This document shows, one piece after another, positions 1-64,000 of a stretch of DNA of 64,000 nt. Source of the DNA: Clostridia bacterium. Its GTDB lineage: Bacteria; Bacillota; Clostridia; Christensenellales; Borkfalkiaceae. Where the stretch lies: assembly GCA_017415505.1 (NCBI GenBank), contig JAFQGG010000009.1:1-64000 (forward strand). The letters run 5' to 3'. Under the pieces are notes generated by a model. That model did not search any database. It was not told the origin of the DNA and saw only the letters and a program-made list of their open reading frames with translations. The stretch's first letter is position 1, and each line of letters begins with the position of its first letter. Both the position numbers and the translations under genes were made by a program.

Positions 1-413
1 AAAACAAAGCAAGACGCAAGCAGTTCGAGGAGAGTGCGGATTCGTCGCAGGGAGCGTACTTTTCCGTACGTGACCAAGACGAAACGTAAACTCGACGAAG
101 AAATGCGTAGCGGATTCTTCGTGTTTACCGACTTGCCCGAATAAACCGAAGTAAAACAAAGCAAGACGCGAGTAAGACAAGGCGGACGAGGCTTTTCCGA
201 CGGGAGTTTACTTGGCGTAAACGAGCGAGGAAAAACGCAGTCCAACGCCGTATTACGAAGTCCGTCTACCGACTCCCCCGAATAAACCGAAGTAAAACAA
301 AGCAAGACGCAAGCAGTTCGAGGAGAGTGCGGATTCGTCGCAGGGAGCGTACTTTTCCGTACGTGACCAAGACGAAACGTAAACTCGACGAAGAAATGCG
401 TAGCGGATTCTTT
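1..413. repeat. Interspersed direct-repeat block, non-coding
   Basis: Bases 1-119 recur without a mismatch at 294-412, a period of 293. A shorter core, from cccgaataaaccg to aagacgc, occurs at 136-169 and 277-310, and its end at 1-17. Each long copy holds a small dyad, cgtac/gtacg, at 55-59 and 66-70. Frames through it give low-complexity R/S/L-rich peptides with no start signal, so I read it as a non-coding repeat family. The first copy may continue left of the window. No gene is seen before 427. Confidence 0.85.
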
Positions 414-426
414 GTTTTACACCGTT

Positions 427-1317
427 TTACAGTTTGATATCCTCGTACCCATACTCCTTCAATAAATTCGGGCGTTCGCGCCAATCTTCTTTGACTTTGA
501 CGTAGGTAGTGAGAAAGACCTTTGCGCCTAAGAATTTTTCCATGTCTTGGCGGGCAAAAGACGAAACTTCTTTGATGGCTTTGCCTTGCTTGCCGATTAA
601 AATGGCTTTGTGATTGGCGCGCTCGCATACGATATCGAGGTTAATCTCGTACACGCCGTTGTCGTTTTGCTGGAACGTGTTGATTACGATCGCGATCCCG
701 TGCGGGATTTCTTTGTCGAACTTCAAGAGGATTTTTTCGCGCATGATTTCCGCAATCATGAACCGTTCGCTTTTGTCCGATACGATATCCTGCTCGAAAA
801 TTTTATCCCCCTCGGGCATGCTTTTTGCTAAAAACTCTTTGAGCGCGCGGATATTTTTGCCCTTTCGCGCCGATACGGGGAATACGTCCACGTCCAAGCC
901 CGAATCGGAAAACTTCGCCATATCCAAAGGGATATTTTCCTTGGGCATAATGTCGATTTTCGTGTACGCAACCGCCATGGGCAAGCCAAGCGATTTATAC
1001 TTTTTCATGAGCGTGAAATCCTCTTCCGAGATCCCGTCGTGCCCGTCCACCACGTACAAAATAAAATCCACCGCTTTCGCGCTCGTTTCCGTCGTACGCA
1101 TCATCATGTCCGTAAGCGCGTTATGCGCTTTGTATATCCCCGGCGTATCCACGAATACGATTTGATAATCGTCCTCGGTAAGTACGCCCAATATCCGATC
1201 GCGCGTCGTTTGCGGTTTTGGGGAAACGATAGACACCTTCTCCCCGACCATGACGTTAATTAGCGTGCTTTTTCCCGCGTTTGCTCTGCCGATTACGGCA
1301 ATATATCCACTTCTCAT
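427..1317 (-). CDS. era: GTPase Era
   Basis: Era is a GTPase that binds the 3' end of 16S rRNA and helps mature the 30S subunit at the membrane. The 296 residues match the usual length. The G1 loop GRANAGKS lies at about residues 10-17, G3 is DTPG, and G4 is TKID in place of NKxD. A C-terminal KH domain contains IGKQGKAIKE. It is the last gene of the yqfC-to-era block and sits 18 bases after the deacetylase. An AGGAG lies rather far (about 14 bases) from the ATG. The family assignment is secure. Confidence 0.97.
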   Translation of the reverse strand: MRSGYIAVIGRANAGKSTLINVMVGEKVSIVSPKPQTTRDRILGVLTEDDYQIVFVDTPGIYKAHNALTDMMMRTTETSAKAVDFILYVVDGHDGISEEDFTLMKKYKSLGLPMAVAYTKIDIMPKENIPLDMAKFSDSGLDVDVFPVSARKGKNIRALKEFLAKSMPEGDKIFEQDIVSDKSERFMIAEIMREKILLKFDKEIPHGIAIVINTFQQNDNGVYEINLDIVCERANHKAILIGKQGKAIKEVSSFARQDMEKFLGAKVFLTTYVKVKEDWRERPNLLKEYGYEDIKL

Positions 1318-1335
1318 TGATAAGATTTTCTCCTT

Positions 1336-2178
1336 TTAATAACTCGTGTCCGCTTTCACCGTTTGCCCCGCGGGAACGAGATAATTTCTCCTGAAATAAC
1401 AAATATACACGTCGATTGCGCTGGGATTGTGAATATACCCGCCGTCCGCGGAAAATTCCAACCTATCGTACGCTTGTACGTACTCGTAAATCTCCCCGTT
1501 CGTCGCGTACCAAATATCCTCTCTACCGCCCATATACTTGGCAAACTCTTCGATAATCTCCCAATTATTGCGGTCGTTAAACTCGTAGCTATGCCCCCAA
1601 AGATAGAACAGCATAGGTCCTTTCCACCAAAAATACCCCAAATCGTCCGATTCCTCTACGAACGCTTTCGCAAGCTCCATTAAATTCGGCGCGCCGTGAT
1701 GACAGGTGGGATGCCATTTCAAAAAATCCTCGGGTAAATCAAAACCGTTGGTAGCGTCCACCGTGCGCGCGTACCAAATCCCACAGTTTTTCAAAATTTC
1801 CACTACGCTATCGTCATACGAACCGTTGGCGTACGCCATACCTTTCACGATTCTTCCAAACAGTTTTTCGAGGTTTTTTCGATCGTTTACCACGTCGTCC
1901 GTCGCCATCGCCCCGTCCACTTCCGCAAGCGAAAGATGCTTTACGCCGTGCACGGCTATTTCTTGGTTGGCGTACAGCTTCAACGCCTTTTGCGTGGAAA
2001 CGCGCCACAGCCCGTCCTCTTCGGGCATAAAACCGCTGTTGAGGTTAAACGTGCCTTTCAAGCCGTTGCTTTCCATAATTTCTATCAAGCGTTCGTCGAA
2101 TTTCGGTCCGTCGTCGTAGGAGAGCGTCACCGCCCTTCTCTTAAAATCTTTCCAACGCAAAAACGATCTTCTTTTCAT
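1336..2178 (-). CDS. Polysaccharide deacetylase (NodB-like) family protein
   Basis: This 280-residue protein has a NodB-type deacetylase fold. The first motif appears as SYDDGP, carrying the two acidic residues, and the metal-binding HxxxH as HGVKH. The family removes acetyl groups from peptidoglycan, chitin-like or related glycans, but the substrate here cannot be told. I see no signal peptide, so export is uncertain. It begins 4 bases after ybeY ends and precedes era, the position where dgkA and cdd usually stand in Firmicutes. The N-terminus is rich in Lys and Arg, with MKRRSF as start. Confidence 0.8.
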   Translation of the reverse strand: MKRRSFLRWKDFKRRAVTLSYDDGPKFDERLIEIMESNGLKGTFNLNSGFMPEEDGLWRVSTQKALKLYANQEIAVHGVKHLSLAEVDGAMATDDVVNDRKNLEKLFGRIVKGMAYANGSYDDSVVEILKNCGIWYARTVDATNGFDLPEDFLKWHPTCHHGAPNLMELAKAFVEESDDLGYFWWKGPMLFYLWGHSYEFNDRNNWEIIEEFAKYMGGREDIWYATNGEIYEYVQAYDRLEFSADGGYIHNPSAIDVYICYFRRNYLVPAGQTVKADTSY

Positions 2179-2182
2179 TCGT

Positions 2183-2662
2183 TTACTCCCGTGTAATTCC
2201 TAATTTTTTCAAGACTTTTTCTTCTTGCTCGCGCATTTGCGCGCGGTCTTCGTCGGTGATATGGTCGTACCCCAAACAATGCATAACGCCGTGCACGAGC
2301 AAATAGTGCAATTCCCGTTCGTACGAATGTCCGAACTCCTCCGCCTGCTCCTTTGCCCGCTCCTTGCAAACGACGATAGAACCGATTAAAAGCCGACCCT
2401 CTTCGTCCACCTCGAAGGGGTGGTCTTCGCCCTTAATCTCTCGTCCTCGAATCCCGTCGAGCGTAGGAAAACTCAAAACGTCGGTTACTTTGTCCGTATC
2501 CCGCATTTCTCTATTCAAACGGCGAATCTCTTCGCTATCCACCGCCAAAAACTCCACGGCGAGCGGGATATCCGCGCGCACCTCTTCCCCAATCGCTTTT
2601 TCAAGCGCGGAAATGCGCACCTCGGAAAGCGTGCCGTCGTCGTAAATTACGAACTCGCTCAT
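2183..2662 (-). CDS. ybeY: Endoribonuclease YbeY
   Basis: YbeY is a zinc-dependent endoribonuclease acting in 16S rRNA 3'-end maturation and ribosome quality control. The family signature HGVMHCLGYDH, with its three zinc-ligand histidines, is present near the C-terminus, and the 159-residue length is typical. The ATG overlaps the TGA of the upstream HD phosphohydrolase by four bases, which suggests translational coupling. Together with phoH upstream and era downstream this is the conserved Firmicutes order. Confidence 0.96.
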   Translation of the reverse strand: MSEFVIYDDGTLSEVRISALEKAIGEEVRADIPLAVEFLAVDSEEIRRLNREMRDTDKVTDVLSFPTLDGIRGREIKGEDHPFEVDEEGRLLIGSIVVCKERAKEQAEEFGHSYERELHYLLVHGVMHCLGYDHITDEDRAQMREQEEKVLKKLGITRE

Positions 2663-4179
2663 TCGCTTTCCCCCCTCGTTCCGTTTTCCGTACGGCGGTA
2701 CTTGATATTCGGGTATTTAATTCTATGGTGATACACGCCCGTGAGCGCGTTGACAAGCGCGTGACGGATTTTCGTCAAGTCCGCCATGGTCACGTCGCAC
2801 TCGGAGAACTGTTCCAAATCCATACGCTCTTCGATAATGGCGCGAATCGCCTTTTCCGCTTCCTCGGGCTTGCGCGCGTTCACCGCGCGCACCGCCGCTT
2901 CCGCGGCGTCGCAAATCATTATAATCGCCGCGAGCTTGGTTTGCGGTTTGGGACCCATGTACGAGAAATCCTCGATATTGAGTTCCCCGTCCGTCATTTT
3001 GAGCGCCTTGGCGTAGAAATAGCGAATGGGCATCGTGCCGTGGTGTTGCACCGCAACGTCCGCCAAAAATTCGGGCAAGCGGTGGGAACGAATGAGCACG
3101 TACCCGTCGTTCGCGTGCGAACGGATAATATCCGCCGAAAGCTCGGGCGTAAGCTCGTCGTGCAAGTTATAGTCCCCTTGGTTTTCGGTGAAGTGTTCGG
3201 GATAATGCAATTTACCGACGTCGTGATACATTGCCGCCGCGCGCGCGTAATCGACGTTTTCCCCGATCGCCGCCGCGCTCGCTTCCGCGAGTTGCGCCAC
3301 CATCATGGAATGGTTATAAGTCCCGGGCGCTTCCGCTTTGAGCTTTTTCAAAATACGCGCGTCCGAGCTCGTCAATTCGCGCAACCGAAACACCGTCAAA
3401 CGGTTGAAAATCCCCTCGAATATGGGCAAGATAAACAGGAATATGAACGCGGACAGCACGCCCCCGAACAGCCCGAAGCCCATCTCCGTAACGATAGAAA
3501 GCATGGGCGATTCCGTCACCGTTTCCATCGCCACGCCCGATTCCACGAGTTTGGAAAGCCCGAGCAGGAAAATGATAATATCCATGGGAATTACGATCCC
3601 GATCCCGATCAAAATAACGCTAAACCGCGTACGGGCTTTGCCCGCAAAGAAGATCGCGAACATACCCGCGGAGAACGCGATAATGAGCGAGGAATAGCAC
3701 TCTTTCGTGGAAACTTCCGCCTCCGACATAGCGAAGGTATCGATAACGAAAATCAAGAGTGCGGAAATGATATTGAGGAAAATCGCCTCCCGTCTTCCCA
3801 CCAACACGAACATGAGCATTGCCACGAGCGCAACGGGGCGCGCGTAGATAGATACTTTGTATCCAAGCAAGCACGCGAGCACCAAATATACGTCGAGCAC
3901 GGTGAACAGCAAGGATATGTTCTTGCCGTTCATGAGCATAGTTTTATCTTCCACGAAGAAGTACACGTACATAATGACGACGAGCAATAGCACGCAAAAG
4001 ATCGCGTATAAATAATCCGCGCCCCGCTCGTTCATATACTCCCCGATTTGCGACATTCTGTCCCACAAGAGCAACGTCGCCGCTATAAACAGGAAAATGA
4101 TAAAATGCAACAAAAACCACAAAACGCTTTTTAGCAAATGCGTTTTCGTCCATTTGTTCCCGATTTGTTTTACTGCCAT
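2659..4179 (-). CDS. PgpH-like membrane HD phosphohydrolase (7TM-HD)
   Basis: PgpH/YqfF proteins are membrane phosphodiesterases that degrade cyclic di-AMP. This 506-residue protein has an N-terminal set of hydrophobic segments (roughly residues 15-260) followed by an HD domain with NHSMM and MYHDVGKL as metal-binding motifs. Family members are usually 700-850 residues and carry a large extracytoplasmic 7TMR-HDED domain before the seven-helix region. That part is absent, and the protein goes almost directly into the membrane segments. An AGGAG lies about 10 bases before the ATG. It stands between phoH and ybeY as expected. Activity on c-di-AMP is inferred from family and position. Confidence 0.85.
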   Translation of the reverse strand: MAVKQIGNKWTKTHLLKSVLWFLLHFIIFLFIAATLLLWDRMSQIGEYMNERGADYLYAIFCVLLLVVIMYVYFFVEDKTMLMNGKNISLLFTVLDVYLVLACLLGYKVSIYARPVALVAMLMFVLVGRREAIFLNIISALLIFVIDTFAMSEAEVSTKECYSSLIIAFSAGMFAIFFAGKARTRFSVILIGIGIVIPMDIIIFLLGLSKLVESGVAMETVTESPMLSIVTEMGFGLFGGVLSAFIFLFILPIFEGIFNRLTVFRLRELTSSDARILKKLKAEAPGTYNHSMMVAQLAEASAAAIGENVDYARAAAMYHDVGKLHYPEHFTENQGDYNLHDELTPELSADIIRSHANDGYVLIRSHRLPEFLADVAVQHHGTMPIRYFYAKALKMTDGELNIEDFSYMGPKPQTKLAAIIMICDAAEAAVRAVNARKPEEAEKAIRAIIEERMDLEQFSECDVTMADLTKIRHALVNALTGVYHHRIKYPNIKYRRTENGTRGESE

Positions 4180-4185
4180 CTTTGG

Positions 4186-5202
4186 TTATTCTCCTTTCTC
4201 CCCGCCCGTTTGCGCGGTTTCGGATTTTTTATCTTTTTTCGGTTTTTCCTCGTCCGCTTCGTACGCGCGTATAATCCGCATGACGAGCGGGTGTCTTACG
4301 ACGTCCTTCGCCGTGAGCTTGCAAACGGCGATTCCTTCCACGCCGTCGAGTATCTTCGTCGCGTGCACGAGCCCGCTTTGCTTGCCGTCCAAATCGATTT
4401 GCGTGACATCGCCCGTAACGACCGTTTTACTGCCCTCGCCCATACGGGTGAGGAACATTTTCATTTGCTCGCGCGTGGCGTTTTGCGCCTCGTCGAGGAT
4501 AATAAACGCGTTGGAAAGCGTTCTACCGCGCATATACGCGAGCGGTGCGACCTCGATCGCGCCCCGTTCCATGAGTTTTGCGTACGTTTCCAAACCGAGC
4601 ATTTCTTGCAACGCGTCGTACAGCGGGCGCAAATAGGGGTCTACCTTCGTTTGCAAATCCCCGGGCAAAAACCCGAGCTTTTCCCCCGCTTCCACCGCGG
4701 GGCGGGTGAGGATAATCTTCTCCACCTGCTTACTCTTGAACGCCGATACCGCCATACAAACGGCGAGGTAGGTTTTTCCCGTACCCGCAGGACCGACGCC
4801 GAACACGACCGTGTTTTTCCGTATCGCGTCCACGTACGCCTTTTGTCCTACCGTCTTACACTTGATTTGTTTCCCGCGCGCGGTGATTGCCACCGTACCC
4901 GCCGAAAGGGTCGCGATTTCCTCTTCTCTACCCTCTTTGGCAAGCTCCACGCAGTAGGCGATTCTGCTCTCGTCGATCTCTTCGCCCTGCGAAGCAAGCT
5001 CCACGAGCGCGTTCAGCACCTTACTTCCCACGCGCACCGCCTCGTCTTCGCCCTCCAAACGGATTTTCACGCCCTCGACGTACGCGACGATCCCCAATTC
5101 CCGCGTGAGGAAATTGAGGTTCTCGTCGAACGCGCCCAACACTTTTGCGAGCCTGTCCACCGACTTCGTATCTACCGTTTCTTTTCTCTTAACGCCAGCC
5201 AA
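4186..5202 (-). CDS. phoH: PhoH family ATPase
   Basis: PhoH-like proteins are cytoplasmic P-loop ATPases, related to SF1 helicases, linked to RNA metabolism and stress. The protein has the Walker A motif GPAGTGKT near residue 150, an acidic Walker B (ILDEAQN) and a conserved VTGDVTQID stretch. The start is TTG at 5202, chosen because GGGAGG lies five bases upstream and no ATG fits better. A basic C-terminal tail ends the 338 residues. It is 10 bases from yqfD and 6 bases from the HD phosphohydrolase, so it belongs to the same operon. Confidence 0.94.
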   Translation of the reverse strand: MAGVKRKETVDTKSVDRLAKVLGAFDENLNFLTRELGIVAYVEGVKIRLEGEDEAVRVGSKVLNALVELASQGEEIDESRIAYCVELAKEGREEEIATLSAGTVAITARGKQIKCKTVGQKAYVDAIRKNTVVFGVGPAGTGKTYLAVCMAVSAFKSKQVEKIILTRPAVEAGEKLGFLPGDLQTKVDPYLRPLYDALQEMLGLETYAKLMERGAIEVAPLAYMRGRTLSNAFIILDEAQNATREQMKMFLTRMGEGSKTVVTGDVTQIDLDGKQSGLVHATKILDGVEGIAVCKLTAKDVVRHPLVMRIIRAYEADEEKPKKDKKSETAQTGGEKGE

Positions 5203-5212
5203 CTGTGCCTCC

Positions 5213-6127
5213 CTATAAATTCACGCTCTCCACCGCCGTATACGCGATACGGACGAAAAAGCCGTTCTCTCTTTTCTCCACCGTTTTTTCCGTCACCTTG
5301 CAATCCTCTTCCAATCCAAGCGCAAGATACGCGCGCGCGAACGCGCTCTCCGCGTCCTCCGCCTCGTATTCCCCCTCGTGCACGCACTTGATCGACGCGC
5401 GCGCGATCGGTTCGACGGATACCTGCTCCCCTTCTTCTATCGAAAACCAACCGCCCACGAGCGTATCGCCCGCCTGCACCGTATCCCCCGCCTTCTTCAA
5501 AGGCGTACCGCGAAGCGCGGTGATCGACAGGATTTCGCCCGTATGCCGTGCCCGCATATCCCCGCCGATAAGTTGCAAACGAACCGTATCGCCAAGGCGC
5601 ATTTCCACGCGCACCCAAAGCCCTTTTTTTTGCACCGAGCAAAACTCCACGCCGTCAAGGGCGAGAAGCTTGGAGCAAACGAGATCCTCGTTCCCCGACG
5701 CATACCGCGCAAACGGCTTTATCCCGTAGCTTTCAAGCGCCTGTCTTGCCTCGCGCTCGTACACCGACGAACCGACGAAACTCACGCCGAAGGTGAACGA
5801 ATCGAAAAAGAGCGTAGCGCAACAAAACAGCAAACCGCCGAGGAGAAACCCCGCGCGTTTTTTCGCCCAAGAAAGCGGTTTTCCCACGCCCGTTTCCCCC
5901 AAAGAACGCGCCGTATACGGAATATATCCGTTATTATTATAGCACACCTTGGGATAAATTGCAAAAACTTTTTCAATATCTTTTTTATTTACGGACAAAA
6001 GTATGCGGTTTTTTTGCGTTTTTTTTACTTCAAAGAGGGGAATCCCCGCCCTTTTCAATTTCAAAAGCGCGCGTTCGGGCATAAAACCCTCGATCTCTAT
6101 CCGTTCGCGACGGTGAAAAAATCCCAT
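5213..6127 (-). CDS. yqfD: Sporulation protein YqfD
   Basis: YqfD is a membrane protein needed during sporulation, with its gene normally beside yqfC and phoH. The 304-residue protein begins with a cytoplasmic beta-rich region, has one clear membrane helix at about residues 90-112 (GFLLGGLLFCCATLFF), and ends in a large extracytoplasmic domain. That layout and its place directly after yqfC fit the family. The biochemical role is not known. The start is ATG, three bases after yqfC ends. Confidence 0.9.
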   Translation of the reverse strand: MGFFHRRERIEIEGFMPERALLKLKRAGIPLFEVKKTQKNRILLSVNKKDIEKVFAIYPKVCYNNNGYIPYTARSLGETGVGKPLSWAKKRAGFLLGGLLFCCATLFFDSFTFGVSFVGSSVYEREARQALESYGIKPFARYASGNEDLVCSKLLALDGVEFCSVQKKGLWVRVEMRLGDTVRLQLIGGDMRARHTGEILSITALRGTPLKKAGDTVQAGDTLVGGWFSIEEGEQVSVEPIARASIKCVHEGEYEAEDAESAFARAYLALGLEEDCKVTEKTVEKRENGFFVRIAYTAVESVNL

Positions 6128-6130
6128 ACT

Positions 6131-6388
6131 CTACTTCCCGCTCCCGTCCGCAATCTTCCAAGATAAAATCTTGCCCGAAAGCTCCAAATCGCCGTCGCAA
6201 TACTTCTTTATCACGAACGCTTCGCCGTCTATTTCCACGCTCTCGCGGGCAAAAAACAGTACGAGCCGTTCGCTCGAAAATTCGCCCACCGACTTTACGC
6301 CCTCGAAATATCCTCCGCCTCCGACGAGTAAAATACAGCGTGCGCCCACGCCCTCTTCGCCTTGCAATATCTCCCCGTGTAACCGCAT
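6131..6388 (-). CDS. yqfC: YqfC/YabP family sporulation protein
   Basis: This small protein (85 residues) fits the YabP/YqfC family of sporulation proteins, which forms a beta-rich fold built around a conserved GxxxFEGVKSV-like stretch. Here it reads YFEGVKSVGEFSSERL. It is the first gene of the yqfC-yqfD-phoH-pgpH-ybeY-era group. GGAGGG sits four bases before the ATG. In Bacillus this gene is sigma-E controlled, but I do not see a convincing sigma-E promoter here. Confidence 0.85.
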   Translation of the reverse strand: MRLHGEILQGEEGVGARCILLVGGGGYFEGVKSVGEFSSERLVLFFARESVEIDGEAFVIKKYCDGDLELSGKILSWKIADGSGK

Positions 6389-6409
6389 ACGCCCTCCGTC
6401 TTCGTTTTG

Positions 6410-6492
6410 TCCTACTATATTTATCCTACTATATTTATCCTATTATATGACAAGCAGGTGGGAGTTATGACGAGCGGGCGGGAGTTATGACG
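6410..6492. repeat. Short tandem repeats upstream of yqfC
   Basis: Two neighbouring arrays are visible. A 15-base unit, tcctactatatttat, occurs twice and then partly a third time at 6410-6447. A roughly 20-base unit containing gggagttatgac occurs at 6460-6472 and 6480-6492. The first array on the minus strand includes TATAAT-like words, so it may overlap the yqfC promoter, but no good -35 is at the right distance. Confidence 0.7.
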
Positions 6493-6509
6493 GAGCAACC
6501 AAGCGTTCG

Positions 6510-8273
6510 TTAGCCCTTGGCGTAATACAACTGCGCGTACGCGCCGTTTCTTTGAAGAAGTTCTTCGTGCGCGCCCTGTTCCACCACGCTCCCGTTTTCC
6601 ATAACGAGTATGGTATCGGCGTTGACGATCGTGGAAAGGCGGTGGGCGACGATAAAGGTCGTTCTGCCCTGCATGAGCGTTTCAAACGCTTCGCTGATTT
6701 TGCGCTCGGTGCGCGTGTCAATGGACGAGGTAGCCTCGTCGAGAATGAGCATGGGCGGTAAACACAGCATTACGCGCGTAATGCAAAGCAGTTGTTTTTG
6801 CCCCTCGGAGAGTCCTCCGCCCTCTTCGGAAAGTTCGGTGTCGTACCCCTTTTCCATACGCTTGATAAACCCGTGCGCGCGCGCCGCCTTTGCCGCCTGC
6901 ACGATTTCCTCGTCGGTGGCGTTGGGCTTTCCCATGCAAAGGTTTTCCCGCACCGTGCCCTTTTTGAGCCAAGTTTCCTGCAAGACCATGCCGTAATTTC
7001 TTCGAAGCGATCGGCGGGTGATCTCGCGCAAATCGTTGCCGTCGATTTTCACCGCGCCGTCCGTGACGTCGTAAAAACGCATCAATAGATTGATGAGCGT
7101 AGTTTTTCCGCTCCCCGTTCTCCCCACGATCGCCACCCGCCGTCCGCGCGGTACGGAAAGAGAGAGATTCTCTATTAGCTTGCGTTCTTTCGTATACGAA
7201 AAATACACCGATTGCAAATCCACGCGCCCTTCGGCGTTGCCCAAGTCCGCGTTGCCCGTATCCGAGCTTTCCTCTTCCGCGTCCAACAACTCGAAAATGC
7301 GCTCCGCGCAGGTAAACGCGCTCTTCAACTCGGTCACGACCCCCGAAATTTCGTTGAACGGTTTGGTGTATTGATTGGCGTACGAGAGGAATTTCGTCAA
7401 CCCGCCGACGGTAAACGCCGCGCCCAGCACGCTCGTGCCGTTCGCCACGTCGATCGCGCCCACGAGCGCGACAACCGCGTACACGATATTGTTGATAAAC
7501 CGCGTGGAAGGGTTGGTGAGCGAGGAATAAAAAGTCGCTTTCAACGACGCCTTTTCAAGGCGCGCGTTGATTTTATCGAACGTTTCCTCGTTCTCGTCCT
7601 CGTGCGCGAACGCCTGCGTGGTTTTCAAGCCCGCAATCGCCTCTTCCACGAACGCCGTTTGTTCGCCTCGCGTACCCGTTTGCTCCACGAAGAATTTATG
7701 CGTGTGCGTCGCCACGAACCGCGCCACGAACACGGAAAGCGGGGTGAGCACCACGACGATCAACCCGATTTTCCAATTCGTGAGAAGCATAAACCCGATC
7801 GTACCGAGAATGGTCATAAGCCCCGTGAAAAATTGCGTAAAGCCCATGAGCAAGCCGTCGGAGAATTGGTCGGCGTCCGCGATCACGCGACTCACCGTAT
7901 CCCCGTGCGAGTGGGTGTCGATATACTGCAAGGGAAGCGCGCCGAGCTTGGCAAACGCGTCCTTTCGAATATCCCGCACGACGTTGCAAGAAATACGATT
8001 ATTGCAAAGGCTCATAAGCCATTGCGAAACGCCCGCCACGAGCGCGGCGCAAGCCGTTTTGATAAAAATGGTTTTAAGCGTATCGAAGTCCACCTTGCCC
8101 GCGCCGACGATACAGTCGATCGCGTCCCCGAACAAAACGGGAATCCAAAGGGTCGCCGCCACCGTCACGACGGCGAGAAGAACGGACGATACGAGCGCGA
8201 CGGGGTATCTTCCCACGTAGCGCAATATGCGTTTGAGCGTACCCCGTTTCCGAGGACTTTCCTTCCGTTTCAT
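6510..8273 (-). CDS. Heterodimeric ABC exporter, subunit with consensus ATPase site
   Basis: This is an exporter half-transporter with an N-terminal six-helix membrane domain (about residues 25-310) and a C-terminal nucleotide-binding domain. It shows Walker A GRTGSGKTT, signature LSEGQ, Walker B MLILDEATSS and the switch histidine in VAHRLS. All catalytic residues are present. The ATG at 8273 overlaps the TGA of the partner gene (ATGA), which argues for coupled translation. An upstream in-frame start at 8324 would lie inside the partner gene and is not preferred. The substrate (drug, lipid or peptide) cannot be deduced. It is 587 residues long and is probably the last gene of a two-gene operon. 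Confidence 0.93.
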   Translation of the reverse strand: MKRKESPRKRGTLKRILRYVGRYPVALVSSVLLAVVTVAATLWIPVLFGDAIDCIVGAGKVDFDTLKTIFIKTACAALVAGVSQWLMSLCNNRISCNVVRDIRKDAFAKLGALPLQYIDTHSHGDTVSRVIADADQFSDGLLMGFTQFFTGLMTILGTIGFMLLTNWKIGLIVVVLTPLSVFVARFVATHTHKFFVEQTGTRGEQTAFVEEAIAGLKTTQAFAHEDENEETFDKINARLEKASLKATFYSSLTNPSTRFINNIVYAVVALVGAIDVANGTSVLGAAFTVGGLTKFLSYANQYTKPFNEISGVVTELKSAFTCAERIFELLDAEEESSDTGNADLGNAEGRVDLQSVYFSYTKERKLIENLSLSVPRGRRVAIVGRTGSGKTTLINLLMRFYDVTDGAVKIDGNDLREITRRSLRRNYGMVLQETWLKKGTVRENLCMGKPNATDEEIVQAAKAARAHGFIKRMEKGYDTELSEEGGGLSEGQKQLLCITRVMLCLPPMLILDEATSSIDTRTERKISEAFETLMQGRTTFIVAHRLSTIVNADTILVMENGSVVEQGAHEELLQRNGAYAQLYYAKG

Positions 8274-10006
8274 GCGCCCTCCTTTTCGTACTGCGAGAAG
8301 TAGATTTCCCGATATACCGAGCAATCTCGCATGAGTTCTTCGTGCGTGCCTACGCCCACCGCCTCGCCCTCGTCGAGCACGACAATTTTATCCGCGTGCA
8401 TGACGGACGAAGCGCGTTGCGATACGATAAACGCGGTCAAGTCAAGCGTTTTCACGCCCGCGCGAAGCTCCGCGTCCGTCGCGTAGTCGAGCGCGGACGA
8501 CGAATCGTCCAAAATGAGAATTTCGGGGTTTCTTACGAGCGCGCGGGCGACAGTAAGCCGTTGCTTTTGCCCGCCCGAAAAGTTTTTACCGCCCTGTTCG
8601 ACGGGGATATCCAAACCGCCCTTTTCGCGGACGAATCCGTCCGCGCGGGCAAGCGCAAGCGCGTTCCAAAGTTCCTCGTCCGTCGCGTCCTTTTTGCCCC
8701 AAAGCAAATTCTCCCGAAGCGTGCCCTTAAAGAGCACCGCTTTTTGCGGTACTACGCCGATACGCTCCCGTAGGCGCGTTTGCATACCCTTTTCGTTTAC
8801 GCTTCTCCCCTCGATTCGCACTTCCCCCGCGCTCGTATCGTAAAAGTGGGGCAGGAGATTGACGAGCGTGGTTTTTCCCGAACCCGTACCCCCGATTACG
8901 CCTACCGTATCCCCGCGCTCGGCGGTAAAGCTTATATTTCTAAGCGCCTCGTCCGCGCCCTCGTTATACCGCACGCAAACGCGGTCGTACACGATAAACG
9001 GTTCGTCCCGTTTTTCCCCGTCCTCGCTTACCTGCAAAGAGGGTTGCATTTCCAAAACGCTGGAAATACGGCTTCCGCACGCCGCCGCTTTCGTCACGGT
9101 GACGATCAAATTGGCGAGCTTGATCAGCTCGATTAAAATTTGGCTCATGAGGTTGTAGAGGGCGATAACGCTACCTTGGGACAAATCCCCGAGCTGTACT
9201 TGCAATCCGCTCGACCAAATGAGCGCGATAATCGCGCCGTTGACGAGCGCGTAGGTGAGCGGGTTGGTGATCGCGGCGATTCCGCCGACGAACTTTCTGC
9301 CCTTATTCAAAGCGTCGTTGCGTTTATCGAAAATCGCGCGCTCTTCTTCCTCTCGGCAAAACGCGCGGATCACGCGCGCGCCCGTGAGGTTCTCGCGCGT
9401 GGAAAGAGTCACTTCGTCCAGCTTCCCCTGCGTTTTCTTGTACAGGGGCATACAGATAAGCATGACGGCGTACACCACGATCGCCAACGCCACGATGGCG
9501 ATTGCGAAAATCCCGATGGAATCGGGGTCGATAAAATACGCGGTGAGCATTGCGCCGAACACGATAAACGGCGAACGCAAAAACAGTCGGAGCGCAAGAT
9601 TGATCCCCGATTGCAATTTATCCACGTCGCTCGTCATGCGGGTGAGCATGGTCGCCGAGCCGAGCCTGTCCAAATCCTTATACGAAAGCGATTGGATCTT
9701 GCGGAACAAATCGCGACGGATATCCGCCGAAACGCCCGTCGCCGTGCGCGCGGCGAAATACTGCGCGATCACGGAAAACAAGAATCCGAAAAGCGCAAAC
9801 GCGACGAGCACCAAGCACATTTTCACGATAAACGGTATATCCGCGTTGGGGTACGCCCCGCCGATATTCTCACCCAAGCCCCGATCGACGATCAGCCCGA
9901 CGATAAACGGCACGAGCAGTTCGAAGGTCGCTTCCAAGAGCTTAAAAAGCGGACCGAGCAACGCCTGCCATTTGTAGTTTTTGAAATAGGAAAATACTTT
10001 TTTCAT
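8270..10006 (-). CDS. Heterodimeric ABC exporter, subunit with degenerate ATPase site
   Basis: The partner half-transporter has 578 residues. It has a six-helix membrane domain and an ATPase domain with Walker A GGTGSGKTT, signature FSGGQ and Walker B ILILDDSSS. The catalytic Glu after Walker B is Asp, and the switch His is Gln (VSQRAS). Such changes mark the non-canonical site of asymmetric exporters of the TM287/288, BmrCD and LmrCD type. I chose the ATG at 10006 rather than 10045 because the promoter -10 lies at 10025-10030, which leaves a leader of about 12-15 bases. Confidence 0.93.
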   Translation of the reverse strand: MKKVFSYFKNYKWQALLGPLFKLLEATFELLVPFIVGLIVDRGLGENIGGAYPNADIPFIVKMCLVLVAFALFGFLFSVIAQYFAARTATGVSADIRRDLFRKIQSLSYKDLDRLGSATMLTRMTSDVDKLQSGINLALRLFLRSPFIVFGAMLTAYFIDPDSIGIFAIAIVALAIVVYAVMLICMPLYKKTQGKLDEVTLSTRENLTGARVIRAFCREEEERAIFDKRNDALNKGRKFVGGIAAITNPLTYALVNGAIIALIWSSGLQVQLGDLSQGSVIALYNLMSQILIELIKLANLIVTVTKAAACGSRISSVLEMQPSLQVSEDGEKRDEPFIVYDRVCVRYNEGADEALRNISFTAERGDTVGVIGGTGSGKTTLVNLLPHFYDTSAGEVRIEGRSVNEKGMQTRLRERIGVVPQKAVLFKGTLRENLLWGKKDATDEELWNALALARADGFVREKGGLDIPVEQGGKNFSGGQKQRLTVARALVRNPEILILDDSSSALDYATDAELRAGVKTLDLTAFIVSQRASSVMHADKIVVLDEGEAVGVGTHEELMRDCSVYREIYFSQYEKEGA

Positions 10007-10024
10007 AATACGATTCCAAGTTAT

Positions 10025-10053
10025 ATTATACCACAAATACCGCAAAAGCGCAA
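10025..10053 (-). promoter_or_regulatory. Promoter of the ABC exporter operon
   Basis: On the minus strand TTGCGC (10048-10053) and TATAAT (10025-10030) are separated by 17 bases, a good vegetative sigma-A arrangement. Transcription would start close to 10018, giving a very short leader. Confidence 0.75.
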
Positions 10054-10103
10054 CTGTTTTTTACTTCCTTATAAAATAAAGAACGGCGCGAAGCCGAAAG
10101 GGC

Positions 10104-10142
10104 AAAAAAACACCGCGCTTTGCTCGCTTGCAAAGCGCGGTG
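10104..10142 (-). terminator. Intrinsic terminator after the TPR-like membrane protein gene
   Basis: A perfect 13-base-pair stem (10111-10123 with 10130-10142, loop of six) is followed on the minus strand by seven T residues. It lies directly after the stop of the gene ending at 10150 and separates it from the ABC exporter operon. Confidence 0.93.
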
Positions 10143-10149
10143 TGTAATT

Positions 10150-11088
10150 TTATTCTTCCTCGTCGCCCGTTTGCGCGCCGTTTTCTATCAAAGTTTGATA
10201 CAGCTGTTTATAGCTACGAATCTCCAACAGTCTTGCGCCGCCCTCGGTGGAGCTTAACCGCTCGTTCGCCGAACGGATACGGAGTGCGTTGATAAACTTG
10301 TTCGCAAGCAAGATAAACGCGATAAAGCACACGAAAAACGCCGAGCCGAGCAAGATCGTGGGCAACACGAAAGTGTCTTCGCGGGTGGTGAAATTTTTAA
10401 GTCCGAACACGATCGTAAGCACGAGCAACGCCAACGCGGGCACGAGCGAAGCCACGAACCCGACCGTCGCGCGTTTCACGCGTTCGGTGAGCACCGTTCT
10501 TCTTGCTTCCTGCTTGGATTCCACTTCTTGCGCGAGCGGTCCTTCCTCGTCTTCCAATTCCTTTACGCGCGCCTCGAACGCGGGCTTATATTTACGGCAA
10601 ATGATTGCCGTCGCTTCCGCGCCCAAGTCGTATTCAAGACTTTCAAACCCCGCTTCCGCGTATTCCCCGATTAAAATATCGGGTTTGGTGAAATCGGCGG
10701 TCTTTGCGCGCCAATACCCCACGGACGCTTCCGTCGCATCGCCGTCCAACTGCAACGCCCGCTCGAATTTAAGCTCCGCCGCGTGGAAACTGCCCGACGC
10801 GAGAAGTTCGTCGCCCTCTTTACAGGTGCGCTCGTACTCCTCTCTACGCTTTTTAATCGCCTCTTCCTTTTCACGGCGCACGCGCGCCGCTTCCTCGGGG
10901 GAAAGCCCCACGAGATCCTCGTCGTCCTCGTCCGTATCGAGCACGGGGAACTCAAACGCTACCTCTTCCGCGTCCTCGTACTCCTCACCGCCCTCGGCAA
11001 GCTCGTCCGTAACGTCCACGTAGCCCTCTTTCGTCTTCTTCAAACGAATCCCTCTGCCGTACTCGTCGTCGATAATTCTTTCTTCCAT
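10150..11088 (-). CDS. Acidic TPR-like protein with two C-terminal membrane helices
   Basis: I do not recognise a named family. The 312-residue protein has a very acidic N-terminal third (about residues 30-70), a charged helix, and then a helical pair around 90-130 (ASGSFHAAELKFERALQLDG) that looks like a tetratricopeptide repeat. Two membrane helices follow near residues 208-232 and 243-266, and a short cytoplasmic tail. AGGAG sits nine bases before the ATG. It follows ispE by 16 bases and so probably shares its transcript. A role as a membrane-anchored adaptor is only a guess. Confidence 0.6.
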   Translation of the reverse strand: MEERIIDDEYGRGIRLKKTKEGYVDVTDELAEGGEEYEDAEEVAFEFPVLDTDEDDEDLVGLSPEEAARVRREKEEAIKKRREEYERTCKEGDELLASGSFHAAELKFERALQLDGDATEASVGYWRAKTADFTKPDILIGEYAEAGFESLEYDLGAEATAIICRKYKPAFEARVKELEDEEGPLAQEVESKQEARRTVLTERVKRATVGFVASLVPALALLVLTIVFGLKNFTTREDTFVLPTILLGSAFFVCFIAFILLANKFINALRIRSANERLSSTEGGARLLEIRSYKQLYQTLIENGAQTGDEEE

Positions 11089-11104
11089 AACCTTATCTCC
11101 TTTT

Positions 11105-12034
11105 CTATTCTTCGATCAACGCGCGTTCCTCGTCGGAAAGCGCGTACGGGGATCGAAACCCTTTTTTTCCGTTCGGTTCAACCGTGCGCGTGACGAACGC
11201 GCGGAATTTTCCGCGATAACGGCTCTTCGCCCAATCGCAAAGCTCCCGCGTTTCGAACAGCGCGAACACCGCGCTCCCCGAACCCGTCATACACGCCGCA
11301 ATCGGCGAGAAAGAAAGCGCCTCTTGCATTGCCGTTTCCACCTCTTTCGAAAGGTGCACGGCAGGCTTGTACAAGTCGTTCGTCAAATACCTGCCCACCT
11401 CTTCCAGCTCGTTCCGCTTCAAATATTCTATCGCGTTCTGCGTAGCCGGTTCGCGCCATTCCAGCGTTTGAGGCAACTCGTCGTACTTTTTATAGCACGC
11501 CCCTGCGGAAACGCCCGCGGGCGGACAAATCATGAGCATATGCAAGCGGGCGGGGATATGCAAAAATTCCAAATCGTTCCCCCTGCCCCGCATTCGCGCG
11601 AACCCGCCGTCAAGCATATACCGCGTGTCGCTCCCGAGCGTATCGGCAAGCTCTTTTATCCCTTTTTCGTCGGTCACGCCGTACAGCTTCGCCATACCTT
11701 GCAAAACCCCGCTCGCGTCGGCGGAAGAACCGCCCAAGCCCGCGCCCATGGGGATATTTTTGAACACCGTGATATCCGCGCCGTTACAGGAAAATTTTTC
11801 GGAAAACGCTTCCGCGGCTTTGAGCGCGTTGTTCGTTTCGGGCGGGATCGCTTCGCTCCCCAACCCCCGCATGGTGATAGAGGAAAGCCTGTCTTTCCGC
11901 TTTTTGAGTACCACGAGGTCGAACAGGTCGATACTCGCCACGAGCGAGTCGAGCAAATGATACGCCCCCTCGCGCCCGACGATTTCCAAGGTCAAATTCA
12001 CTTTGGCATACGCTTTAATCTTTACCGTGTTCAT
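11105..12034 (-). CDS. ispE: 4-diphosphocytidyl-2-C-methyl-D-erythritol kinase
   Basis: IspE phosphorylates CDP-methylerythritol in the non-mevalonate (MEP) isoprenoid pathway. The protein shows the GHMP-kinase ATP loop PMGAGLGGSSAD, the N-terminal AYAKVNLTLE stretch and a late GSGSAVFAL motif. I place the start at ATG 12034 because the family begins right at this motif. The reading frame stays open 66 bases further upstream, but that part crosses a hairpin and the promoter region. The resulting 309 residues are a normal length. Position beside a SPOCS/LysM gene and veg is common in Clostridia. Confidence 0.94.
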   Translation of the reverse strand: MNTVKIKAYAKVNLTLEIVGREGAYHLLDSLVASIDLFDLVVLKKRKDRLSSITMRGLGSEAIPPETNNALKAAEAFSEKFSCNGADITVFKNIPMGAGLGGSSADASGVLQGMAKLYGVTDEKGIKELADTLGSDTRYMLDGGFARMRGRGNDLEFLHIPARLHMLMICPPAGVSAGACYKKYDELPQTLEWREPATQNAIEYLKRNELEEVGRYLTNDLYKPAVHLSKEVETAMQEALSFSPIAACMTGSGSAVFALFETRELCDWAKSRYRGKFRAFVTRTVEPNGKKGFRSPYALSDEERALIEE

Positions 12035-12045
12035 AGCCCTATTCC

Positions 12046-12073
12046 AAAATTGTGGCGGGGAACACCCCGCCAC
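12046..12073 (-). terminator. Terminator-like hairpin between the SPOCS gene and ispE
   Basis: A nine-base-pair GC-rich stem (12052-12060 with 12065-12073, loop aaca) is followed on the minus strand by a weak T run (attttg). It lies after the SPOCS-LysM gene but downstream of the ispE promoter, so it is also in the ispE leader, about 18 bases before the ispE ATG. Confidence 0.55.
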
Positions 12074-12090
12074 GCGTTTCGTTCTATTTA

Positions 12091-12119
12091 ATTGTACCAC
12101 ATTTTTTCTAAAATTTCAA
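12091..12119 (-). promoter_or_regulatory. Promoter of ispE
   Basis: On the minus strand TTGAAA (12114-12119) and TACAAT (12091-12096) are 17 bases apart. The predicted start near 12084 is just before the hairpin at 12052-12073. Confidence 0.7.
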
Positions 12120-12146
12120 CACGATAAGGGGGTATTTTCGCAAAAA

Positions 12147-13631
12147 TCACTTAATTTGCCTATAAACGAATATCCTTTGCCCCTCTTTTACGGGAAATTC
12201 GAGTTCGGGATTGCTCTTTTTAAGCTCCTTTTCGTCGCGGTGTAAGCGTTTGGCGACCTGCCAAAGGTCTTCGCCCGCCTGCGGGATATACACCGAAAAC
12301 GCCGCGTCGCTCTCGCGAATCTCTTCGCCCTCGACGACCTCTTTGATATACGCCCACTCCGCGCGCTCGTATACGCGCAAGCAAATTTTGAGCGTGGCTT
12401 CCGCTTCCGTTTCCCCGTCCTTTTTACGCCGTATATTCAAACCGCAAACGATACAGTCCGCTTCCACCTCTTCGCCTACCGCGTCCACGGGGAACACGAA
12501 CGGGAGTTGCAAAGTGCAGGTCTTATAACCGCCCTCCGCGCCTCGAAGCAATACTTCCGCGCGCACCGCGCCCTCGGCTTCAAAGCCGACCTCGCTCTTT
12601 TTGCAAACGATCTCCGCCCTCGGCAACACCGCGCCCACGAGCGTATACTCCCCGTCAACAAGCGGGGTAAGCACCGCCAAACCGCTTACGCGTTCGGCGC
12701 ATTTCACTTGATTCGTCAAATACCTGCCCCCGTCTTTTGCGGAGCGAACCTCCAATTCGTACTTAGGCGAAAACGCGTCTAACGCAACGGAAAGTTCCTC
12801 TTTCGCGTGCAGGAAACAATCGGTCGCGACCGTATAGGAAAATACGATTCTGCACTTGCCCGCGTCCTCGTCCACGCCCGCCGTCAAGTGCGCCGAGCGT
12901 ACGCGCACCCGCGCGCTCGCCCCCACCCGTCCGAACGCCTCTTCGCAGGGCACGACCACCGAAAAGGGAATCAGGCGTTCGTAGGAACGCACGGTTTCGT
13001 TTTCGCAAAGCATACAAACGCCAAGACACAACTCGCCTTGCACTTCGATTTGCCCCGCGCGAACGGTGCAAGCGGTGACGACGGCGGTTTCGTCGTGCAA
13101 AAGTACGTCGCCCGCCTCCGTTTCAAATTCGTCTTCACCCTCCGATTCGCCCGAAACGCAAACGGTCTTGCAAAGGGAAATCGAGTCCTTTTTCACCGAC
13201 ATATCTTCCCCGCCGACGAGATAGTCGAGCTGTTTCCCGCCGTACACGTCCGCTTCCGCGTTGACGATTACGGATACGTATAAGCCCGAACCCTCACGGC
13301 GGTGGGTGATATTCTCCACGCGAAACGCCACTTTCGCAAAGCACGCGGGCGTGACGGCGTGCCCTTCCGCTTTATGGGAAAACTCCGCACCGCGCTCCGC
13401 ACGGCATATCCGTCTATCGCCGTCCTCGTACACCACGCACAAAAACAGCTTCCCGCCGTAGCGCACTTCCCCGTCCGCGCATACGCACTCCATAGGCACG
13501 GCTTTCGCCTGTACGGCTAAAATATTGCCGATCTCGCTCCCCGGCAGTCGGCACTCCACGATCGATTGAGAAAATAGACGGGCGATCTCGCCCGTATAAC
13601 GGTAAGTTTCAAAAAACGGTTTGACAGACAT
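12147..13631 (-). CDS. SPOCS (DUF3794) and LysM domain protein, likely spore coat or cortex related
   Basis: The 494-residue protein carries several DUF3794/SPOCS-like beta-rich units, named for spore-coat proteins. They are recognisable by repeated stretches such as CVCADGEVRYGGK and RYLTNQVKCAERVSGL. A C-terminal LysM module (about residues 448-492, VYIPQAGEDLWQVAKRLH) should bind peptidoglycan or similar glycans. There is no signal peptide, as for many coat proteins made in the mother cell. GAGGAGG lies 8 bases before the ATG. A sporulation-type -10 precedes it. The neighbours veg and ispE are the usual ones in Clostridia. The role in the spore is inferred. Confidence 0.85.
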   Translation of the reverse strand: MSVKPFFETYRYTGEIARLFSQSIVECRLPGSEIGNILAVQAKAVPMECVCADGEVRYGGKLFLCVVYEDGDRRICRAERGAEFSHKAEGHAVTPACFAKVAFRVENITHRREGSGLYVSVIVNAEADVYGGKQLDYLVGGEDMSVKKDSISLCKTVCVSGESEGEDEFETEAGDVLLHDETAVVTACTVRAGQIEVQGELCLGVCMLCENETVRSYERLIPFSVVVPCEEAFGRVGASARVRVRSAHLTAGVDEDAGKCRIVFSYTVATDCFLHAKEELSVALDAFSPKYELEVRSAKDGGRYLTNQVKCAERVSGLAVLTPLVDGEYTLVGAVLPRAEIVCKKSEVGFEAEGAVRAEVLLRGAEGGYKTCTLQLPFVFPVDAVGEEVEADCIVCGLNIRRKKDGETEAEATLKICLRVYERAEWAYIKEVVEGEEIRESDAAFSVYIPQAGEDLWQVAKRLHRDEKELKKSNPELEFPVKEGQRIFVYRQIK

Positions 13632-13665
13632 GAAAAGTCCTCCTCGAAAAAATCATTTGCCTTTC

Positions 13666-13674
13666 TATCGTATG
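13666..13674 (-). promoter_or_regulatory. Possible sporulation (sigma-E/K type) -10 element
   Basis: On the minus strand CATACGATA fits the CATAnnnTA form of sigma-E/sigma-K -10 boxes, 35 bases before the start of the SPOCS-LysM gene. No clear matching -35 is seen, so this is tentative. Confidence 0.35.
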
Positions 13675-13736
13675 CGGGGAACGGAAAAAATAGAACGCGG
13701 GGAATAAAAATCCAAAATTTGGCGCATACTTTATTC

Positions 13737-13976
13737 ATGATTAAGCCAACCAAAAAAATATCGGACGTCAAACAAATGGTAAAAAACTGCTCGGCGCAAC
13801 GCGTAGCCGTGCGCGTGAACCTCGGCAGGAATAAAAGCGTGAGCTATTCGGGCGTACTCTCGGGCGTGTACCCCGCCCTCTTTACCGTCAAACCCGACGA
13901 CGAGGACTTCCTCGGCAAAACGGCGTACTCCTACTCGGACGTACTTTGCGGAACGGTGAAAATCAAACGCCTGTAA
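13737..13976 (+). CDS. veg: Veg family protein
   Basis: This is the only plus-strand gene I support. The 79-residue product matches Veg, a small protein linked to biofilm and spore outgrowth regulation in Bacillus. It has the SGVLSGVYPALFTV core and the YSYSDVLCGTV end, equal to the Bacillus SG-YP-F and SYSYADIL pattern. The ATG at 13737 gives a length close to Bacillus Veg. A TTG at 13719 is also open. Neither has a visible Shine-Dalgarno sequence, which is odd for such a normally well-expressed gene. It diverges from the SPOCS-LysM gene. Confidence 0.88.
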   Translation: MIKPTKKISDVKQMVKNCSAQRVAVRVNLGRNKSVSYSGVLSGVYPALFTVKPDDEDFLGKTAYSYSDVLCGTVKIKRL

Positions 13977-13984
13977 AACGCAAC

Positions 13985-14023
13985 CGCGCGCGGTTCTTTT
14001 TTAAGAACCGCGCGCGCTTTTTT
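13985..14023 (+). terminator. Terminator of veg, shared with the convergent nuclease gene
   Basis: A perfect 14-base-pair stem (13985-13998 with 14003-14016, loop tttt) is followed on the plus strand by six T residues. It stands between the convergent veg and DUF262-HNH genes. On the minus strand the T run is weak, so it mainly serves veg. Confidence 0.92.
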
Positions 14024-15131
14024 ACCGATTGGATTTTCTTCTATTATGTTCTTTGCAGAGCATTTGACAGTTGTCTACACTCGTTCTGCCACCCTCGCAC
14101 CAAGGCGTGATATGGTCGGCTTCCATTTCCTCCAACTCGTAAAAAACCTTTTCCCTTCGCTCCCGCTCACAATGCGGGCATATCCCCTTTTGCCGTTCGT
14201 ACACCTGCCGTTTTTCGTTCTCCGTGAATGCACGAATATTCAAATACTTCTCGTTCCCCGACAGCAGGTATTCGTATATGCCCGACCGCTTCGTAATATC
14301 GTCGTCTTGCATAAGTATCGCCGTCTTGCGCTCCATTTCTTGCGGGTCGTAAATTTTATCCCCGTACGCGTTATAGAGAAGCCCCCACGCAAGTCCTTTC
14401 ATTTCCTTGCGGTATTTGGGAAATATCGTTTGCGCCCAATGGATTACCGCTTGAAAGTATTGCCAAAGCGGGGTTGCGTGCGTATCGTGTTGGTGCTTTG
14501 ACATATAGTCCTCTATCTTAATCCCTTCCCGCGCGGATATCCAAGACAACACCGTTTCCAAATAATCCTGCCTGTTCACTTCCCCGCTCAAATATTTATT
14601 GGCAAGAAGATACGCCACGCACCCGTTTTTGGAAAAATAACGCTTTGCGTCCGATAGCCACGCTCCCGTGTAGATTGCGTTTCGAAGCTCCTGTTCCTTT
14701 AATTGCACGCCCGCTATGTTGATAATTTTGAACCAATCGAGCTTTTCTTTGTCGTTCCCCTCGCACACGTAAATCATGAGCGAATAATTAAGAATTTGCT
14801 GTTTTTCCGTTTCCGTAAGATTATGAAACGCACGACTGCCGAGCGAAAAATCCCCGCTTACGTATTGACAAATACTAATCGTCCGTTGCTGTCCGTCCAA
14901 CAGCTCAAAATTCCCCTTTTCGTCCTTTACCCAATACATAACGTTGAGCGGAAACCCTTTCATCACCGTTTCTATCACGGCGTTTCTCTGCTTCTCTTTA
15001 TATACGAACTCCCGTTGAAAGGCAGGGCGGATATTCAATCTCCCGCCGTACCCCACGACCCCGTTTTCTTGGCTGTCTATATACCCGTTCACCACTTCCC
15101 GTATCGTTATCTCGTGCAATTCTATTTTCAT
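14022..15131 (-). CDS. DUF262 and HNH endonuclease-like protein
   Basis: The 369-residue protein has an N-terminal DUF262 (GmrS-like) domain with the signature DGQQRT at residues 79-84. A C-terminal HNH nuclease module follows, with CPHCE, then EADHITPWCEGG, then CKEHNRRK (about residues 318-366). DUF262 domains bind or hydrolyse nucleotides and drive nuclease action in the modification-dependent GmrSD family. The ATG overlaps the last base of the methyltransferase stop (TAATG), so the two are co-translated. I infer a restriction partner of that methyltransferase. The recognition site is unknown. Base composition is more AT-rich than in flanking genes, which fits lateral gain. Confidence 0.85.
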   Translation of the reverse strand: MKIELHEITIREVVNGYIDSQENGVVGYGGRLNIRPAFQREFVYKEKQRNAVIETVMKGFPLNVMYWVKDEKGNFELLDGQQRTISICQYVSGDFSLGSRAFHNLTETEKQQILNYSLMIYVCEGNDKEKLDWFKIINIAGVQLKEQELRNAIYTGAWLSDAKRYFSKNGCVAYLLANKYLSGEVNRQDYLETVLSWISAREGIKIEDYMSKHQHDTHATPLWQYFQAVIHWAQTIFPKYRKEMKGLAWGLLYNAYGDKIYDPQEMERKTAILMQDDDITKRSGIYEYLLSGNEKYLNIRAFTENEKRQVYERQKGICPHCERERREKVFYELEEMEADHITPWCEGGRTSVDNCQMLCKEHNRRKSNR

Positions 15132-16225
15132 TATTTTCTTCTCCTTATAATAAGTCTTGCGTAAGGAACTACTAATTTTCCATTCTCAAAGTAAAATGGA
15201 ATACCTCGACGAAAGGCTGGGTTCTCCTTTTTGAATCTCTTTAATTCTTCTTCCGTATAACTACTGCCAATGCCAATTTCCCTACCTAAATCCCCCGCAC
15301 CCAAACCAATAATTTCAAATTGCTGAGGATTATAGCAATCCAAAAAAGTAATAGGAACGCCAAGTTTCCCGTAATAATCACACGGTATATCCGAAACCCT
15401 TTTAATATTAATTGCATCAAATTTATAGTAGCTGGGATATTCTTCTGGGGTATAGTTTTTATAAAGAATCAATTCATTCAATCGTTTTGAAGTTTCCAAA
15501 TTAGTAAACCAAGTTATCGAAGGAACTTTTCCGTATTTTTTTCCGTTCTTTCTTTCACCCTCGTAATTATCGGGAATCTCAAACTCCAAAGTTTTATTAA
15601 AAATATATCCACCCCACATTTTTTCATTTTTAATAAGCTTAAAAATCTCTCTATATGTAATAGCGTTTATATTCCCGATTATTAGAAATTTTTTTTCATA
15701 TTCGATAAGTTGTGCTACGTATTCGCGAAAAAGTGAAAAGGGTGGATTGGTAACGACGATATCCGATTCTTTCAAAAGTTTGATACATTCTTCCGAACGA
15801 AAATCTCCGTCGCCGTTTAACACCGTTAAGGTGTTTTTCTTATTTAATAAAAGATATTTTACATCAGATAAATCCACCGCACCGTCGCCGTTATAATCTA
15901 TTACTTCGGTTATTTCGATCTTATAGGGCTGTTTTCCGCTTTCCTTTTTTACCACTACGCTTTCATTTTCAAAAAAAGAAAGTTGTACCCACGCAACAGG
16001 TGAAGTCGCGTAGCTCGTACAAATTAATTTTTTCAAACCCAAAAAATTAAAATTCAACGCAAAATACTTGAAAAAATTACTTTCGTACGGATCATCGCAG
16101 TTACAAAAAACCGTTTTTCCCTTAAAATGTTCCTTATAATGTTTACATTCATTTTCAATATCTACGAGTTGCGTGTAAAACTCATCTTGCTTATTCTTTC
16201 TTGCATTTCCTCTTTCCGTTGCCAT
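15131..16225 (-). CDS. EcoRI-type adenine-specific DNA methyltransferase
   Basis: The protein resembles the EcoRI methylase family (N6-adenine methylation). The catalytic motif NPPF is at residues 160-163, a conserved CNCDDPYESNFFKYF stretch lies near 40-55, and GNINAITY follows. Residues 110-121 form a perfect EF-hand/dockerin-type calcium loop (D-x-N-x-D-G-x-V-D-x-x-D). I choose ATG 16225 with AGGAG eight bases upstream. An in-frame ATG at 16297 with its own AAAGGAG would add 24 residues encoded across a terminator-like hairpin. The gene is clearly AT-richer than its surroundings. It is followed by the DUF262-HNH nuclease with a one-base overlap, giving a compact restriction-modification pair. 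Confidence 0.9.
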   Translation of the reverse strand: MATERGNARKNKQDEFYTQLVDIENECKHYKEHFKGKTVFCNCDDPYESNFFKYFALNFNFLGLKKLICTSYATSPVAWVQLSFFENESVVVKKESGKQPYKIEITEVIDYNGDGAVDLSDVKYLLLNKKNTLTVLNGDGDFRSEECIKLLKESDIVVTNPPFSLFREYVAQLIEYEKKFLIIGNINAITYREIFKLIKNEKMWGGYIFNKTLEFEIPDNYEGERKNGKKYGKVPSITWFTNLETSKRLNELILYKNYTPEEYPSYYKFDAINIKRVSDIPCDYYGKLGVPITFLDCYNPQQFEIIGLGAGDLGREIGIGSSYTEEELKRFKKENPAFRRGIPFYFENGKLVVPYARLIIRRRK

Positions 16226-16266
16226 CTTTGGTGCTCCTAAAATTTTTCGTCGCACCATTTTTAGAT

Positions 16267-16295
16267 AAAAAAAGTGCGCAACCGGAGTTACGCAC
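16267..16295 (-). terminator. Terminator-like hairpin in the methyltransferase leader
   Basis: Arms at 16287-16295 and 16274-16282 form a nine-base-pair stem with one G-U pair and loop tccg, followed on the minus strand by seven T residues. It lies 42 bases before the methyltransferase ATG and directly after a second SD-ATG pair (AAAGGAG 16308-16314, ATG 16297). Confidence 0.75.
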
Positions 16296-16316
16296 ATAAA
16301 ACGCAAACTCCTTTGT

Positions 16317-16461
16317 TGCCACACAATTAAATAGAAACGAGTAAACTCTCCCATTGTGGAATTTGCATTTTTAACAAAATTCTATAATGGGAGTATGTCG
16401 AAAAAAAGGTAGAATATCCCCTTTGTTCTACTCGCTTTAATAATTATTTAATTGTGTGGCA
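16317..16461. repeat. 145-base nested inverted repeat
   Basis: The outer arms tgccacacaattaaat (16317-16332) and their exact reverse complement (16446-16461) flank further matching inner pieces: a cgagta-like pair, ctcccatt/aatgggag (16348-16355 with 16386-16393) and gaattt/aaattc. The whole can fold into one long imperfect hairpin. No transposase is present, so this is either a small non-autonomous element or an operator region for the restriction-modification genes. Confidence 0.7.
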
Positions 16462-16504
16462 TATTTAGTATAACATATATAAAAAAAATTATCAATGATT
16501 TTTG

Positions 16505-16541
16505 CGAAAAAATAAAACTCGACTTGCAAAAAAGTCGAGTT
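16505..16541 (-). terminator. Intrinsic terminator of the lipid kinase gene
   Basis: A nine-base-pair stem (16516-16524 with 16533-16541) is followed on the minus strand by ttttatttttt. The plus strand also has a T run, so it can work in both directions. Confidence 0.85.
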
Positions 16542-16562
16542 TTTTCGTTGTTTTTCTTTAAG

Positions 16563-17414
16563 TTAGTCGTTGCGCACCGTGTATTCGGTTACGCCGAGGA
16601 TCGTTTCGCCGTCCACTTGCACGGCGCGCGGGGCGTCGAATTTCACCGTGATTTCCTTGCCCTCTAAAACGGTTACGCACTTCGTTTTCTTGATATGCTC
16701 GCCCTTGAATATGGACGGGAAAATCATAAGCGTTTTCAGTTTTCCGCTACCGTGGAACACCATTACGGAGGATTTTTTCTCGCCGAGTCTATCCTGCGCG
16801 GGCGTGGGCATCATGCCCCCGCCGTAATACCTGCCGTGCATGGTGGGCGCGAGCCAAACCTTCTTAAACGCGTATTCCTTTCCGTCCACGATTACCGTCG
16901 CGTTCGTCGGCTTATACTTAAAGAGCAACCCTTTAATGGCAATCCCCGTATAATTGATTTTCTTACCCGGTTTCTTTTCGCGAATCCTATCCCCCTCTTC
17001 GCAACAGTACCCGTCGATTCCGTACCCCACGCCGTTGATAAAGCGGTATTCCTGCCCTTTCACCGTCACGGTGGGCAAATCGCGGATATATTCGTTGATA
17101 CAAAACGGTTCGCAACCCGCTTCCTTACCCAAATCGCGCAAGAAATCGTTCCCGCTCCCACAGGCGTAATAATAAATAGCCTTCCCTTCGTACAAGCCCT
17201 TGGCTTCGTTGACGAATCGATTGAGCGTGCCGTCGCCACCGCAAACGATTACGCGTTCGTCTTCCCCCAATTCCTTAAAAAAGGTAGGATAATCCACCGC
17301 CGTCATGCTTACGAACGATAAATTTTTCTCCGCGTAAAACAAGCGCAGTCTTTCCGCGCCCTCTATCCCCTTGCCGTTCGCCGCGTATGGATTGTATAAT
17401 GCGATATATTGCAT
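16563..17414 (-). CDS. Diacylglycerol kinase-like lipid kinase
   Basis: The protein belongs to the DAGK catalytic-domain (YegS/DgkB-like) family that phosphorylates lipids or sphingoid bases with ATP. It shows the nucleotide motif GGDGTLN near residue 66 and GSGNDF near 100. The C-terminal beta sandwich ends in QVDGE. I choose ATG 17414, with AGGAG about seven bases upstream, giving 283 residues. The longer frame from 17432 lacks this signal. It has its own promoter and terminator, so it is a single-gene unit between the restriction-modification pair and the TIR-like gene. The substrate is not determined. Canonical DgkB is possible, since no dgkA appears at its usual site near era. Confidence 0.88.
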   Translation of the reverse strand: MQYIALYNPYAANGKGIEGAERLRLFYAEKNLSFVSMTAVDYPTFFKELGEDERVIVCGGDGTLNRFVNEAKGLYEGKAIYYYACGSGNDFLRDLGKEAGCEPFCINEYIRDLPTVTVKGQEYRFINGVGYGIDGYCCEEGDRIREKKPGKKINYTGIAIKGLLFKYKPTNATVIVDGKEYAFKKVWLAPTMHGRYYGGGMMPTPAQDRLGEKKSSVMVFHGSGKLKTLMIFPSIFKGEHIKKTKCVTVLEGKEITVKFDAPRAVQVDGETILGVTEYTVRND

Positions 17415-17449
17415 ACTTTTCTCCTTTGTCATATGTTTGTATTACATAT

Positions 17450-17478
17450 ATTGTACGGATTTTTTCACGGTTTGTCAA
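17450..17478 (-). promoter_or_regulatory. Promoter of the lipid kinase gene
   Basis: On the minus strand TTGACA (17473-17478) and TACAAT (17450-17455) are 17 bases apart, a near-consensus sigma-A promoter 36 bases before the ATG. Confidence 0.85.
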
Positions 17479-17499
17479 GGGTTTGCACTATTTTTTACC

Positions 17500-17540
17500 A
17501 AAAAATATTCGCCGCGCCACCCCAAACGGGTGGCGCGGCG
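17500..17540 (-). terminator. Intrinsic terminator downstream of the TIR-like gene
   Basis: A perfect 13-base-pair stem (17510-17522 with 17528-17540, loop of five) is followed on the minus strand by an AT stretch with six T residues. It lies about 200 bases beyond the stop of the TIR-like gene. Confidence 0.85.
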
Positions 17541-17550
17541 GGTTTTTATT

Positions 17551-17737
17551 ATGGTTACGTCACGAAAAACGGTTGATTTACGCAAAACTATTTTTTTGCG
17601 GATTGACGAGAAAAATTCAAGAAAGACAAGCGTTTTGTGAGCGCGCATACTTGGAAAGTATGAAAACGAGCAAAACACGAAGTATTTCACAGAATTTTTC
17701 CGTCAAAAATCAACCGAGTTTCGTAACAAAGCCTTTC
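17551..17737. repeat. Non-coding element with inverted-repeat ends
   Basis: This gap holds no gene. Its ends are imperfect inverted repeats: gttacgtcacgaaaaacggt at 17554-17573 resembles the reverse complement of the last part (around 17705-17733, sharing cggttgattt and gttacg). The centre has a small hairpin, catactt/aagtatg (17647-17663). It may be a miniature repeat element or a structured 3' untranslated region of the TIR-like gene. Confidence 0.45.
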
Positions 17738-19024
17738 TTAAAAGTTATCGATATGGCGTTTAATTCTATCGGTGAGCGAGCTGGTATAGACAAGCTCTCT
17801 TTCCCACTCGGCGTACTTGGCTTTGATAGACTTTTTGCACATGGTCTTATAGAAAGAATCTTCCATATAATTGCATTGTTCGCTGAGCGCAACGACGTAC
17901 TCTTGTTCAAATTTGGTAGCGAGCAAACTATTGCCCGCGTACGCGGCGACGAAGCTTCTATGCAGGTTTTTCCTCTCGTCCACGGAAACGGCGAGATAAG
18001 ACAAAAACTTCTCCTTATCGCCGAACGAGTCCTTATAAAGGTGCGCCAGGTCGTTGTTTGCGTAGCTTTTCAAAAGCTGTACGAGGCATGGATTGGGGTC
18101 GTAGTCCTCGGGAATCCCGTCCAAAGACTCGATCATTTTCCCCAAACGATCCCTTGCCTGCTCCGCGCAGTACCCGCGCGTTTCCTCGTCGATATCGGTA
18201 TTTTTCAAGTACAGCGCGCACGACAAACCGTATACGTCCAAGCAAAGAATATCCAAGAGTATCGATATTTTTTCGGGCAACTTCGATTTGCGCACGAGCG
18301 TGCTTTCAAACACCTCTATCCCCTCGAAAAATACGGTGTGCGGGAGCGCCTTGGTCATATTCTCACTTTCGAGGAACACGTCCACGTACGCCTTGGCGAA
18401 CGCCACCGTTTCGTTGACAGCCAAGCTCCCCGACACGCCGTCGAGCATTTTCCGAAACTGACGGTTGTCCTGATAATAATACGCCGCAAGACAGCCCGTA
18501 AGAATTTGCCGACAAACGTCGTCCTCGGGCAGGTCGGTGTTCTCTTTAAGGTTGGCGAACAGGCGTTTCCAATCGTTTATATCGTCGAAGTAACAAATTT
18601 TGCTCTCGTCGTCGATATCGCGAAGATACCGTTCGTAAATTTGACGCGCGAACTCTTCCTCGTCGCCGTTTTCGCGGTCGAAGCGCACCTCGGAAACCCA
18701 AGTCCCCAAAAGGTCGCTCGGCAAATCGCGGTGCGATTTATTGATGAGTACCGTGCAAATGCTGTTGGGGGACATTTTCGCCATGATATACCCCCATTCG
18801 AACATGAGATTCGAACTGATTTGCCCGTCTTCCGCCTTATTCTCCACGAGTAGAATCGCGGAGTTGCATTTATTGATTTGCCCGATAACCTGCGCGCCTA
18901 CGTACATATCCTTGGGCGCGCCACCCCCCACGATCGCGCTATGCGCTTTGCTTTGATTGATAAGCTTCGCAACCTTGTCCGCAAGGCTCTTATTCCCGCT
19001 CCAACCGATAAAAATGGTACTCAT
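17738..19024 (-). CDS. TIR-like (CAP12/PF10137-type) protein with helical C-terminal region
   Basis: The first 130 residues look like a TIR-family nucleotide-binding domain: IFIGWSG at residues 4-10, GQINKCNSAILLVE near 48-61, and NLMFEWGY at 72-79, where E76 matches the catalytic Glu of NAD-cleaving TIR domains. The remaining 300 residues are helical and unrecognised, perhaps a TPR-like sensing part. Such proteins often act in anti-phage defence by depleting NAD, and the gene sits near a restriction-modification pair. The gene has a perfect consensus promoter and AAGGAG before the ATG, so it is probably expressed constitutively. Function is inferred from the family. Confidence 0.75.
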   Translation of the reverse strand: MSTIFIGWSGNKSLADKVAKLINQSKAHSAIVGGGAPKDMYVGAQVIGQINKCNSAILLVENKAEDGQISSNLMFEWGYIMAKMSPNSICTVLINKSHRDLPSDLLGTWVSEVRFDRENGDEEEFARQIYERYLRDIDDESKICYFDDINDWKRLFANLKENTDLPEDDVCRQILTGCLAAYYYQDNRQFRKMLDGVSGSLAVNETVAFAKAYVDVFLESENMTKALPHTVFFEGIEVFESTLVRKSKLPEKISILLDILCLDVYGLSCALYLKNTDIDEETRGYCAEQARDRLGKMIESLDGIPEDYDPNPCLVQLLKSYANNDLAHLYKDSFGDKEKFLSYLAVSVDERKNLHRSFVAAYAGNSLLATKFEQEYVVALSEQCNYMEDSFYKTMCKKSIKAKYAEWERELVYTSSLTDRIKRHIDNF

Positions 19025-19053
19025 ACGCTTCTCCTTGTCGCTTCTTATCTTAC

Positions 19054-19082
19054 ATTATATATAAAATAAAAAGTTTTGTCAA
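19054..19082 (-). promoter_or_regulatory. Perfect consensus promoter of the TIR-like gene
   Basis: On the minus strand TTGACA (19077-19082) and TATAAT (19054-19059) are separated by exactly 17 bases, matching the sigma-A consensus at all twelve positions. The ATG is about 30 bases further on. Confidence 0.93.
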
Positions 19083-19084
19083 GC

Positions 19085-19128
19085 AAAGAACGCGCGAAAG
19101 GCTTTCAAAAAAGAAAACCTTTCGCGCG
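19085..19128 (-). terminator. Terminator-like hairpin after ddl
   Basis: An 11-base-pair stem (19091-19101 with 19118-19128), extended by four more pairs after one mismatch, follows the ddl stop. The T run on the minus strand (ttcttt) is moderate. The TIR promoter starts directly behind it. Confidence 0.7.
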
Positions 19129-19134
19129 CACCGT

Positions 19135-20244
19135 CTATTTTTTTCGTGGTTGCGCGGTGGAAAGAATCCCCGTATACACGATCGACTTTTCTTCCTCTTT
19201 CGCCTGCGCCACCGCCTCTTCCAACAAATCGGTGAAAAAGGCGCGCGCGTCGGATACCCGTTCGCAAAAGAGATAATACGCGAGCGAGCCGGGCACGGTG
19301 TTCACCTCGCAAAGATACGCCTTATCCTTGGAAACGAGGAAGTCCATACGCACCACTCCGCGCAAGTCCATACGCTTATACACCGTCCGCGTATACGCGC
19401 GGATTTTATCCCGCAAATCCCCGCTGAACGCACACCTGCCCCCGCTCCTCATTTTCGGGTCGGTGCGTTTGATATACTTTTCCTCGAACGAATACAGCCC
19501 CGCGCCGAACGCTTCCTCCGGCTCGGAAACGACGATTTCACCGCCGTGACAGTACGCCGCGCAGTTCACGTCCTTTTTGTCCGTGAGATACTTCTCCACG
19601 ATTGCGCGATAATCGAGCGTGAACGCGTTTTCAAGCGCACCGCGAAGCTCGTCTTCGTTCTTCGCCACGCGAATCCCGATCGACGAACCGAGGTGCGCGG
19701 GCTTTACCACGACGGGGTATTTGAGTCTTGAAGCCACGCTTTTGAGCAAAAACGCGCCCCGTTTGCGATAGTCCCGTTCGTTGACGCGCAGGTAATCGAC
19801 GAAAGGCACGCCGAGCGCGCGAAGCACCGTCTTCGTCGTGCATTTATCTAAGAACACGCCCGACGCCGTAAGCGCGGGCGAGGCGAGCGGAATCCCGTTC
19901 CACTCCGCAATCGCGGAAACGCCTCCCCCCTCGCCCAAACCGCCGTGACAGCAGTTCAACGCAATATCGAGCTTTGTAAGCCGTTTCACCTTGCCCCGTT
20001 TCCCGAGCGCGTAAAGCACGCCCCCGTCGAGGAACACGCGCGTGAACGAAGAATACTTTTTTTCCTTAAAAGTTTGGATATCCGTCATGTTCGGCGCGGT
20101 ATACGCACCGCCGTCCGTATGTATATAAATGGGCACGGGCGAAAACTTCGTCCGATCGAGCACGTTGAGCACGAACACACCCGTGAGCACGGATATCTCG
20201 TTTTCACAAGACTTACCGCCGAAAAACACCGCAACCTTCCGCAT
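19135..20244 (-). CDS. ddl: D-alanine--D-alanine ligase
   Basis: Ddl joins two D-alanines for peptidoglycan precursors, using ATP. The 369-residue ATP-grasp protein shows VAVFFGGKSCENEISVLTG at the N-terminus, the HGGLGEGG substrate loop, KPAHLGSSIG, and late RMDF plus CEVNTVPGS magnesium-binding motifs. The omega-loop Lys-Tyr pair (EEKYIKR) favours D-Ala-D-Ala over D-Ala-D-Lac synthesis, so there is no sign of a vancomycin-resistance ligase. It follows murF, the enzyme that uses its product, at a 63-base distance. GGAGGTG lies before the ATG. Confidence 0.94.
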   Translation of the reverse strand: MRKVAVFFGGKSCENEISVLTGVFVLNVLDRTKFSPVPIYIHTDGGAYTAPNMTDIQTFKEKKYSSFTRVFLDGGVLYALGKRGKVKRLTKLDIALNCCHGGLGEGGGVSAIAEWNGIPLASPALTASGVFLDKCTTKTVLRALGVPFVDYLRVNERDYRKRGAFLLKSVASRLKYPVVVKPAHLGSSIGIRVAKNEDELRGALENAFTLDYRAIVEKYLTDKKDVNCAAYCHGGEIVVSEPEEAFGAGLYSFEEKYIKRTDPKMRSGGRCAFSGDLRDKIRAYTRTVYKRMDLRGVVRMDFLVSKDKAYLCEVNTVPGSLAYYLFCERVSDARAFFTDLLEEAVAQAKEEEKSIVYTGILSTAQPRKK

Positions 20245-20307
20245 AAAAAAACACCTCCGCGCAAATTTTTCCGCTTTGGTGTTTCTTCCGTTTTTTTAAT
20301 TCCGTCG

Positions 20308-21912
20308 TCAATACACGTCGGGCAAATCGTTCAAAAAGAGCACCGCGTCCCCTTTTCGTAGCCACGAAGAGAGAATCTCTTTCGATTCTTCTATCTCCCG
20401 CGCAATTTTGAGTTTCCCCAAATCCCCGCCGGCTTCAAGATATCCTTTCTTGACCGCGCCCACGAGCGTGTCGCCCACGAGAATCACGAGGTCCAAGCAC
20501 TCCGAGGCAATCTTCCTGCCCAGCTCGCCGTTGATTTTCTCTTCCAGCACCCCGCACTCCACGATCCCGGGCGTGACGATACACTTTCTACCCGCAAACC
20601 GAGAAAGCGCGGCGAGCGCTTCCGTCGCGGAGCGGGGATTGGCGTTGTACCCGTCGTCGAGGATATACACCCCGTTGTTCTCCAACAGCTGTAAGCGGTG
20701 GGGCACGGGTTGCATTTTCGCAAGCCCCCTTGCGATCTCTTCCGCCGTCAAACCCATTTGATAGGCGAGCGTTGCCGAAAGCAAAATATTTTCCACCGCC
20801 GCAAGCCCGAGAAGCGCGGTTTTTACCTCCACCGTTTCCTCGCCCAAACGGAGCGTAAAGGTCGTTTCCGTTGCGGATACGCGCAAATTGAGCACCGCCG
20901 ACGAATCGGCAAAGCTCACGCCCTCGGCGTCCTCCCCAAGCGCTTGTAACACGCGTTCTTTCAAACTCTCCCCGCACACGACGCGCGCCCCGCATTTCAA
21001 TATCTCGCTCTTTTCCGCGAAGATATTATCCAACGACGAAAAGGAAGAAATATGCTGTTCGCAAACGCCCGTGAACACGGCGTAATCGGGTTTCACGAGC
21101 GCGCAAAGCTCGGAAATATCCCCTTTCTTGCGCGCGCCCATTTCCGCGATAAATACTTGTTTTCCCGCAAAATCTTTATCAAAAACCGTCTTGGCGATCC
21201 CGATCGGCGTGTTGTACGATTCGGGCGTGCCCGTCACGGCGTACTTTTCCGACAATACCGCTTTGAGAATGTTTTTCACCGAGGTTTTTCCGTAACTGCC
21301 CACGATCCCCACGCGAATAATTTGCGTTTCGTTCAATACCTGCCCCGCCCGTTTTACGAATTTGGCGTTGCGCTTATTCTCGAACACGCGCACCACGCCG
21401 TTGACGGCGCAAAGCAGGAAGGGAAGCGCCGTAGGCAAAAACGCAAAGGGCGCGAACCCGACGAGCGCGTAGAGCGTAGAACCGTTCAGATCGATCAGCC
21501 ATTGTAAAAGTTCGATTACCCCGCAAGTCACCGCGATCACGAACAAAAGATAGAATATGAACAGTCGGCAAAACCGCCCCGTGCGGTGCATGGGCACTTT
21601 CAACGCGTAGCGCAAATCGACGAACACGAACACGACCAAAAAGCCGAGGAAAGGCAAGGCGGAAATCGCGCGCGCCCACTTCACGCCCAAAAACGAAAAA
21701 CCGAGCGCCGTTACCGTCGTCGTCAACGCTAAGCACAAAGAGAGCACGCAAAGGCGGTTGAAGTACAGATTATCCCCCCGCCGAAACCAACGCAAAAACA
21801 GACGGTTTTTATACCCGCCCTGTTGCATTGCGCCCACCGTTTTCACCGTCATTAGGCAAAACAGCACGGCGCATACGACCCCTGCGCAAATTCTAACCAC
21901 TAAATCCGTCAT
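20308..21912 (-). CDS. Mur ligase (MurF-like) with N-terminal membrane domain
   Basis: MurF adds D-Ala-D-Ala to UDP-MurNAc-tripeptide. Here a Mur ligase core (P-loop GSYGKTS at residues 205-211, then SYNTPIG, EMGARKKGDI and DDGYNANPRS) follows five predicted membrane helices in residues 4-170. Canonical MurF is soluble and about 450 residues; this protein has 534. I choose ATG 21912 because it overlaps the TGA of the hydrolase gene (ATGA). The open frame further upstream lies inside that gene and encodes Arg-rich sequence. Its place before ddl supports a role in precursor synthesis, perhaps at the membrane. Confidence 0.88.
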   Translation of the reverse strand: MTDLVVRICAGVVCAVLFCLMTVKTVGAMQQGGYKNRLFLRWFRRGDNLYFNRLCVLSLCLALTTTVTALGFSFLGVKWARAISALPFLGFLVVFVFVDLRYALKVPMHRTGRFCRLFIFYLLFVIAVTCGVIELLQWLIDLNGSTLYALVGFAPFAFLPTALPFLLCAVNGVVRVFENKRNAKFVKRAGQVLNETQIIRVGIVGSYGKTSVKNILKAVLSEKYAVTGTPESYNTPIGIAKTVFDKDFAGKQVFIAEMGARKKGDISELCALVKPDYAVFTGVCEQHISSFSSLDNIFAEKSEILKCGARVVCGESLKERVLQALGEDAEGVSFADSSAVLNLRVSATETTFTLRLGEETVEVKTALLGLAAVENILLSATLAYQMGLTAEEIARGLAKMQPVPHRLQLLENNGVYILDDGYNANPRSATEALAALSRFAGRKCIVTPGIVECGVLEEKINGELGRKIASECLDLVILVGDTLVGAVKKGYLEAGGDLGKLKIAREIEESKEILSSWLRKGDAVLFLNDLPDVY

Positions 21913-22619
21913 ACAAAAAATTCCTCTGCCAAAAGATTGAATACTACGGGATTTTCGGCAAACGCAAAATGCCCGCCCTCTATCGTTTGTAACCGCGCGT
22001 TGGGAAACGCGCGCTCGTACGCTTCCGCCTCCGCTTTCGTCGTCACGGTATCGCGCGTGCCCTCTACGAGAAGCACCTCGTTTTCCACCTTTTGCGCGCA
22101 AGCGCGCAAATCTTCGTTGACGATCTTTTTATAACTCTCCCGCATGATCGGGGACAGCGAGCGATACTCCGCGCTCCCGAAGTGCTTTTGCGCAAACCTC
22201 GGCGCGATTTTTTTCACCGCGCGGTACGCTTTCACCTTTATTTTATAGCCCAAACCGCGATTTAATATCACGCCCGCCGGACCCGTCAACAGCAGTTTAT
22301 CGACCGCGCTATTCTCCGCGCTCGCAAGCTTTACCGCCACGCGACACCCGAACGAGTGCGCGATTATATGCGGTTTTTCCACTTTCAATTCCCGCAAAAT
22401 CCCTTTCGTCCACTCGGCGTAATCGCCGACGGAATACGCGCTCGTAAGCGGGTCGCTTTGCCCAAAACCGAGAAAGTCGAACGCCGTCACGCGGAAATAT
22501 CTCGAAAAATAAGAAATTTGCGCCGAAAACGCCTCTTTCGAGGAAAGGTAGCCGTGCAAGAACACGAGATCTTTTCCCCGCCCCTTTTGTAGAAACGAAA
22601 CTTGGGATAAAACGCCCGT
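21909..22619 (-). CDS. Alpha/beta hydrolase, probably starting at ACG
   Basis: The protein has the fold's HGYLSS oxyanion region, nucleophile motif AHSFGCR, acid TRD and histidine in GGHFAF, so the catalytic triad is complete. The first usual start in frame is GTG at 22565, but it cuts the first beta strand and has no ribosome binding site. The frame continues upstream with a typical strand (GKDLVFLHG). The strong AAGGAGG at 22628-22634 stands eight bases from an in-frame ACG at 22619, with no ATG, GTG or TTG between. I therefore extend to ACG, giving 236 residues. Substrate unknown. It lies between rimI and murF. Confidence 0.75.
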   Translation of the reverse strand, partial: TGVLSQVSFLQKGRGKDLVFLHGYLSSKEAFSAQISYFSRYFRVTAFDFLGFGQSDPLTSAYSVGDYAEWTKGILRELKVEKPHIIAHSFGCRVAVKLASAENSAVDKLLLTGPAGVILNRGLGYKIKVKAYRAVKKIAPRFAQKHFGSAEYRSLSPIMRESYKKIVNEDLRACAQKVENEVLLVEGTRDTVTTKAEAEAYERAFPNARLQTIEGGHFAFAENPVVFNLLAEEFFV

Positions 22620-22627
22620 AGCTCCGT

Positions 22628-22634
22628 CCTCCTT
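22628..22634 (-). promoter_or_regulatory. Strong ribosome binding site deciding the hydrolase start
   Basis: AAGGAGG on the minus strand overlaps the rimI stop codon and lies eight bases before an in-frame ACG (22619-22617). Nothing else nearby could use it. Confidence 0.75.
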
Positions 22635-23064
22635 ACAGTTTTTTCTCCATGAGCGCGGCGTCCTCGCCGTCCTCGTAATACCGTTTCCGCTCGCCGTATT
22701 TCACGAACCCGAACTTCTCGTATAAACGAATCGCGGTCGCGTTCGACACGCGCACTTCCAACAACGCCCTACTCGCCCCGAGCGACTTCGCCTTTTCGAG
22801 CATTGCGCCAAGAATCGCGCCCCCGTAGCCCTTGCCCCGAAAGGGGATATCCACCGCGATATTGGCGATCTCCGCGTCCTCAAACAGGCACAACAAACAG
22901 CCGTAACCGCATACCTGCCCCCCTTCTTCCAATAAAAAGGAGTGTTGCCAAGCGTATCTAAGCACGCTCGCGAGCGCGTCCTCGCTCCAAGGGTCGGAAA
23001 AGCAACGCGCTTCCATTTGCGCGATTTCCGTCAAATCGCTTTGTTCCCAAGCTCGAATCTTCAT
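22633..23064 (-). CDS. rimI: Ribosomal protein S18 N-acetyltransferase RimI-like
   Basis: This GNAT-family acetyltransferase of 143 residues has the acetyl-CoA loop FRGKGYGG and the RimI-typical C-terminal stretch LEVRVSNATAIRLYEKFGF. RimI acetylates the N-terminal Ala of protein S18, and its gene often stands next to tsaB and tsaE, as here. It is 10 bases downstream of tsaB and preceded by GAGGAA eight bases from its ATG. Confidence 0.92.
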   Translation of the reverse strand: MKIRAWEQSDLTEIAQMEARCFSDPWSEDALASVLRYAWQHSFLLEEGGQVCGYGCLLCLFEDAEIANIAVDIPFRGKGYGGAILGAMLEKAKSLGASRALLEVRVSNATAIRLYEKFGFVKYGERKRYYEDGEDAALMEKKL

Positions 23065-23074
23065 GCGCGTTTCC

Positions 23075-23701
23075 TCAACGCCCCGCGTTGATTTCCGCTG
23101 AGCTTTTGCGGATATACAGCGCGTTCAATTCCCCGAACGCGCGCTTTTGCCCAAGGTCGCGCACGGCGTTCAACAGCCCTTGCACGGGGTCGGCAACTCG
23201 CACGCTCCGCTTTTCGCCGATCGGCAATTCTTCCAACGCGCAAAGGGCGTAACCCTCGCCCGCAAGCGATAGAACCTCGTCCTCGGAAAGATAGGCGGGT
23301 TCGAGCGTAACCGCGCCCTGTTCGTAACCGCAAGCGTAGTAATAATCGTGCAACGCGTCGACAAGACACAGCGTTTTTTGCTCGCAGTCTACCTTATTAT
23401 ATGCCGACAAATCGAAAGAGGTGACGGGCAATACGGGCTTTGCAAACGCCAACGCAAACCCTTTCACGGCGGAAATGCCGATACGGATTCCCGTAAACGA
23501 CCCCGCGCCCACCACGGCGGAAAAAAAATCGCACTCGGAAAGCGCAAGTCCCGCTTCTTTTAACGCCTCGTCGATTTTTTCCATAATCAAAACGGAATGG
23601 CGCATAGCGCAGTCGGGCACGAAAACGGAGTGTGCTTTCCCGTCCTTTTGCGCAATCACCGTCATATATTTTCCACTCGTATCGATAGCAAGAAAATTCA
23701 T
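23075..23701 (-). CDS. tsaB: tRNA t6A biosynthesis protein TsaB
   Basis: TsaB is the scaffold partner of TsaD and TsaE in making N6-threonylcarbamoyladenosine at position 37 of ANN-decoding tRNAs. The protein has the degenerate ASKHA-fold start LAIDTSGKY and the conserved GAGSFTGIRIGISAVKGFA stretch. I choose ATG 23701, with a GGGGGA element before it. A TTG at 23716 overlapping the tsaE stop is the alternative. The C-terminal part is shorter and less conserved, as usual. It is surrounded by tsaE and rimI. Confidence 0.94.
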   Translation of the reverse strand: MNFLAIDTSGKYMTVIAQKDGKAHSVFVPDCAMRHSVLIMEKIDEALKEAGLALSECDFFSAVVGAGSFTGIRIGISAVKGFALAFAKPVLPVTSFDLSAYNKVDCEQKTLCLVDALHDYYYACGYEQGAVTLEPAYLSEDEVLSLAGEGYALCALEELPIGEKRSVRVADPVQGLLNAVRDLGQKRAFGELNALYIRKSSAEINAGR

Positions 23702-23712
23702 GCGTTCCCCCG

Positions 23713-24114
23713 TCAATAAGAAATTTCCCGACGCTCTTCGCCGAGTTTTTTAATACATACCCGTTTCACCGTTTTCGGGAGCAACGGCGCGATATTTTGC
23801 GCCCATTCCACGAGGCAAATCCCGCCCATATCGAAATAGTCGGCAAGCCCCAACGCCTCCGCCTGCGCCACCGATTCAATGCGGTAGCAATCGTAATGAA
23901 ACAGCCGACCGTCGTAGTCGTTCATGTACGCGTAAGTGGGGCTGGTCACCTCTTCTTCAATGCCCAAACCCTCGGCAACGCCCTTGGCGAACACCGTTTT
24001 TCCCGCGCCCATTTCACCGTCGAGCACGACCACGTCGCCCGCGCGAAGGGTCTTCGCGTATTCCCGCGCGAACGCCTGCGTTTCCTCGCGCGATTTTGAA
24101 ATAAAAATTTCCAT
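23713..24114 (-). CDS. tsaE: tRNA t6A biosynthesis ATPase TsaE
   Basis: TsaE is the small ATPase of the t6A complex. The 133-residue protein shows Walker A GEMGAGKT, the SPTYAYMNDY loop and HYDCYRI, all family marks. It is the first gene of the tsaE-tsaB-rimI-hydrolase-murF-ddl group. The promoter -10 ends only six bases before the ATG and there is no Shine-Dalgarno sequence, so the mRNA is probably leaderless. Confidence 0.95.
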   Translation of the reverse strand: MEIFISKSREETQAFAREYAKTLRAGDVVVLDGEMGAGKTVFAKGVAEGLGIEEEVTSPTYAYMNDYDGRLFHYDCYRIESVAQAEALGLADYFDMGGICLVEWAQNIAPLLPKTVKRVCIKKLGEERREISY

Positions 24115-24120
24115 ATACTT

Positions 24121-24149
24121 ATTATAATACCTTACGCAAAATTTTGCAA
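24121..24149 (-). promoter_or_regulatory. Promoter of tsaE operon, probably giving a leaderless mRNA
   Basis: On the minus strand TTGCAA (24144-24149) and TATAAT (24121-24126) are 17 bases apart, and only six bases (aagtat) separate the -10 from the ATG at 24114. The -35 overlaps a 12-base perfect palindrome gcaaaattttgc (24136-24147) that could be an operator. Confidence 0.8.
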
Positions 24150-24169
24150 TGATTTCGGGGGTTGCCCGC

Positions 24170-24814
24170 TCAAATTTTCATTTTTTTCAGGAATTTTGAT
24201 AACCTTTTATACAAAAGCATAGTCAAAATCCCGACGGAAACCGTTTTGATAAGGTTGAACAGCAACACCGCCAACCAAAACGCGGAAAACGCTTCCGTAA
24301 CCGTCATACCGAAAATACTTCCGCCGAACAGGTACGCAAAGGTGGGGAACACGATAAAGCGGTTGGCTACGAGCGCAACGAGCGTCGCGATCAAACAGGA
24401 AACGGAAAGACTAATCACCACCGTTTTCAAATTCCTCTTATATTGATAAAGCAGGGCGGGCAAGAGCAAATACGCGCTCGTGACGATAAAATTCGCAAGC
24501 TCCCCCGCGCACAGCGACGAGGAAGAAAGACAGCGCAAACTCTCTTTGAGCAAGCACACGACGACCCCTTCCACAGGACCGAGCGCGAACGCGATCAAGA
24601 TGATGAATACGTTCCCAAAATCGAGTTTTAGAAAACTCGCGCCGAAAAGAGGCAGAGGGATTTCCAAAAAACTCACCGCGTACGAGAGCGCGACGAACAC
24701 CGCCATAAGCGCGAGCCGTTTGGCGGAAAAGCGTTTGCGAACGGACGGCTTTTCACGCGTTGAACCCGTACCTGCCCCGTCCGTTTGAACTTCTTTGCTT
24801 AGAACTTCTTCCAT
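24170..24814 (-). CDS. ECF transporter S component, riboflavin type (RibU-like)
   Basis: This is a membrane substrate-binding (S) subunit of an energy-coupling-factor transporter. It has six hydrophobic segments after a hydrophilic N-terminus of about 35 residues, with the family's ALMAVFVALSYAVSF start and a PVEGVVVCLLKESL loop. Riboflavin is inferred from the FMN riboswitch directly upstream. I choose ATG 24814 with GGGAGA seven bases before it, rather than TTG 24829, which lies in the terminator tail. The ATPase and T subunits are not in this window, as expected for shared group II ECF systems. Confidence 0.88.
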   Translation of the reverse strand: MEEVLSKEVQTDGAGTGSTREKPSVRKRFSAKRLALMAVFVALSYAVSFLEIPLPLFGASFLKLDFGNVFIILIAFALGPVEGVVVCLLKESLRCLSSSSLCAGELANFIVTSAYLLLPALLYQYKRNLKTVVISLSVSCLIATLVALVANRFIVFPTFAYLFGGSIFGMTVTEAFSAFWLAVLLFNLIKTVSVGILTMLLYKRLSKFLKKMKI

Positions 24815-24827
24815 ACCGTAATCTCCC

Positions 24828-24859
24828 AAAAAATTTCGCCCCGCTTATTTCGCGGGGCG
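24828..24859 (-). terminator. Expression-platform terminator of the FMN riboswitch
   Basis: An eight-base-pair GC stem (24837-24844 with 24852-24859) is followed on the minus strand by a T run (24828-24833), and the ribU-like Shine-Dalgarno comes right behind it. FMN binding would favour this terminator. Confidence 0.88.
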
Positions 24860-24907
24860 TAAAAAATCAAACCGACACGGAAAAAACGAGCTTTCGTCTT
24901 CTCCGTT

Positions 24908-25024
24908 TCCTCTTTTTTCATCCGGACTTTAACCGTCGGTTTCGGAATTGCACCGAATCGGGAACGCGCGGGCGTTCTTCGCAGACTGTACTGCCGGTGG
25001 GGAATCACACCCCGCCCCAAAGAA
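24908..25024 (-). promoter_or_regulatory. FMN riboswitch (RFN element)
   Basis: The minus strand shows the conserved RFN blocks in order: ctttggggcggggtg, attccccaccggcagta, gcccgcgcg, gattcggtgcaattccg, aaccgacggtt and agtccggatgaa. They pair into the known multi-arm junction. It controls the downstream riboflavin transporter by premature termination. Confidence 0.96.
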
Positions 25025-25057
25025 TATTATTATACTATATTTGTTTTATTCCTTTTT

Positions 25058-25086
25058 AGTATACACGCAAGAAAGGGAGTTGTCAA
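25058..25086 (-). promoter_or_regulatory. Promoter of the FMN-riboswitch/ribU unit
   Basis: On the minus strand TTGACA (25081-25086) and TATACT (25058-25063) are 17 bases apart. The start near 25051 puts the riboswitch at the beginning of the transcript. I see no terminator between the histidine kinase gene and this promoter. Confidence 0.88.
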
Positions 25087-25099
25087 GCAAATACGCGCA

Positions 25100-26566
25100 C
25101 TATTTTGAAACCAACGGGAAATCCACGTAAAAGGTACTGCCCTTGCCCCGTTCGCTTTCCACGCCGAACACGAATCGGTGCTTTTCGAGCACCGTTTTCA
25201 CGATGGAAAGCCCCAAGCCCGTGCCCTGCACGGGGCGTTTGTGCGTTTCCGAGGAACGGTAGTACCGCGCCCAAATGGTAGGCAAATCCTCTTCCTTAAT
25301 CCCCGCGCCCGTGTCGGTAACGGAGAAACGGAACGCCGCGTCGTTCATTTTTTTCAACCGCACGAACACCGTCTTGTCCTCTCCCGTGTAGTTGACGGCG
25401 TTGCCAATCAAATTATAAACGACCTGCCCGAGTTTCAATTCGTCCCCGCGCGTCCAAAGATTTTCTTCCACTTCCAAAACGAACAGATAGCCTTTCGTGT
25501 CCTTTAAGTAATCGAAGCGGGACAAAATCTCGTGCAAATACGAAGACATATCAAATTCCGAAATTTTGAGCGTTTCCAAGCCCGAACGCATTTTGGAAAG
25601 TTCCAAAACGTCCCCCACGAGGGAAGCGAGCCTGTCCGCCTCGTCCACGATCACCTGCGCGTGCTTGTTTCGCTTTTCGGGAATATCCCCCGATATTTCC
25701 ATAATCATGGACGCGTACGCCTTGATCATGGTCAACGGCGTTTTGAAATCGTGCGAAACGTTGGCAATCAATTCCTTTTGCATGGCGTCGGCTTTGGAAA
25801 TCTCGTCGCGGGCGTAGTTGAGCGTATCGGCAAGCTCCACCATTTCCTTGCCGTAGTCCGTGCCGTGGAAGTCCACGGTGAAATCCCCGCGCGCGAGCTG
25901 TTTCGCCTTGTCCGTCATTTCGGAAATGGGCTTGGTAAGCCAGCCCGAAACACCGCTGGAAATGGCGAACGACAACACGAAAATAAACACGGATACGAGG
26001 AGCATACGCACGTCCATTTGCTTGCTCGTTTCCACGATCAGGTTGAGCGATTTTTCCACGTACAAATACGCGTCCCTGCCGTACAGGGAGATTTTCGAGC
26101 CGTACACGTACTCGTCCTCACCCTCGTACACCACCGATTTTCGTTCCTGCTTTTGCATTTCCTCTTGCATTCTCGCAAGCGTTTGCGAAAAATCGAAGAG
26201 TTTCTCCCCGTCGGGCGTTTGCGGTTCTTGCGGATAAAGCAGTGCGCCGTCGGGCGAGAGAATGAAAACGCGCACGTCGTAGTACACGGCAAGATAGCGT
26301 ATGTACGCGCTGTTATTCCCGCCGAACGCCTCGGGCGCGCCCTCGATCACCCGTCTTTCGATTTGTCTGCCCTTTTCCGTCACGTCTTGCGCCGCTTCGT
26401 GTTTATACGTTTGTTCCATGACGAAGCTTTGCGAAAAACCGAGCAAAAGCACGATAATCAAAGATAAGGCGGTGAAAGCCGCCCACAGCAAAAAGTAGAT
26501 ACTCGTACTTTTTTGCCGTCTGCGATAATCCCGCCCTTCCCGTATTTTTTTTGCTCTTTTCGCCAC
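25100..26566 (-). CDS. Sensor histidine kinase
   Basis: A 488-residue membrane kinase. Two membrane helices (about residues 24-48 and 188-210) flank an extracytoplasmic sensor of some 140 residues, followed by HAMP, a HisKA domain with the phospho-acceptor His in NVSHDFKTPL, and an ATPase domain with NLIGNAVNYT, DTGAGI and GTGLGLSIVK motifs. The start is GTG at 26566, two bases after the response-regulator stop, with GAGG eight bases ahead. The signal sensed is unknown. PhoR/VanS-like architecture is visible, but I would not name a target pathway. Confidence 0.93.
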   Translation of the reverse strand: MAKRAKKIREGRDYRRRQKSTSIYFLLWAAFTALSLIIVLLLGFSQSFVMEQTYKHEAAQDVTEKGRQIERRVIEGAPEAFGGNNSAYIRYLAVYYDVRVFILSPDGALLYPQEPQTPDGEKLFDFSQTLARMQEEMQKQERKSVVYEGEDEYVYGSKISLYGRDAYLYVEKSLNLIVETSKQMDVRMLLVSVFIFVLSFAISSGVSGWLTKPISEMTDKAKQLARGDFTVDFHGTDYGKEMVELADTLNYARDEISKADAMQKELIANVSHDFKTPLTMIKAYASMIMEISGDIPEKRNKHAQVIVDEADRLASLVGDVLELSKMRSGLETLKISEFDMSSYLHEILSRFDYLKDTKGYLFVLEVEENLWTRGDELKLGQVVYNLIGNAVNYTGEDKTVFVRLKKMNDAAFRFSVTDTGAGIKEEDLPTIWARYYRSSETHKRPVQGTGLGLSIVKTVLEKHRFVFGVESERGKGSTFYVDFPLVSK

Positions 26567-26568
26567 CG

Positions 26569-27237
26569 TTATACCTCGAATTTATAGCCCAAGCCACGCA
26601 AGGTCACGATAAATTTACGGTAGTCTTTCAAGTTCCCGCGAAGCATTTTCACGTGCGTGTCCACCGTACGGTCGTCCCCGTAAAAATCGAATCCCCACAC
26701 GTCGCAAAGCAGTTTTTCGCGCGTGAGCGCGATACCGCGGTTTCTCACGAGGTAAAACAGCAATTCGTATTCCTTGGGCGTAAGCTCCGCTTTCACGCCG
26801 TCCACGTACACGTTCCTGCCCGCCATGTCGATTTCCAAACCCTCGAATTTGAGGATCTCGTTCCCCGTCGGCGCGGGCTGTAAACGGCGTTTGGTGACGG
26901 CGTTGATCCGCGCCATCACTTCTTTGGGCGAGAAGGGCTTGGTCACGTAGTCGTCCACGCCCAACTCGAACGCGAAAAGCTTGTCGTATTCCTCACCGCG
27001 CGCGGAAAGCATAATGACGGGGATATCCTTCGTCTTTTTGATTTCCTTGACGGCGGAAAAACCGTCGAGGTGTGGCATCATCACGTCCATGAGAATCAAG
27101 TCGTAATCGTTGTCACGGCAAAGGCGCACCGCCTCCATGCCGTCGCCCGCCTCGTACGCTTCGTTGCCCTCGAACTCCACGTATTCGCGAAGCACCGCGC
27201 GAATCATTTCCTCGTCGTCTACAATGAGTATTTTCAT
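26569..27237 (-). CDS. OmpR-family response regulator
   Basis: The N-terminal receiver domain contains the acidic pair DDEE (residues 7-10), phospho-acceptor Asp about 52 (LILMDVMMP), Thr/Ser in MLSAR and Lys in VTKPF. The C-terminal winged helix has the OmpR-type ELTPKEYELLFYLV and DDRTVDTHVKMLR recognition helix. The 222-residue length is standard. It is the first gene of the two-component pair, reading straight into the kinase gene. Two promoters precede it. Confidence 0.95.
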   Translation of the reverse strand: MKILIVDDEEMIRAVLREYVEFEGNEAYEAGDGMEAVRLCRDNDYDLILMDVMMPHLDGFSAVKEIKKTKDIPVIMLSARGEEYDKLFAFELGVDDYVTKPFSPKEVMARINAVTKRRLQPAPTGNEILKFEGLEIDMAGRNVYVDGVKAELTPKEYELLFYLVRNRGIALTREKLLCDVWGFDFYGDDRTVDTHVKMLRGNLKDYRKFIVTLRGLGYKFEV

Positions 27238-27292
27238 CCTTGCGTATCTCCTGTTTTCTTGGATTTTTTTAACAATTTTACCTTTCTATATA

Positions 27293-27321
27293 GTTATACC
27301 CTAAAACTGTTATCTTTACAA
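27293..27321 (-). promoter_or_regulatory. Proximal promoter of the two-component operon
   Basis: On the minus strand TTGTAA (27316-27321) and TATAAC (27293-27298) are separated by 17 bases, about 56 bases before the response-regulator ATG. It lies just behind the terminator at 27323-27364. Confidence 0.65.
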
Positions 27322-27322
27322 C

Positions 27323-27364
27323 AAAAAACCGTGAAAAATAGGTGAAATATACCCTTTCACGGTT
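27323..27364 (-). terminator. Terminator hairpin after ylmC
   Basis: A ten-base-pair stem (27327-27336 with 27355-27364) with an 18-base loop is followed on the minus strand by T residues (27323-27328). It ends the ylmC unit about 50 bases beyond its stop. Confidence 0.75.
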
Positions 27365-27366
27365 AT

Positions 27367-27395
27367 AGTATAACACAATTTTAGCAAAATGTCAA
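27367..27395 (-). promoter_or_regulatory. Distal promoter overlapping the ylmC terminator
   Basis: On the minus strand TTGACA (27390-27395) and TATACT (27367-27372) are 17 bases apart. The predicted start near 27360 falls inside the first arm of the terminator hairpin, so transcripts from here would carry only part of that stem. Confidence 0.75.
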
Positions 27396-27413
27396 GGGGC
27401 GGAGAAAAAAAGG

Positions 27414-27737
27414 CTATTCGTATTCCTCGAAACTGCGCCGAGCATCAAACCCGCCGTGTTGGGGCGGGGGCGGAGGCGGGCAATCCCGTTTCCCGCATTG
27501 TTTTTTGGGCAAACCCACGTTGACGAGAATGACGTCCTCGCCGATTTTGACGATACTTTTCATTTCAATGAACAGTCCGCCCTTTTTGAACCCGAACCCG
27601 CGCCCGTTGGGCGCGACGATTCCCACCCACCTGTTTTCGGGATAACAAAACACGATATCACACACCTTGCCAAGCTTTTTGCCGTCCTGCGTATTCACCA
27701 CTTCTTTCGTTTTCAATTCGGAAAAAGTCAACTCCAT
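27414..27737 (-). CDS. ylmC: YlmC/YmxH family PRC-barrel sporulation protein
   Basis: The 107-residue protein starts with a PRC-barrel-like domain (FSELKTKEVVNTQDGKKLG, then VCDIVF) typical of the YlmC/YmxH family of Clostridia and Bacilli. It ends with a Cys-containing, proline-rich tail (six prolines in a row near residues 86-91). It sits directly downstream of sigG, the usual place in Clostridia. The molecular role is unknown. A sporulation-type promoter lies between it and sigG. Confidence 0.85.
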   Translation of the reverse strand: MELTFSELKTKEVVNTQDGKKLGKVCDIVFCYPENRWVGIVAPNGRGFGFKKGGLFIEMKSIVKIGEDVILVNVGLPKKQCGKRDCPPPPPPQHGGFDARRSFEEYE

Positions 27738-27754
27738 AACGCACCTCTATACAT

Positions 27755-27783
27755 TACTATATGCGACCGAACGAAAAAAGTTG
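27755..27783 (-). promoter_or_regulatory. Possible sigma-K/E-type promoter of ylmC
   Basis: On the minus strand CATATAGTA (27755-27763) fits CATAnnnTA, and an AC dinucleotide lies 16-17 bases upstream, as in sigma-K promoters. The start would be about ten bases before the ylmC ATG. Short degenerate motifs, so tentative. Confidence 0.3.
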
Positions 27784-27805
27784 CCGAGCCTAAAAAGCTC
27801 GGCAA
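27774..27805 (-). terminator. Intrinsic terminator of sigG
   Basis: A nine-base-pair stem (27781-27789 with 27797-27805) is followed on the minus strand by c and six T residues, nine bases after the sigG stop. Confidence 0.9.
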
Positions 27806-27813
27806 GTCGATTT

Positions 27814-28581
27814 TTAAGAAATGTTTTCCCGAATGTTTTGCAAGGCGTTCTTTTCCAAGCGCGAAACCTGCGCTTGGGATATGCCCACCTCGCCCGAAAT
27901 CTCCGTTTGCGTTTTTCCCTCGAAGTAACGCAAATATAAAATTCTCCGTTCGCGCTCCCCCAATTTTCCGATCGCCTCGGACAGGGCGACGTGCTCCGTC
28001 CAAATCTCGTCCGTGTTCTTCTCGTCGGCAAGCTGATCCATGAGAAGGAGCGTGTCGCCCGCCTTATTGTATACGGGCTCGTAAATGGAAACGGGGTCGG
28101 AAATCGCGTCGAGCGCGTACACCACTTCCCGCTCCGCGACCTGCATTTCTTTGGCGATTTTCGCAATCGTCGCTTCCTCGTCCCGCTCTTCGATCGCCTC
28201 GCGCGCTTTGAGCGCGCGGTACGCCGTGTCGCGTATGGAACGGGAAACGCGCAGGGAGTTTCCGTCGCGAAGATACCGCTTAATTTCCCCCACGATCATG
28301 GGCACGGCGTAGGTGGAGAACTTCACGCCCACGCGCATATCAAAGCCGTCGATCGCCTTGATAAGTCCCACGCAACCCGCTTGGAACACGTCGTCCGCGC
28401 CGAGATTTTTGATACGGAAGCGTTTGACGAGCGAAAGCACCAAGCGCATATTGCCCACGATAAACTCGTCGCGCGCCTTTTTATCCCCCGCTTTGAGCCG
28501 TTTCATAAGCTCCTCGTTTTCCTTTGCGGACAGTCGGGGAAGTCCCGAAGTGTCCACACCGCAAATTTCCACTTTTTGCAT
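27814..28581 (-). CDS. sigG: RNA polymerase sporulation sigma factor sigma-G
   Basis: Sigma-G drives late forespore gene expression. The protein begins with the sigma-G hallmark KVEICGVDTSGLPRL, has region 2 with FKST-like KFSTYAVPMIVGEIKRYLRD and region 4 ending in GISQAQVSRLEKNALQNIRENI. I choose ATG 28581, with AGGAGG nine bases ahead, giving 255 residues. The frame further upstream is not conserved. It is followed by ylmC and preceded by a possible forespore-type promoter, consistent with autoregulation. It is not adjacent to sigma-E, which lies at the far end of the window. Confidence 0.96.
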   Translation of the reverse strand: MQKVEICGVDTSGLPRLSAKENEELMKRLKAGDKKARDEFIVGNMRLVLSLVKRFRIKNLGADDVFQAGCVGLIKAIDGFDMRVGVKFSTYAVPMIVGEIKRYLRDGNSLRVSRSIRDTAYRALKAREAIEERDEEATIAKIAKEMQVAEREVVYALDAISDPVSIYEPVYNKAGDTLLLMDQLADEKNTDEIWTEHVALSEAIGKLGERERRILYLRYFEGKTQTEISGEVGISQAQVSRLEKNALQNIRENIS

Positions 28582-28619
28582 ATGCAAAAGCCTCCTTTCA
28601 TAGCCAAAACCAACCGTTT

Positions 28620-28648
28620 TACTATGTAAAGACAGGGGGCAGGTATGG
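28620..28648 (-). promoter_or_regulatory. Possible forespore (sigma-F/G type) promoter of sigG
   Basis: On the minus strand CCATA (28644-28648) and CATAGTA (28620-28626) are 17 bases apart, close to the sigma-G pattern GmATr / CATnhTA (usual spacing 18). The start would be about 30 bases before the sigG ATG. This suggests autoregulation but is a weak match. Confidence 0.4.
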
Positions 28649-28650
28649 AT

Positions 28651-28696
28651 CGAACGAAAAAACGGCGCACCCGTAGAACAAGTATGCGCCGTTTTT
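28651..28696 (-). terminator. Intrinsic terminator of the CASTOR/POLLUX-like gene
   Basis: A 12-base-pair stem (28658-28669 with 28685-28696) flanked by A and T runs lies between the channel gene and sigG and can act in both directions. Confidence 0.88.
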
Positions 28697-28735
28697 ATTC
28701 TTTTTATACCACGGCTTTTTAGCCGTTTGCAAACG

Positions 28736-30847
28736 TCAATGCGTTGCAAAAATAATCAGCTTATCCGTGCTTTCCAATTTAAGTTCCATCTTATTTTGAT
28801 CGCCCGAGAACAACTGCATTTCCCCGCCCTGCTTCACGTAACCGAGCACGAGCGAATAGGTGCGCTCGCTCTTTGGAAGTTTGGGATCGGAAGTCGCTTC
28901 GTACACCGAACGGATAAGCTCCGCCACCGTGCAAGGCGCGGGCGTTGCGTCGAAGAAACGGCTTACTTTCTTTACGTAAATTTCCTTACTTTCCAGATCG
29001 CTACCTTCCTCGTCGTAGGTGAGGATATCCATATAGAAGTCGAAAAGCGTATCCTTTTCGCCGAGTTGCGTTACCATTTTACTAATGTAACGGTTACTAA
29101 TTACGACGTTGTTGACGCTGTAACTCTTGACGATATCGTAATGTTTGGGATTGAGAATTTCCACGACGACGTCGAGTTTGCCCTCGTCGAAGGTGGGATC
29201 ACTCGCCTTTTTGCGGTTGATCACGTCGCGCACGTAAATGAGGTTAGCAATCGCGTTCGCGTCGATATCGCTGTTTACGACGGTATCGTCGGAGAGAATC
29301 AAAACGCTGGTGTCGGTGATATTGTTGTCCACGAACTTCTCGATCGTGTCAAAGATAAGTTCTTGGTCGTAAATATCCGCTTCCACCGTCTTTCTAACGT
29401 AAGGATACGCCTTGTAGTAGTCCATTTTCTCCAAGTGCGCCTTATCGTCGATCACGAGGATATTCATGATCTCTCTGCCCTCTTGCACGTAGTTCCACTC
29501 GTCGCGGAAGCTGTTGAACCCGTCCATGATATCCTTGATTTTGCTGTTATGCCCCAAAATAATGACGTTCTTTTGCTCCACCCAATACTGGCGGTTCATA
29601 AAGACTTTATACGCCGACTCGCTCACGTGCCCCGTCTTTTGCACGTCCTTTTCGTGTTCCGACGCGTAGAAGGCAAACCGCCCCTCTTTTTGTTCCATTA
29701 CGGTGAGCGGAATCGCGTGCGTACAGCTATGCAATTTCGCTTTTACGTACGCGTTCTCGTCCGCTTCCTTGCAAGGCTCGGAGAAGAAGGTCATACCCTT
29801 ATTGGAGAACAAATCCTTGTAAACGAGGTTCAGCTCGGGCATGAGCGAGAACTGCGACAAGAGCCGACCCAAAATGCGGTTGACGCTTACGGGAATGATA
29901 TTGCATTTCCCGTGCACCTGCTTGCTTGCAATAATCTTGTTTACGAGGTCGAGCGTCCAATCGTTTTCCACTTCGATAATGATTTTTTGGTCGTCGTCCG
30001 AATCCACCGCGCCCGTAAGCTCCGCCACCTGCACGAGGGCTTTAATGCTTTGCGGGTTGCCCTTTTCGTAATCGTTCATACGGCTTTGCAATTCGTATTT
30101 GCAGGTCGTATTGTTGATATCGCTACCGAGAATGATAATCGATTTTGCGCGTTCAATAGAAATATCGCGCAGTTGTTTGGTGGAGAAGGTATCGCCCTCA
30201 CGCACGAGCACGACGATATCCCCTTTGAATTTATTCTTCGCCACGTAGAAAATACGGCGGAAGAAGGGCATATCCTTTGCTTTCGCGCGCACCGCCGCGT
30301 TTTCCTGCGCCACGGTGTCCGCAATTCGCTCGTCTAACTCCTTTTGGATACTTTCCTTGCCCGATTGTACCAAAATTACGACCTTTTGTCGCGTTTCACA
30401 GTACATAAGATCGTTGACGATCTCGGAAGCGCGGGTATTCCAATTCAAAATAACGGTATGCCCCGACATATGTACCTTATGCGAGCCGAGGTTGGCGTTT
30501 TCGATAAACCCGGAAATCCAGTTCGTCAAGTAACCGATAACCGCGCCCGTGAACAGCACCATACCGATCAAGACGATCACGATACAGGTGATAATCAACG
30601 CAACGCCCCCACCGCCCACTTGTTCTAACAGGGACTCGATCCCGCCCGCGTCCAACACCATCATTACGGTGTAGTACGCCGACTGCCAAAAGTTAAGATT
30701 TTCCGTTTCCCCGACGGACAGCGCGGAAATCGCAAGCGCCGACAGCAAAATGAACACTACGTTCAAAAGCAAAATGACGACGAGTACGACGCGCCCGGGG
30801 TTTTTGGAAAGCTGGATACTCATTCTTTCTTTGAATCTACGAAACAT
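28736..30847 (-). CDS. CASTOR/POLLUX-like ion channel with RCK/NAD-binding domains
   Basis: The 703-residue protein has an N-terminal membrane unit (helices near residues 18-45 and 88-115, with a possible re-entrant pore loop between) and then two large cytoplasmic Rossmann-like RCK/TrkA_N regions (VILNWN near 130, VIILGHN near 440). This layout fits bacterial relatives of the plant CASTOR/POLLUX channels, which conduct cations. Ion selectivity is not evident; no classical TVGYG filter is seen. I choose ATG 30847 with GAGGAGAG ahead. It is transcribed alone, with its own promoter and terminator. Confidence 0.82.
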   Translation of the reverse strand: MFRRFKERMSIQLSKNPGRVVLVVILLLNVVFILLSALAISALSVGETENLNFWQSAYYTVMMVLDAGGIESLLEQVGGGGVALIITCIVIVLIGMVLFTGAVIGYLTNWISGFIENANLGSHKVHMSGHTVILNWNTRASEIVNDLMYCETRQKVVILVQSGKESIQKELDERIADTVAQENAAVRAKAKDMPFFRRIFYVAKNKFKGDIVVLVREGDTFSTKQLRDISIERAKSIIILGSDINNTTCKYELQSRMNDYEKGNPQSIKALVQVAELTGAVDSDDDQKIIIEVENDWTLDLVNKIIASKQVHGKCNIIPVSVNRILGRLLSQFSLMPELNLVYKDLFSNKGMTFFSEPCKEADENAYVKAKLHSCTHAIPLTVMEQKEGRFAFYASEHEKDVQKTGHVSESAYKVFMNRQYWVEQKNVIILGHNSKIKDIMDGFNSFRDEWNYVQEGREIMNILVIDDKAHLEKMDYYKAYPYVRKTVEADIYDQELIFDTIEKFVDNNITDTSVLILSDDTVVNSDIDANAIANLIYVRDVINRKKASDPTFDEGKLDVVVEILNPKHYDIVKSYSVNNVVISNRYISKMVTQLGEKDTLFDFYMDILTYDEEGSDLESKEIYVKKVSRFFDATPAPCTVAELIRSVYEATSDPKLPKSERTYSLVLGYVKQGGEMQLFSGDQNKMELKLESTDKLIIFATH

Positions 30848-30881
30848 TTTCTCTCCTCTTTCGTATATAGTTATTATAACC

Positions 30882-30911
30882 ATTCTACCATGTCTACGCC
30901 CTTTTTGTCAA
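30882..30911 (-). promoter_or_regulatory. Promoter of the CASTOR/POLLUX-like gene
   Basis: On the minus strand TTGACA (30906-30911) and TAGAAT (30882-30887) are 18 bases apart, about 35 bases before the ATG. Confidence 0.75.
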
Positions 30912-30925
30912 CTGTTTTGCACGCC

Positions 30926-30969
30926 ATAAAAGCATAAATGCCCCGCGGTTTTCACCGCAGAGCATTTAT
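30926..30969 (-). terminator. Terminator-like hairpin after dnaJ
   Basis: An eight-base-pair outer stem (30934-30941 with 30962-30969) encloses an inner gcggt/accgc stem, about 30 bases after the dnaJ stop. The T run on the minus strand is short (gcttttat). Confidence 0.6.
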
Positions 30970-30998
30970 TTTGTTATAGGTGATAGGCAGGTATGCGT

Positions 30999-32159
30999 TT
31001 ATTTGCGTTTTTCATACGGTTTTTCCCCGTACAACGCTTCGAGGTTATCCGAGTACTTGCGCATTTTTTCCTGCTGTTTGAGTTCCAGCTCGTCGTCCAT
31101 TTTTTCGATTTTTTTGCGCTGGTCGCGCGAGAGCTTGGTGGGTACTTCCACGATTACGCGGAGAATCAAGTTCCCCGTGCCGTTTCTCGCGGAGCGAATA
31201 CCCTTTCCGCGAATAGTGAACACCTGCCCGCTTTGCGTGCCCTCGGGCACGGTAAAGTCGAAAGTATCGTCCACGGTCGGTACTTTCACCGTACCGCCGA
31301 GCGCCGCCGTCTTAAAGGAAACGGGCAAATCCATTTTCAAATCGAACCCGTCGCGCACGAAGATTTTATGCGGTTCTACGCGGAAGACGATAATCAAATC
31401 GCCGGGCGTACCGCCGCCTCGCGCCGCCTGTCCGTAGCCCTTTTTCTTCATGTAGCTGTTCGTGTTCACGCCCGCGGGAATATCGATCGTAACCGTCGTT
31501 TCCCCGCGTTGATATCCCTTACCCTTACAGTCGGGGCATTTTTCGCGAATCGACCTGCCGTCGCCTCCGCAATCGGGACAAACGGTTTGACGAATGGTGC
31601 GCCCAAACATGGTGTTTTGCACCTGTTGAATCACGCCCTTACCTTGACAGCGGGAGCAGGTGGAGTATTCCGTACCGTTCTTCGCGCCCGTACCTCGACA
31701 AGCCCCGCAAGGCTCGTTACGGGTATAGGAGAAGGTCTTTTTACAGCCCTTCGCCGCGTCCATGAACGAGAGCGACATTTCCCTTTGAATATCCTCGCCC
31801 ACTTCCGAGCGCGCGCTTCTCGCGCTACCGCCACCGAAGCCACCGCCGAAAAAGCTACTGAAAATATCGGAAATATCTTCAAAACCGCCGCCTTGGAAAC
31901 CGCCTCCTCCGCCGAACCCGCCGAACCCGCTCATGCCGGGGTGTTCGAGTTCGTAGTCGTACGCCGCGCGTTTATCGGGGTCGGAGAGCGTTTCGTGCGC
32001 CTCGTTCACTTCCTTGAACTTTTCCGCCGCCACCTCGTCGCCTTGGTTTCTGTCGGGGTGGTATTTCATGGCGAGTTTTCTGTACGCCGATTTGATTTCC
32101 TCGGGCGTTGCCTTTTTGTCAACGCCGAGTATTTCGTAATAATTCTTCTTTTCTGCCAT
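30999..32159 (-). CDS. dnaJ: Molecular chaperone DnaJ
   Basis: DnaJ is the Hsp40 partner that delivers substrates to DnaK and stimulates its ATPase. The 386 residues contain a J domain with YHPDRN, a Gly/Phe-rich linker (residues about 72-105), four CxxCxGxG zinc motifs ([32 protein letters not shown]) and the C-terminal substrate domains, so it is a type I DnaJ. It follows dnaK by 70 bases that hold a hairpin. Length and domains are typical. Confidence 0.97.
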
Positions 32160-32183
32160 TTCTATATCCTTGAAAAGTCTTTA

Positions 32184-32211
32184 CGGGTTTGACGGAAAAC
32201 CGCCAAACCCG
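32184..32211 (-). other. Intercistronic hairpin between dnaK and dnaJ
   Basis: An eight-base-pair stem (32184-32191 with 32204-32211) lies between dnaK and dnaJ without a T run. It could be an RNA processing or stabilising structure that sets the dnaK to dnaJ ratio. Confidence 0.5.
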
Positions 32212-32229
32212 ATTGATTTTTGAGATCGC

Positions 32230-34101
<1,872 letters not shown>

Positions 34102-34111
34102 TTAAACGCTT

Positions 34112-34141
34112 TTTATAAAATTTTTGTGGAAAAAAATACAA
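34112..34141 (-). promoter_or_regulatory. Likely promoter of dnaK
   Basis: On the minus strand TTGTAT (34136-34141) and TATAAA (34112-34117) are 18 bases apart, about 90 bases before the ATG. The leader has no CIRCE element. Confidence 0.5.
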
Positions 34142-34212
34142 TTTTGCGCGCGCCGTCAAAAACTTTTCCCACACAAAGCACGGCGCAACGCCTTTTCCCG
34201 CGCGCAAAGCGC

Positions 34213-34241
34213 AAAAAAGAAGGACGGCTGTTCGCCGTCCT
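34213..34241 (-). terminator. Intrinsic terminator of the surface-protein gene
   Basis: A seven-to-eight-base-pair stem (34222-34228 with 34234-34240, loop of five) is followed on the minus strand by ttctttttt, 19 bases after the stop of the surface-protein gene. Confidence 0.88.
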
Positions 34242-34259
34242 CCCGCTTGATTCGTTTTA

Positions 34260-36374
34260 TTAAAGCAAGCGACCGATTTCCGCGTTGCGGATATTCGCCT
34301 CTTCCGGGCAATCGCCCGTAGCCGAAACGGTAACGTTCGAAGCCGTGTTGCCGTATACCTGCGTCGTCTTTGCCGCGCCCGCAATTTGACCTGCGTCACG
34401 ACCGCCCTTAACCGTGCAGTCTACCGCTTTATTGCTCGTAACCGTTCCACCGTTTACATAGCCCACGATAACACCCGACTTGTCACCGCAAGCATCGTTA
34501 TTTGCGTGCGTGCTAACTATATGGGCATTCTTAACGGTACAGCTCGTAATCTTACCCGTAAGATAACCCACGATAACACCCGTATAGTGATGTCCTTTAA
34601 TCGTCGCCGTATCAACGATAAGATTTTTTATATCACCATCCGCAGCGTCGATGAAACCAAAAAGCCCCGTCGCATAATACGGACCTTCGTCCGCTTGTGT
34701 AATCTTCAAGTTAGAAATGGTGTACCCGCAACCGTCGAACGTGCCCTGGAAGTACGTGTTTGCATTAGAACCGCCCGTTTGCCCGATAGGAGTCCACTCC
34801 TCGTTATTCAAATCGATATCCGCAGTCAATTTAACGTACTTACCCGAATAGCTATTGCCGTTCTCGTTTACGTCTTTCGCAAACGCAAACAATTCTTCTT
34901 TCGTGCCGATCGTCGTTACGTTCGTCGCATTTGCTTGAAGAGTGTCGTTATTTTCGAAAACGAAGCTGAACGTGTTCACGTCGGTATCCGTTTCGTAAGC
35001 GTACAAACTTTGGTCGCCCGCTTGTACCGAAATAAATTCGCTGTTCTTAATCGTAATGCTCGTAGCGGCGTTCACCGTACCGATTGCCATACCGGGCTTT
35101 TCGCTAATATCCACGAAAGAGCAACCGTCAACGACGATCGATTCCACTTCACTACCGTAAGCCTCGTGCGTTTTCAAACCGCGAGGACCGGTAAACGTAC
35201 AGTTGGTAAACGTAGCTTTGCCGTTTGCCACCCAAACCGCGTATTCTTTGGTCATATTCGAATTGAACGTACAATCTATAAATTCCGCTTCTTCGCCTTC
35301 GAACATAATCGCGTTTACGAAGTTAACGTTTACGCAACGGAGCTTGCCAGCAAATTCGAGATAACCATATTCCCAGCTACCTTCCGCATAGGAAACGGAG
35401 CTATCTTTCACGGTAATATCCTTAATCGTCGTCCAAGCGTCCTCACCCGAGCTGATAGACCCAACGCCCGAGCCCGTCGCTTCGAACGTGGAATCCCAAC
35501 CGCTACCTTGAATATTTACTTCTTTAAGGTTGGGGTTATTTTCGTTGAACGAGGTAGAGCCAATGCCCGCGCCCGTCTTCCACGTAACCGTCGCGCCCGT
35601 GGGAACGTTTACGCTCACGTTTTCCGCCGTAGCGTTTTCACCAGCAAACGCGCTTTCCAATTTGTAGCTGTTGTCCGCGTTGTCGTTCTTTTCAAGCTCT
35701 ACGCCGTTGGAGAATACCATTGCTTCAAATTCAGGTCCTTCCGTTACGGTCGCGTTGCCTTGTACCGCTTCTACCTTGAAGCTGATCTTACAGCCTTGTT
35801 CTTGGTATGCGTTGCCAAGCGTCATGGGAAGTGCAACCGAGAAAGGTACGGTCGTAATGCTCGCGTTCGCATCAATGGAAGTCCATGCGGTCTTATAATA
35901 TTTGTAGTCGTTGTAGTCCACGCCCGAACCGAAGTCAAGCGCGTTATACAAGAATTGACCCTCTTCGCAAGTAACCACCGTTCTGTACAAAATGCCTACG
36001 TTGCTTTGATTGTCGATCGTGATATCGAACTCCACTTTATCCCCGGGGATCGCGTTGGTGAGGGTAAGCGTACCGCCCGTCACACTCGCCGAACCGCCCA
36101 TGGAGAAGTTTTGCGCGTTATCGCCTTGATAATCGTATACGTACCACGCGTCGTTTTCGTCTTGGAACGCGCCTGCGTCCGAAGCGGTCGCCGCTTTCGC
36201 CGAATACAACTTCAAGTTCGCGATTTCCGCGTCCACTTTCACTTTACCTGCGGTAACGGCGATATTTACTTGGTCTTCGCTCGTAAACAAGGCGAACGTT
36301 CCGCCCACGGCAAGACCTGCGCTCAGCGCAATCGTTGCCACCGAAGTAAGAATGATTTTACTCTTTGCCTTCAT
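34260..36374 (-). CDS. Secreted surface protein with SipW-type (TasA/camelysin-like) signal peptide
   Basis: The first 45 residues (helical core TSVATIALSAGLAVGGTFALF, then TSEDQVNIAVTAGKV) match the signal and N-terminus of TasA/CotN-like proteins processed by signal peptidase SipW. Residues up to about 230 are beta-rich, with IPGDKVEFDITIDN. The rest looks like a beta helix (repeated stretches such as ATFTNCTF and FIDCTFNS) ending in GLUG-like repeats (YTGVIVGYLTGKI, SGVIVGYVNGGTV). It may form surface fibres or act as an adhesin. AAGGAG precedes the ATG. Its promoter carries a G tract, which suggests on/off expression. Confidence 0.82.
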   Translation of the reverse strand: MKAKSKIILTSVATIALSAGLAVGGTFALFTSEDQVNIAVTAGKVKVDAEIANLKLYSAKAATASDAGAFQDENDAWYVYDYQGDNAQNFSMGGSASVTGGTLTLTNAIPGDKVEFDITIDNQSNVGILYRTVVTCEEGQFLYNALDFGSGVDYNDYKYYKTAWTSIDANASITTVPFSVALPMTLGNAYQEQGCKISFKVEAVQGNATVTEGPEFEAMVFSNGVELEKNDNADNSYKLESAFAGENATAENVSVNVPTGATVTWKTGAGIGSTSFNENNPNLKEVNIQGSGWDSTFEATGSGVGSISSGEDAWTTIKDITVKDSSVSYAEGSWEYGYLEFAGKLRCVNVNFVNAIMFEGEEAEFIDCTFNSNMTKEYAVWVANGKATFTNCTFTGPRGLKTHEAYGSEVESIVVDGCSFVDISEKPGMAIGTVNAATSITIKNSEFISVQAGDQSLYAYETDTDVNTFSFVFENNDTLQANATNVTTIGTKEELFAFAKDVNENGNSYSGKYVKLTADIDLNNEEWTPIGQTGGSNANTYFQGTFDGCGYTISNLKITQADEGPYYATGLFGFIDAADGDIKNLIVDTATIKGHHYTGVIVGYLTGKITSCTVKNAHIVSTHANNDACGDKSGVIVGYVNGGTVTSNKAVDCTVKGGRDAGQIAGAAKTTQVYGNTASNVTVSATGDCPEEANIRNAEIGRLL

Positions 36375-36474
36375 GCTAAATGCTCCTTAAAAAATTTATT
36401 TCCTATTTTTCGTTTACTTTTGGGCTTTTCCGCCCGTGCAAAACCGATAGGGCGCAATATCCCTATACATATTC

Positions 36475-36505
36475 ATTATACCGCACCCCCCCCCCCCATT
36501 GTCAA
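36475..36505 (-). promoter_or_regulatory. Promoter with 12-base G tract in the spacer, probably phase-variable
   Basis: On the minus strand consensus TTGACA (36500-36505) and TATAAT (36475-36480) are separated by 19 bases that contain twelve consecutive G residues (C on the plus strand at 36486-36497). Loss of two Gs would give the optimal 17-base spacing. Such tracts change length by slippage. Confidence 0.88.
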
Positions 36506-36550
36506 GCGTTTTACCACCTTTTTCAATATTTTGTCATAATTTTTTTCACG

Positions 36551-36589
36551 AAAAAAGCGCGGAGCTTTGCGTGTTGCAAAGCTCCGCGC
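36551..36589 (-). terminator. Strong terminator closing the 27-kb operon
   Basis: A perfect 14-base-pair stem (36557-36570 with 36576-36589, loop gtgtt) is followed on the minus strand by six T residues, 11 bases after the AAA ATPase stop. Confidence 0.95.
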
Positions 36590-36600
36590 CACGGGTCGTT

Positions 36601-37725
36601 TTACGAACCGCCGTTTCTTCTTTCGTCGCGGAATTTTAAGTATCTTTCCACCATTTCGGGCGTTACGCTCTTGGAGAAAGTGGACATAACCTCGCGGAAA
36701 TGCTTCACCCCGATATTCACGGGTTGCGCCTTACCGTTCGTCATTTCGTAGTTGGCGCGGTATTCTTCCATCGCCTTATACGCGCATTGTTCGATAATAC
36801 CGCTAATATCGGCGCAGGTGTACGATTCGTCGAGCACGCGAATCATTTCGTCGCGCACCATTTCGTCGTACGGCAATTTCTTCAAGCCGATATCGATAAC
36901 CTTTTTTCTCGCTTCCGCGTTGGGCATACCGATAAGGAATTGCAAGGAGAAACGCTTATAACGAAGGTACGCTTCGTCGATATTTTCGGGGCAGTTGGTC
37001 GCGCCGAGAATGATACGCTTTTCCCCGCCACCGTCGTTCGCGCCGTTCATTTCTTGCAAAAGTTGGTTGGCAACGCCGATCGCCGCGCGGTTGGAATCCC
37101 CCGTACGCTTGGCAAAAATACTTTCACATTCGTCCACGAGAAGCACCGCGCCGTCCTCGCAAGCGCGAAGCTCGGAGAAAATGTCGCGGATATTTCTTTC
37201 CGACTCACCCACGTACGAACCGAAAATGGTGGACGGCGTAATGACGAAGAACCGCACGCCAAGCTCGTGCGCGATCGCCTTTGCCACGAGCGTTTTACCC
37301 GTGCCCGGAGGTCCGTACATAAGCATACCCACGTTGGTGCTAATATTATACCGTTTGGCAACCTCGGGGTTTTTGAGCGCGAACAAATAGTTCTTGATCG
37401 TGATTTTCACGTCCTCCAAACCCGCGATATCGTCGAAGGTGGTGGAGGGAATCCCGCTCATGGACGAGCCAAGTTTGGAAAGTTCCTCTTCCCAGCGGGA
37501 AACTTGGTTTTGACACCACTGCGCCTTTTCCTTAAAGGTGGGGTTGTCCTTGCTCATGTCCTCGTAGGTACGGCGAAGCTGTAACGCAAGACCGATACCG
37601 CGCTGGGCGAGTTTTCTCGCTTCCAAGCGTTGTTTCTCGTCCTTCTCCGCCTTTTCTTTCGTCGTTTTATACAGCGCGGTATTCGCGCTATACTCTTGTT
37701 CGAGTTCTACTTGACTTTTTGCCAT
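36601..37725 (-). CDS. Vps4/katanin-like AAA ATPase with MIT-like N-terminus
   Basis: The 374-residue protein has one AAA domain: a TTFDDIAGLEDVK linker (residues 95-107), Walker A GPPGTGKT at 138-145, pore-loop region GSYVGESERNIRD and Walker B VLLVDE at 194-199, followed by ATNCPENIDEAYLRY. The closest architecture is the meiotic AAA group (Vps4, katanin, spastin). Residues 5-85 form charged helices, the last reading KAQWCQNQVSRWEEELSKL, resembling the third helix of MIT domains. Vps4 disassembles ESCRT-III polymers. Here an ESCRT-III-like gene lies 15 bases upstream. It is the last gene of the operon. The ESCRT analogy is inference. Confidence 0.85.
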   Translation of the reverse strand: MAKSQVELEQEYSANTALYKTTKEKAEKDEKQRLEARKLAQRGIGLALQLRRTYEDMSKDNPTFKEKAQWCQNQVSRWEEELSKLGSSMSGIPSTTFDDIAGLEDVKITIKNYLFALKNPEVAKRYNISTNVGMLMYGPPGTGKTLVAKAIAHELGVRFFVITPSTIFGSYVGESERNIRDIFSELRACEDGAVLLVDECESIFAKRTGDSNRAAIGVANQLLQEMNGANDGGGEKRIILGATNCPENIDEAYLRYKRFSLQFLIGMPNAEARKKVIDIGLKKLPYDEMVRDEMIRVLDESYTCADISGIIEQCAYKAMEEYRANYEMTNGKAQPVNIGVKHFREVMSTFSKSVTPEMVERYLKFRDERRNGGS

Positions 37726-37740
37726 AACGAAAACCTCTCC

Positions 37741-38433
37741 TTAGATACCGTCGGGCATACCCGAGTTATTGGAAGGCGCAGGCGCGGGCGCACCCGTGCC
37801 CGTAGGCGCGCTTGCCGCACCGCTCGTCGTGCTCTCCTCGCCCATGTTCGATTCGTAAGTGGAAAGCGCCGCCGCGTATTTTTGTTGGTTGGCTTTGAAA
37901 ATTTCCTCTTGCGAGGGTTCTTTCTTGCCGAACAGCTTGCGGAAGAATTTCACGATCGGGTTGACGGGCTCGTCGAAAATCGTATCGATAAAGTTGATAA
38001 CCTCGTCCATTTGTTGTTCGTACTGTTTCAACTTTCTCTTGAAAATCTTAATGTTCTTTTTCAAATCCTTGAACACGAGGTTGTTGTCGAGTTTCATGAT
38101 TTGCGAGAACACCTCGCAAGTGCCTTGCAGGATATTGAAAAGGTCTTGAATCGTTTGCACGCGTTCGAGCATGACGATAAAGCGGTCGGCAAGTTCGTTC
38201 ATTTTATAGATAAACTGCCACATTTTCAACGCGTCGTTCGCCATTTTGTAATCGCCCTTTTCGAGCGCGGCTTTATAGCGCGCGTATTCTTTTTTCATTT
38301 GAAGTTCCGATCTCTTTCTCGTGACCTTCACCTCTTCCATCATCTTCTTGGCGGCAACCTTTTGTTTCGCCTGTTCCACGCCCTCGTCGATGCCGTATTC
38401 GTCCACACCTTTCATTTGTTCGCTTCTGCTCAT
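37741..38433 (-). CDS. Charged helical protein resembling ESCRT-III/Snf7
   Basis: No family is certain. The 230 residues are almost wholly helical: a basic region (residues 25-50), a long helix with KAALEKGDYKMANDALKMW (52-72), further helices with NNLVFKDLKKNIKIFKRKL and YEQQMDEVINFIDTIFDEP up to about 157, a short basic helix (FFRKLFGKK), then a flexible Ser/Ala/Pro/Gly tail ending in MPDGI. The basic start, k-gd-k-A-aL pattern, acidic later helices and loose tail match the layout of ESCRT-III subunits. The adjacent gene encodes a Vps4-like ATPase. AGGAGAT precedes the ATG. This assignment is a hypothesis. Confidence 0.55.
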   Translation of the reverse strand: MSRSEQMKGVDEYGIDEGVEQAKQKVAAKKMMEEVKVTRKRSELQMKKEYARYKAALEKGDYKMANDALKMWQFIYKMNELADRFIVMLERVQTIQDLFNILQGTCEVFSQIMKLDNNLVFKDLKKNIKIFKRKLKQYEQQMDEVINFIDTIFDEPVNPIVKFFRKLFGKKEPSQEEIFKANQQKYAAALSTYESNMGEESTTSGAASAPTGTGAPAPAPSNNSGMPDGI

Positions 38434-38466
38434 TGTAGTTATCTCCTTTTTATATATATATTTTTT

Positions 38467-41400
38467 TTATTTAACCTGTTTCAAACGCTCGATAAGATTC
38501 TTCTTCTCTACGGCGTAGTTGCGAATCCATTGAATCGCGTAAGTTTCGTACAAGTTCGACCAATCGTGCGCCTGCAAAATGGATTTACAGGTTCTCGAAT
38601 ATTCGCGCACGGAGAAGCCTTGTCCGCCCGACGCGCCCATACCGCTCTTCTTTTCCGTTCCGCGGTTGACTTCGCACATAACGCCCATGACGATCCCCTG
38701 TCCGTCGGCGGAAAGGATACTAATGGGCACGCGGTAGGAACGGGGGCTTTCGCCGTAGTTGTACACTACGCGGTCTTTCCCGACCACCTCTTCGCAAATG
38801 CGACCGATCGCCTCCACGAATTTCGTGTTGTATTCGTTGTGGCTAAGGAACTGCCCCTTGGCAAATTCCTCAAACTGCGACAAATACTCGCCCACGTAGC
38901 TCAAATTGCCGTTCGTCACGTCGCCCGCCTTTACCGAGTGCACGAACTTCAAATTATCCCTTGCACGCGTTACGGCAACGTTGAATTTATACAGCGCGAC
39001 GGGGAGCTGGTTGAGATGTCCCCAAGATTGGGAAATCTTCCCGAACGGGTCGCGACCGTAGGTGAGCGAAAGTATCATTTCCGACATTTCGTCGCCTTGA
39101 ATTTCGTCCGCCGTGTTGATAAAGAAGATATGCGTATCTTTGATCCCCGCGTACGGCGCGGCTTCCTTATCCTTTTCCATCATGGCGAGAATCCGCTTCT
39201 TTTGGCTCGTACCGAACACGATAACGCCGAGCGATTGATACTTCTCTTTCTCCTCTTCCGTCGTGGGTACGGGGTGCTTTCTAAAATGCTCCTTGATCAA
39301 ATCAATGACCACTTTCGCTTCCGCTTCGTTCTCACCGCCACCGCCGACGATCGTTTCGCCCGCAAAACGGGGGTCGTCGGGCACGTAGTAATTCCAAAGA
39401 CCGAAATCGGGCGTACGCGCCTTGGGCGAAGGGAAGGTGACGAGGTTTCCGCCGTAAAGCTTGGGATGCTCGTTCGAGTATTTGATCAAGCTCTCGTGGT
39501 TACTTCTATAATGCATATCCAACCGCTCGTAAGCGATCGTGCTGTTTTGCGCACGGATAACGAAGTCGATAATCGACGCGCAATCCGCCGTTTCTTCGTC
39601 CACCTCGTCCGCGTCCATATGCTCCCCGCTCCCCTTCGATTCGAAGTAGGAAATGGCAGGCATTTGTTTGGGGTCGCCCGCGATTACGATTTGCGATTTC
39701 GTACGCATAATCGAAGTCAACGCGTCCTCGGCGGGAACTTGGCTCGCCTCGTCGAAGATGAGCACGTCGAATTGATACTGTTCGTATTCAAGAAGCTTAC
39801 TTACCGAGTACACGCTCATCATCAAGCAGGGCGCAAGCTCCATAATCGATTCGCTTCTGTTCTTGAACAGTCTGCGCACGGACGCGTTCGAGCCGGTAGG
39901 CACGGCGCGCAAATAGTTGTGCAAATTCCCGTTCGCGGAAACGCTACGCGTGATACTGCTGTACAGCTTTTCGTCGAGAATACGGCGGTTGTAATCGATA
40001 CTCTTCAAGTCCGCCTTGGCGTACGCGTCCACCACCGACGCCACCGTCGTGATCCCGTCTTTTCCGCTCAATTTGGCAACGTACTTGCTCTTTTCCACGA
40101 GTTTGGAATAGTACGCGTAGAGAATGGTGATCTCGTAGTTATCCCGCATTTTTTCAAGCGGATATTCCTTTCTGCCCGCCTTGGCGTACCAATCGAAGAA
40201 CTGTCTGCCGTATTTGTCGAGGTCACGCACCTTTCTACGGTAGGTCACGTATTCGGTCACGTGGTTGAAATCGCTCACTTCCGCGAACCACTTTTCAAAG
40301 TCGGAATAGGTCATGGATCGACAGTCGTGCGCGTTGCCCATAATTTCCTTATCGAACCACGCCTCGTTCGCGTAGAACGCTTCGTATTTTGCCGAAAGCG
40401 CGTTGATGTGCCGTTGCAATTCTCTACCCGCAAGCGCCTTGATCACCTGCGTAAACACCGCGAAATCCTCTTGAATGGTGCGGTTTTCGTCGCGCACGAC
40501 CTCGCGTACGCGCTCGATCATGTCGAGCATATACAAAAGGCTCGCCCAATCGGTGCATACGTTCTTTTTCACGGACGGGAACACGAGTTTGATTACCTCG
40601 TCCTTGGCGATTCTACCGTTATTCGCCTTGACGAGCTTATAATCGGCAACGAGCTGTCCAAGCTCCTTGACGGTGATATCCACCTTCAATTTAATCGCTT
40701 TCGCCACGCCGTCCACGCCTTTGAGCGTTTCCACCTTCTTATTCAAATACTCGCGGAAGGAAATTTCCTCGTAGAGGAAGTTGGTAAGCTCGTGTTGCGC
40801 GCGCTCCTCGATATACGATTGCAAGAACCCGCAAAGGTTTTTGAGCGCGCTAAGGTTTTGCGAAATTTCCGCCAAACCGTACTTTTCAAGCTCCCCTTTG
40901 AGAGCATCCACCGCCCCTTTGTTTTGGCTGTACAAATCGAGCTTTTCCAAAAGCTCGTAGGTTGCACGAAGAGAGAAATCCGTGCCCACCGCGTTCTTAC
41001 AGCATTTTTTCAAATTCTTAATCGTCAAATCGAAGAAGAGCGGTTTTTTATCCTCTTTGAGGTTCTTTTCCCAGCTCGTTCTGCACTTTTCAAGCAGGGG
41101 CTTGTAATCGAAGACGAACACGTCCTCGGTGAAATTCTCAGCGAGTTCCGCGTGCAAAGCGTCCCGCTTTTCCACCGCTTCCGCGTACTGTTCCACGAGC
41201 GTGACGATCCCGTTCAACACCTCGGTGGAAACGTCGTCCGTGCCCTGATCGGCGGTGAAACGGAAGCCCGCGAAACGGGAAACGTACTCGATTTTTTCCA
41301 ATTCCTTGCGCACTTCGCGCACCGTTTTATCCGCGAAGTCGCCCGCCACCGCAATCGCCTTTTCCAGCTCTTCGCCGTCGCAGTCCGCCTCTTCGCTCAC

Positions 41401-43206
41401 GAGCGGATAATATCTTCTCGCCGCGTCCGCGTACGCTTCCGCGCAAAGCATTTCCGCCTTGATCGCGCGTTTCTCTTCGCCGAGCGAGCCTTTGAGGTAC
41501 AAATACCCCAAATCCCCCGAAACGTCCGCTTGCATGACCGCGCGAATGGAGTGCAAAGGATAATCGAGCAGGGCGCGGACGAGCTTATCCACCACGTCCT
41601 CTTCGCCCCCCGTTACGCTCGCGAACACGTTCTTAATCTCGCGCAGGGGAATCCCGATTTCCGCGCACTTGTTATGCAATTCCGATTCGATTTTGTAATC
41701 GATATCGTAATGTCTGTACCCGTACCAAACGTCCTTTTCGATCGAACCCGAACGCTTGAAAATGGCAACGAGGAGTTTCTCCACTTCCGCAATCTTTTGC
41801 GTGTACGCCTCCAAGTCGTCCTTGGTCAATTTTTCGATAAACGAGGAATCGAACTCCACCGCAACCGTGTGGTTTTCGTTGTAGCCGAGGAGGAGCATAC
41901 GCCCGATAATATCGTAAATGGACGAGCCGAGCGAGTTGTCCGAATCGTAAAATTCGCCGTTATAGCCCACGAGTACCCCGCGCGCGTCTTTGAGCGCTTT
42001 GATATTTTGCTCGTAGTCCGCGTAATCGAACACGGGACGGGGCGCGTCGTACGAGGCTTGCAATTTGCCGTAGGTTTCCGTAACGCTGATCTTTTTATCT
42101 TCGCCCTCGCCCGCAATCAACAAGCAATGCTTGTCGATATTGACGCCCTGCATTTGCAGTTTCTTCACGACGGTATTGAGCGCGGACATTTTTCCCGAAA
42201 CGAAGAGCACCTTTTTCTCGCGCATGATCGCTTCGGAGATCATATTCACGATCGTCTGCGTTTTCCCCGTACCCGGAGGACCTTCGAGGATAAAGCTTTC
42301 GCCCGCCACGAATTTCTCAATGACGTTGCTTTGGCTCGTGTTCGTATCGAGAATGGGGAAGCTCGTTCTCGGATCGATCGCGTCCAAGCCCATTACCTTA
42401 CCCGGCGCGAAAATTCTTTCCCCGAACAGCGCGCGGATAATCTTATTCTTTTGCAGTTGGTCCATGTGACGGGAAACGTCGCGGTACATACACATTCTAT
42501 CGTAATCGAACAGGTCGAGCGCAACGTAGTCCTTTTCAAACGAGCAAAGGCTGTTCCCCGCGAAATATTCTTCCAACGATTCGAAATATTCTACGATATC
42601 GAACGCATTCTCGTCAATCCATTGTCCGCACGCGGGCAGGGGGAAAGGTTTATACCCCTCTTCCACGTATTTGAGAATCAACGCGGGATTGATCATCGCG
42701 TCTTCGTCTACGGGTTTGAGCCAATAGTTCACCCCGCGTTTGTTCATTTTAATGGGAATGAGAATGAGGGGGGTGTAAATATTGATAAACTCTTCCGCGC
42801 CCGCGCTCTTTTTAATTTCAGGATTAAGTACCCGCCATTTCACTCTACCGAACGTGATACAGATCGGGTTTTCGCCCTTTTGCACGATCGCTTGATATCC
42901 CTCTTTAACAAGCTCGTCGAGGTGCGCGGGGTCGGTCGGGTTCGCCGTCGGCTTTTCCGTGCGCCAAGAAATGGGATTGTAGCGGGGGTCGGTGCTCGCC
43001 TTGGAACGGAGCGCGTATTCCTCGTCCTTACCCTGCCCTACGGCAATCTTCCAAAAGCTGTCGTAGGTGAAATACTCGTTCACTTCCAAACGGATCGCCG
43101 CTGTGTTGACGGGATCTTGATTGAGCATATTGTTGCCTTTTTTTACAGCCGTGTTAATGAAACTGTCGCGCCATTCTTCCAGCTGTTTTCTAATTCTTTT
43201 TTCCAT
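38467..43206 (-). CDS. DUF4011-type SF1 helicase with large coiled-coil insert
   Basis: A 1579-residue helicase. Walker A GPPGTGKTQ is at residues 309-317, followed by KKVLFVSGKMSALNTVV, as in DUF4011/AAA_11 helicases. Walker B IFDEASQVPAEDA comes only near 1150, so some 800 helical residues are inserted between. GDPKQMPAISYF, EIQGDEM and FNVAVTRARD complete the SF1 motifs. The last 130 residues align by eye with the Vsr-like nuclease that ends many such helicases, but the metal-binding Asp appears lost (RVPISIL, then GVMCEV). Such proteins translocate on nucleic acid; target unknown. GAGGAG precedes the ATG. Confidence 0.82.
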   Translation of the reverse strand: MEKRIRKQLEEWRDSFINTAVKKGNNMLNQDPVNTAAIRLEVNEYFTYDSFWKIAVGQGKDEEYALRSKASTDPRYNPISWRTEKPTANPTDPAHLDELVKEGYQAIVQKGENPICITFGRVKWRVLNPEIKKSAGAEEFINIYTPLILIPIKMNKRGVNYWLKPVDEDAMINPALILKYVEEGYKPFPLPACGQWIDENAFDIVEYFESLEEYFAGNSLCSFEKDYVALDLFDYDRMCMYRDVSRHMDQLQKNKIIRALFGERIFAPGKVMGLDAIDPRTSFPILDTNTSQSNVIEKFVAGESFILEGPPGTGKTQTIVNMISEAIMREKKVLFVSGKMSALNTVVKKLQMQGVNIDKHCLLIAGEGEDKKISVTETYGKLQASYDAPRPVFDYADYEQNIKALKDARGVLVGYNGEFYDSDNSLGSSIYDIIGRMLLLGYNENHTVAVEFDSSFIEKLTKDDLEAYTQKIAEVEKLLVAIFKRSGSIEKDVWYGYRHYDIDYKIESELHNKCAEIGIPLREIKNVFASVTGGEEDVVDKLVRALLDYPLHSIRAVMQADVSGDLGYLYLKGSLGEEKRAIKAEMLCAEAYADAARRYYPLVSEEADCDGEELEKAIAVAGDFADKTVREVRKELEKIEYVSRFAGFRFTADQGTDDVSTEVLNGIVTLVEQYAEAVEKRDALHAELAENFTEDVFVFDYKPLLEKCRTSWEKNLKEDKKPLFFDLTIKNLKKCCKNAVGTDFSLRATYELLEKLDLYSQNKGAVDALKGELEKYGLAEISQNLSALKNLCGFLQSYIEERAQHELTNFLYEEISFREYLNKKVETLKGVDGVAKAIKLKVDITVKELGQLVADYKLVKANNGRIAKDEVIKLVFPSVKKNVCTDWASLLYMLDMIERVREVVRDENRTIQEDFAVFTQVIKALAGRELQRHINALSAKYEAFYANEAWFDKEIMGNAHDCRSMTYSDFEKWFAEVSDFNHVTEYVTYRRKVRDLDKYGRQFFDWYAKAGRKEYPLEKMRDNYEITILYAYYSKLVEKSKYVAKLSGKDGITTVASVVDAYAKADLKSIDYNRRILDEKLYSSITRSVSANGNLHNYLRAVPTGSNASVRRLFKNRSESIMELAPCLMMSVYSVSKLLEYEQYQFDVLIFDEASQVPAEDALTSIMRTKSQIVIAGDPKQMPAISYFESKGSGEHMDADEVDEETADCASIIDFVIRAQNSTIAYERLDMHYRSNHESLIKYSNEHPKLYGGNLVTFPSPKARTPDFGLWNYYVPDDPRFAGETIVGGGGENEAEAKVVIDLIKEHFRKHPVPTTEEEKEKYQSLGVIVFGTSQKKRILAMMEKDKEAAPYAGIKDTHIFFINTADEIQGDEMSEMILSLTYGRDPFGKISQSWGHLNQLPVALYKFNVAVTRARDNLKFVHSVKAGDVTNGNLSYVGEYLSQFEEFAKGQFLSHNEYNTKFVEAIGRICEEVVGKDRVVYNYGESPRSYRVPISILSADGQGIVMGVMCEVNRGTEKKSGMGASGGQGFSVREYSRTCKSILQAHDWSNLYETYAIQWIRNYAVEKKNLIERLKQVK

Positions 43207-43236
43207 ACCGTTCTCCTCGTTTTGGTTGGCTGTTTA

Positions 43237-44991
43237 TTATAAACGCATAGCGTTCACTTCGTTGATAATTTCGGGTTTTTCCCGTTTGAATTCCTCAAAC
43301 TCCGCAAGGCAGTTGGCGGCGAAAATTCTCGCGTGCGCCTCTACCACTTGATCCTCGTATAAGTTGAAATCCTTTTTCGAATCGCGATAGCGAGAGAAAT
43401 TGATACGCCATTGATCGGCGTGCGCTTTATAAATATCGAAATGCACGAGATAATATCCGCTCTTGTCCAAAACCCCGTTTTGAAAAGCGTCGATCGCGGA
43501 AAATTGCAAGGCGTGGAACGCTTCGTGCAACAGCGTGCCCCGTCCGTCGCCCAAGCTATCAAGCTTGCCCGCGTTGATAAACTCGGCGTTCATGCGCATG
43601 GTTTGTCCGCCGTCGCAACATTGTCCGCGAAGGGTATCCCCCTCCTCGATATCGAACACCATTTTTCCGTGCGGGATTTTCATAAGTTGTTGGAGCGCGG
43701 CGTACGCAAGCTCCCAATATTCGGTCATTTTCGCTTGCGCGTGCTCGGGGGTAAGCCCCGTAATGCCCATGGACGCAATATCCACGGCGCAGTTGACCAC
43801 CCAACCGCATTTAAGGCGCAAGGACAGCCCGTCCGTGTTCATGATCTTCTCCACTTTCGCCCAAGTGAGGTCGTCGCAATAAATATCGTCGTATTCGGTG
43901 CGCGAAAGCTTGTAAACGGGGTGCAAAATGGGATTGTCGGGCGCGAGCGTAGGCGTACGCTTGGGCTTGCGCTTGATTTTGTAATCCCAATCAAGGAAGT
44001 CGAAGGTGCACTCCTCGAACCCCGCGATAAACGCTTCGAGCAGGGGTTTTCTTTGTTTTTCAAGCGTTTCTAAAAACTTCTTCCAATCGCACGCCGTCGA
44101 TTTGCCGAGTAGCTCGTCCAAGCCCTCGTAGCCCAAGAATAATCCGTGCGCCTTGATAAACTCTTCCGCCTCTGCGTCCTTTTCCGCAATCGAGAATTTT
44201 TGGAATATCTTCCCTTTCGTCATACGGAAGGTAACGAGCGGGATAAAAGAAGAGGACAGGGAGTTTAAGTAGGTGTTCAAAACGTCGGGTTCGGGGAACA
44301 GCTTTTTCACCTTTTCCGCGTACACCTTTTCCACCGCGTACGCCTTGTCCGTGGCAAGAATAAACTGTTGCGCCGTTTTACATTCTTGGCGAATCTTGCG
44401 AAGATAGTACGCGAACGATTCTTCCACGCTCTCCACGCCCGCCATACCCTCGGTTTTCTCGTATACGATCACCTCGTTTCCGCCCGCGCAAGCCTGTTTA
44501 TACAGCCCTGCGAAAATTTGCGAAGCGGTCGCGCTAAATACGGTGGCGATCTTTTCGCAATCGACGAAACGGATATCCTTCCCCTCTTGCTTAGCATAGC
44601 ACCGTACCGCGTACGAAAGTTCGCTTGGAAACGGTCCGTAGAGCAACAGCGTGTTGTCTTGGTAAATACGGTTGCTCTCGATCACGGTCACGTTGTAGAG
44701 GATTCCCGTGCGGATATCCTCGTTTTTAATGAGCGGGAAAATGCGCGAAACGTCGGTAATCGGCGCGTCCGTACCGTGCTCTTTCTCCCGTGCAATCGCT
44801 TCCTTGCGCTTTTGCACGAGCATTTTCAAAAGCTCTTTCAGCTCCGCCTTTTTCTTGGGGTCGGGCACGAGGTCGTAGAGTTTTCGAATCAACCCCGCCG
44901 CGTGCTCCACCGTTTCTTGCGAATACTCCGCTTCACGGCATTTGCGAAGCGCGGCTTTGATTTCATAATAGTAAAGTTGAATATCGTCCAT
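43237..44991 (-). CDS. MIT-like, degenerate AAA and HExxH metallopeptidase protein (paralogue 1)
   Basis: The 584-residue protein is a paralogue of the next gene upstream. Residues 1-75 (MDDIQLYYYEIKAALRKCRE) form three helices like a MIT domain. Residues about 110-260 keep the outline of an AAA domain (NTLLLYGPFPSELSYAVR, then FVDCEKIA, then EVIVYEKTEGM), but the Walker A Gly-Lys-Thr and the Walker B acids are lost, so it should not hydrolyse ATP. The C-terminal part has TLLHEAFHALQFSA, an HExxH zinc site, and the conserved EDQVVEAHARIFA, whose Glu may be the third ligand. A peptidase role is inferred. Confidence 0.7.
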   Translation of the reverse strand: MDDIQLYYYEIKAALRKCREAEYSQETVEHAAGLIRKLYDLVPDPKKKAELKELLKMLVQKRKEAIAREKEHGTDAPITDVSRIFPLIKNEDIRTGILYNVTVIESNRIYQDNTLLLYGPFPSELSYAVRCYAKQEGKDIRFVDCEKIATVFSATASQIFAGLYKQACAGGNEVIVYEKTEGMAGVESVEESFAYYLRKIRQECKTAQQFILATDKAYAVEKVYAEKVKKLFPEPDVLNTYLNSLSSSFIPLVTFRMTKGKIFQKFSIAEKDAEAEEFIKAHGLFLGYEGLDELLGKSTACDWKKFLETLEKQRKPLLEAFIAGFEECTFDFLDWDYKIKRKPKRTPTLAPDNPILHPVYKLSRTEYDDIYCDDLTWAKVEKIMNTDGLSLRLKCGWVVNCAVDIASMGITGLTPEHAQAKMTEYWELAYAALQQLMKIPHGKMVFDIEEGDTLRGQCCDGGQTMRMNAEFINAGKLDSLGDGRGTLLHEAFHALQFSAIDAFQNGVLDKSGYYLVHFDIYKAHADQWRINFSRYRDSKKDFNLYEDQVVEAHARIFAANCLAEFEEFKREKPEIINEVNAMRL

Positions 44992-44997
44992 AACGCT

Positions 44998-46713
44998 TTA
45001 CTCCAATCTCGGTACGTTGAAATTCGCAAAATCGCTCACGCACATTTCCGCGAAAATACGCGCGTCCGCCTCGACCACTTGGTCGTAATAATCTTCAAAC
45101 GGCGTGCCGTCGCCCCCGTGATAACGCGAGCTGTTTTTCTCCCATTCGAGCGTTTCTTCCCGAACGCCGAAATGTACGAAATAATACCCCATTGCCTCCG
45201 CGTCGTTATTCCGTCTTGCGTTTCGAGCAGAATGTTGCAACGCGTGGAAGGCTTCGTGCAACAGCGTTTCGTAACCGCGTGCAATCGTTTCAAAATCCAA
45301 CTTCAAATACTGCACGTGCAGACGAATGAGCGTTCCGCCGTTATAACATACGCCCAAGCTTTCGTTGCCCGATAAATCGATTTTTAACTCGCCGTTGGGA
45401 ATACGCATAAGTTGCACGAGCGCCCTGTACGCAATGTCCCAACGGTCGGCAAGGACTTCCTTGATTTGGTTGGAATCGAGGTTCATGATATTGAGCGAAT
45501 CCCCGCCGTCCATGGCGTATTCCACGACCCACGCGCATTTCACGCGCATGGGTACGCCGTCCATATTCATGATTTTTTCAAGCTTTTCGCGAATATCCTC
45601 TCTGCCGATTACGTCGTCGTAAATATCGCGCGGGAGCTTGTATTTGGGGTGATAGAGCGGATCGTTGATATCGATTTTCGGTTTGTCCTTGCCTTTGAGC
45701 TTGAACTCCCAATCGAGGAAATCGTAGGTGCATTCCCCGCCGAAGCCCTCGACGAACTTTTTGAGCGTTTCTTCGCTGTCCGCCTTGTAATTTTCCACGA
45801 GCTTTTGCCAAGAGTCCGCCGTGCCCCTATCCAATATATCGCACAGCCCCTCGAAACCGAGGTACAAGCCGTGCTTTTTGATAAATTTGTCCGTTTCTTC
45901 CGTCGCCGTAAAGCCAAACTTCTCCGCCAAGCGTTCCTTGACGAACGCAAACGAGGGCAGGGGCAGGAAATAGCAATCGAGTACCTTTAAGTAGGAATTA
46001 ACGACGTCCGTATCGGGGAACATTTTTGTCATGGTACTTTGGTACACCCGTTCGAGCGCGTAGGAAACGTCGGAGGAAAGCACGATTTGGAATACCCCGC
46101 GCCCCTCTTGACGAATACGCTTTAAGTAGTAGCAAAACGCCTGTTCCACGTTCTCGGAAACTTTCATGCCCTCGACGTTCTCGTACACGATAAGCTCGTT
46201 TTGCGCCGTACTCGCGTGCTTATACAGCCCCGCAAGCAGTTGCGTGGCGGTCAAAGCGTAGGTGGTGGCGAGCTTCGCGCAATCGATTACGCGCAAGTCC
46301 ATGCCCTTTTCCTTGGCGTAGCACCGCGCGCCGTAGGAAAGTTCGCTTGCAAACGGCGCGTACAGCAACAGCGCGTTGTCTTGGTAACGCTTGCTCGAAT
46401 CGATTACGGCAACGTTGTAATACGCCCCCGTTTTGATCTCCGCGTTCGGCAACAGCGGGAACGCCTCCGACACGTCGGCGGGAGGCAATACCGGCTCGTT
46501 CTTCTTGCGGAGCGCCGCCGCCTCTTTCCCCTTTTCAATCAGCGATTTGAGGAGATTGACGAGCTCTTTTTTCTTCGCTTCGTCCGTCAAAAGTCCGTGC
46601 AGTTTCTTGATAAGCCCCGCCGCGTACTCCACCGATTCCTTTGAATATTCCGCTTCGCGACATTTACGAAGCGCCGTTTTTATTTCGTAATAGTAAAGCT
46701 GGATATCCGTCAT
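44998..46713 (-). CDS. MIT-like, degenerate AAA and HExxH metallopeptidase protein (paralogue 2)
   Basis: 571 residues, with the same order of parts as the following gene six bases away. MIT-like helices at 1-72 (MTDIQLYYYEIKTALRKCRE); AAA-like core at about 110-260 where the P-loop reads APFASELS (119-126) and the Walker B position YENVEG (177-182); HEAFH at 486-490; and Glu 548 in VVEADARIFAE as probable third metal ligand. The region between (DFLDWEFKLKGKDKP, LYHPKYKL) is shared by both paralogues and has no name that I know. Duplication with both copies retained suggests a hetero-oligomer. Confidence 0.7.
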   Translation of the reverse strand: MTDIQLYYYEIKTALRKCREAEYSKESVEYAAGLIKKLHGLLTDEAKKKELVNLLKSLIEKGKEAAALRKKNEPVLPPADVSEAFPLLPNAEIKTGAYYNVAVIDSSKRYQDNALLLYAPFASELSYGARCYAKEKGMDLRVIDCAKLATTYALTATQLLAGLYKHASTAQNELIVYENVEGMKVSENVEQAFCYYLKRIRQEGRGVFQIVLSSDVSYALERVYQSTMTKMFPDTDVVNSYLKVLDCYFLPLPSFAFVKERLAEKFGFTATEETDKFIKKHGLYLGFEGLCDILDRGTADSWQKLVENYKADSEETLKKFVEGFGGECTYDFLDWEFKLKGKDKPKIDINDPLYHPKYKLPRDIYDDVIGREDIREKLEKIMNMDGVPMRVKCAWVVEYAMDGGDSLNIMNLDSNQIKEVLADRWDIAYRALVQLMRIPNGELKIDLSGNESLGVCYNGGTLIRLHVQYLKLDFETIARGYETLLHEAFHALQHSARNARRNNDAEAMGYYFVHFGVREETLEWEKNSSRYHGGDGTPFEDYYDQVVEADARIFAEMCVSDFANFNVPRLE

Positions 46714-46828
46714 ACTACCCGTTTCCCGTTCCCCGTTTTCGGCAAAATCCGCCGAAAAGAATTTTTACTAACCGCGGGCAACGCGGGGAAACGCCCAAAA
46801 GGCGTTCCCGCGCGTTTTCCCGTTTTGC
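46714..46828 (-). other. Intercistronic double hairpin inside the operon
   Basis: This is the only long gap in the operon (115 bases). It holds two GC-rich hairpins: gcgggaacgcc/ggcgtttcccgc-like arms around 46780-46820 and ttttcggc/gccgaaaa around 46735-46760 (minus strand). Neither has a T run, so they are more likely RNA processing or stabilising elements than terminators. Confidence 0.5.
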
Positions 46829-48463
46829 TTAAAGTCCGTCCAACTCGCCCATGAGGTCGTCCACGGAGATATCGTCCTCCGCTTCCGCACCCGTGTTCAC
46901 GGTTTCCACCGCGCCGTCCGTAAGCGGGGTTTGCGGTACGGGTTCGGCAACGGGCACTTCCGTACCAAAACCGTCGAGGTCGATTTCGAGCGGTTCTTCC
47001 GTCGCCGTATCCACGTCGCCTTCCGTTTCCTCGTCTTTGAGATCGTCCTCGTCGAGAATGGAAGTATCCGCGAGCTTTTGCTCGGTATCGAATTTTTGGC
47101 GCATTACCGTCAAGCGGATTTCGATATCCTTCATGGTTTCTTCGTCGCCCATGGTCGCCGCAACGACGTATCTTTCAAACATTTCGCCGAAATCGCTCAT
47201 ACCCGAGGAAGCCATAATTCTTGCGCGCACCGCGTAGGGTACGTTGGATTCGCCCGTGAACAGTTCGCCAACGGCGCGGAACTTGTCGCAAATTTCCATG
47301 TACTTGATGGTGGAAAGCGATTTGTTCGCTTTCTTTTCCATTTCGGCGGTCTTCTTCTTTTGGTATTCTTCCAGCTGTTTCTTAAAGCCTTGGAATTGAC
47401 GGTAGTAAATTTTGATTTGCGCTTCGTTTCTCTTCGGGTCTTTTTGCAATTCTCTAATTTTGTCCGCGCAGGTGTTGGCGTTGTTGCGGAGCGATTGATA
47501 TACGGGGTCGCTCGCCAAGTCGTAACCGCCTACCATTTTATCCAAACGCGCTTGAATCTTTTTTTCCATAACGCCGAAAAATTCTTCGGATACGTTGAGT
47601 CTTTCGAGCACGTAAATCGCCGAGGAAAGCTCGTCCGCTTTGCCCGCCTTGATATCCTCTTCTTCCGCCGAACCAAGACGACCGAGGTTGACTTTTGCCG
47701 AGTTGATCTTCTTGCCCTTGTTCTTCGTTTGCCCGATTTGCACCATAACCTTGTCGAGCTTTTTCAAAAGCAAACCAACCTGCGCGCTCGATGCCATTTT
47801 GGGAATCTTGGTACGGATTTGACTAATCAAGTTCCAAGCCTCTTGCGCAAGCGCTTGGTTTTCGTCCGTATCGATATAATAGCTGTCCGTGAGAAGTTTT
47901 TTATACTTTTCAAGTTGCGCCATCGTCTTATCCGCAAGTGCGCGCGCGTCCTCGCTGTCCTCGCTCGTTACCGTAAGCGAAGTGTCTTTGAAATCTCTCA
48001 AATCGCCCAAAGTGGTGTCGATCATATTCAAAAGCTGTTCTTTAAGTTGTCCGTCCATAATACCCTCCGTAGATTTTGTTTTTATCCATTTTTCCGCTCT
48101 TTGTTCCATGGCGGAAAGAAGTTCGTTTTTTTCCGCTTCGCTAAGGTGCGGATCGCCTGCTTTTTCCTCGTATTGCTTCAATAACGGCAACAACGATTTA
48201 ATGAACCGATTGAAGTTTTCCTCGTTCTCGATTCTGCCTTGAAAATACGCTTCGCCCTGCTGGTTAATATACGCCTGCACGAGCGTTTTTCTATCCGAAA
48301 AGGAAGCGAGCAACGCGCGCTCGCGACGGGTGTCCGCCTTCTTTTTCTTTACCTTTTCTTCCGCGGCGATCGCCCCGTCGAGGAGCTTGACCGCTTCCAT
48401 GATAAGCTTGTCGTTCTCTTCCTTGATTGCGGCAAGTTTTGCCCGTTGATTTTCGTAACCCAT
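46829..48463 (-). CDS. Large coiled-coil protein with MIM1-like C-terminus
   Basis: 544 residues, nearly all predicted helix and coiled coil up to about 465, then an acidic flexible tail (DEDDLKDEETEGDVDTATEE) and a last short helix, ISVDDLMGELDGL. That end resembles the MIM1 motif (D-x-x-L-x-x-R-L-x-x-L) by which ESCRT-III subunits bind MIT domains, except Glu for Arg. Three operon proteins have MIT-like starts. I recognise no family for the coiled-coil body. It is 26 bases downstream of another helical protein gene. The motif reading is inference. Confidence 0.55.
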   Translation of the reverse strand: MGYENQRAKLAAIKEENDKLIMEAVKLLDGAIAAEEKVKKKKADTRRERALLASFSDRKTLVQAYINQQGEAYFQGRIENEENFNRFIKSLLPLLKQYEEKAGDPHLSEAEKNELLSAMEQRAEKWIKTKSTEGIMDGQLKEQLLNMIDTTLGDLRDFKDTSLTVTSEDSEDARALADKTMAQLEKYKKLLTDSYYIDTDENQALAQEAWNLISQIRTKIPKMASSAQVGLLLKKLDKVMVQIGQTKNKGKKINSAKVNLGRLGSAEEEDIKAGKADELSSAIYVLERLNVSEEFFGVMEKKIQARLDKMVGGYDLASDPVYQSLRNNANTCADKIRELQKDPKRNEAQIKIYYRQFQGFKKQLEEYQKKKTAEMEKKANKSLSTIKYMEICDKFRAVGELFTGESNVPYAVRARIMASSGMSDFGEMFERYVVAATMGDEETMKDIEIRLTVMRQKFDTEQKLADTSILDEDDLKDEETEGDVDTATEEPLEIDLDGFGTEVPVAEPVPQTPLTDGAVETVNTGAEAEDDISVDDLMGELDGL

Positions 48464-48489
48464 TTCGTCTTATCTTCTCCCTTTTCGCC

Positions 48490-49233
48490 TTACACGAACA
48501 CGGCGAGTTGATCTCTCGCTTTATCGTACGCCTTGACGAGTTCTTGTTCCGCGCGCGCGTTCGCAACCGACACGCCCTCTTCCATGAGCGCCCAATCGCG
48601 TGCGACTTTATTCGCTTCCACGAGCGGTTCTATTACTTTTTTCGTTTCCTTGATTTTGCCCGTTTCCACGATATCGAGCACGCGGGTATCGCTCCATTCG
48701 TCGATATACGCGAGTATCTTTTTCGCGTGGTTTGCCGCCGCCACCGACGATTCGTCCAACACGTAGCCCACCGTCGTTTTCAACTCGTCTAACTTCTTGA
48801 TACTCTCCGAAAGCACCTTATCCAAGCCCGTGACGAACATATCCGAGTGCGGGTCGGAAAGCTTCTCCGCCTTTTCCCGCGCCGCCGCAACGAAGGAGAG
48901 TACCTTGCTCTTAAAGCCCGTTTCCGTCTTGGGCAAAATCTTCTCCACTTCTTGTTTGATCTTGGCGTACTTTTTGAGCATATCCTCCGCCGCGCTTTGT
49001 TTGAGCTTTCTGTTCCCGTACACTTTCTTTTTCATGTCCGCAAGCTCTTTGATCGGTTTTTTGATTTTATCAAAACCGTTGTTCATGCCGAATACGACGA
49101 GTTTTTTCATCAAATCGTCTTTGTCGAACTCTTGCATGACGTCCTCGCCGTAGCCGAAAGTGCCTTGATCTTCCAACTTCTCCTCGTCGAATTTGAACAC
49201 CTTTTTGAGCACCGTTTTGAAATTATTTTTCAT
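48490..49233 (-). CDS. Helical protein of unknown function
   Basis: 247 residues, mostly charged helix (MKNNFKTVLKKVFKF at the start, GYVLDESSVAAANHAKKIL in the middle), without membrane segments or known motif. I choose ATG 49233, which overlaps the end of the upstream gene by 11 bases (ATGAAAAATAA). The frame is open to 49263 but lies inside that gene. The coupling implies equal synthesis with the zinc-ribbon protein. It may be another structural or adaptor subunit. Confidence 0.6.
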   Translation of the reverse strand: MKNNFKTVLKKVFKFDEEKLEDQGTFGYGEDVMQEFDKDDLMKKLVVFGMNNGFDKIKKPIKELADMKKKVYGNRKLKQSAAEDMLKKYAKIKQEVEKILPKTETGFKSKVLSFVAAAREKAEKLSDPHSDMFVTGLDKVLSESIKKLDELKTTVGYVLDESSVAAANHAKKILAYIDEWSDTRVLDIVETGKIKETKKVIEPLVEANKVARDWALMEEGVSVANARAEQELVKAYDKARDQLAVFV

Positions 49234-50497
49234 CGTCGTCCTCGCTTCCCAGATACGAAGCAAGCGCTACGATCGGATTTTTCTTCTTCTCCGCTTTCAT
49301 TTTCAGCCACGCAAAGTATACGTCCTCGGGATAGAACAAGTGTTCCACCGCAGGGGATTCCGAGTTCATAAGCTCGATAAGACCCGAGGAGTTCTTCACG
49401 TTTCTCGAATCGATCAACGAGTCGTACAATCTCTTTTGAATGAGCTTTTTCACTTTCGCAACGGACTTGGAAATTTGCGGTTTCTTGTTATAGAAATACA
49501 GACAAATATCCTCTTCCGCGTCCTCGTAATCGAATTTGAGCGCGCGGTTGGACACGGCGGCGAACGTTTCGCCGAGCATTACGTGTCCGTCCTGCATTTC
49601 CGCGTAATAGATAAACAGGTTTTGCCCGTGCTTGGTGGCGATATTTTTAAGCGAATGTCCCTTGCCGTCGCCCTCGTACAGCGCGATAAACTCCGATTGC
49701 TTTAAGATGAAATACCCAAACACGGGTACGTGGTCCTCTCGATTCGCGCAAGCCATGAGCGTTTTGTACACCAGCTCCCCGTGCGAGCCTTTGGAGGGCA
49801 ACGCCGCCTTTTTCATTTCTCTATCCCCTACGAGGTGTTTGAGGTTTTTCGCGTGCTCGAAATAGGAATACGGATAGTCCGACCCGCGCTTGATCGCGTC
49901 GAGTTCCGCGGGCGCGCCCGCGAGCATACGCAAAAGGCGCACGGCGGCTTCCCTTTTGAGCTTGGCAAGCTTTTCCTTACCGTCCTTTTGGTATTCCCCG
50001 AACCCGTCTTCGCCCTCGGGAATTTCCACTTCCATCGTTTCTTGCTCGGAGTAGCAAACGTCGGAATAGTAATGGCACGCCATTTTGTATCTATCCAAAT
50101 CGCTACCCTTGTTCATGTACCCCATTTCCCAATAGAAACCGAGCATGATCCGCGCTTCGGGATGTCCGCTTCTCGCGGCTTCCCGACAAAACCACAGCGC
50201 GTTGGCAAGATACCGTTCGTGCTTTTCCGCCGTCTTTTTGTTCGTTGCCGAGCCTTGCGCCGCCTCGGCGAGATACGTTCCGTAATAGGTCTGCGACAAA
50301 CGGAATTTGTTGTCGTTGTCTACGTTGACGACGAAAGTACGCTTGTTGAGTTCCTTCGCACAATGCGGGCAAACGAGCTTGCCGTCGAAAAGTTCGATCG
50401 GCTCGTCGAATTCTTTACCGCAAGCGGGATTGGGACACCGCATCGAACCGGTAAGAAGCGCGCCTTGCGTCATTGCGTTTCTGCCTTTGTTTTTCAT
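49223..50497 (-). CDS. Zinc-ribbon protein with Sel1-like repeats
   Basis: 424 residues. A zinc ribbon stands near the N-terminus (CPNPACGKEF at about 21-30 and CPHCAKEL at about 43-50). Helical repeats follow, one reading ALWFCREAARSGHPEARIMLGFYWE like a Sel1/TPR unit (about residues 100-125), and then a mixed alpha/beta C-terminal half without recognised family. Sel1 repeats usually serve as adaptors. The gene follows the giant membrane protein by 19 bases and overlaps the next gene, so it is an integral part of the operon. Confidence 0.65.
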   Translation of the reverse strand: MKNKGRNAMTQGALLTGSMRCPNPACGKEFDEPIELFDGKLVCPHCAKELNKRTFVVNVDNDNKFRLSQTYYGTYLAEAAQGSATNKKTAEKHERYLANALWFCREAARSGHPEARIMLGFYWEMGYMNKGSDLDRYKMACHYYSDVCYSEQETMEVEIPEGEDGFGEYQKDGKEKLAKLKREAAVRLLRMLAGAPAELDAIKRGSDYPYSYFEHAKNLKHLVGDREMKKAALPSKGSHGELVYKTLMACANREDHVPVFGYFILKQSEFIALYEGDGKGHSLKNIATKHGQNLFIYYAEMQDGHVMLGETFAAVSNRALKFDYEDAEEDICLYFYNKKPQISKSVAKVKKLIQKRLYDSLIDSRNVKNSSGLIELMNSESPAVEHLFYPEDVYFAWLKMKAEKKKNPIVALASYLGSEDDDEK

Positions 50498-50516
50498 ATC
50501 TTCAACCTCTCTTTGC

Positions 50517-53500
50517 TTACGCGTTTGCGCTTGTTATCGTGAACGACTTGGTTGCGTTCGTGAGTTCGTAGTTGCTATCGCTCGTCGTCGCTTTCGCCGT
50601 GTGGCTACCCACCGCGGACGCTCCGCCCGTCACGGTGATCGTCACCGTTCTGCCCTGCGCGTCCCGCGCCGTCGCCGTGGGCGTATGCGTCTTGCCGTCG
50701 TAGGTGAAGGTCAGGTTGCCCCATTCTACTTCTACCTTTTGCTTGGCAATCGAATACCCCTTCGTTTCGTTCGCTACGATTTTGTAGTTGGCGGGCGCAA
50801 CCGCTTTCGCCGTATGACTGCCCGCGTTGATACCGCCCGTCGTCGCTTCCACCGTCAAGGTGAGCGTGCCGTTCACGCCCGTCGCCGTCGCCGTGGGCTT
50901 TTTCACGCTACCGTCGTAGGTGTACGAACTCACGCTCCAAGTTACGGAAAGCTCCGCTTCCTTAATCGTAAACTGCACCGTTTCGTTCGTCAACTCGTAG
51001 TTCGTATCGCTCGTGCTCGCCGTCGCGGTATAGTTCGTGCCCGCGTTCGTCTTCGCGCCCGATACGCTCAGCGTAACGCTTCTGTCCTGCGCGTCCGTCG
51101 CCGTCGCCGTAGGCGCGTGCGACTTGCCGTCGTAGGTGAACGTCGTATTGCCCCAAACCACCACTACTTTTTGCTTTTCAATCGTGAACGAGGTCTTTTC
51201 GCCCGTAAGCGTATAGTTGGTATCGTCGATCGAAGCGGTCACGGTATAAGTGCTTGCGTTCGTGTACGAACTATCCACGCTAAGCACCACCGTTTCGTTA
51301 TCCACGTCCTTGATCGTCGCCACGGGTGCGTGCGCTTCGCCGTCGTAGGTGACGGTCGTATCCGCCCACGCTACCGTTCTTTGCGCGGGGGTAATCGTAA
51401 AGCTCTTGCTCGTGTTCGTCAAGATATAGTTGCTATCCGTCGCCGTCATGCTCGCCGTCGCGGTATAGTTCTCGCCCGCGTTCGTTTGCGCGCCCGATAC
51501 GGTGAGAGGAATATTCACTTCTTGCTTGCTCTTCGCCGTCGCCGTAGGCGCGTGCGCTTCGCCGTCGTAGGTGAACGTCGTATTGCCCCAAACCACCGCG
51601 ACGCTTTGCGCGTTGATCACGAAGCTTTCGCTCGCGGTATCTTCGTTGCCCTCGAAGGTATAGTTGGAATCAAGTATTTCCACGACCACGCTATACGTCT
51701 TCGCGTTCGTGGGGTTCTCGTCCGCGCCGTCGCAGGTAAAGCGCACCGCGCTATTCAACGAATCGCCCGTGCAAACGCCCTTGACCGTCGGTTTGTAATC
51801 CTTTGCCGTACCGTCGAAAGTAACCGCCTGTTTCCAAGTGAGCGTGAGCGTCTTTTTCGCGATCGCGAATTCTACGCTCGTATTGGTGAGCGCGTAGTTC
51901 TCGTCCGCCGTCGTCATGCTCGCGCTTGCCTCGTAATTTTCGCCCGCGTCCGTTTGTTCGCCCGTCAAGGTGAGGGGAATCGTCACTCCTTCCGAACTCG
52001 TTGCCGAAGCGGTGGGGATTTGCGCGCTCGCGTTATAGATAAACGCCGTTTCGCCCCAAACCACCGCGACGCTTTGCGCGTTGATCGCGAAGGTCTTTTG
52101 CGTGTTCGCGCTGTCGGAGAATTCGTAGTTATCGTTCTCGAAGCTTACCGTCGCCGTATAGCTACCCTTGTTCACGGGCATTTGCTCGTCCGCGGTGGTA
52201 TACTTCGTAATCGGCGTAACTTCGTCCACCGTGTTCACGAACGTGGGCACTTCGCCTTGCGGTTTGCCGTTGAAGGTGTACGAGCCGTTGCTCCATTCCA
52301 CGAGAAGCTGGCGTTTCGCTACGGTGAACGAAAGCTCGTCCCCGTCTACGATTTCGTAGTTGTTATTCACGGGATTTCCGCTTGCAAGGCTCGCCGTCGC
52401 CGTATACGAACCCGCGTTCACGGGAGCGACCGCGCCCGTTGCGCCGTAGTTATACGCATAAGTAACCTTTTCCGTACCGACGGTATTCGCGCTTTGCACC
52501 GCGACTTCCCACGCCTTTCCGTCGTACACGCCCGATCTTGCGTCCGTCAAACCGAGGTTGAGCGTGAGCTGTACTTTGGTGATTTCCCAGATCGTCTTCG
52601 CACCGCTTGCAACCGTGAAGTTACAGCTATCGGGTACGCTTACGCTCGCTTCGTAATCCCCGCTTGCGTTCAAGCCCGTGTTGCCCGCGTAAATAAGTTG
52701 CTCTTCGATCTCCGCCGTGAACGAATCCGCCACGCCGTAGCTTTGCAGTTCCACCGTCTTCATTTGCCCATCGTACACGAAGGACAAATCGTCCTGCCAA
52801 ACGAGGTAGAGTTCCAACTTGCTAATCGTGAAGTCTTGTTTATCCGTGCCGTCGGTGATCGTGTAGTTACAGTTCTTGGGCAGGGAAACGGACATGGTGT
52901 GCGTGCCTTGGTTTTGGTTATACCCGCTATAACTCATTTCGAGCACGCTCATTTGCTCGCCGTTTTCCAAACCGCTCACGGAAACGACTTCAATCGACTC
53001 CGTTTGCGCGTCGTACACCCAAGCGCGTTGCGTTTGCCAAGTCAAGGAAATTTCCTTTTGCGCAACGGTGAAGGTATGGCTTGCGTTGGTGGAAATAAGG
53101 TAGTTGTCGTTTACGGGATTCCCGCTCGCAAGGCTCGCCGTTACCGTATACGAACCCGCGTTCACGGGCACGTCTTCGCTCAAATACGGTTCGCCCCCAA
53201 CGCGCGTGCCGTCGTATTGATAGGTATAGGTCACGCTCTCCGTGCCGATCTTGTTCGCCGTCACCGCGTATTCCCAAGCCAAGCCGTCGTAAACGAGCGC
53301 GCGCTCGTCCGTCAACGCCCAAGTCAGGGTGAGTTGCTTTTTCGCAATCGACCACGAATAGCTCGCGCCGTTTACGATTTCGTAGTTATCGTCCGTACAG
53401 GTCGCAACCGCTTCGTAGCTCTCGCCCGCGTTCGTTTGCGTTTCGCCCGTGTAAGAGAAGAAGGTGATTGCCTCGCCCTCTACGGGACGGTCGATCGATT

Positions 53501-56500
53501 CCACTTTCACCGTCTTCGCCGTCGCGTCGTATACGAACGACGCGTCGTCCGTCCAAGTCAAACGGATCTTGCGCGGGGTAATATCGTACTCGTGCGCCGT
53601 TCCGCTCTCTATCGTGAAGTTGCACGCGGTAGAAACGCTTACGCTCATTTCGTAATGCCCCGCGTCCGTGTTTTCGTTCCCGCTGTACGAAAGCGCACCG
53701 CGGATTTCGTCGTGCAAGCCCGTCGCGCAGTCAAAGCCCGTAACCTTCGCTTCCTTGACCGTGCCGTCGTATTCCATATCGGCGGGGTTCGACCAAGTGA
53801 GCGCAACGCCGAGCTTTTCTACCGTGAAGTCGAGCGAGTCGCCCCCAACGATTTCGTAGTTCTTATTGATATCCTCGTCCGCGAGGGTGACTTTTACGCC
53901 GTACGAGCCTGCGTCGGTGGGCGCAACGCTACCCGTTGCCGAGTCCCCTTTCACGCTCGTACCCGAGTACGCGTACTCGTAAACGACCTTTTCGCCGTTT
54001 GCCGTCGGCGCGCTCGCTACTTGCGTCCAAGGCGCGCCGTCGTAGATAAGTTCGCGCTCAGTGGCAAGCGACCAGCGAATCGTAAGTTGCATTTTCGTGA
54101 TCGTGAACAGGTTCGAACCCGTCGCGCCTTTGATCGCGTAGTTCGTATTGCCGAGCTTTGCCGTCACTTCGTAGTCCTGCGCGACGTCCTTATATTTCTC
54201 GTTGACGGTTACGGGTACTTTACGGTTCGTCAAATCCCCGTCGTTCTCCAAGCCCGTCGCTTCCACGGTGGGTTGCTGTTGCTTACCGTTATACACGAGG
54301 GAAAGCGCCGACCAAACCACGTCCACCTCGTAAGGCGCGATCGTGAATTTTTCCTTGGGGTTGGTAATCGCGTAGTTGGTGTTCTCCGTCGTAACACTCG
54401 CTTCGTAGTCCACGCCCGCGTTGCGTTGCTTGCCCGAAACGGTAAGCGAAATCGCGCCGTCCGTGCCAAGCCCCGTCGCGTTTGCCGTGGGCAGTTGCTC
54501 GTTCGCGTTGAATACGAGCGAAGTGTTCGACCAAGTTACCGTCAAAGGCGCGCTCGTCACCGTTACCGAGTGACGGAGCGTTTCTTCCGTTATATAATAG
54601 AGTTCCGCGCACGCGCCCGCGAGGACAGCCGTGTAATCGTAGGTATCGGCGTTTTTCACCGTCGCGCTGTTTTGCTCGAAAGTGATCTCGTCGCCGTTGA
54701 TCACGTCGTCGCCGTTCTCTACCCAAGAAACGGTCTTTTCGCTCGCCGTGTACACGAGATTGCTCGGGTCGCTCCAAACGATATTGAGCGCGCGCTTGTT
54801 CACCGTCACCGTCGCCGTTTTAGAAACGCTCGCGGTCAACGAGGAAATATCGCTCGCCTTGGAAGTTACCGTCAATTCGTAAGTACCCGAATGGGAGGGA
54901 AGGGCGTTGGTAATCACCCAATCCTCGTCCGTAGCCGTTTCGTCGCCGTCTACCTTTTTCCATTGGAACACCAATTCGAAATCGTCGCTTGCGGGTACGC
55001 TCGTCGCGTCAAAGGAGATATTCTCCCCGTACACCGCCGTCGCGCCGTCTTGGTACTCGGAAGTACCGTGCGAAGCCACGCCCGTTTGAAGCGCGGTGAT
55101 CGCGGGGTTTTGCATCGTCCATACGGGATATATCTTCATACCGTCCGAAAGCACTTCTTCCAAATCGGTAAATTCTTCTCTTTCGCCGTCCGCTTCGTAT
55201 TCCCATTTCAAATCGAAACCGTCGCGCGTTTGGTAGGTGGAAATCCAAGCGTTGAAATCGGATTTCACGAGTACGCGCGAATCCGTACCGTTGTACTTGA
55301 AACCGTCGCTCACCTCGTACACGCCGTCGTTGTCTTGTTGTACGAACACCTTATACAACGGCTCGAAGATCATGCGGATATTTTCCATCGATTCGTGCAC
55401 CTCTGTGCCGAGCACCGCTTGCTCGCCCACGAACGCGCCCACGAAAATACGCTTGTCGTTGTTCTCGTAAGACCAATGCAAATCCGCCCCGTCGCTTGCG
55501 TTGGAGTGTTGTACGTAATCAAAGCCAAGTTCGAGCGTTTCGCCCTCGTTCAAGTACATACCGGGCACGCCGTTCCCGCCGATCCCCATAAGATCGGCGT
55601 AGTCGTAAGTGAAGCTTACGAACACTCTGCCCTCGGGCAAGTTCGACGCCGTGGAAAGCTCGGCGATTTTTAAGTAATTCTCATTCTCGCGTTCCACCGC
55701 TTTACGGAAAAAGCTTTCGCGGAAGGTTTGGATATCGCGTACGAAAATCTTCCGATCCTGCCGTTCGTAAAGCGCAAGCTCGTTCGTAAGTTCGGGCAGT
55801 TTTTCCGCCTCGAAGTAGATATTTTCGATAAGGTTGTCCGTAAAGAGGTCGCAATTCACCGCGGTAACCGCTTTGTCGTTAAATTCCTGCGGAATCACGA
55901 CGGTGTCGCCCCTGCCTTCCAGCACGCCCGAAACGGTGTATTCGCCGTTCTCGTTCAATTCGTAGATAAGCGTTCTTTGCTTACCCGCCACGCCTTGACC
56001 GAACCAGCCGTAGCCGTACACGAACGTACCGTACAGCCCCACGCATGCGAGCATGAGGGCAAAGCAAATCGCCGCCCAACCGCGCACGCCTTTCCCGCGA
56101 CCCACTTTCGCCGCGCGCATACAAGCGAGCGCGACGGCAAGGCACGCGACAAGGTGCACGCCGAGGAACATGTAGATCGCCCAAGCCGTGAACACGCTAC
56201 CGTAGTCGCTGTTCCCTTCCGTCACCACCACGAGCGCGGAAAGCGCCACCGTGACGAGGATATACAGCACGGGCAAGGAAACCGCGTAGCGGAAACGGTA
56301 GTTCGAGGCGATCGACGCGATAAGGAAAAGCACGTCCGCCACTACCAAACCGACCGGCATGAAGTAGTATTGCATAGCGTATCCGCCCAAAACGAGGGAT
56401 ACGATAACGGCAAGGTTACAAAGGAGCGCGACGATTGCCGTCACGATCACCAACCCTTTCGGGCTTTTGATCCTGCCTTGCGTAAGCTTTACGAGATTGT

Positions 56501-56528
56501 TATTCATTTCATTACTCATAGTTGGCAT
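50517..56528 (-). CDS. Giant membrane protein with BspA-like, InlB-like and about 18 MBG-type repeats
   Basis: 2003 residues. Five membrane helices lie in residues 24-172. A short BspA-type leucine-rich piece (VVIPQEFNDKAVTAVN, about 209-225) and an InlB-B-like region (to about 480) follow. From about 590 to the end some eighteen repeats of roughly 75-80 residues occur, each opening with a W then (V/T)YDG(K/E/A), for example VVWGNTTFTYDG, the mark of MBG/YDG Ig-like domains. The C-terminal repeats should be outside the cell. No LPXTG-type anchor is seen; the N-terminal helices hold it. It stands among cytoplasmic ATPase genes, so it may be their envelope anchor. The start could be 56528 or 56519. 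Confidence 0.8.
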   Translation of the reverse strand: MPTMSNEMNNNLVKLTQGRIKSPKGLVIVTAIVALLCNLAVIVSLVLGGYAMQYYFMPVGLVVADVLFLIASIASNYRFRYAVSLPVLYILVTVALSALVVVTEGNSDYGSVFTAWAIYMFLGVHLVACLAVALACMRAAKVGRGKGVRGWAAICFALMLACVGLYGTFVYGYGWFGQGVAGKQRTLIYELNENGEYTVSGVLEGRGDTVVIPQEFNDKAVTAVNCDLFTDNLIENIYFEAEKLPELTNELALYERQDRKIFVRDIQTFRESFFRKAVERENENYLKIAELSTASNLPEGRVFVSFTYDYADLMGIGGNGVPGMYLNEGETLELGFDYVQHSNASDGADLHWSYENNDKRIFVGAFVGEQAVLGTEVHESMENIRMIFEPLYKVFVQQDNDGVYEVSDGFKYNGTDSRVLVKSDFNAWISTYQTRDGFDLKWEYEADGEREEFTDLEEVLSDGMKIYPVWTMQNPAITALQTGVASHGTSEYQDGATAVYGENISFDATSVPASDDFELVFQWKKVDGDETATDEDWVITNALPSHSGTYELTVTSKASDISSLTASVSKTATVTVNKRALNIVWSDPSNLVYTASEKTVSWVENGDDVINGDEITFEQNSATVKNADTYDYTAVLAGACAELYYITEETLRHSVTVTSAPLTVTWSNTSLVFNANEQLPTANATGLGTDGAISLTVSGKQRNAGVDYEASVTTENTNYAITNPKEKFTIAPYEVDVVWSALSLVYNGKQQQPTVEATGLENDGDLTNRKVPVTVNEKYKDVAQDYEVTAKLGNTNYAIKGATGSNLFTITKMQLTIRWSLATERELIYDGAPWTQVASAPTANGEKVVYEYAYSGTSVKGDSATGSVAPTDAGSYGVKVTLADEDINKNYEIVGGDSLDFTVEKLGVALTWSNPADMEYDGTVKEAKVTGFDCATGLHDEIRGALSYSGNENTDAGHYEMSVSVSTACNFTIESGTAHEYDITPRKIRLTWTDDASFVYDATAKTVKVESIDRPVEGEAITFFSYTGETQTNAGESYEAVATCTDDNYEIVNGASYSWSIAKKQLTLTWALTDERALVYDGLAWEYAVTANKIGTESVTYTYQYDGTRVGGEPYLSEDVPVNAGSYTVTASLASGNPVNDNYLISTNASHTFTVAQKEISLTWQTQRAWVYDAQTESIEVVSVSGLENGEQMSVLEMSYSGYNQNQGTHTMSVSLPKNCNYTITDGTDKQDFTISKLELYLVWQDDLSFVYDGQMKTVELQSYGVADSFTAEIEEQLIYAGNTGLNASGDYEASVSVPDSCNFTVASGAKTIWEITKVQLTLNLGLTDARSGVYDGKAWEVAVQSANTVGTEKVTYAYNYGATGAVAPVNAGSYTATASLASGNPVNNNYEIVDGDELSFTVAKRQLLVEWSNGSYTFNGKPQGEVPTFVNTVDEVTPITKYTTADEQMPVNKGSYTATVSFENDNYEFSDSANTQKTFAINAQSVAVVWGETAFIYNASAQIPTASATSSEGVTIPLTLTGEQTDAGENYEASASMTTADENYALTNTSVEFAIAKKTLTLTWKQAVTFDGTAKDYKPTVKGVCTGDSLNSAVRFTCDGADENPTNAKTYSVVVEILDSNYTFEGNEDTASESFVINAQSVAVVWGNTTFTYDGEAHAPTATAKSKQEVNIPLTVSGAQTNAGENYTATASMTATDSNYILTNTSKSFTITPAQRTVAWADTTVTYDGEAHAPVATIKDVDNETVVLSVDSSYTNASTYTVTASIDDTNYTLTGEKTSFTIEKQKVVVVWGNTTFTYDGKSHAPTATATDAQDRSVTLSVSGAKTNAGTNYTATASTSDTNYELTNETVQFTIKEAELSVTWSVSSYTYDGSVKKPTATATGVNGTLTLTVEATTGGINAGSHTAKAVAPANYKIVANETKGYSIAKQKVEVEWGNLTFTYDGKTHTPTATARDAQGRTVTITVTGGASAVGSHTAKATTSDSNYELTNATKSFTITSANA

Positions 56529-56543
56529 TTCTCCGTTTTACGA

Positions 56544-58340
56544 TCAATAGAAATTGCGGTTCTTTCTCTTCGCCGTGTCGATATAACCGTGTTCGGTGAT
56601 ACCGAGCTTATCGAAGCGATACTGTTTCTTGCCCACGACGAACACGATCAACCGTTCGTCCTCGAAGCAATATTTGGTTTTGAACGCGGAGAACGCGCGC
56701 TTCCAAACGGACAGGATTTGCGCGTACTGCTTATACAGCTTCTTCGCTTCTTCCTTTTCCTCGGGGGAAAGTTCGTCCGTCTTGTTTGCCACCGCGTCCG
56801 TCAATTCGCACAGCGGGCAAAGCGTTCTATCGTCCTCTTTCTTCGCGCTACGCACCGAGAAGTTGCGCCCGCAACAGGAACATTCGCGCATGAGCGCGTC
56901 CGCCTTTATCATACGCAAATCGTTGACGGAGAACCGCATTTGCGTGGTTTGCACCTCTTCCTCGTTGATCGGATCGAAGTACACGATTTCGGGATAACGG
57001 CAATCTTTGCAGTATTGCTTGCCCGGCTTCGTCTTGTCCGCGGAAGGCACGGTGAAAAGTTGCGATTGACAGCGCACGCATTTGCACGTTTCCGCACCGC
57101 GAAGGTTTTGACAAACCACCGTTTTAAGGTGGGTCTTATGCGCCCCGCGCGCCTTGATCGTCGCGATTTCCGCCGTCGAGAAACCGAGGTTGTCGTCCTT
57201 GACGTTGCGCAGGGGCAACGAGGTCGCTTCGTGCGGTTTGCCCGCCACGAGCATGAGCGCGTTGTCCTTGACGATAAAGCTCGTCGAGTCGGCGCAGTTT
57301 AAGCACTTCACGGTGAGCGTATTGTTCAAGCCGAAGATAAAGCGCAATTTCTTCGCGCCGTTGATCATGCAATCGAACACGCTCGCGTCCCATTGTACGT
57401 GGGAGATCCCGAGCACTTTCAACTCGTCGCATTGAAGCTCACATTCCTTGTGCGCCGTCAATTCGAGCATGGTATCTACGATCGGCTGATCGCGCTTTTC
57501 GTCGAGCAACAAGCTGTCCACGAACCCTTCGTCACCCGAGCTTTCAATCAGTTTTTCAAGCGCGTTGAGGGCGTTGTTCGTCAACATTTCCACGCGCGAA
57601 TCGTCGGACACGAACGGTTCTTGTTCGCCGTCCTCCTCGTCGCGGAAGTTGCTCAGCGTCTTGTCAATCGCGCTCGCCTCTCGCTTTAAGAGGGGTACGA
57701 GCTCGATCCGCCGTTCGTGTTTGATAAATCTACCGCGGAAGTATACCTTACCCAACACGCGTTCCGATTGCCCCGTACCGCCGTTGAGCGCAAGGCGGAG
57801 GGATAACCCGTAAATGTCTTCCGCTTCTTCTTTCAAAACGTCCTCGTCCGTGACTTTCATTAAGTCTTTCGGGCGAAGCACGATATCCGGCCAAAGGAAT
57901 TTCACCAATTTTTGCGCGGTGGAGAACGCTTCCTCGCGCCCCATCAATTCCTTTTTTTGCTGTTTATATTCCACGATGGAATATTTCTTGTGATAAAGGG
58001 TCGCCGCCTTTTCGATAAACTGCATCCAATGCGCGTCCGCGCTGTCGGCGGATTTGCCTCCGCGCACCCCTCTAAACCAGCTCGCGCCCGCAAGCTCGAA
58101 ACCGATTTCGTCGCTCGTTTCGTCGTCCTCGTCGTCCTTAAACTGTGCGTTGGGAATGGAGGGATCGTACGCGTACTCGTTCTTTCCGTCGCGAATGAAA
58201 AGATCCACGCCGAAACTACCGATGCGGTCGATATCCCCGCTCACCTTATACCCGTTGTCCGCAAAGGTGGGACAATCGAGAATGAGTCTGAACGCGCTTT
58301 CAAATTCCGTTTTATATTTCGTACCGATTAAAATTTCCAT
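56544..58340 (-). CDS. Multi-zinc-ribbon protein of unknown function
   Basis: 598 residues. No family is recognised for the N-terminal 350 residues, which are alpha/beta with acidic patches (KDDEDDETSDE). The C-terminal half holds several Cys pairs: VKCLNCADS, CKCVRCQSQ with YCKDCRYPE, and ECSCCGRNF with LCPLCE, i.e. two or three zinc ribbons. It lies 14 bases after the SNF2-type helicase gene, which also has many zinc knuckles. The pair may act together on nucleic acid or on a shared protein partner. Confidence 0.6.
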   Translation of the reverse strand: MEILIGTKYKTEFESAFRLILDCPTFADNGYKVSGDIDRIGSFGVDLFIRDGKNEYAYDPSIPNAQFKDDEDDETSDEIGFELAGASWFRGVRGGKSADSADAHWMQFIEKAATLYHKKYSIVEYKQQKKELMGREEAFSTAQKLVKFLWPDIVLRPKDLMKVTDEDVLKEEAEDIYGLSLRLALNGGTGQSERVLGKVYFRGRFIKHERRIELVPLLKREASAIDKTLSNFRDEEDGEQEPFVSDDSRVEMLTNNALNALEKLIESSGDEGFVDSLLLDEKRDQPIVDTMLELTAHKECELQCDELKVLGISHVQWDASVFDCMINGAKKLRFIFGLNNTLTVKCLNCADSTSFIVKDNALMLVAGKPHEATSLPLRNVKDDNLGFSTAEIATIKARGAHKTHLKTVVCQNLRGAETCKCVRCQSQLFTVPSADKTKPGKQYCKDCRYPEIVYFDPINEEEVQTTQMRFSVNDLRMIKADALMRECSCCGRNFSVRSAKKEDDRTLCPLCELTDAVANKTDELSPEEKEEAKKLYKQYAQILSVWKRAFSAFKTKYCFEDERLIVFVVGKKQYRFDKLGITEHGYIDTAKRKNRNFY

Positions 58341-58354
58341 ACCGTCTTTTCACC

Positions 58355-61300
58355 TCAATCGTCCGTTCTCAAATTATCCGAACGCAAAATGTCTTGAATA
58401 TCGATAACCTTGCCGATTTCCTTTTGGAAGTTTTCGCAGAACTTCACACCGCCGTCCATCTTGTACTCGTACAACGAACGAATGTACGATTCGAAGGTGT
58501 TGCTCTTGACGGGTTTGAGTCTACCCTTTCCGCACGCGGGGCAGGTCGCTTCCCACTTCCCGTCGAATTCGATCGAATGGGGCTTGGGTTTACACGAACC
58601 GTATTTACACTTCGCGCACGCCGAAATTGCTTCCGGTCCTTCGCCGATAATACAACCCCTGCGCTTACAGATATCGCGGTACGAACAGCTTGCGCACGCC
58701 GCCTTGATATCGGGGCTGGTGGGGTTCTTCAAGCGACGGTAAATTTCAAGCGCTTTACACTTCCCGTACATATCCCCGTCCGATTTGGTGAACCGCTCGC
58801 AATGCGCGAGGGCGCAAATCTTCGGACAATAATACACGCGCTTGCCCTTCACGCCGTCGTTGCACATGATACCCTTTTTCGTGATACACATATACGAGCT
58901 ATCCTCGCGCTTGGACGAACGGGTGAATACCTTTCCGCACGCTTTCGAGTCGCACTTGATATCGCGCGCCGCGATTTCTTCCATGACCGTGCGCTCGTTC
59001 TTTTCCGCGCACATTTCGCACTCGATTTCCCCGCTCCCTTCGAGGTCTTCCCTCGAAATGAGCTTGATGTTCCCGCAACCTTGCTTGGGACAGCGGATCG
59101 TAACCATGTTGTCGTTGTTACAGCCCGCGAGGATTTCCGCGTCGCCCGTGTCGCTACTCATAAGCCCGATACGGGTGAAGTAGGTGAGCACGTAGCCTTC
59201 GAGCTTATACATATCCGCGAGCGAATAAATGATAATGTCGCTGTCCTGTCCAAGACGGAATACACGCCCGATACGCTGTTGCATATCCAAGGGGTTGGGG
59301 GTGATTTGGAAGTTGACGATAATACTGCAAGTTTGCAAGTTCGCGCCTTCCGTCAAATGTCTGTCCGTAACGACGAGCACCGCGTTGCGCTTTTCGTTGA
59401 ACAGCTGTTCGAGCTTGGTGTCGCTCGAAATTTGGTCGATATCGATCACGCGCCCGCCGAACTCGGACGAGTTTTTCAGCGTGTCGTACACGGGCATCGT
59501 AAGGTTGTCCTCGTCGCCCACTTCGTAGTCGAAGAATACGATCACGCGCGAGTTTTCGTGTTGACGGAGGATTTGGCGGAGCTTATCCATTTTGTATTGG
59601 AACTCGTTTTGCTCGCCGTATACGGGCTGGAAGCAATAGCGCACGCCCGATTCCACTTCTCTGCCCTTTTCCTCTTCGATCGGTTGCATACGGATTTGCG
59701 AAGCGTAGAAGCCCACCGAACCTTTTCTATGGAAGCGGTAGGGGAAATTCGCCTTGCTTTCGTCGCAAATGCTGTCCATATCGCTCAGCCCGAACGCCGT
59801 GAGGTAGTTTTGTACGAACTGTTCGTAGAGGTTTTCGTACTCTTCCACTTCCACTTTCTTTTGCGCGTACTCCACGTACTTGGGCACGGAATAGCAAAGC
59901 TCTCTGCCCAAAACGTCGGTGACGGGTTTGCCCTTTCTGTACGGCGTGACCACGAGTCCGCCGTTCATGAAATCCACCGTTTCGAGATCCATTTCAATGC
60001 GCGCCTTTTCGCCGTCCACGACGCCCTCGATCTCGATCATTTTTTCCTGCGGTTTATCCGTCTTAAAGAACATCAAATTGACGACCTTCTTTCTCGACGC
60101 AGGCTTGGCAACGCACGCCTGCGGTTGACGGATCATGATGGAACGGAGTACGCCGTGGTGGTACGCTTCCGCGATCATTTCCTTGATCTTTTCCTGTATT
60201 TCCGGCTCGCCGTCGAAGAAGTCGTTGATGTATTTGTCTTTCAACCCCTCGTAGTAGTAATCGAAGTCTTGCGCGCAACCCCGTTCCGCGAGGTATTCCT
60301 CGAACTTTTTACGGAAGGGCGCAACCGTGGAGTTGTAGCTTTCGCTGTAAAATTTAAGAATATAATTTTTCACCGTGCCGGGGTCGGTGTTCTTTCTGCC
60401 CTGCAAGTACTCGCCGAGGAAGACATCAAGCACTTCGTTCTTTCTCTTTGCGTCCAAGCTCTCGAAGTCGTCGTCGGGATAGGTCTTTTCGAAGTAATCG
60501 CGGAACGCCTTGCAAAAGATGGCGTCGCCACCGCGAATGAGTGCGATTTTTTCCTTGCGCACGAAGTCCATAATCGTCGTCGCGCCACGGCAAATGTTTT
60601 TGAGGTAGAACTCCCGCTCTTCTTCGAACGCTACCGAGTGGGAAACGCCCTCTCTGAAATCGGCGGGTTCGCCCCCCTTACAACGAATGAAGTACCAAAG
60701 ACGGAACATATCGGCAAGATTGCCCGCGTGCGGGGTTGCCGAAAGGAGCAAACAGTAGGTCATGTTCGCCGCTTTCTTCGTCTTCATAAGCTCGGACAAA
60801 ATCTCCATGGCTTTCGCGTCCTTGCCCTTGTCCACGTTGAGGTGGTGCGCTTCGTCCACGACGACCACGTCAAAGAGCTTGTTCTTCACCGAGCTTACGT
60901 CCCATTGTACGAAGTCTTCCATTTTGACGATCATGGGGTATTTGGGATGGTCGAAATCGCCGTTTTCCCCGTGCAAGAAATGACGGGGGTCAAGCTTGTT
61001 TCCGATCGGTTTGAGCGTAACGGGTTCTTTGGGGTTTTGCACCACCTTTTCCCCGTTCCATTTCCCAAGCCCGAAGCATTTTTCAATCGTGTAGATCCAA
61101 GAACCGTACACCTGTTCGGGCACGATCAAAAGCATGGACGAGATAAGCCCGCGCACGGCAAGCTCGCTCAATACGATACCCGCCTCGAAGGTCTTACCGC
61201 TACCCACGACGTCGGCAAGCAATCCAAAACCGCGAAGCTTTTTCAAAAATTGCCCCGCCGATTCCTTTTGGTGCTTGAAAATCACCTCGTCGTCCGTTTC

Positions 61301-61552
61301 GTGGAACGATTGACGGGGAATCCCGTAACAAATAGACTCGCCGTCCTCCGTTTCAAATTCCCGCTCGCAATAAAGGCTTGCGTCGATAAGAAGCTCCGCG
61401 AACGAGTCGTAGCGATCGAGCGGGTCTACGAACGAATTCCAACGCTGTACGTCGGCGGTAAAGCGTTCGTTGCCCTGTAAGTTGGTGCGCTCGCTGTCCT
61501 TTTGGAAAGCGTTCGCGTTGAATTTTATGCGTTTTAACTGTTTTTCTTCCAT
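58355..61552 (-). CDS. SNF2-type SF2 helicase with C-terminal zinc-binding array
   Basis: 1065 residues. The first RecA domain has motif I DVVGSGKT (114-121), DEAH box (233-236) and SATPHAG (271-277). The second has VVTDRHLTEGANLQ (727-740) and motif VI QQRIGRVFRLGQ (758-769). This is the SNF2-like arrangement used by ATP-driven translocases. From about 820 on there are at least five Cys clusters (CPKQGC, CEMC, CDSKAC, CASCSYRDIC, CPACGKGR), an unusually rich zinc array. It follows the Hsp70-like gene by 14 bases. Neither a nuclease nor a methylase domain is seen. Substrate unknown. Confidence 0.82.
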   Translation of the reverse strand: MEEKQLKRIKFNANAFQKDSERTNLQGNERFTADVQRWNSFVDPLDRYDSFAELLIDASLYCEREFETEDGESICYGIPRQSFHETDDEVIFKHQKESAGQFLKKLRGFGLLADVVGSGKTFEAGIVLSELAVRGLISSMLLIVPEQVYGSWIYTIEKCFGLGKWNGEKVVQNPKEPVTLKPIGNKLDPRHFLHGENGDFDHPKYPMIVKMEDFVQWDVSSVKNKLFDVVVVDEAHHLNVDKGKDAKAMEILSELMKTKKAANMTYCLLLSATPHAGNLADMFRLWYFIRCKGGEPADFREGVSHSVAFEEEREFYLKNICRGATTIMDFVRKEKIALIRGGDAIFCKAFRDYFEKTYPDDDFESLDAKRKNEVLDVFLGEYLQGRKNTDPGTVKNYILKFYSESYNSTVAPFRKKFEEYLAERGCAQDFDYYYEGLKDKYINDFFDGEPEIQEKIKEMIAEAYHHGVLRSIMIRQPQACVAKPASRKKVVNLMFFKTDKPQEKMIEIEGVVDGEKARIEMDLETVDFMNGGLVVTPYRKGKPVTDVLGRELCYSVPKYVEYAQKKVEVEEYENLYEQFVQNYLTAFGLSDMDSICDESKANFPYRFHRKGSVGFYASQIRMQPIEEEKGREVESGVRYCFQPVYGEQNEFQYKMDKLRQILRQHENSRVIVFFDYEVGDEDNLTMPVYDTLKNSSEFGGRVIDIDQISSDTKLEQLFNEKRNAVLVVTDRHLTEGANLQTCSIIVNFQITPNPLDMQQRIGRVFRLGQDSDIIIYSLADMYKLEGYVLTYFTRIGLMSSDTGDAEILAGCNNDNMVTIRCPKQGCGNIKLISREDLEGSGEIECEMCAEKNERTVMEEIAARDIKCDSKACGKVFTRSSKREDSSYMCITKKGIMCNDGVKGKRVYYCPKICALAHCERFTKSDGDMYGKCKALEIYRRLKNPTSPDIKAACASCSYRDICKRRGCIIGEGPEAISACAKCKYGSCKPKPHSIEFDGKWEATCPACGKGRLKPVKSNTFESYIRSLYEYKMDGGVKFCENFQKEIGKVIDIQDILRSDNLRTDD

Positions 61553-61566
61553 AGCCTTTTGCCCTC

Positions 61567-63651
61567 TTAATCCTGATTGCTTTCAACGACGATCGTCTTT
61601 TTGTCCTTGAAGTCCAATTTAATTTCCTGCACGTTTACCGTTTTCGTATCCGAAGCCAGCGTGCTAAACCGTTTGTACCGTTCGTCCCAATAGGTAATCG
61701 TTACGTTGAACGAATCGGACACGTTCTCTACGATCGGTTCGGCGACGCCCGACGGGTCTACCACGATCCCTTCCTTAAAGTGTACTTCCCGCTTGCCCGC
61801 CGTATCGTATATACATTTGCGAAGCCGTACCCTGCGTCCGTTGTGATAGAACCAAATATCGCTCTTTACCACCGATTTGAGCTTGAAAATTTGCTCCGCC
61901 GCGATACGGTAGGACGATTTCTCGTTCCCCACCGACAGGTGGCGTTTGCCCGCGCCGTCGAGCTTGTACTCTATGCGACAGGTCTTGCCCCCCGCCGTCA
62001 CCGTCTTCCCGCTCTCTCTGCCCGCGAGAATATCCTCTTTCGTGACGATCGTGGAGAAAATTTCGTCTTCCTCTATCCCCTCGAACCGCGTTTCCCTGTC
62101 GGTGTGCGGTATGACTTGATAGGAATAGGTACTCGCGTTGTAGAACTTGGTAGGCTTGTTCGCGTTGAGCTCTTGCCCCTTGTTCGCGAATTGCGAGAAC
62201 ACCTTCGGTTCCGTTCCGCCCACGTACGCCCAAGTACCGTAGGAGAGGGAAAGCACCGTCTTGATTTCCAAGTTATCCACGGCAACGACCGAACAGCCGA
62301 GCACCGCGGCGTACACGCTACTTTCGTTGGCGTAAATCTTCAACGCGCCGTCTTCGTCTTCGCCCTGCTCGTCGTCGAAGGTGAGCACCGCCTTTTGCGG
62401 ATTGCTCTTTTTGAGGAGCGATTTGATAAAGGTGTCGAGAGAGTAAGTTTCGATAACCCCGCCCGCGATAAACACCTTTTTCACGTCGTCGTTGATACGC
62501 TCGCTCACTTCTTCGTCTATGTATTTTGCAAGATCCCAAGCCGCGCCCCGCTTTTCGCTATCGAGAATCCCGATACATTGCGTAAGCTCTTTCTTCGTGA
62601 AAAAGCGTTGCACGTAGGTATCTCGGCAAATGAGCAACGGCACGCCCTTTTCGTACAGCTCGTCGTCGCTAATCGGACTGCTCAAAATTCGCTTTGCGCT
62701 TTTGAGGTCTTTGAGGAGCTGGTACTTTTTCGAGTCCATGCACCCCTCGTTGATATGCCCCGTTTGCCCGTACGAGGGCGTTACGAAAGTTTCCCGATCG
62801 ATAATGCTCGTTTCCAAGTAATCGCGCATTGCCTCGTCGATCTTCGTACCGCCAAGCTCGGCGGGGGTCTTGTGCCCCTCTTGTCCGTCGATATACATTT
62901 GTCCGTTTACGAACCAGCCCTTTGCCACCGATACGTATTCCTCGCCGATATCGAACACGAGGAATTTTTCCCCGTTGGCTACCATGCGGTTGTGGTACGC
63001 GTACATACCCAACGCCTTTACCGACGAAAGCGATTTATGTACCTTGGCGCGGAAGGTCTTTTCCACGATCCGCACGAATTCGGAAACGTACTCCACGCCC
63101 ACCTTGGACGGGTACACGACGGAATAGCGCACCTCGCCGAAAGTAAGCTCTTTCTTCTCGCTAAGCTCCCGAACGCCTTGCGAAACGACAGACGACACGT
63201 AGAGGAAGAACGCTTCGCAAACCGCTTGGGGCGTTTTCCCGCCGTCGAACGTGCGGTTGGTTTCTTCCATTTTGGAAAACGCCTCCATGTCTTGCTTGTC
63301 CTTCGGCAAGTAGAATTTCGGGAAACGGCGTTTGCGGAAATAGTACTCCTCGTTCGATTTCCAAACCGCCTTATCGGGAATACGGGCAAGCAAGGACATC
63401 AAACTCTTGATTCGAACTACCGTCGTAAAGTCCGATTCCCCGCTCGCTTCCACTTGGTTGCCAAACAGCCAAGTCTTCGTGGCGGGCGAAAGGAACGCCA
63501 CGGCGGGAATCCCGATTTGCGTATCCAAGTTATCCCCCGCAAACTTCCCCAAAAAGATTTTGGATGAACGGGGTACTTTATACCCGTATGCAATCTTGAG
63601 CGAATCGCTCCCCAGATCGATAACGACGTCCAGCGTCTTCACGTTCGTCAT
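61567..63651 (-). CDS. Hsp70/actin-fold ATPase-like protein
   Basis: First gene of the operon, 694 residues. The ASKHA (Hsp70/actin) ATPase core is visible: phosphate-1 loop VVIDLGSDSLKIAY (9-22), phosphate-2 loop FLVFDIGEEYVSVA (about 227-240) and adenosine motif VFIAGGVIETYSL (about 400). It is much diverged from DnaK, which is encoded separately at 32230-34020. The C-terminal 200 residues are beta-rich and may correspond to a substrate-binding part. GGAGG lies ten bases before the ATG. Such orphan Hsp70s occur in several conflict or envelope systems, but the role here is unknown. Confidence 0.78.
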   Translation of the reverse strand: MTNVKTLDVVIDLGSDSLKIAYGYKVPRSSKIFLGKFAGDNLDTQIGIPAVAFLSPATKTWLFGNQVEASGESDFTTVVRIKSLMSLLARIPDKAVWKSNEEYYFRKRRFPKFYLPKDKQDMEAFSKMEETNRTFDGGKTPQAVCEAFFLYVSSVVSQGVRELSEKKELTFGEVRYSVVYPSKVGVEYVSEFVRIVEKTFRAKVHKSLSSVKALGMYAYHNRMVANGEKFLVFDIGEEYVSVAKGWFVNGQMYIDGQEGHKTPAELGGTKIDEAMRDYLETSIIDRETFVTPSYGQTGHINEGCMDSKKYQLLKDLKSAKRILSSPISDDELYEKGVPLLICRDTYVQRFFTKKELTQCIGILDSEKRGAAWDLAKYIDEEVSERINDDVKKVFIAGGVIETYSLDTFIKSLLKKSNPQKAVLTFDDEQGEDEDGALKIYANESSVYAAVLGCSVVAVDNLEIKTVLSLSYGTWAYVGGTEPKVFSQFANKGQELNANKPTKFYNASTYSYQVIPHTDRETRFEGIEEDEIFSTIVTKEDILAGRESGKTVTAGGKTCRIEYKLDGAGKRHLSVGNEKSSYRIAAEQIFKLKSVVKSDIWFYHNGRRVRLRKCIYDTAGKREVHFKEGIVVDPSGVAEPIVENVSDSFNVTITYWDERYKRFSTLASDTKTVNVQEIKLDFKDKKTIVVESNQD

Positions 63652-63707
63652 AAAAAACAGCCTCCAACGTGCACGCGTAATACGCGCGCGTAATTATACA
63701 CTATAAT

Positions 63708-63736
63708 ATCATAGCATATTTTGTCGAAAATTGCAA
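63708..63736 (-). promoter_or_regulatory. Promoter of the 27-kb operon
   Basis: On the minus strand TTGCAA (63731-63736) and TATGAT (63708-63713) are 17 bases apart, about 57 bases before the Hsp70-like ATG. A second, weaker TATAAT-like word lies just downstream (63694-63699). Confidence 0.65.
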
Positions 63737-63821
63737 GAGTTTTCCTTAACAATTTTTATTCTTTTTTTACCGTTTTATCACTTTTTTTACATATTTCTCC
63801 AACCCTGTTTTTCGCGCATAC

Positions 63822-63864
63822 GCGTTGAACGCCGTTTTCCACAACGGAAAACGGCGTTCAACGC
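63822..63864. repeat. Perfect 19-base inverted repeat downstream of the sigma-E-like gene
   Basis: Arms 63822-63840 and 63846-63864 are perfect reverse complements with a five-base loop (acaac). Neither strand has a following T run, so it is not a classical terminator, though it lies about 60 bases beyond the sigma factor stop and may act as one or as a protein site. Confidence 0.7.
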
Positions 63865-63923
63865 ATACCTGCCCCCCCTAAAATGGGATTTTTATCCAAT
63901 TGTTACCGCAAACGAAAAGGTTG

Positions 63924-64000
63924 TCAATCCATTTTCGCGATTTCTTTTTTGAGTCTTGCGATTATCTTTTTCTCCAAGCGGGATATGTAGCTTTGGGAAA
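63924..64000 (-). CDS. C-terminal end of a sigma-E-like sporulation sigma factor (partial)
   Basis: The last 25 or so codons of a minus-strand gene are visible, ending in TGA at 63924-63926. They encode SQSYISRLEKKI followed by IARLKKEIAKMD. This is the region-4 recognition helix end of sporulation sigma factors, closest to sigma-E (Bacillus QSYISRLEKRIIKRLRKE). The rest lies outside the window. Sigma-K shares this stretch in part, so sigma-K is the alternative. The gap 63652-63923 holds only the operon promoter and the inverted repeat. Confidence 0.8.
   Translation of the reverse strand, partial: SQSYISRLEKKIIARLKKEIAKMD

What the first reader, a model, noticed from the sequence alone, without database searches (positions are those of the whole stretch)
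36601..63651. Twelve-gene, 27-kb operon that looks like an undescribed molecular machine
One promoter (63708-63736), twelve minus-strand genes with gaps of 6-33 bases or overlaps (one 115-base gap), and one strong terminator (36551-36589). The set is an orphan Hsp70, an SNF2 helicase with a zinc array, a second zinc-ribbon protein, a giant MBG-repeat membrane protein, a zinc-ribbon/Sel1 protein, three coiled-coil proteins, two pseudo-AAA metallopeptidase paralogues, a DUF4011-type helicase and a Vps4-like AAA ATPase. I know of no named system with this set. Base composition matches the surroundings, so it need not be a recent mobile insertion. My model is an envelope-linked remodelling or defence complex.
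Basis: partly seen in the sequence, partly recalled or inferred. Interest (0 to 1): 0.95.

Follow-up and report, generated by a model that had tools for sequence, protein, structure and literature searches.

The report
Undescribed membrane-linked ATP machine operon
Twelve neighbouring genes of a gut bacterium belong to one gene system whose relatives sit in the same order in dozens of other gut bacteria, and together they likely build an ATP-driven protein machine anchored in the cell envelope that would help the cell resist viruses.

Summary
In detail: twelve co-directional genes (36601-63651), short gaps, a strong terminator. They are one system. In 31 assembled loci (gut Clostridia, a few Bacilli) the order is Hsp70-like, SNF2, Cys-rich, membrane/MBG, Zn-ribbon-like, coiled coil, HExxH metallopeptidase, SF1 helicase, helical protein, AAA; 26 hold every position, three end at contig ends, two are reduced. 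It is not a fixed twelve: six genomes of one genus and L060 have an eight-position core without metallopeptidase and helicase, and these two are both present or both absent in 37 of 37 loci. Presence is patchy: 2 of 57 genomes of the window's genus, 13 of 17 of another. A congener lacks the block at the same site; two of four finished tree tests conflict with DnaK. The first protein has an Hsp70 fold with a degenerate ATPase site. Function is inferred: most likely an envelope-anchored remodelling machine for immunity (about 0.4). There is no direct evidence of defence, and the neighbours shown are mostly metabolic (capped list). No paper found describes it (partial library).

The parts
61567..63651 (-). 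g01 Hsp70-like ATPase (NBD + beta substrate-binding-like domain, no C-terminal helical lid in the model), degenerate catalytic site
58355..61552 (-). g02 SNF2-family helicase/translocase with C-terminal cysteine (Zn) array
   Evidence: Pfam SNF2-rel_dom, Helicase_C; nearest solved relative by sequence RapA E 1.4e-10; DEAH box in 31 of 31, motif I in 30, motif VI in 29
56544..58340 (-). g03 cysteine-rich protein (five CxxC in the window copy), no Pfam family above cut-off
   Evidence: family in 31 of 31 loci
50517..56528 (-). g04 membrane protein: N-terminal hydrophobic segments (five in this copy) and a long MBG-repeat domain; fastest-evolving subunit
   Evidence: MBG_3 7.1e-25; hydropathy scan; 52.7% mean identity among six close relatives, lowest of all genes measured
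49223..50497 (-). g05 N-terminal zinc-ribbon-like protein; Sel1 similarity weak
   Evidence: family in 31 of 31 loci
48490..49263 (-). g06 coiled-coil protein; matches the family of ~500-aa single proteins at this position elsewhere
46829..48463 (-). g07 coiled-coil protein with acidic C-terminus; among the loci found only here and in L060, plus database proteins 83-100% identical
44998..46713 (-). g08 HExxH metallopeptidase paralogue 1 (optional cassette)
43237..44991 (-). g09 HExxH metallopeptidase paralogue 2 (optional cassette)
38467..43206 (-). g10 SF1 (UPF1-like) helicase with a long insertion between motifs I and II (about residues 370-1110) and a C-terminal domain resembling a degenerate nuclease (optional cassette)
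   Evidence: DEASQ in 29 of 29, Walker A in 28 of 29
37741..38433 (-). g11 protein; equated with the ~245-aa helical protein of other loci by position and length only (its own profile finds it here and in L060)
   Evidence: most relatives elsewhere end in an acidic tail (22 of 25), the window copy does not
36601..37725 (-). g12 classical AAA ATPase of Vps4/CDC48 type with helical N-terminal region
63700..63736 (-). promoter-like sequence upstream of g01
   Evidence: consensus match only
36556..36590 (-). intrinsic terminator after g12
34088..63927 (.). block absent from the same site of congener G005 (operon plus the 34260-36374 gene)
   Evidence: homology stops at 63928 and resumes at 34087

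Best explanation
The twelve genes are one conserved, modular operon system that most likely builds an envelope-anchored, ATP-driven machine which would protect the cell against phages. Inferred mechanism: the membrane protein (g04) would display its length-variable MBG-repeat domain outside the cell and act as sensor and anchor. A signal would pass inside to a core of degenerate Hsp70-like protein (g01), SNF2 translocase (g02), two Cys-rich proteins (g03, g05), coiled coil (g06/g07), helical tail protein (g11) and Vps4/CDC48-type AAA ring (g12); the ring would pull on or disassemble polymers of g06/g11 through their C-terminal tails, and SNF2 would engage the incoming nucleic acid. The optional cassette of metallopeptidase and SF1 helicase would add cleavage of a bound protein while its nucleic acid is unwound. 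Shown here: gene order, modularity, co-inheritance, patchy presence, the Hsp70 fold (predicted model), nearly invariant AAA, helicase and HExxH motifs, and fast evolution of g04. Not shown: transcription as one unit, topology of g04, complex formation, any activity, any anti-phage effect.
For: Same order and direction in 31 of 31 loci; in the 30 other than the window, 249 of 262 gaps are at most 50 bases, median 10.5; all positions present in 26 of 31. Gene distances co-vary, r 0.71-0.97 between genes, mostly more than with DnaK, 0.47-0.74. Of 17 genomes with a metallopeptidase hit at E<1e-6, 16 also have the Hsp70-like gene, which has hits in 31 of 347 (apparently the same sample); at E<=0.001 it is 16 of 19. 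Patchy: 2 of 57 in the window's genus, 13 of 17 in another, 1 of 299 across the phylum. Absent from the same site in a congener. The SNF2 data reject two DnaK groups (p 2e-33, 0.017). g04 evolves fastest. g02 and g10 are distant relatives of defence helicases (PDC-S37 E 2e-151, ProA 475.6 bits, DrmD 95.8 bits). Logic parallels CoCoNuT systems: Hsp70-like protein thought to barely hydrolyse ATP, plus UPF1-like helicase with a large insertion (PMC11090510, passages and section 10 seen).
Against: Flanks: the 25 of 66 Pfam families shown for 89 flanking proteins are mostly metabolic, with one AbiH and one DNA methylase; 78 PADLOC families matched but each in at most two of 89, and only 25 were shown, so some defence genes lie near some loci but no defence-island setting is shown. 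No active nuclease or known toxin was recognised. Near-fixation in one genus (13 of 17) also fits housekeeping. No phage, plasmid or viral-contig relatives. Fast evolution of g04 is not special to its outer part: N-terminal 175 residues 56.2%, rest 52.1%. Two further tree conflicts were not significant (window/L070 p 0.17, L035/G092 p 0.135). The ESCRT-III-like reading of g11 was not supported by the fold search, and the window's own g11 lacks the acidic tail.
Confidence: 0.4

Rival explanations
1. A non-defence envelope machine: the AAA ring, helical proteins and Hsp70-like protein remodel the membrane or assemble and display the MBG surface protein, as a lineage-specific surface or division function.
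For: Membrane/MBG-family protein in 31 of 31 loci; Vps4_C in 19 of 22 AAA members; near-fixed in one genus; flanking families shown mostly housekeeping; long-helix model of a g11 relative.
Against: A pure envelope machine hardly needs an SNF2 translocase, two Cys-rich proteins and a UPF1-like helicase. Very patchy in the window's genus. Tree conflicts in two groups.
Confidence: 0.3
2. A nucleoprotein quality-control machine: metallopeptidase, AAA ring, SNF2 and helicase strip and digest proteins stuck on DNA or RNA, in the manner of SPRTN/Wss1 with p97 (recalled analogy).
For: HExxH with weak SprT-like Pfam matches in 5 of 31; the AAA is close to the CDC48/p97 group; metallopeptidase and helicase are both present or both absent in 37 of 37 loci.
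Against: The cassette is optional while the membrane protein is not; the g08 SprT match is below cut-off; does not explain the MBG domain or patchiness.
Confidence: 0.12
3. An offensive or mobile-element cargo system that acts on neighbouring bacteria through the surface protein.
For: Fast-evolving, length-variable g04; horizontal movement; insertion-like site difference.
Against: No secretion apparatus, toxin or immunity gene recognised among the twelve; no terminal repeats seen.
Confidence: 0.08
4. Unrelated genes that merely sit together.
For: None beyond the lack of shared annotation.
Against: Same order in 31 of 31 loci, in genomes labelled Clostridia and Bacilli.
Confidence: 0.01

Closest known systems
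CoCoNuT type III systems (McrBC-derived; PMC11090510)
   Same: Hsp70-like NBD/SBD protein judged to barely hydrolyse ATP, UPF1-like SF1 helicase with a large helical insertion after Walker A, coiled coils, Zn ribbons, some with a CDC48-like AAA
   Different: No McrB GTPase, McrC/DUF2357, VWA or HEPN domain recognised here; instead SNF2, an MBG membrane protein, an HExxH peptidase and a Vps4/CDC48-type AAA
DISARM / BREX SNF2 helicases (DrmD, BrxHI)
   Same: SNF2 family, distant profile match (DrmD 95.8 bits)
   Different: Far below the DrmD cut-off of 610; no other DISARM or BREX protein recognised among the ten window proteins scanned
ProA, Hhe and PDC-S37 anti-phage helicases
   Same: g10 aligns with ProA over residues 95-1578 (475.6 bits) and with PDC-S37 (E 2e-151)
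   Different: Below the ProA (1500) and Hhe (2000) cut-offs; here one gene of a larger operon
Vps4/katanin AAA with ESCRT-III
   Same: Classical AAA with Vps4_C in 19 of 22 members, helical N-terminal region, neighbour protein g11 with an acidic C-terminal tail in 22 of 25 relatives
   Different: ESCRT-III fold of g11 not shown; MIT domain not detected; best profile and solved matches are CDC48/p97; SNF2 and Hsp70 partners foreign to ESCRT
IetAS anti-phage system
   Same: g12 matches IetA (E 2.8e-32)
   Different: IetS is a subtilisin-like protease (recalled); here the peptidase has HExxH and is optional
NTP-dependent conflict systems (PMC7159879, passages seen)
   Same: Modular operons that combine NTPases, Hsp70 in some, peptidases and effectors
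   Different: No MoxR-vWA pair or GTPase centre was recognised here

Membership tests
CoCoNuT type III | McrB-like GTPase and McrC/DUF2357 subunits | tested here: not met
   All 12 window proteins scanned against Pfam at E 0.1 without a McrC/DUF2357 match; the only AAA is of CDC48/Vps4 type
CoCoNuT type III | UPF1-like helicase with large insertion after Walker A | tested here: met
   Motif I near residue 305, DEASQ near 1155
CoCoNuT type III | Hsp70-like NBD/SBD protein with degenerate ATPase site | tested here: met
Hsp70 | NBD plus beta substrate-binding fold | tested here: met
   Predicted model: Foldseek 1.6e-18, 688 alignment columns with Hsc70; 469 residues aligned with DnaK
Hsp70 | Canonical catalytic residues (Hsc70 E175, T204 and glycine loop) | tested here: not met
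   E175 position S/A/T in 28 of 28; the glycine loop mostly reads GEE (the alignment itself is weak, E 0.024)
Vps4/ESCRT | AAA with Vps4_C oligomerisation element | tested here: met
   19 of 22 family members at E<=0.1, best 4e-6; the window's own protein does not show it among its best 25 of 28
Vps4/ESCRT | MIT domain at the N-terminus | tested here: inconclusive
   Helical-looking N-terminal region; no MIT family among the 25 listed of 65
Vps4/ESCRT | ESCRT-III (Snf7) fold partner | tested here: inconclusive
DISARM | DrmD above cut-off with partner genes | tested here: not met
   95.8 bits against 610; no other DISARM protein named for the other window proteins scanned, lists capped at 25
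Anti-phage ProA / Hhe | Full-length match above cut-off | tested here: not met
   475.6 of 1500 and 333.6 of 2000 bits
SprT-like metallopeptidase | Pfam SprT-like above cut-off | tested here: not met
   17.2 bits against 25.6 for g08; best E 0.0035 in 5 of 31. HExxH itself in 29 of 29 loci and in the window's second copy
Defence system in general | Protection against phage | not testable with these tools
   Needs an experiment
Defence system in general | Location in defence islands | tested here: inconclusive
   89 flanking proteins: 78 PADLOC families matched, each in at most two proteins, 25 shown; 25 of 66 Pfam families shown, mostly metabolic

The most novel reading that the evidence does not exclude
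A new class of bacterial immunity machine: a surface-displayed, length-variable MBG sensor wired through a pseudo-Hsp70 and an SNF2 translocase to a Vps4-type AAA ring that remodels tail-bearing helical filaments at the membrane, with a plug-in protease-helicase cassette that destroys the captured nucleoprotein; in effect a bacterial ESCRT-like device coupled to nucleic-acid motors.
Probability: 0.22. Interest if true: 0.92.

Novelty: categorically new. Interest (0 to 1): 0.78.

Why it matters
A large, precisely ordered gene set has been kept together across gut bacteria labelled Clostridia and Bacilli, has moved between lineages, and appears in no paper found in the library searched. It unites protein-remodelling engines (Hsp70 fold, Vps4/CDC48-type AAA), nucleic-acid motors (SNF2, SF1) and a fast-evolving membrane protein, a combination I know of in no named system. 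The natural eight-position, five-gene and full versions, and the empty site in a congener, make subunit roles directly testable.

Tried and rejected
Viral-contig scans with g08, the Hsp70-like profile and the metallopeptidase profile found no relatives; the first genome-contig scan with g03 alone found none and was followed by one with a 28-row Hsp70-like alignment. Narrow single-protein searches saw little: g07 in 1 of 151 relatives, g03 in 2 of 391 of the class. PDB sequence searches with g06, g11 and metallopeptidase profiles gave only coiled-coil and other unspecific matches. The idea that g11 is an ESCRT-III protein came from reading its charge pattern; structure prediction and fold searches did not support it, and Snf7 is not among the 25 of 27 Pfam families listed for 25 relatives. 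Of the 45 loci, 29 plus L040 (as G092) were assembled; the other 15, mostly short or contig-end, were left out of the counts. The trees are quick trees of 26 rows (L045, L047, L053, L068 dropped as near-duplicates; L029 had no whole DnaK); groups for testing were picked after the distance table; the fifth test did not finish. I first read g04's fast evolution as a hypervariable outer domain; one search shows its membrane part nearly as variable, so I lowered the novel case from 0.25 to 0.22. Paper searches found no description; the library lacks most subscription journals and bioRxiv. For PMC7159879, PMC10250203 and PMC11090510 I saw listings, abstract starts and passages, and for the last also section 10; for all others the listing and abstract starts only. 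The degenerate-nuclease reading of the g10 C-terminus rests on a recalled consensus; gene names of neighbours (sigE, spoIIGA, rnhB, ylqF, hrcA, grpE in G092) are my reading of the sequences. g04 and g11 of the window were not scanned against PADLOC or NCBIfam.


Full report
What is there. The twelve reported genes exist as described: all on the minus strand, gaps of 6-33 bases except one of 115 and one overlap, a strong terminator at 36590-36556 and a plausible promoter region before the first gene. Base composition does not stand out. Pfam, NCBIfam and PADLOC name only SNF2, the SF1 helicase, AAA and MBG with confidence.

Is it a system? A same-order genome (G092) carries the first five genes in order. 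A search for relatives of the first gene gave 35 proteins; a profile of 28 of them then found 45 loci in named genomes, nearly all metagenome-assembled genomes labelled Clostridia, Clostridiales or Firmicutes (Candidatus Borkfalkia, Protoclostridium and Alloclostridium among them), with two labelled Bacilli and one Acholeplasmatales. In the 44 genomes reached through these loci, 36 have a metallopeptidase match; all 44 have some AAA match, and 38 have one at E below 1e-45. I assembled 29 of the loci with their downstream DNA, plus G092 and the window. Iterated profiles find g01-g05 in 31 of 31, g06 in 29, helicase in 29 and AAA in 27; the final map has a metallopeptidase in 29. With g11, and g06 of L061, assigned by position and length, 26 of 31 hold every position (in L062 the helicase is in two pieces). 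The order does not change, all genes run the same way in 31 of 31, and in the 30 loci other than the window 249 of 262 gaps are at most 50 bases. Three loci end at contig ends (L055, L068, L070). Two are reduced: L060 (no metallopeptidase or helicase) and G092 (five genes, followed by hrcA-grpE-dnaK-dnaJ).

Modularity. Six further genomes of one genus (g301) were fetched: all six have hsp70L-SNF2-Cys-membrane-Zn-coiled coil-g11-AAA, without metallopeptidase and helicase in the stretch. With these, 29 loci have both cassette genes, 8 have neither and none has only one (37 loci). On the SNF2 tree L060 is sister to the window, which has the cassette, and G092 lies elsewhere, so the pair probably came or went more than once. 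In the window and L060 the coiled-coil position is held by two genes (g06, g07); the window and L043 have two metallopeptidases.

Distribution and movement. The Hsp70-like gene has hits in 31 of 347 genomes of the order (one marginal), 1 of 299 drawn from the phylum (the window's own), 2 of 57 of the window's genus and 13 of 17 of genus g301. Of 17 genomes with metallopeptidase hits at E<1e-6, 16 also have it; of all 19 hits, 16. Distances among operon genes correlate at 0.71-0.97, those with DnaK at 0.47-0.74. Six pairs with DnaK 86-91% identical have SNF2 proteins only 30-46% identical. Formal tests: the SNF2 data reject the DnaK group L055/L056/L059/L063 (p 2e-33) and L042/L062 (p 0.017); they do not reject window/L070 (p 0.17) or L035/G092 (p 0.135); a fifth test did not finish. 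In congener G005, DnaK 94% identical, the same neighbours (ylqF, rnhB, spoIIGA and sigE-like genes on one side, dnaK and dnaJ on the other) are separated by about 2.2 kb with one gene that looks like a leucine-rich-repeat lipoprotein; homology to the window's contig stops at 63928 and resumes at 34087. So about 29.8 kb is a presence/absence block. I saw no terminal repeats and found no phage, plasmid or viral-contig relatives.

How it most likely works. A machine tethered to the envelope by g04, whose repeat domain would sense or bind something outside, with an ATP-driven interior that combines protein remodelling (g01, g12) with nucleic-acid handling (g02, g03, g10) and, when the cassette is present, proteolysis. 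Anti-phage immunity is the reading that best unites patchiness, movement, a fast-evolving membrane protein, helicase kinship with ProA and PDC-S37, and the likeness to CoCoNuT. Against it: flanking families shown are mostly metabolic, with only scattered defence matches in capped lists, no killing enzyme is recognised, and one genus has it nearly fixed. I give defence about 0.4, a non-defence envelope function 0.3, nucleoprotein quality control 0.12.

Verdict. The grouping is real and its gene set matches no system I could name. The exact twelve are one variant of a modular family; the function is open.

Noticed in passing
window 32230-34050; G092 (L004-L006); L055: In 3 of 31 loci (some with one flank missing) the operon adjoins the dnaK operon, on different sides: dnaK genes lie downstream in the window and G092, upstream in L055. 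In L063, a close relative of L055, the dnaK contig ends just after dnaJ, so it may be the same. In the window's genome grpE lies on another contig. Could be a favoured site or a functional link to the host Hsp70.
   Followed up: partly
window 34260-36374, minus strand: A 704-aa protein with an N-terminal signal-like segment, TasA/camelysin-like to my eye, lies between the operon and dnaK and is part of the block missing in the congener.
   Followed up: no
window about 63815-63868: A long near-perfect inverted repeat between the upstream sigma-factor-like gene and the operon promoter, without a T-run.
   Followed up: no
window 24906-25028, minus strand: FMN riboswitch.
   Followed up: no
   Followed up: partly
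G690 (L201/L202): Two consecutive genes match the g11 profile in this genome.
   Followed up: no
L043: Two tandem metallopeptidases (644 and 627 aa) at the cassette position, parallel to the doubled gene in the window.
   Followed up: no
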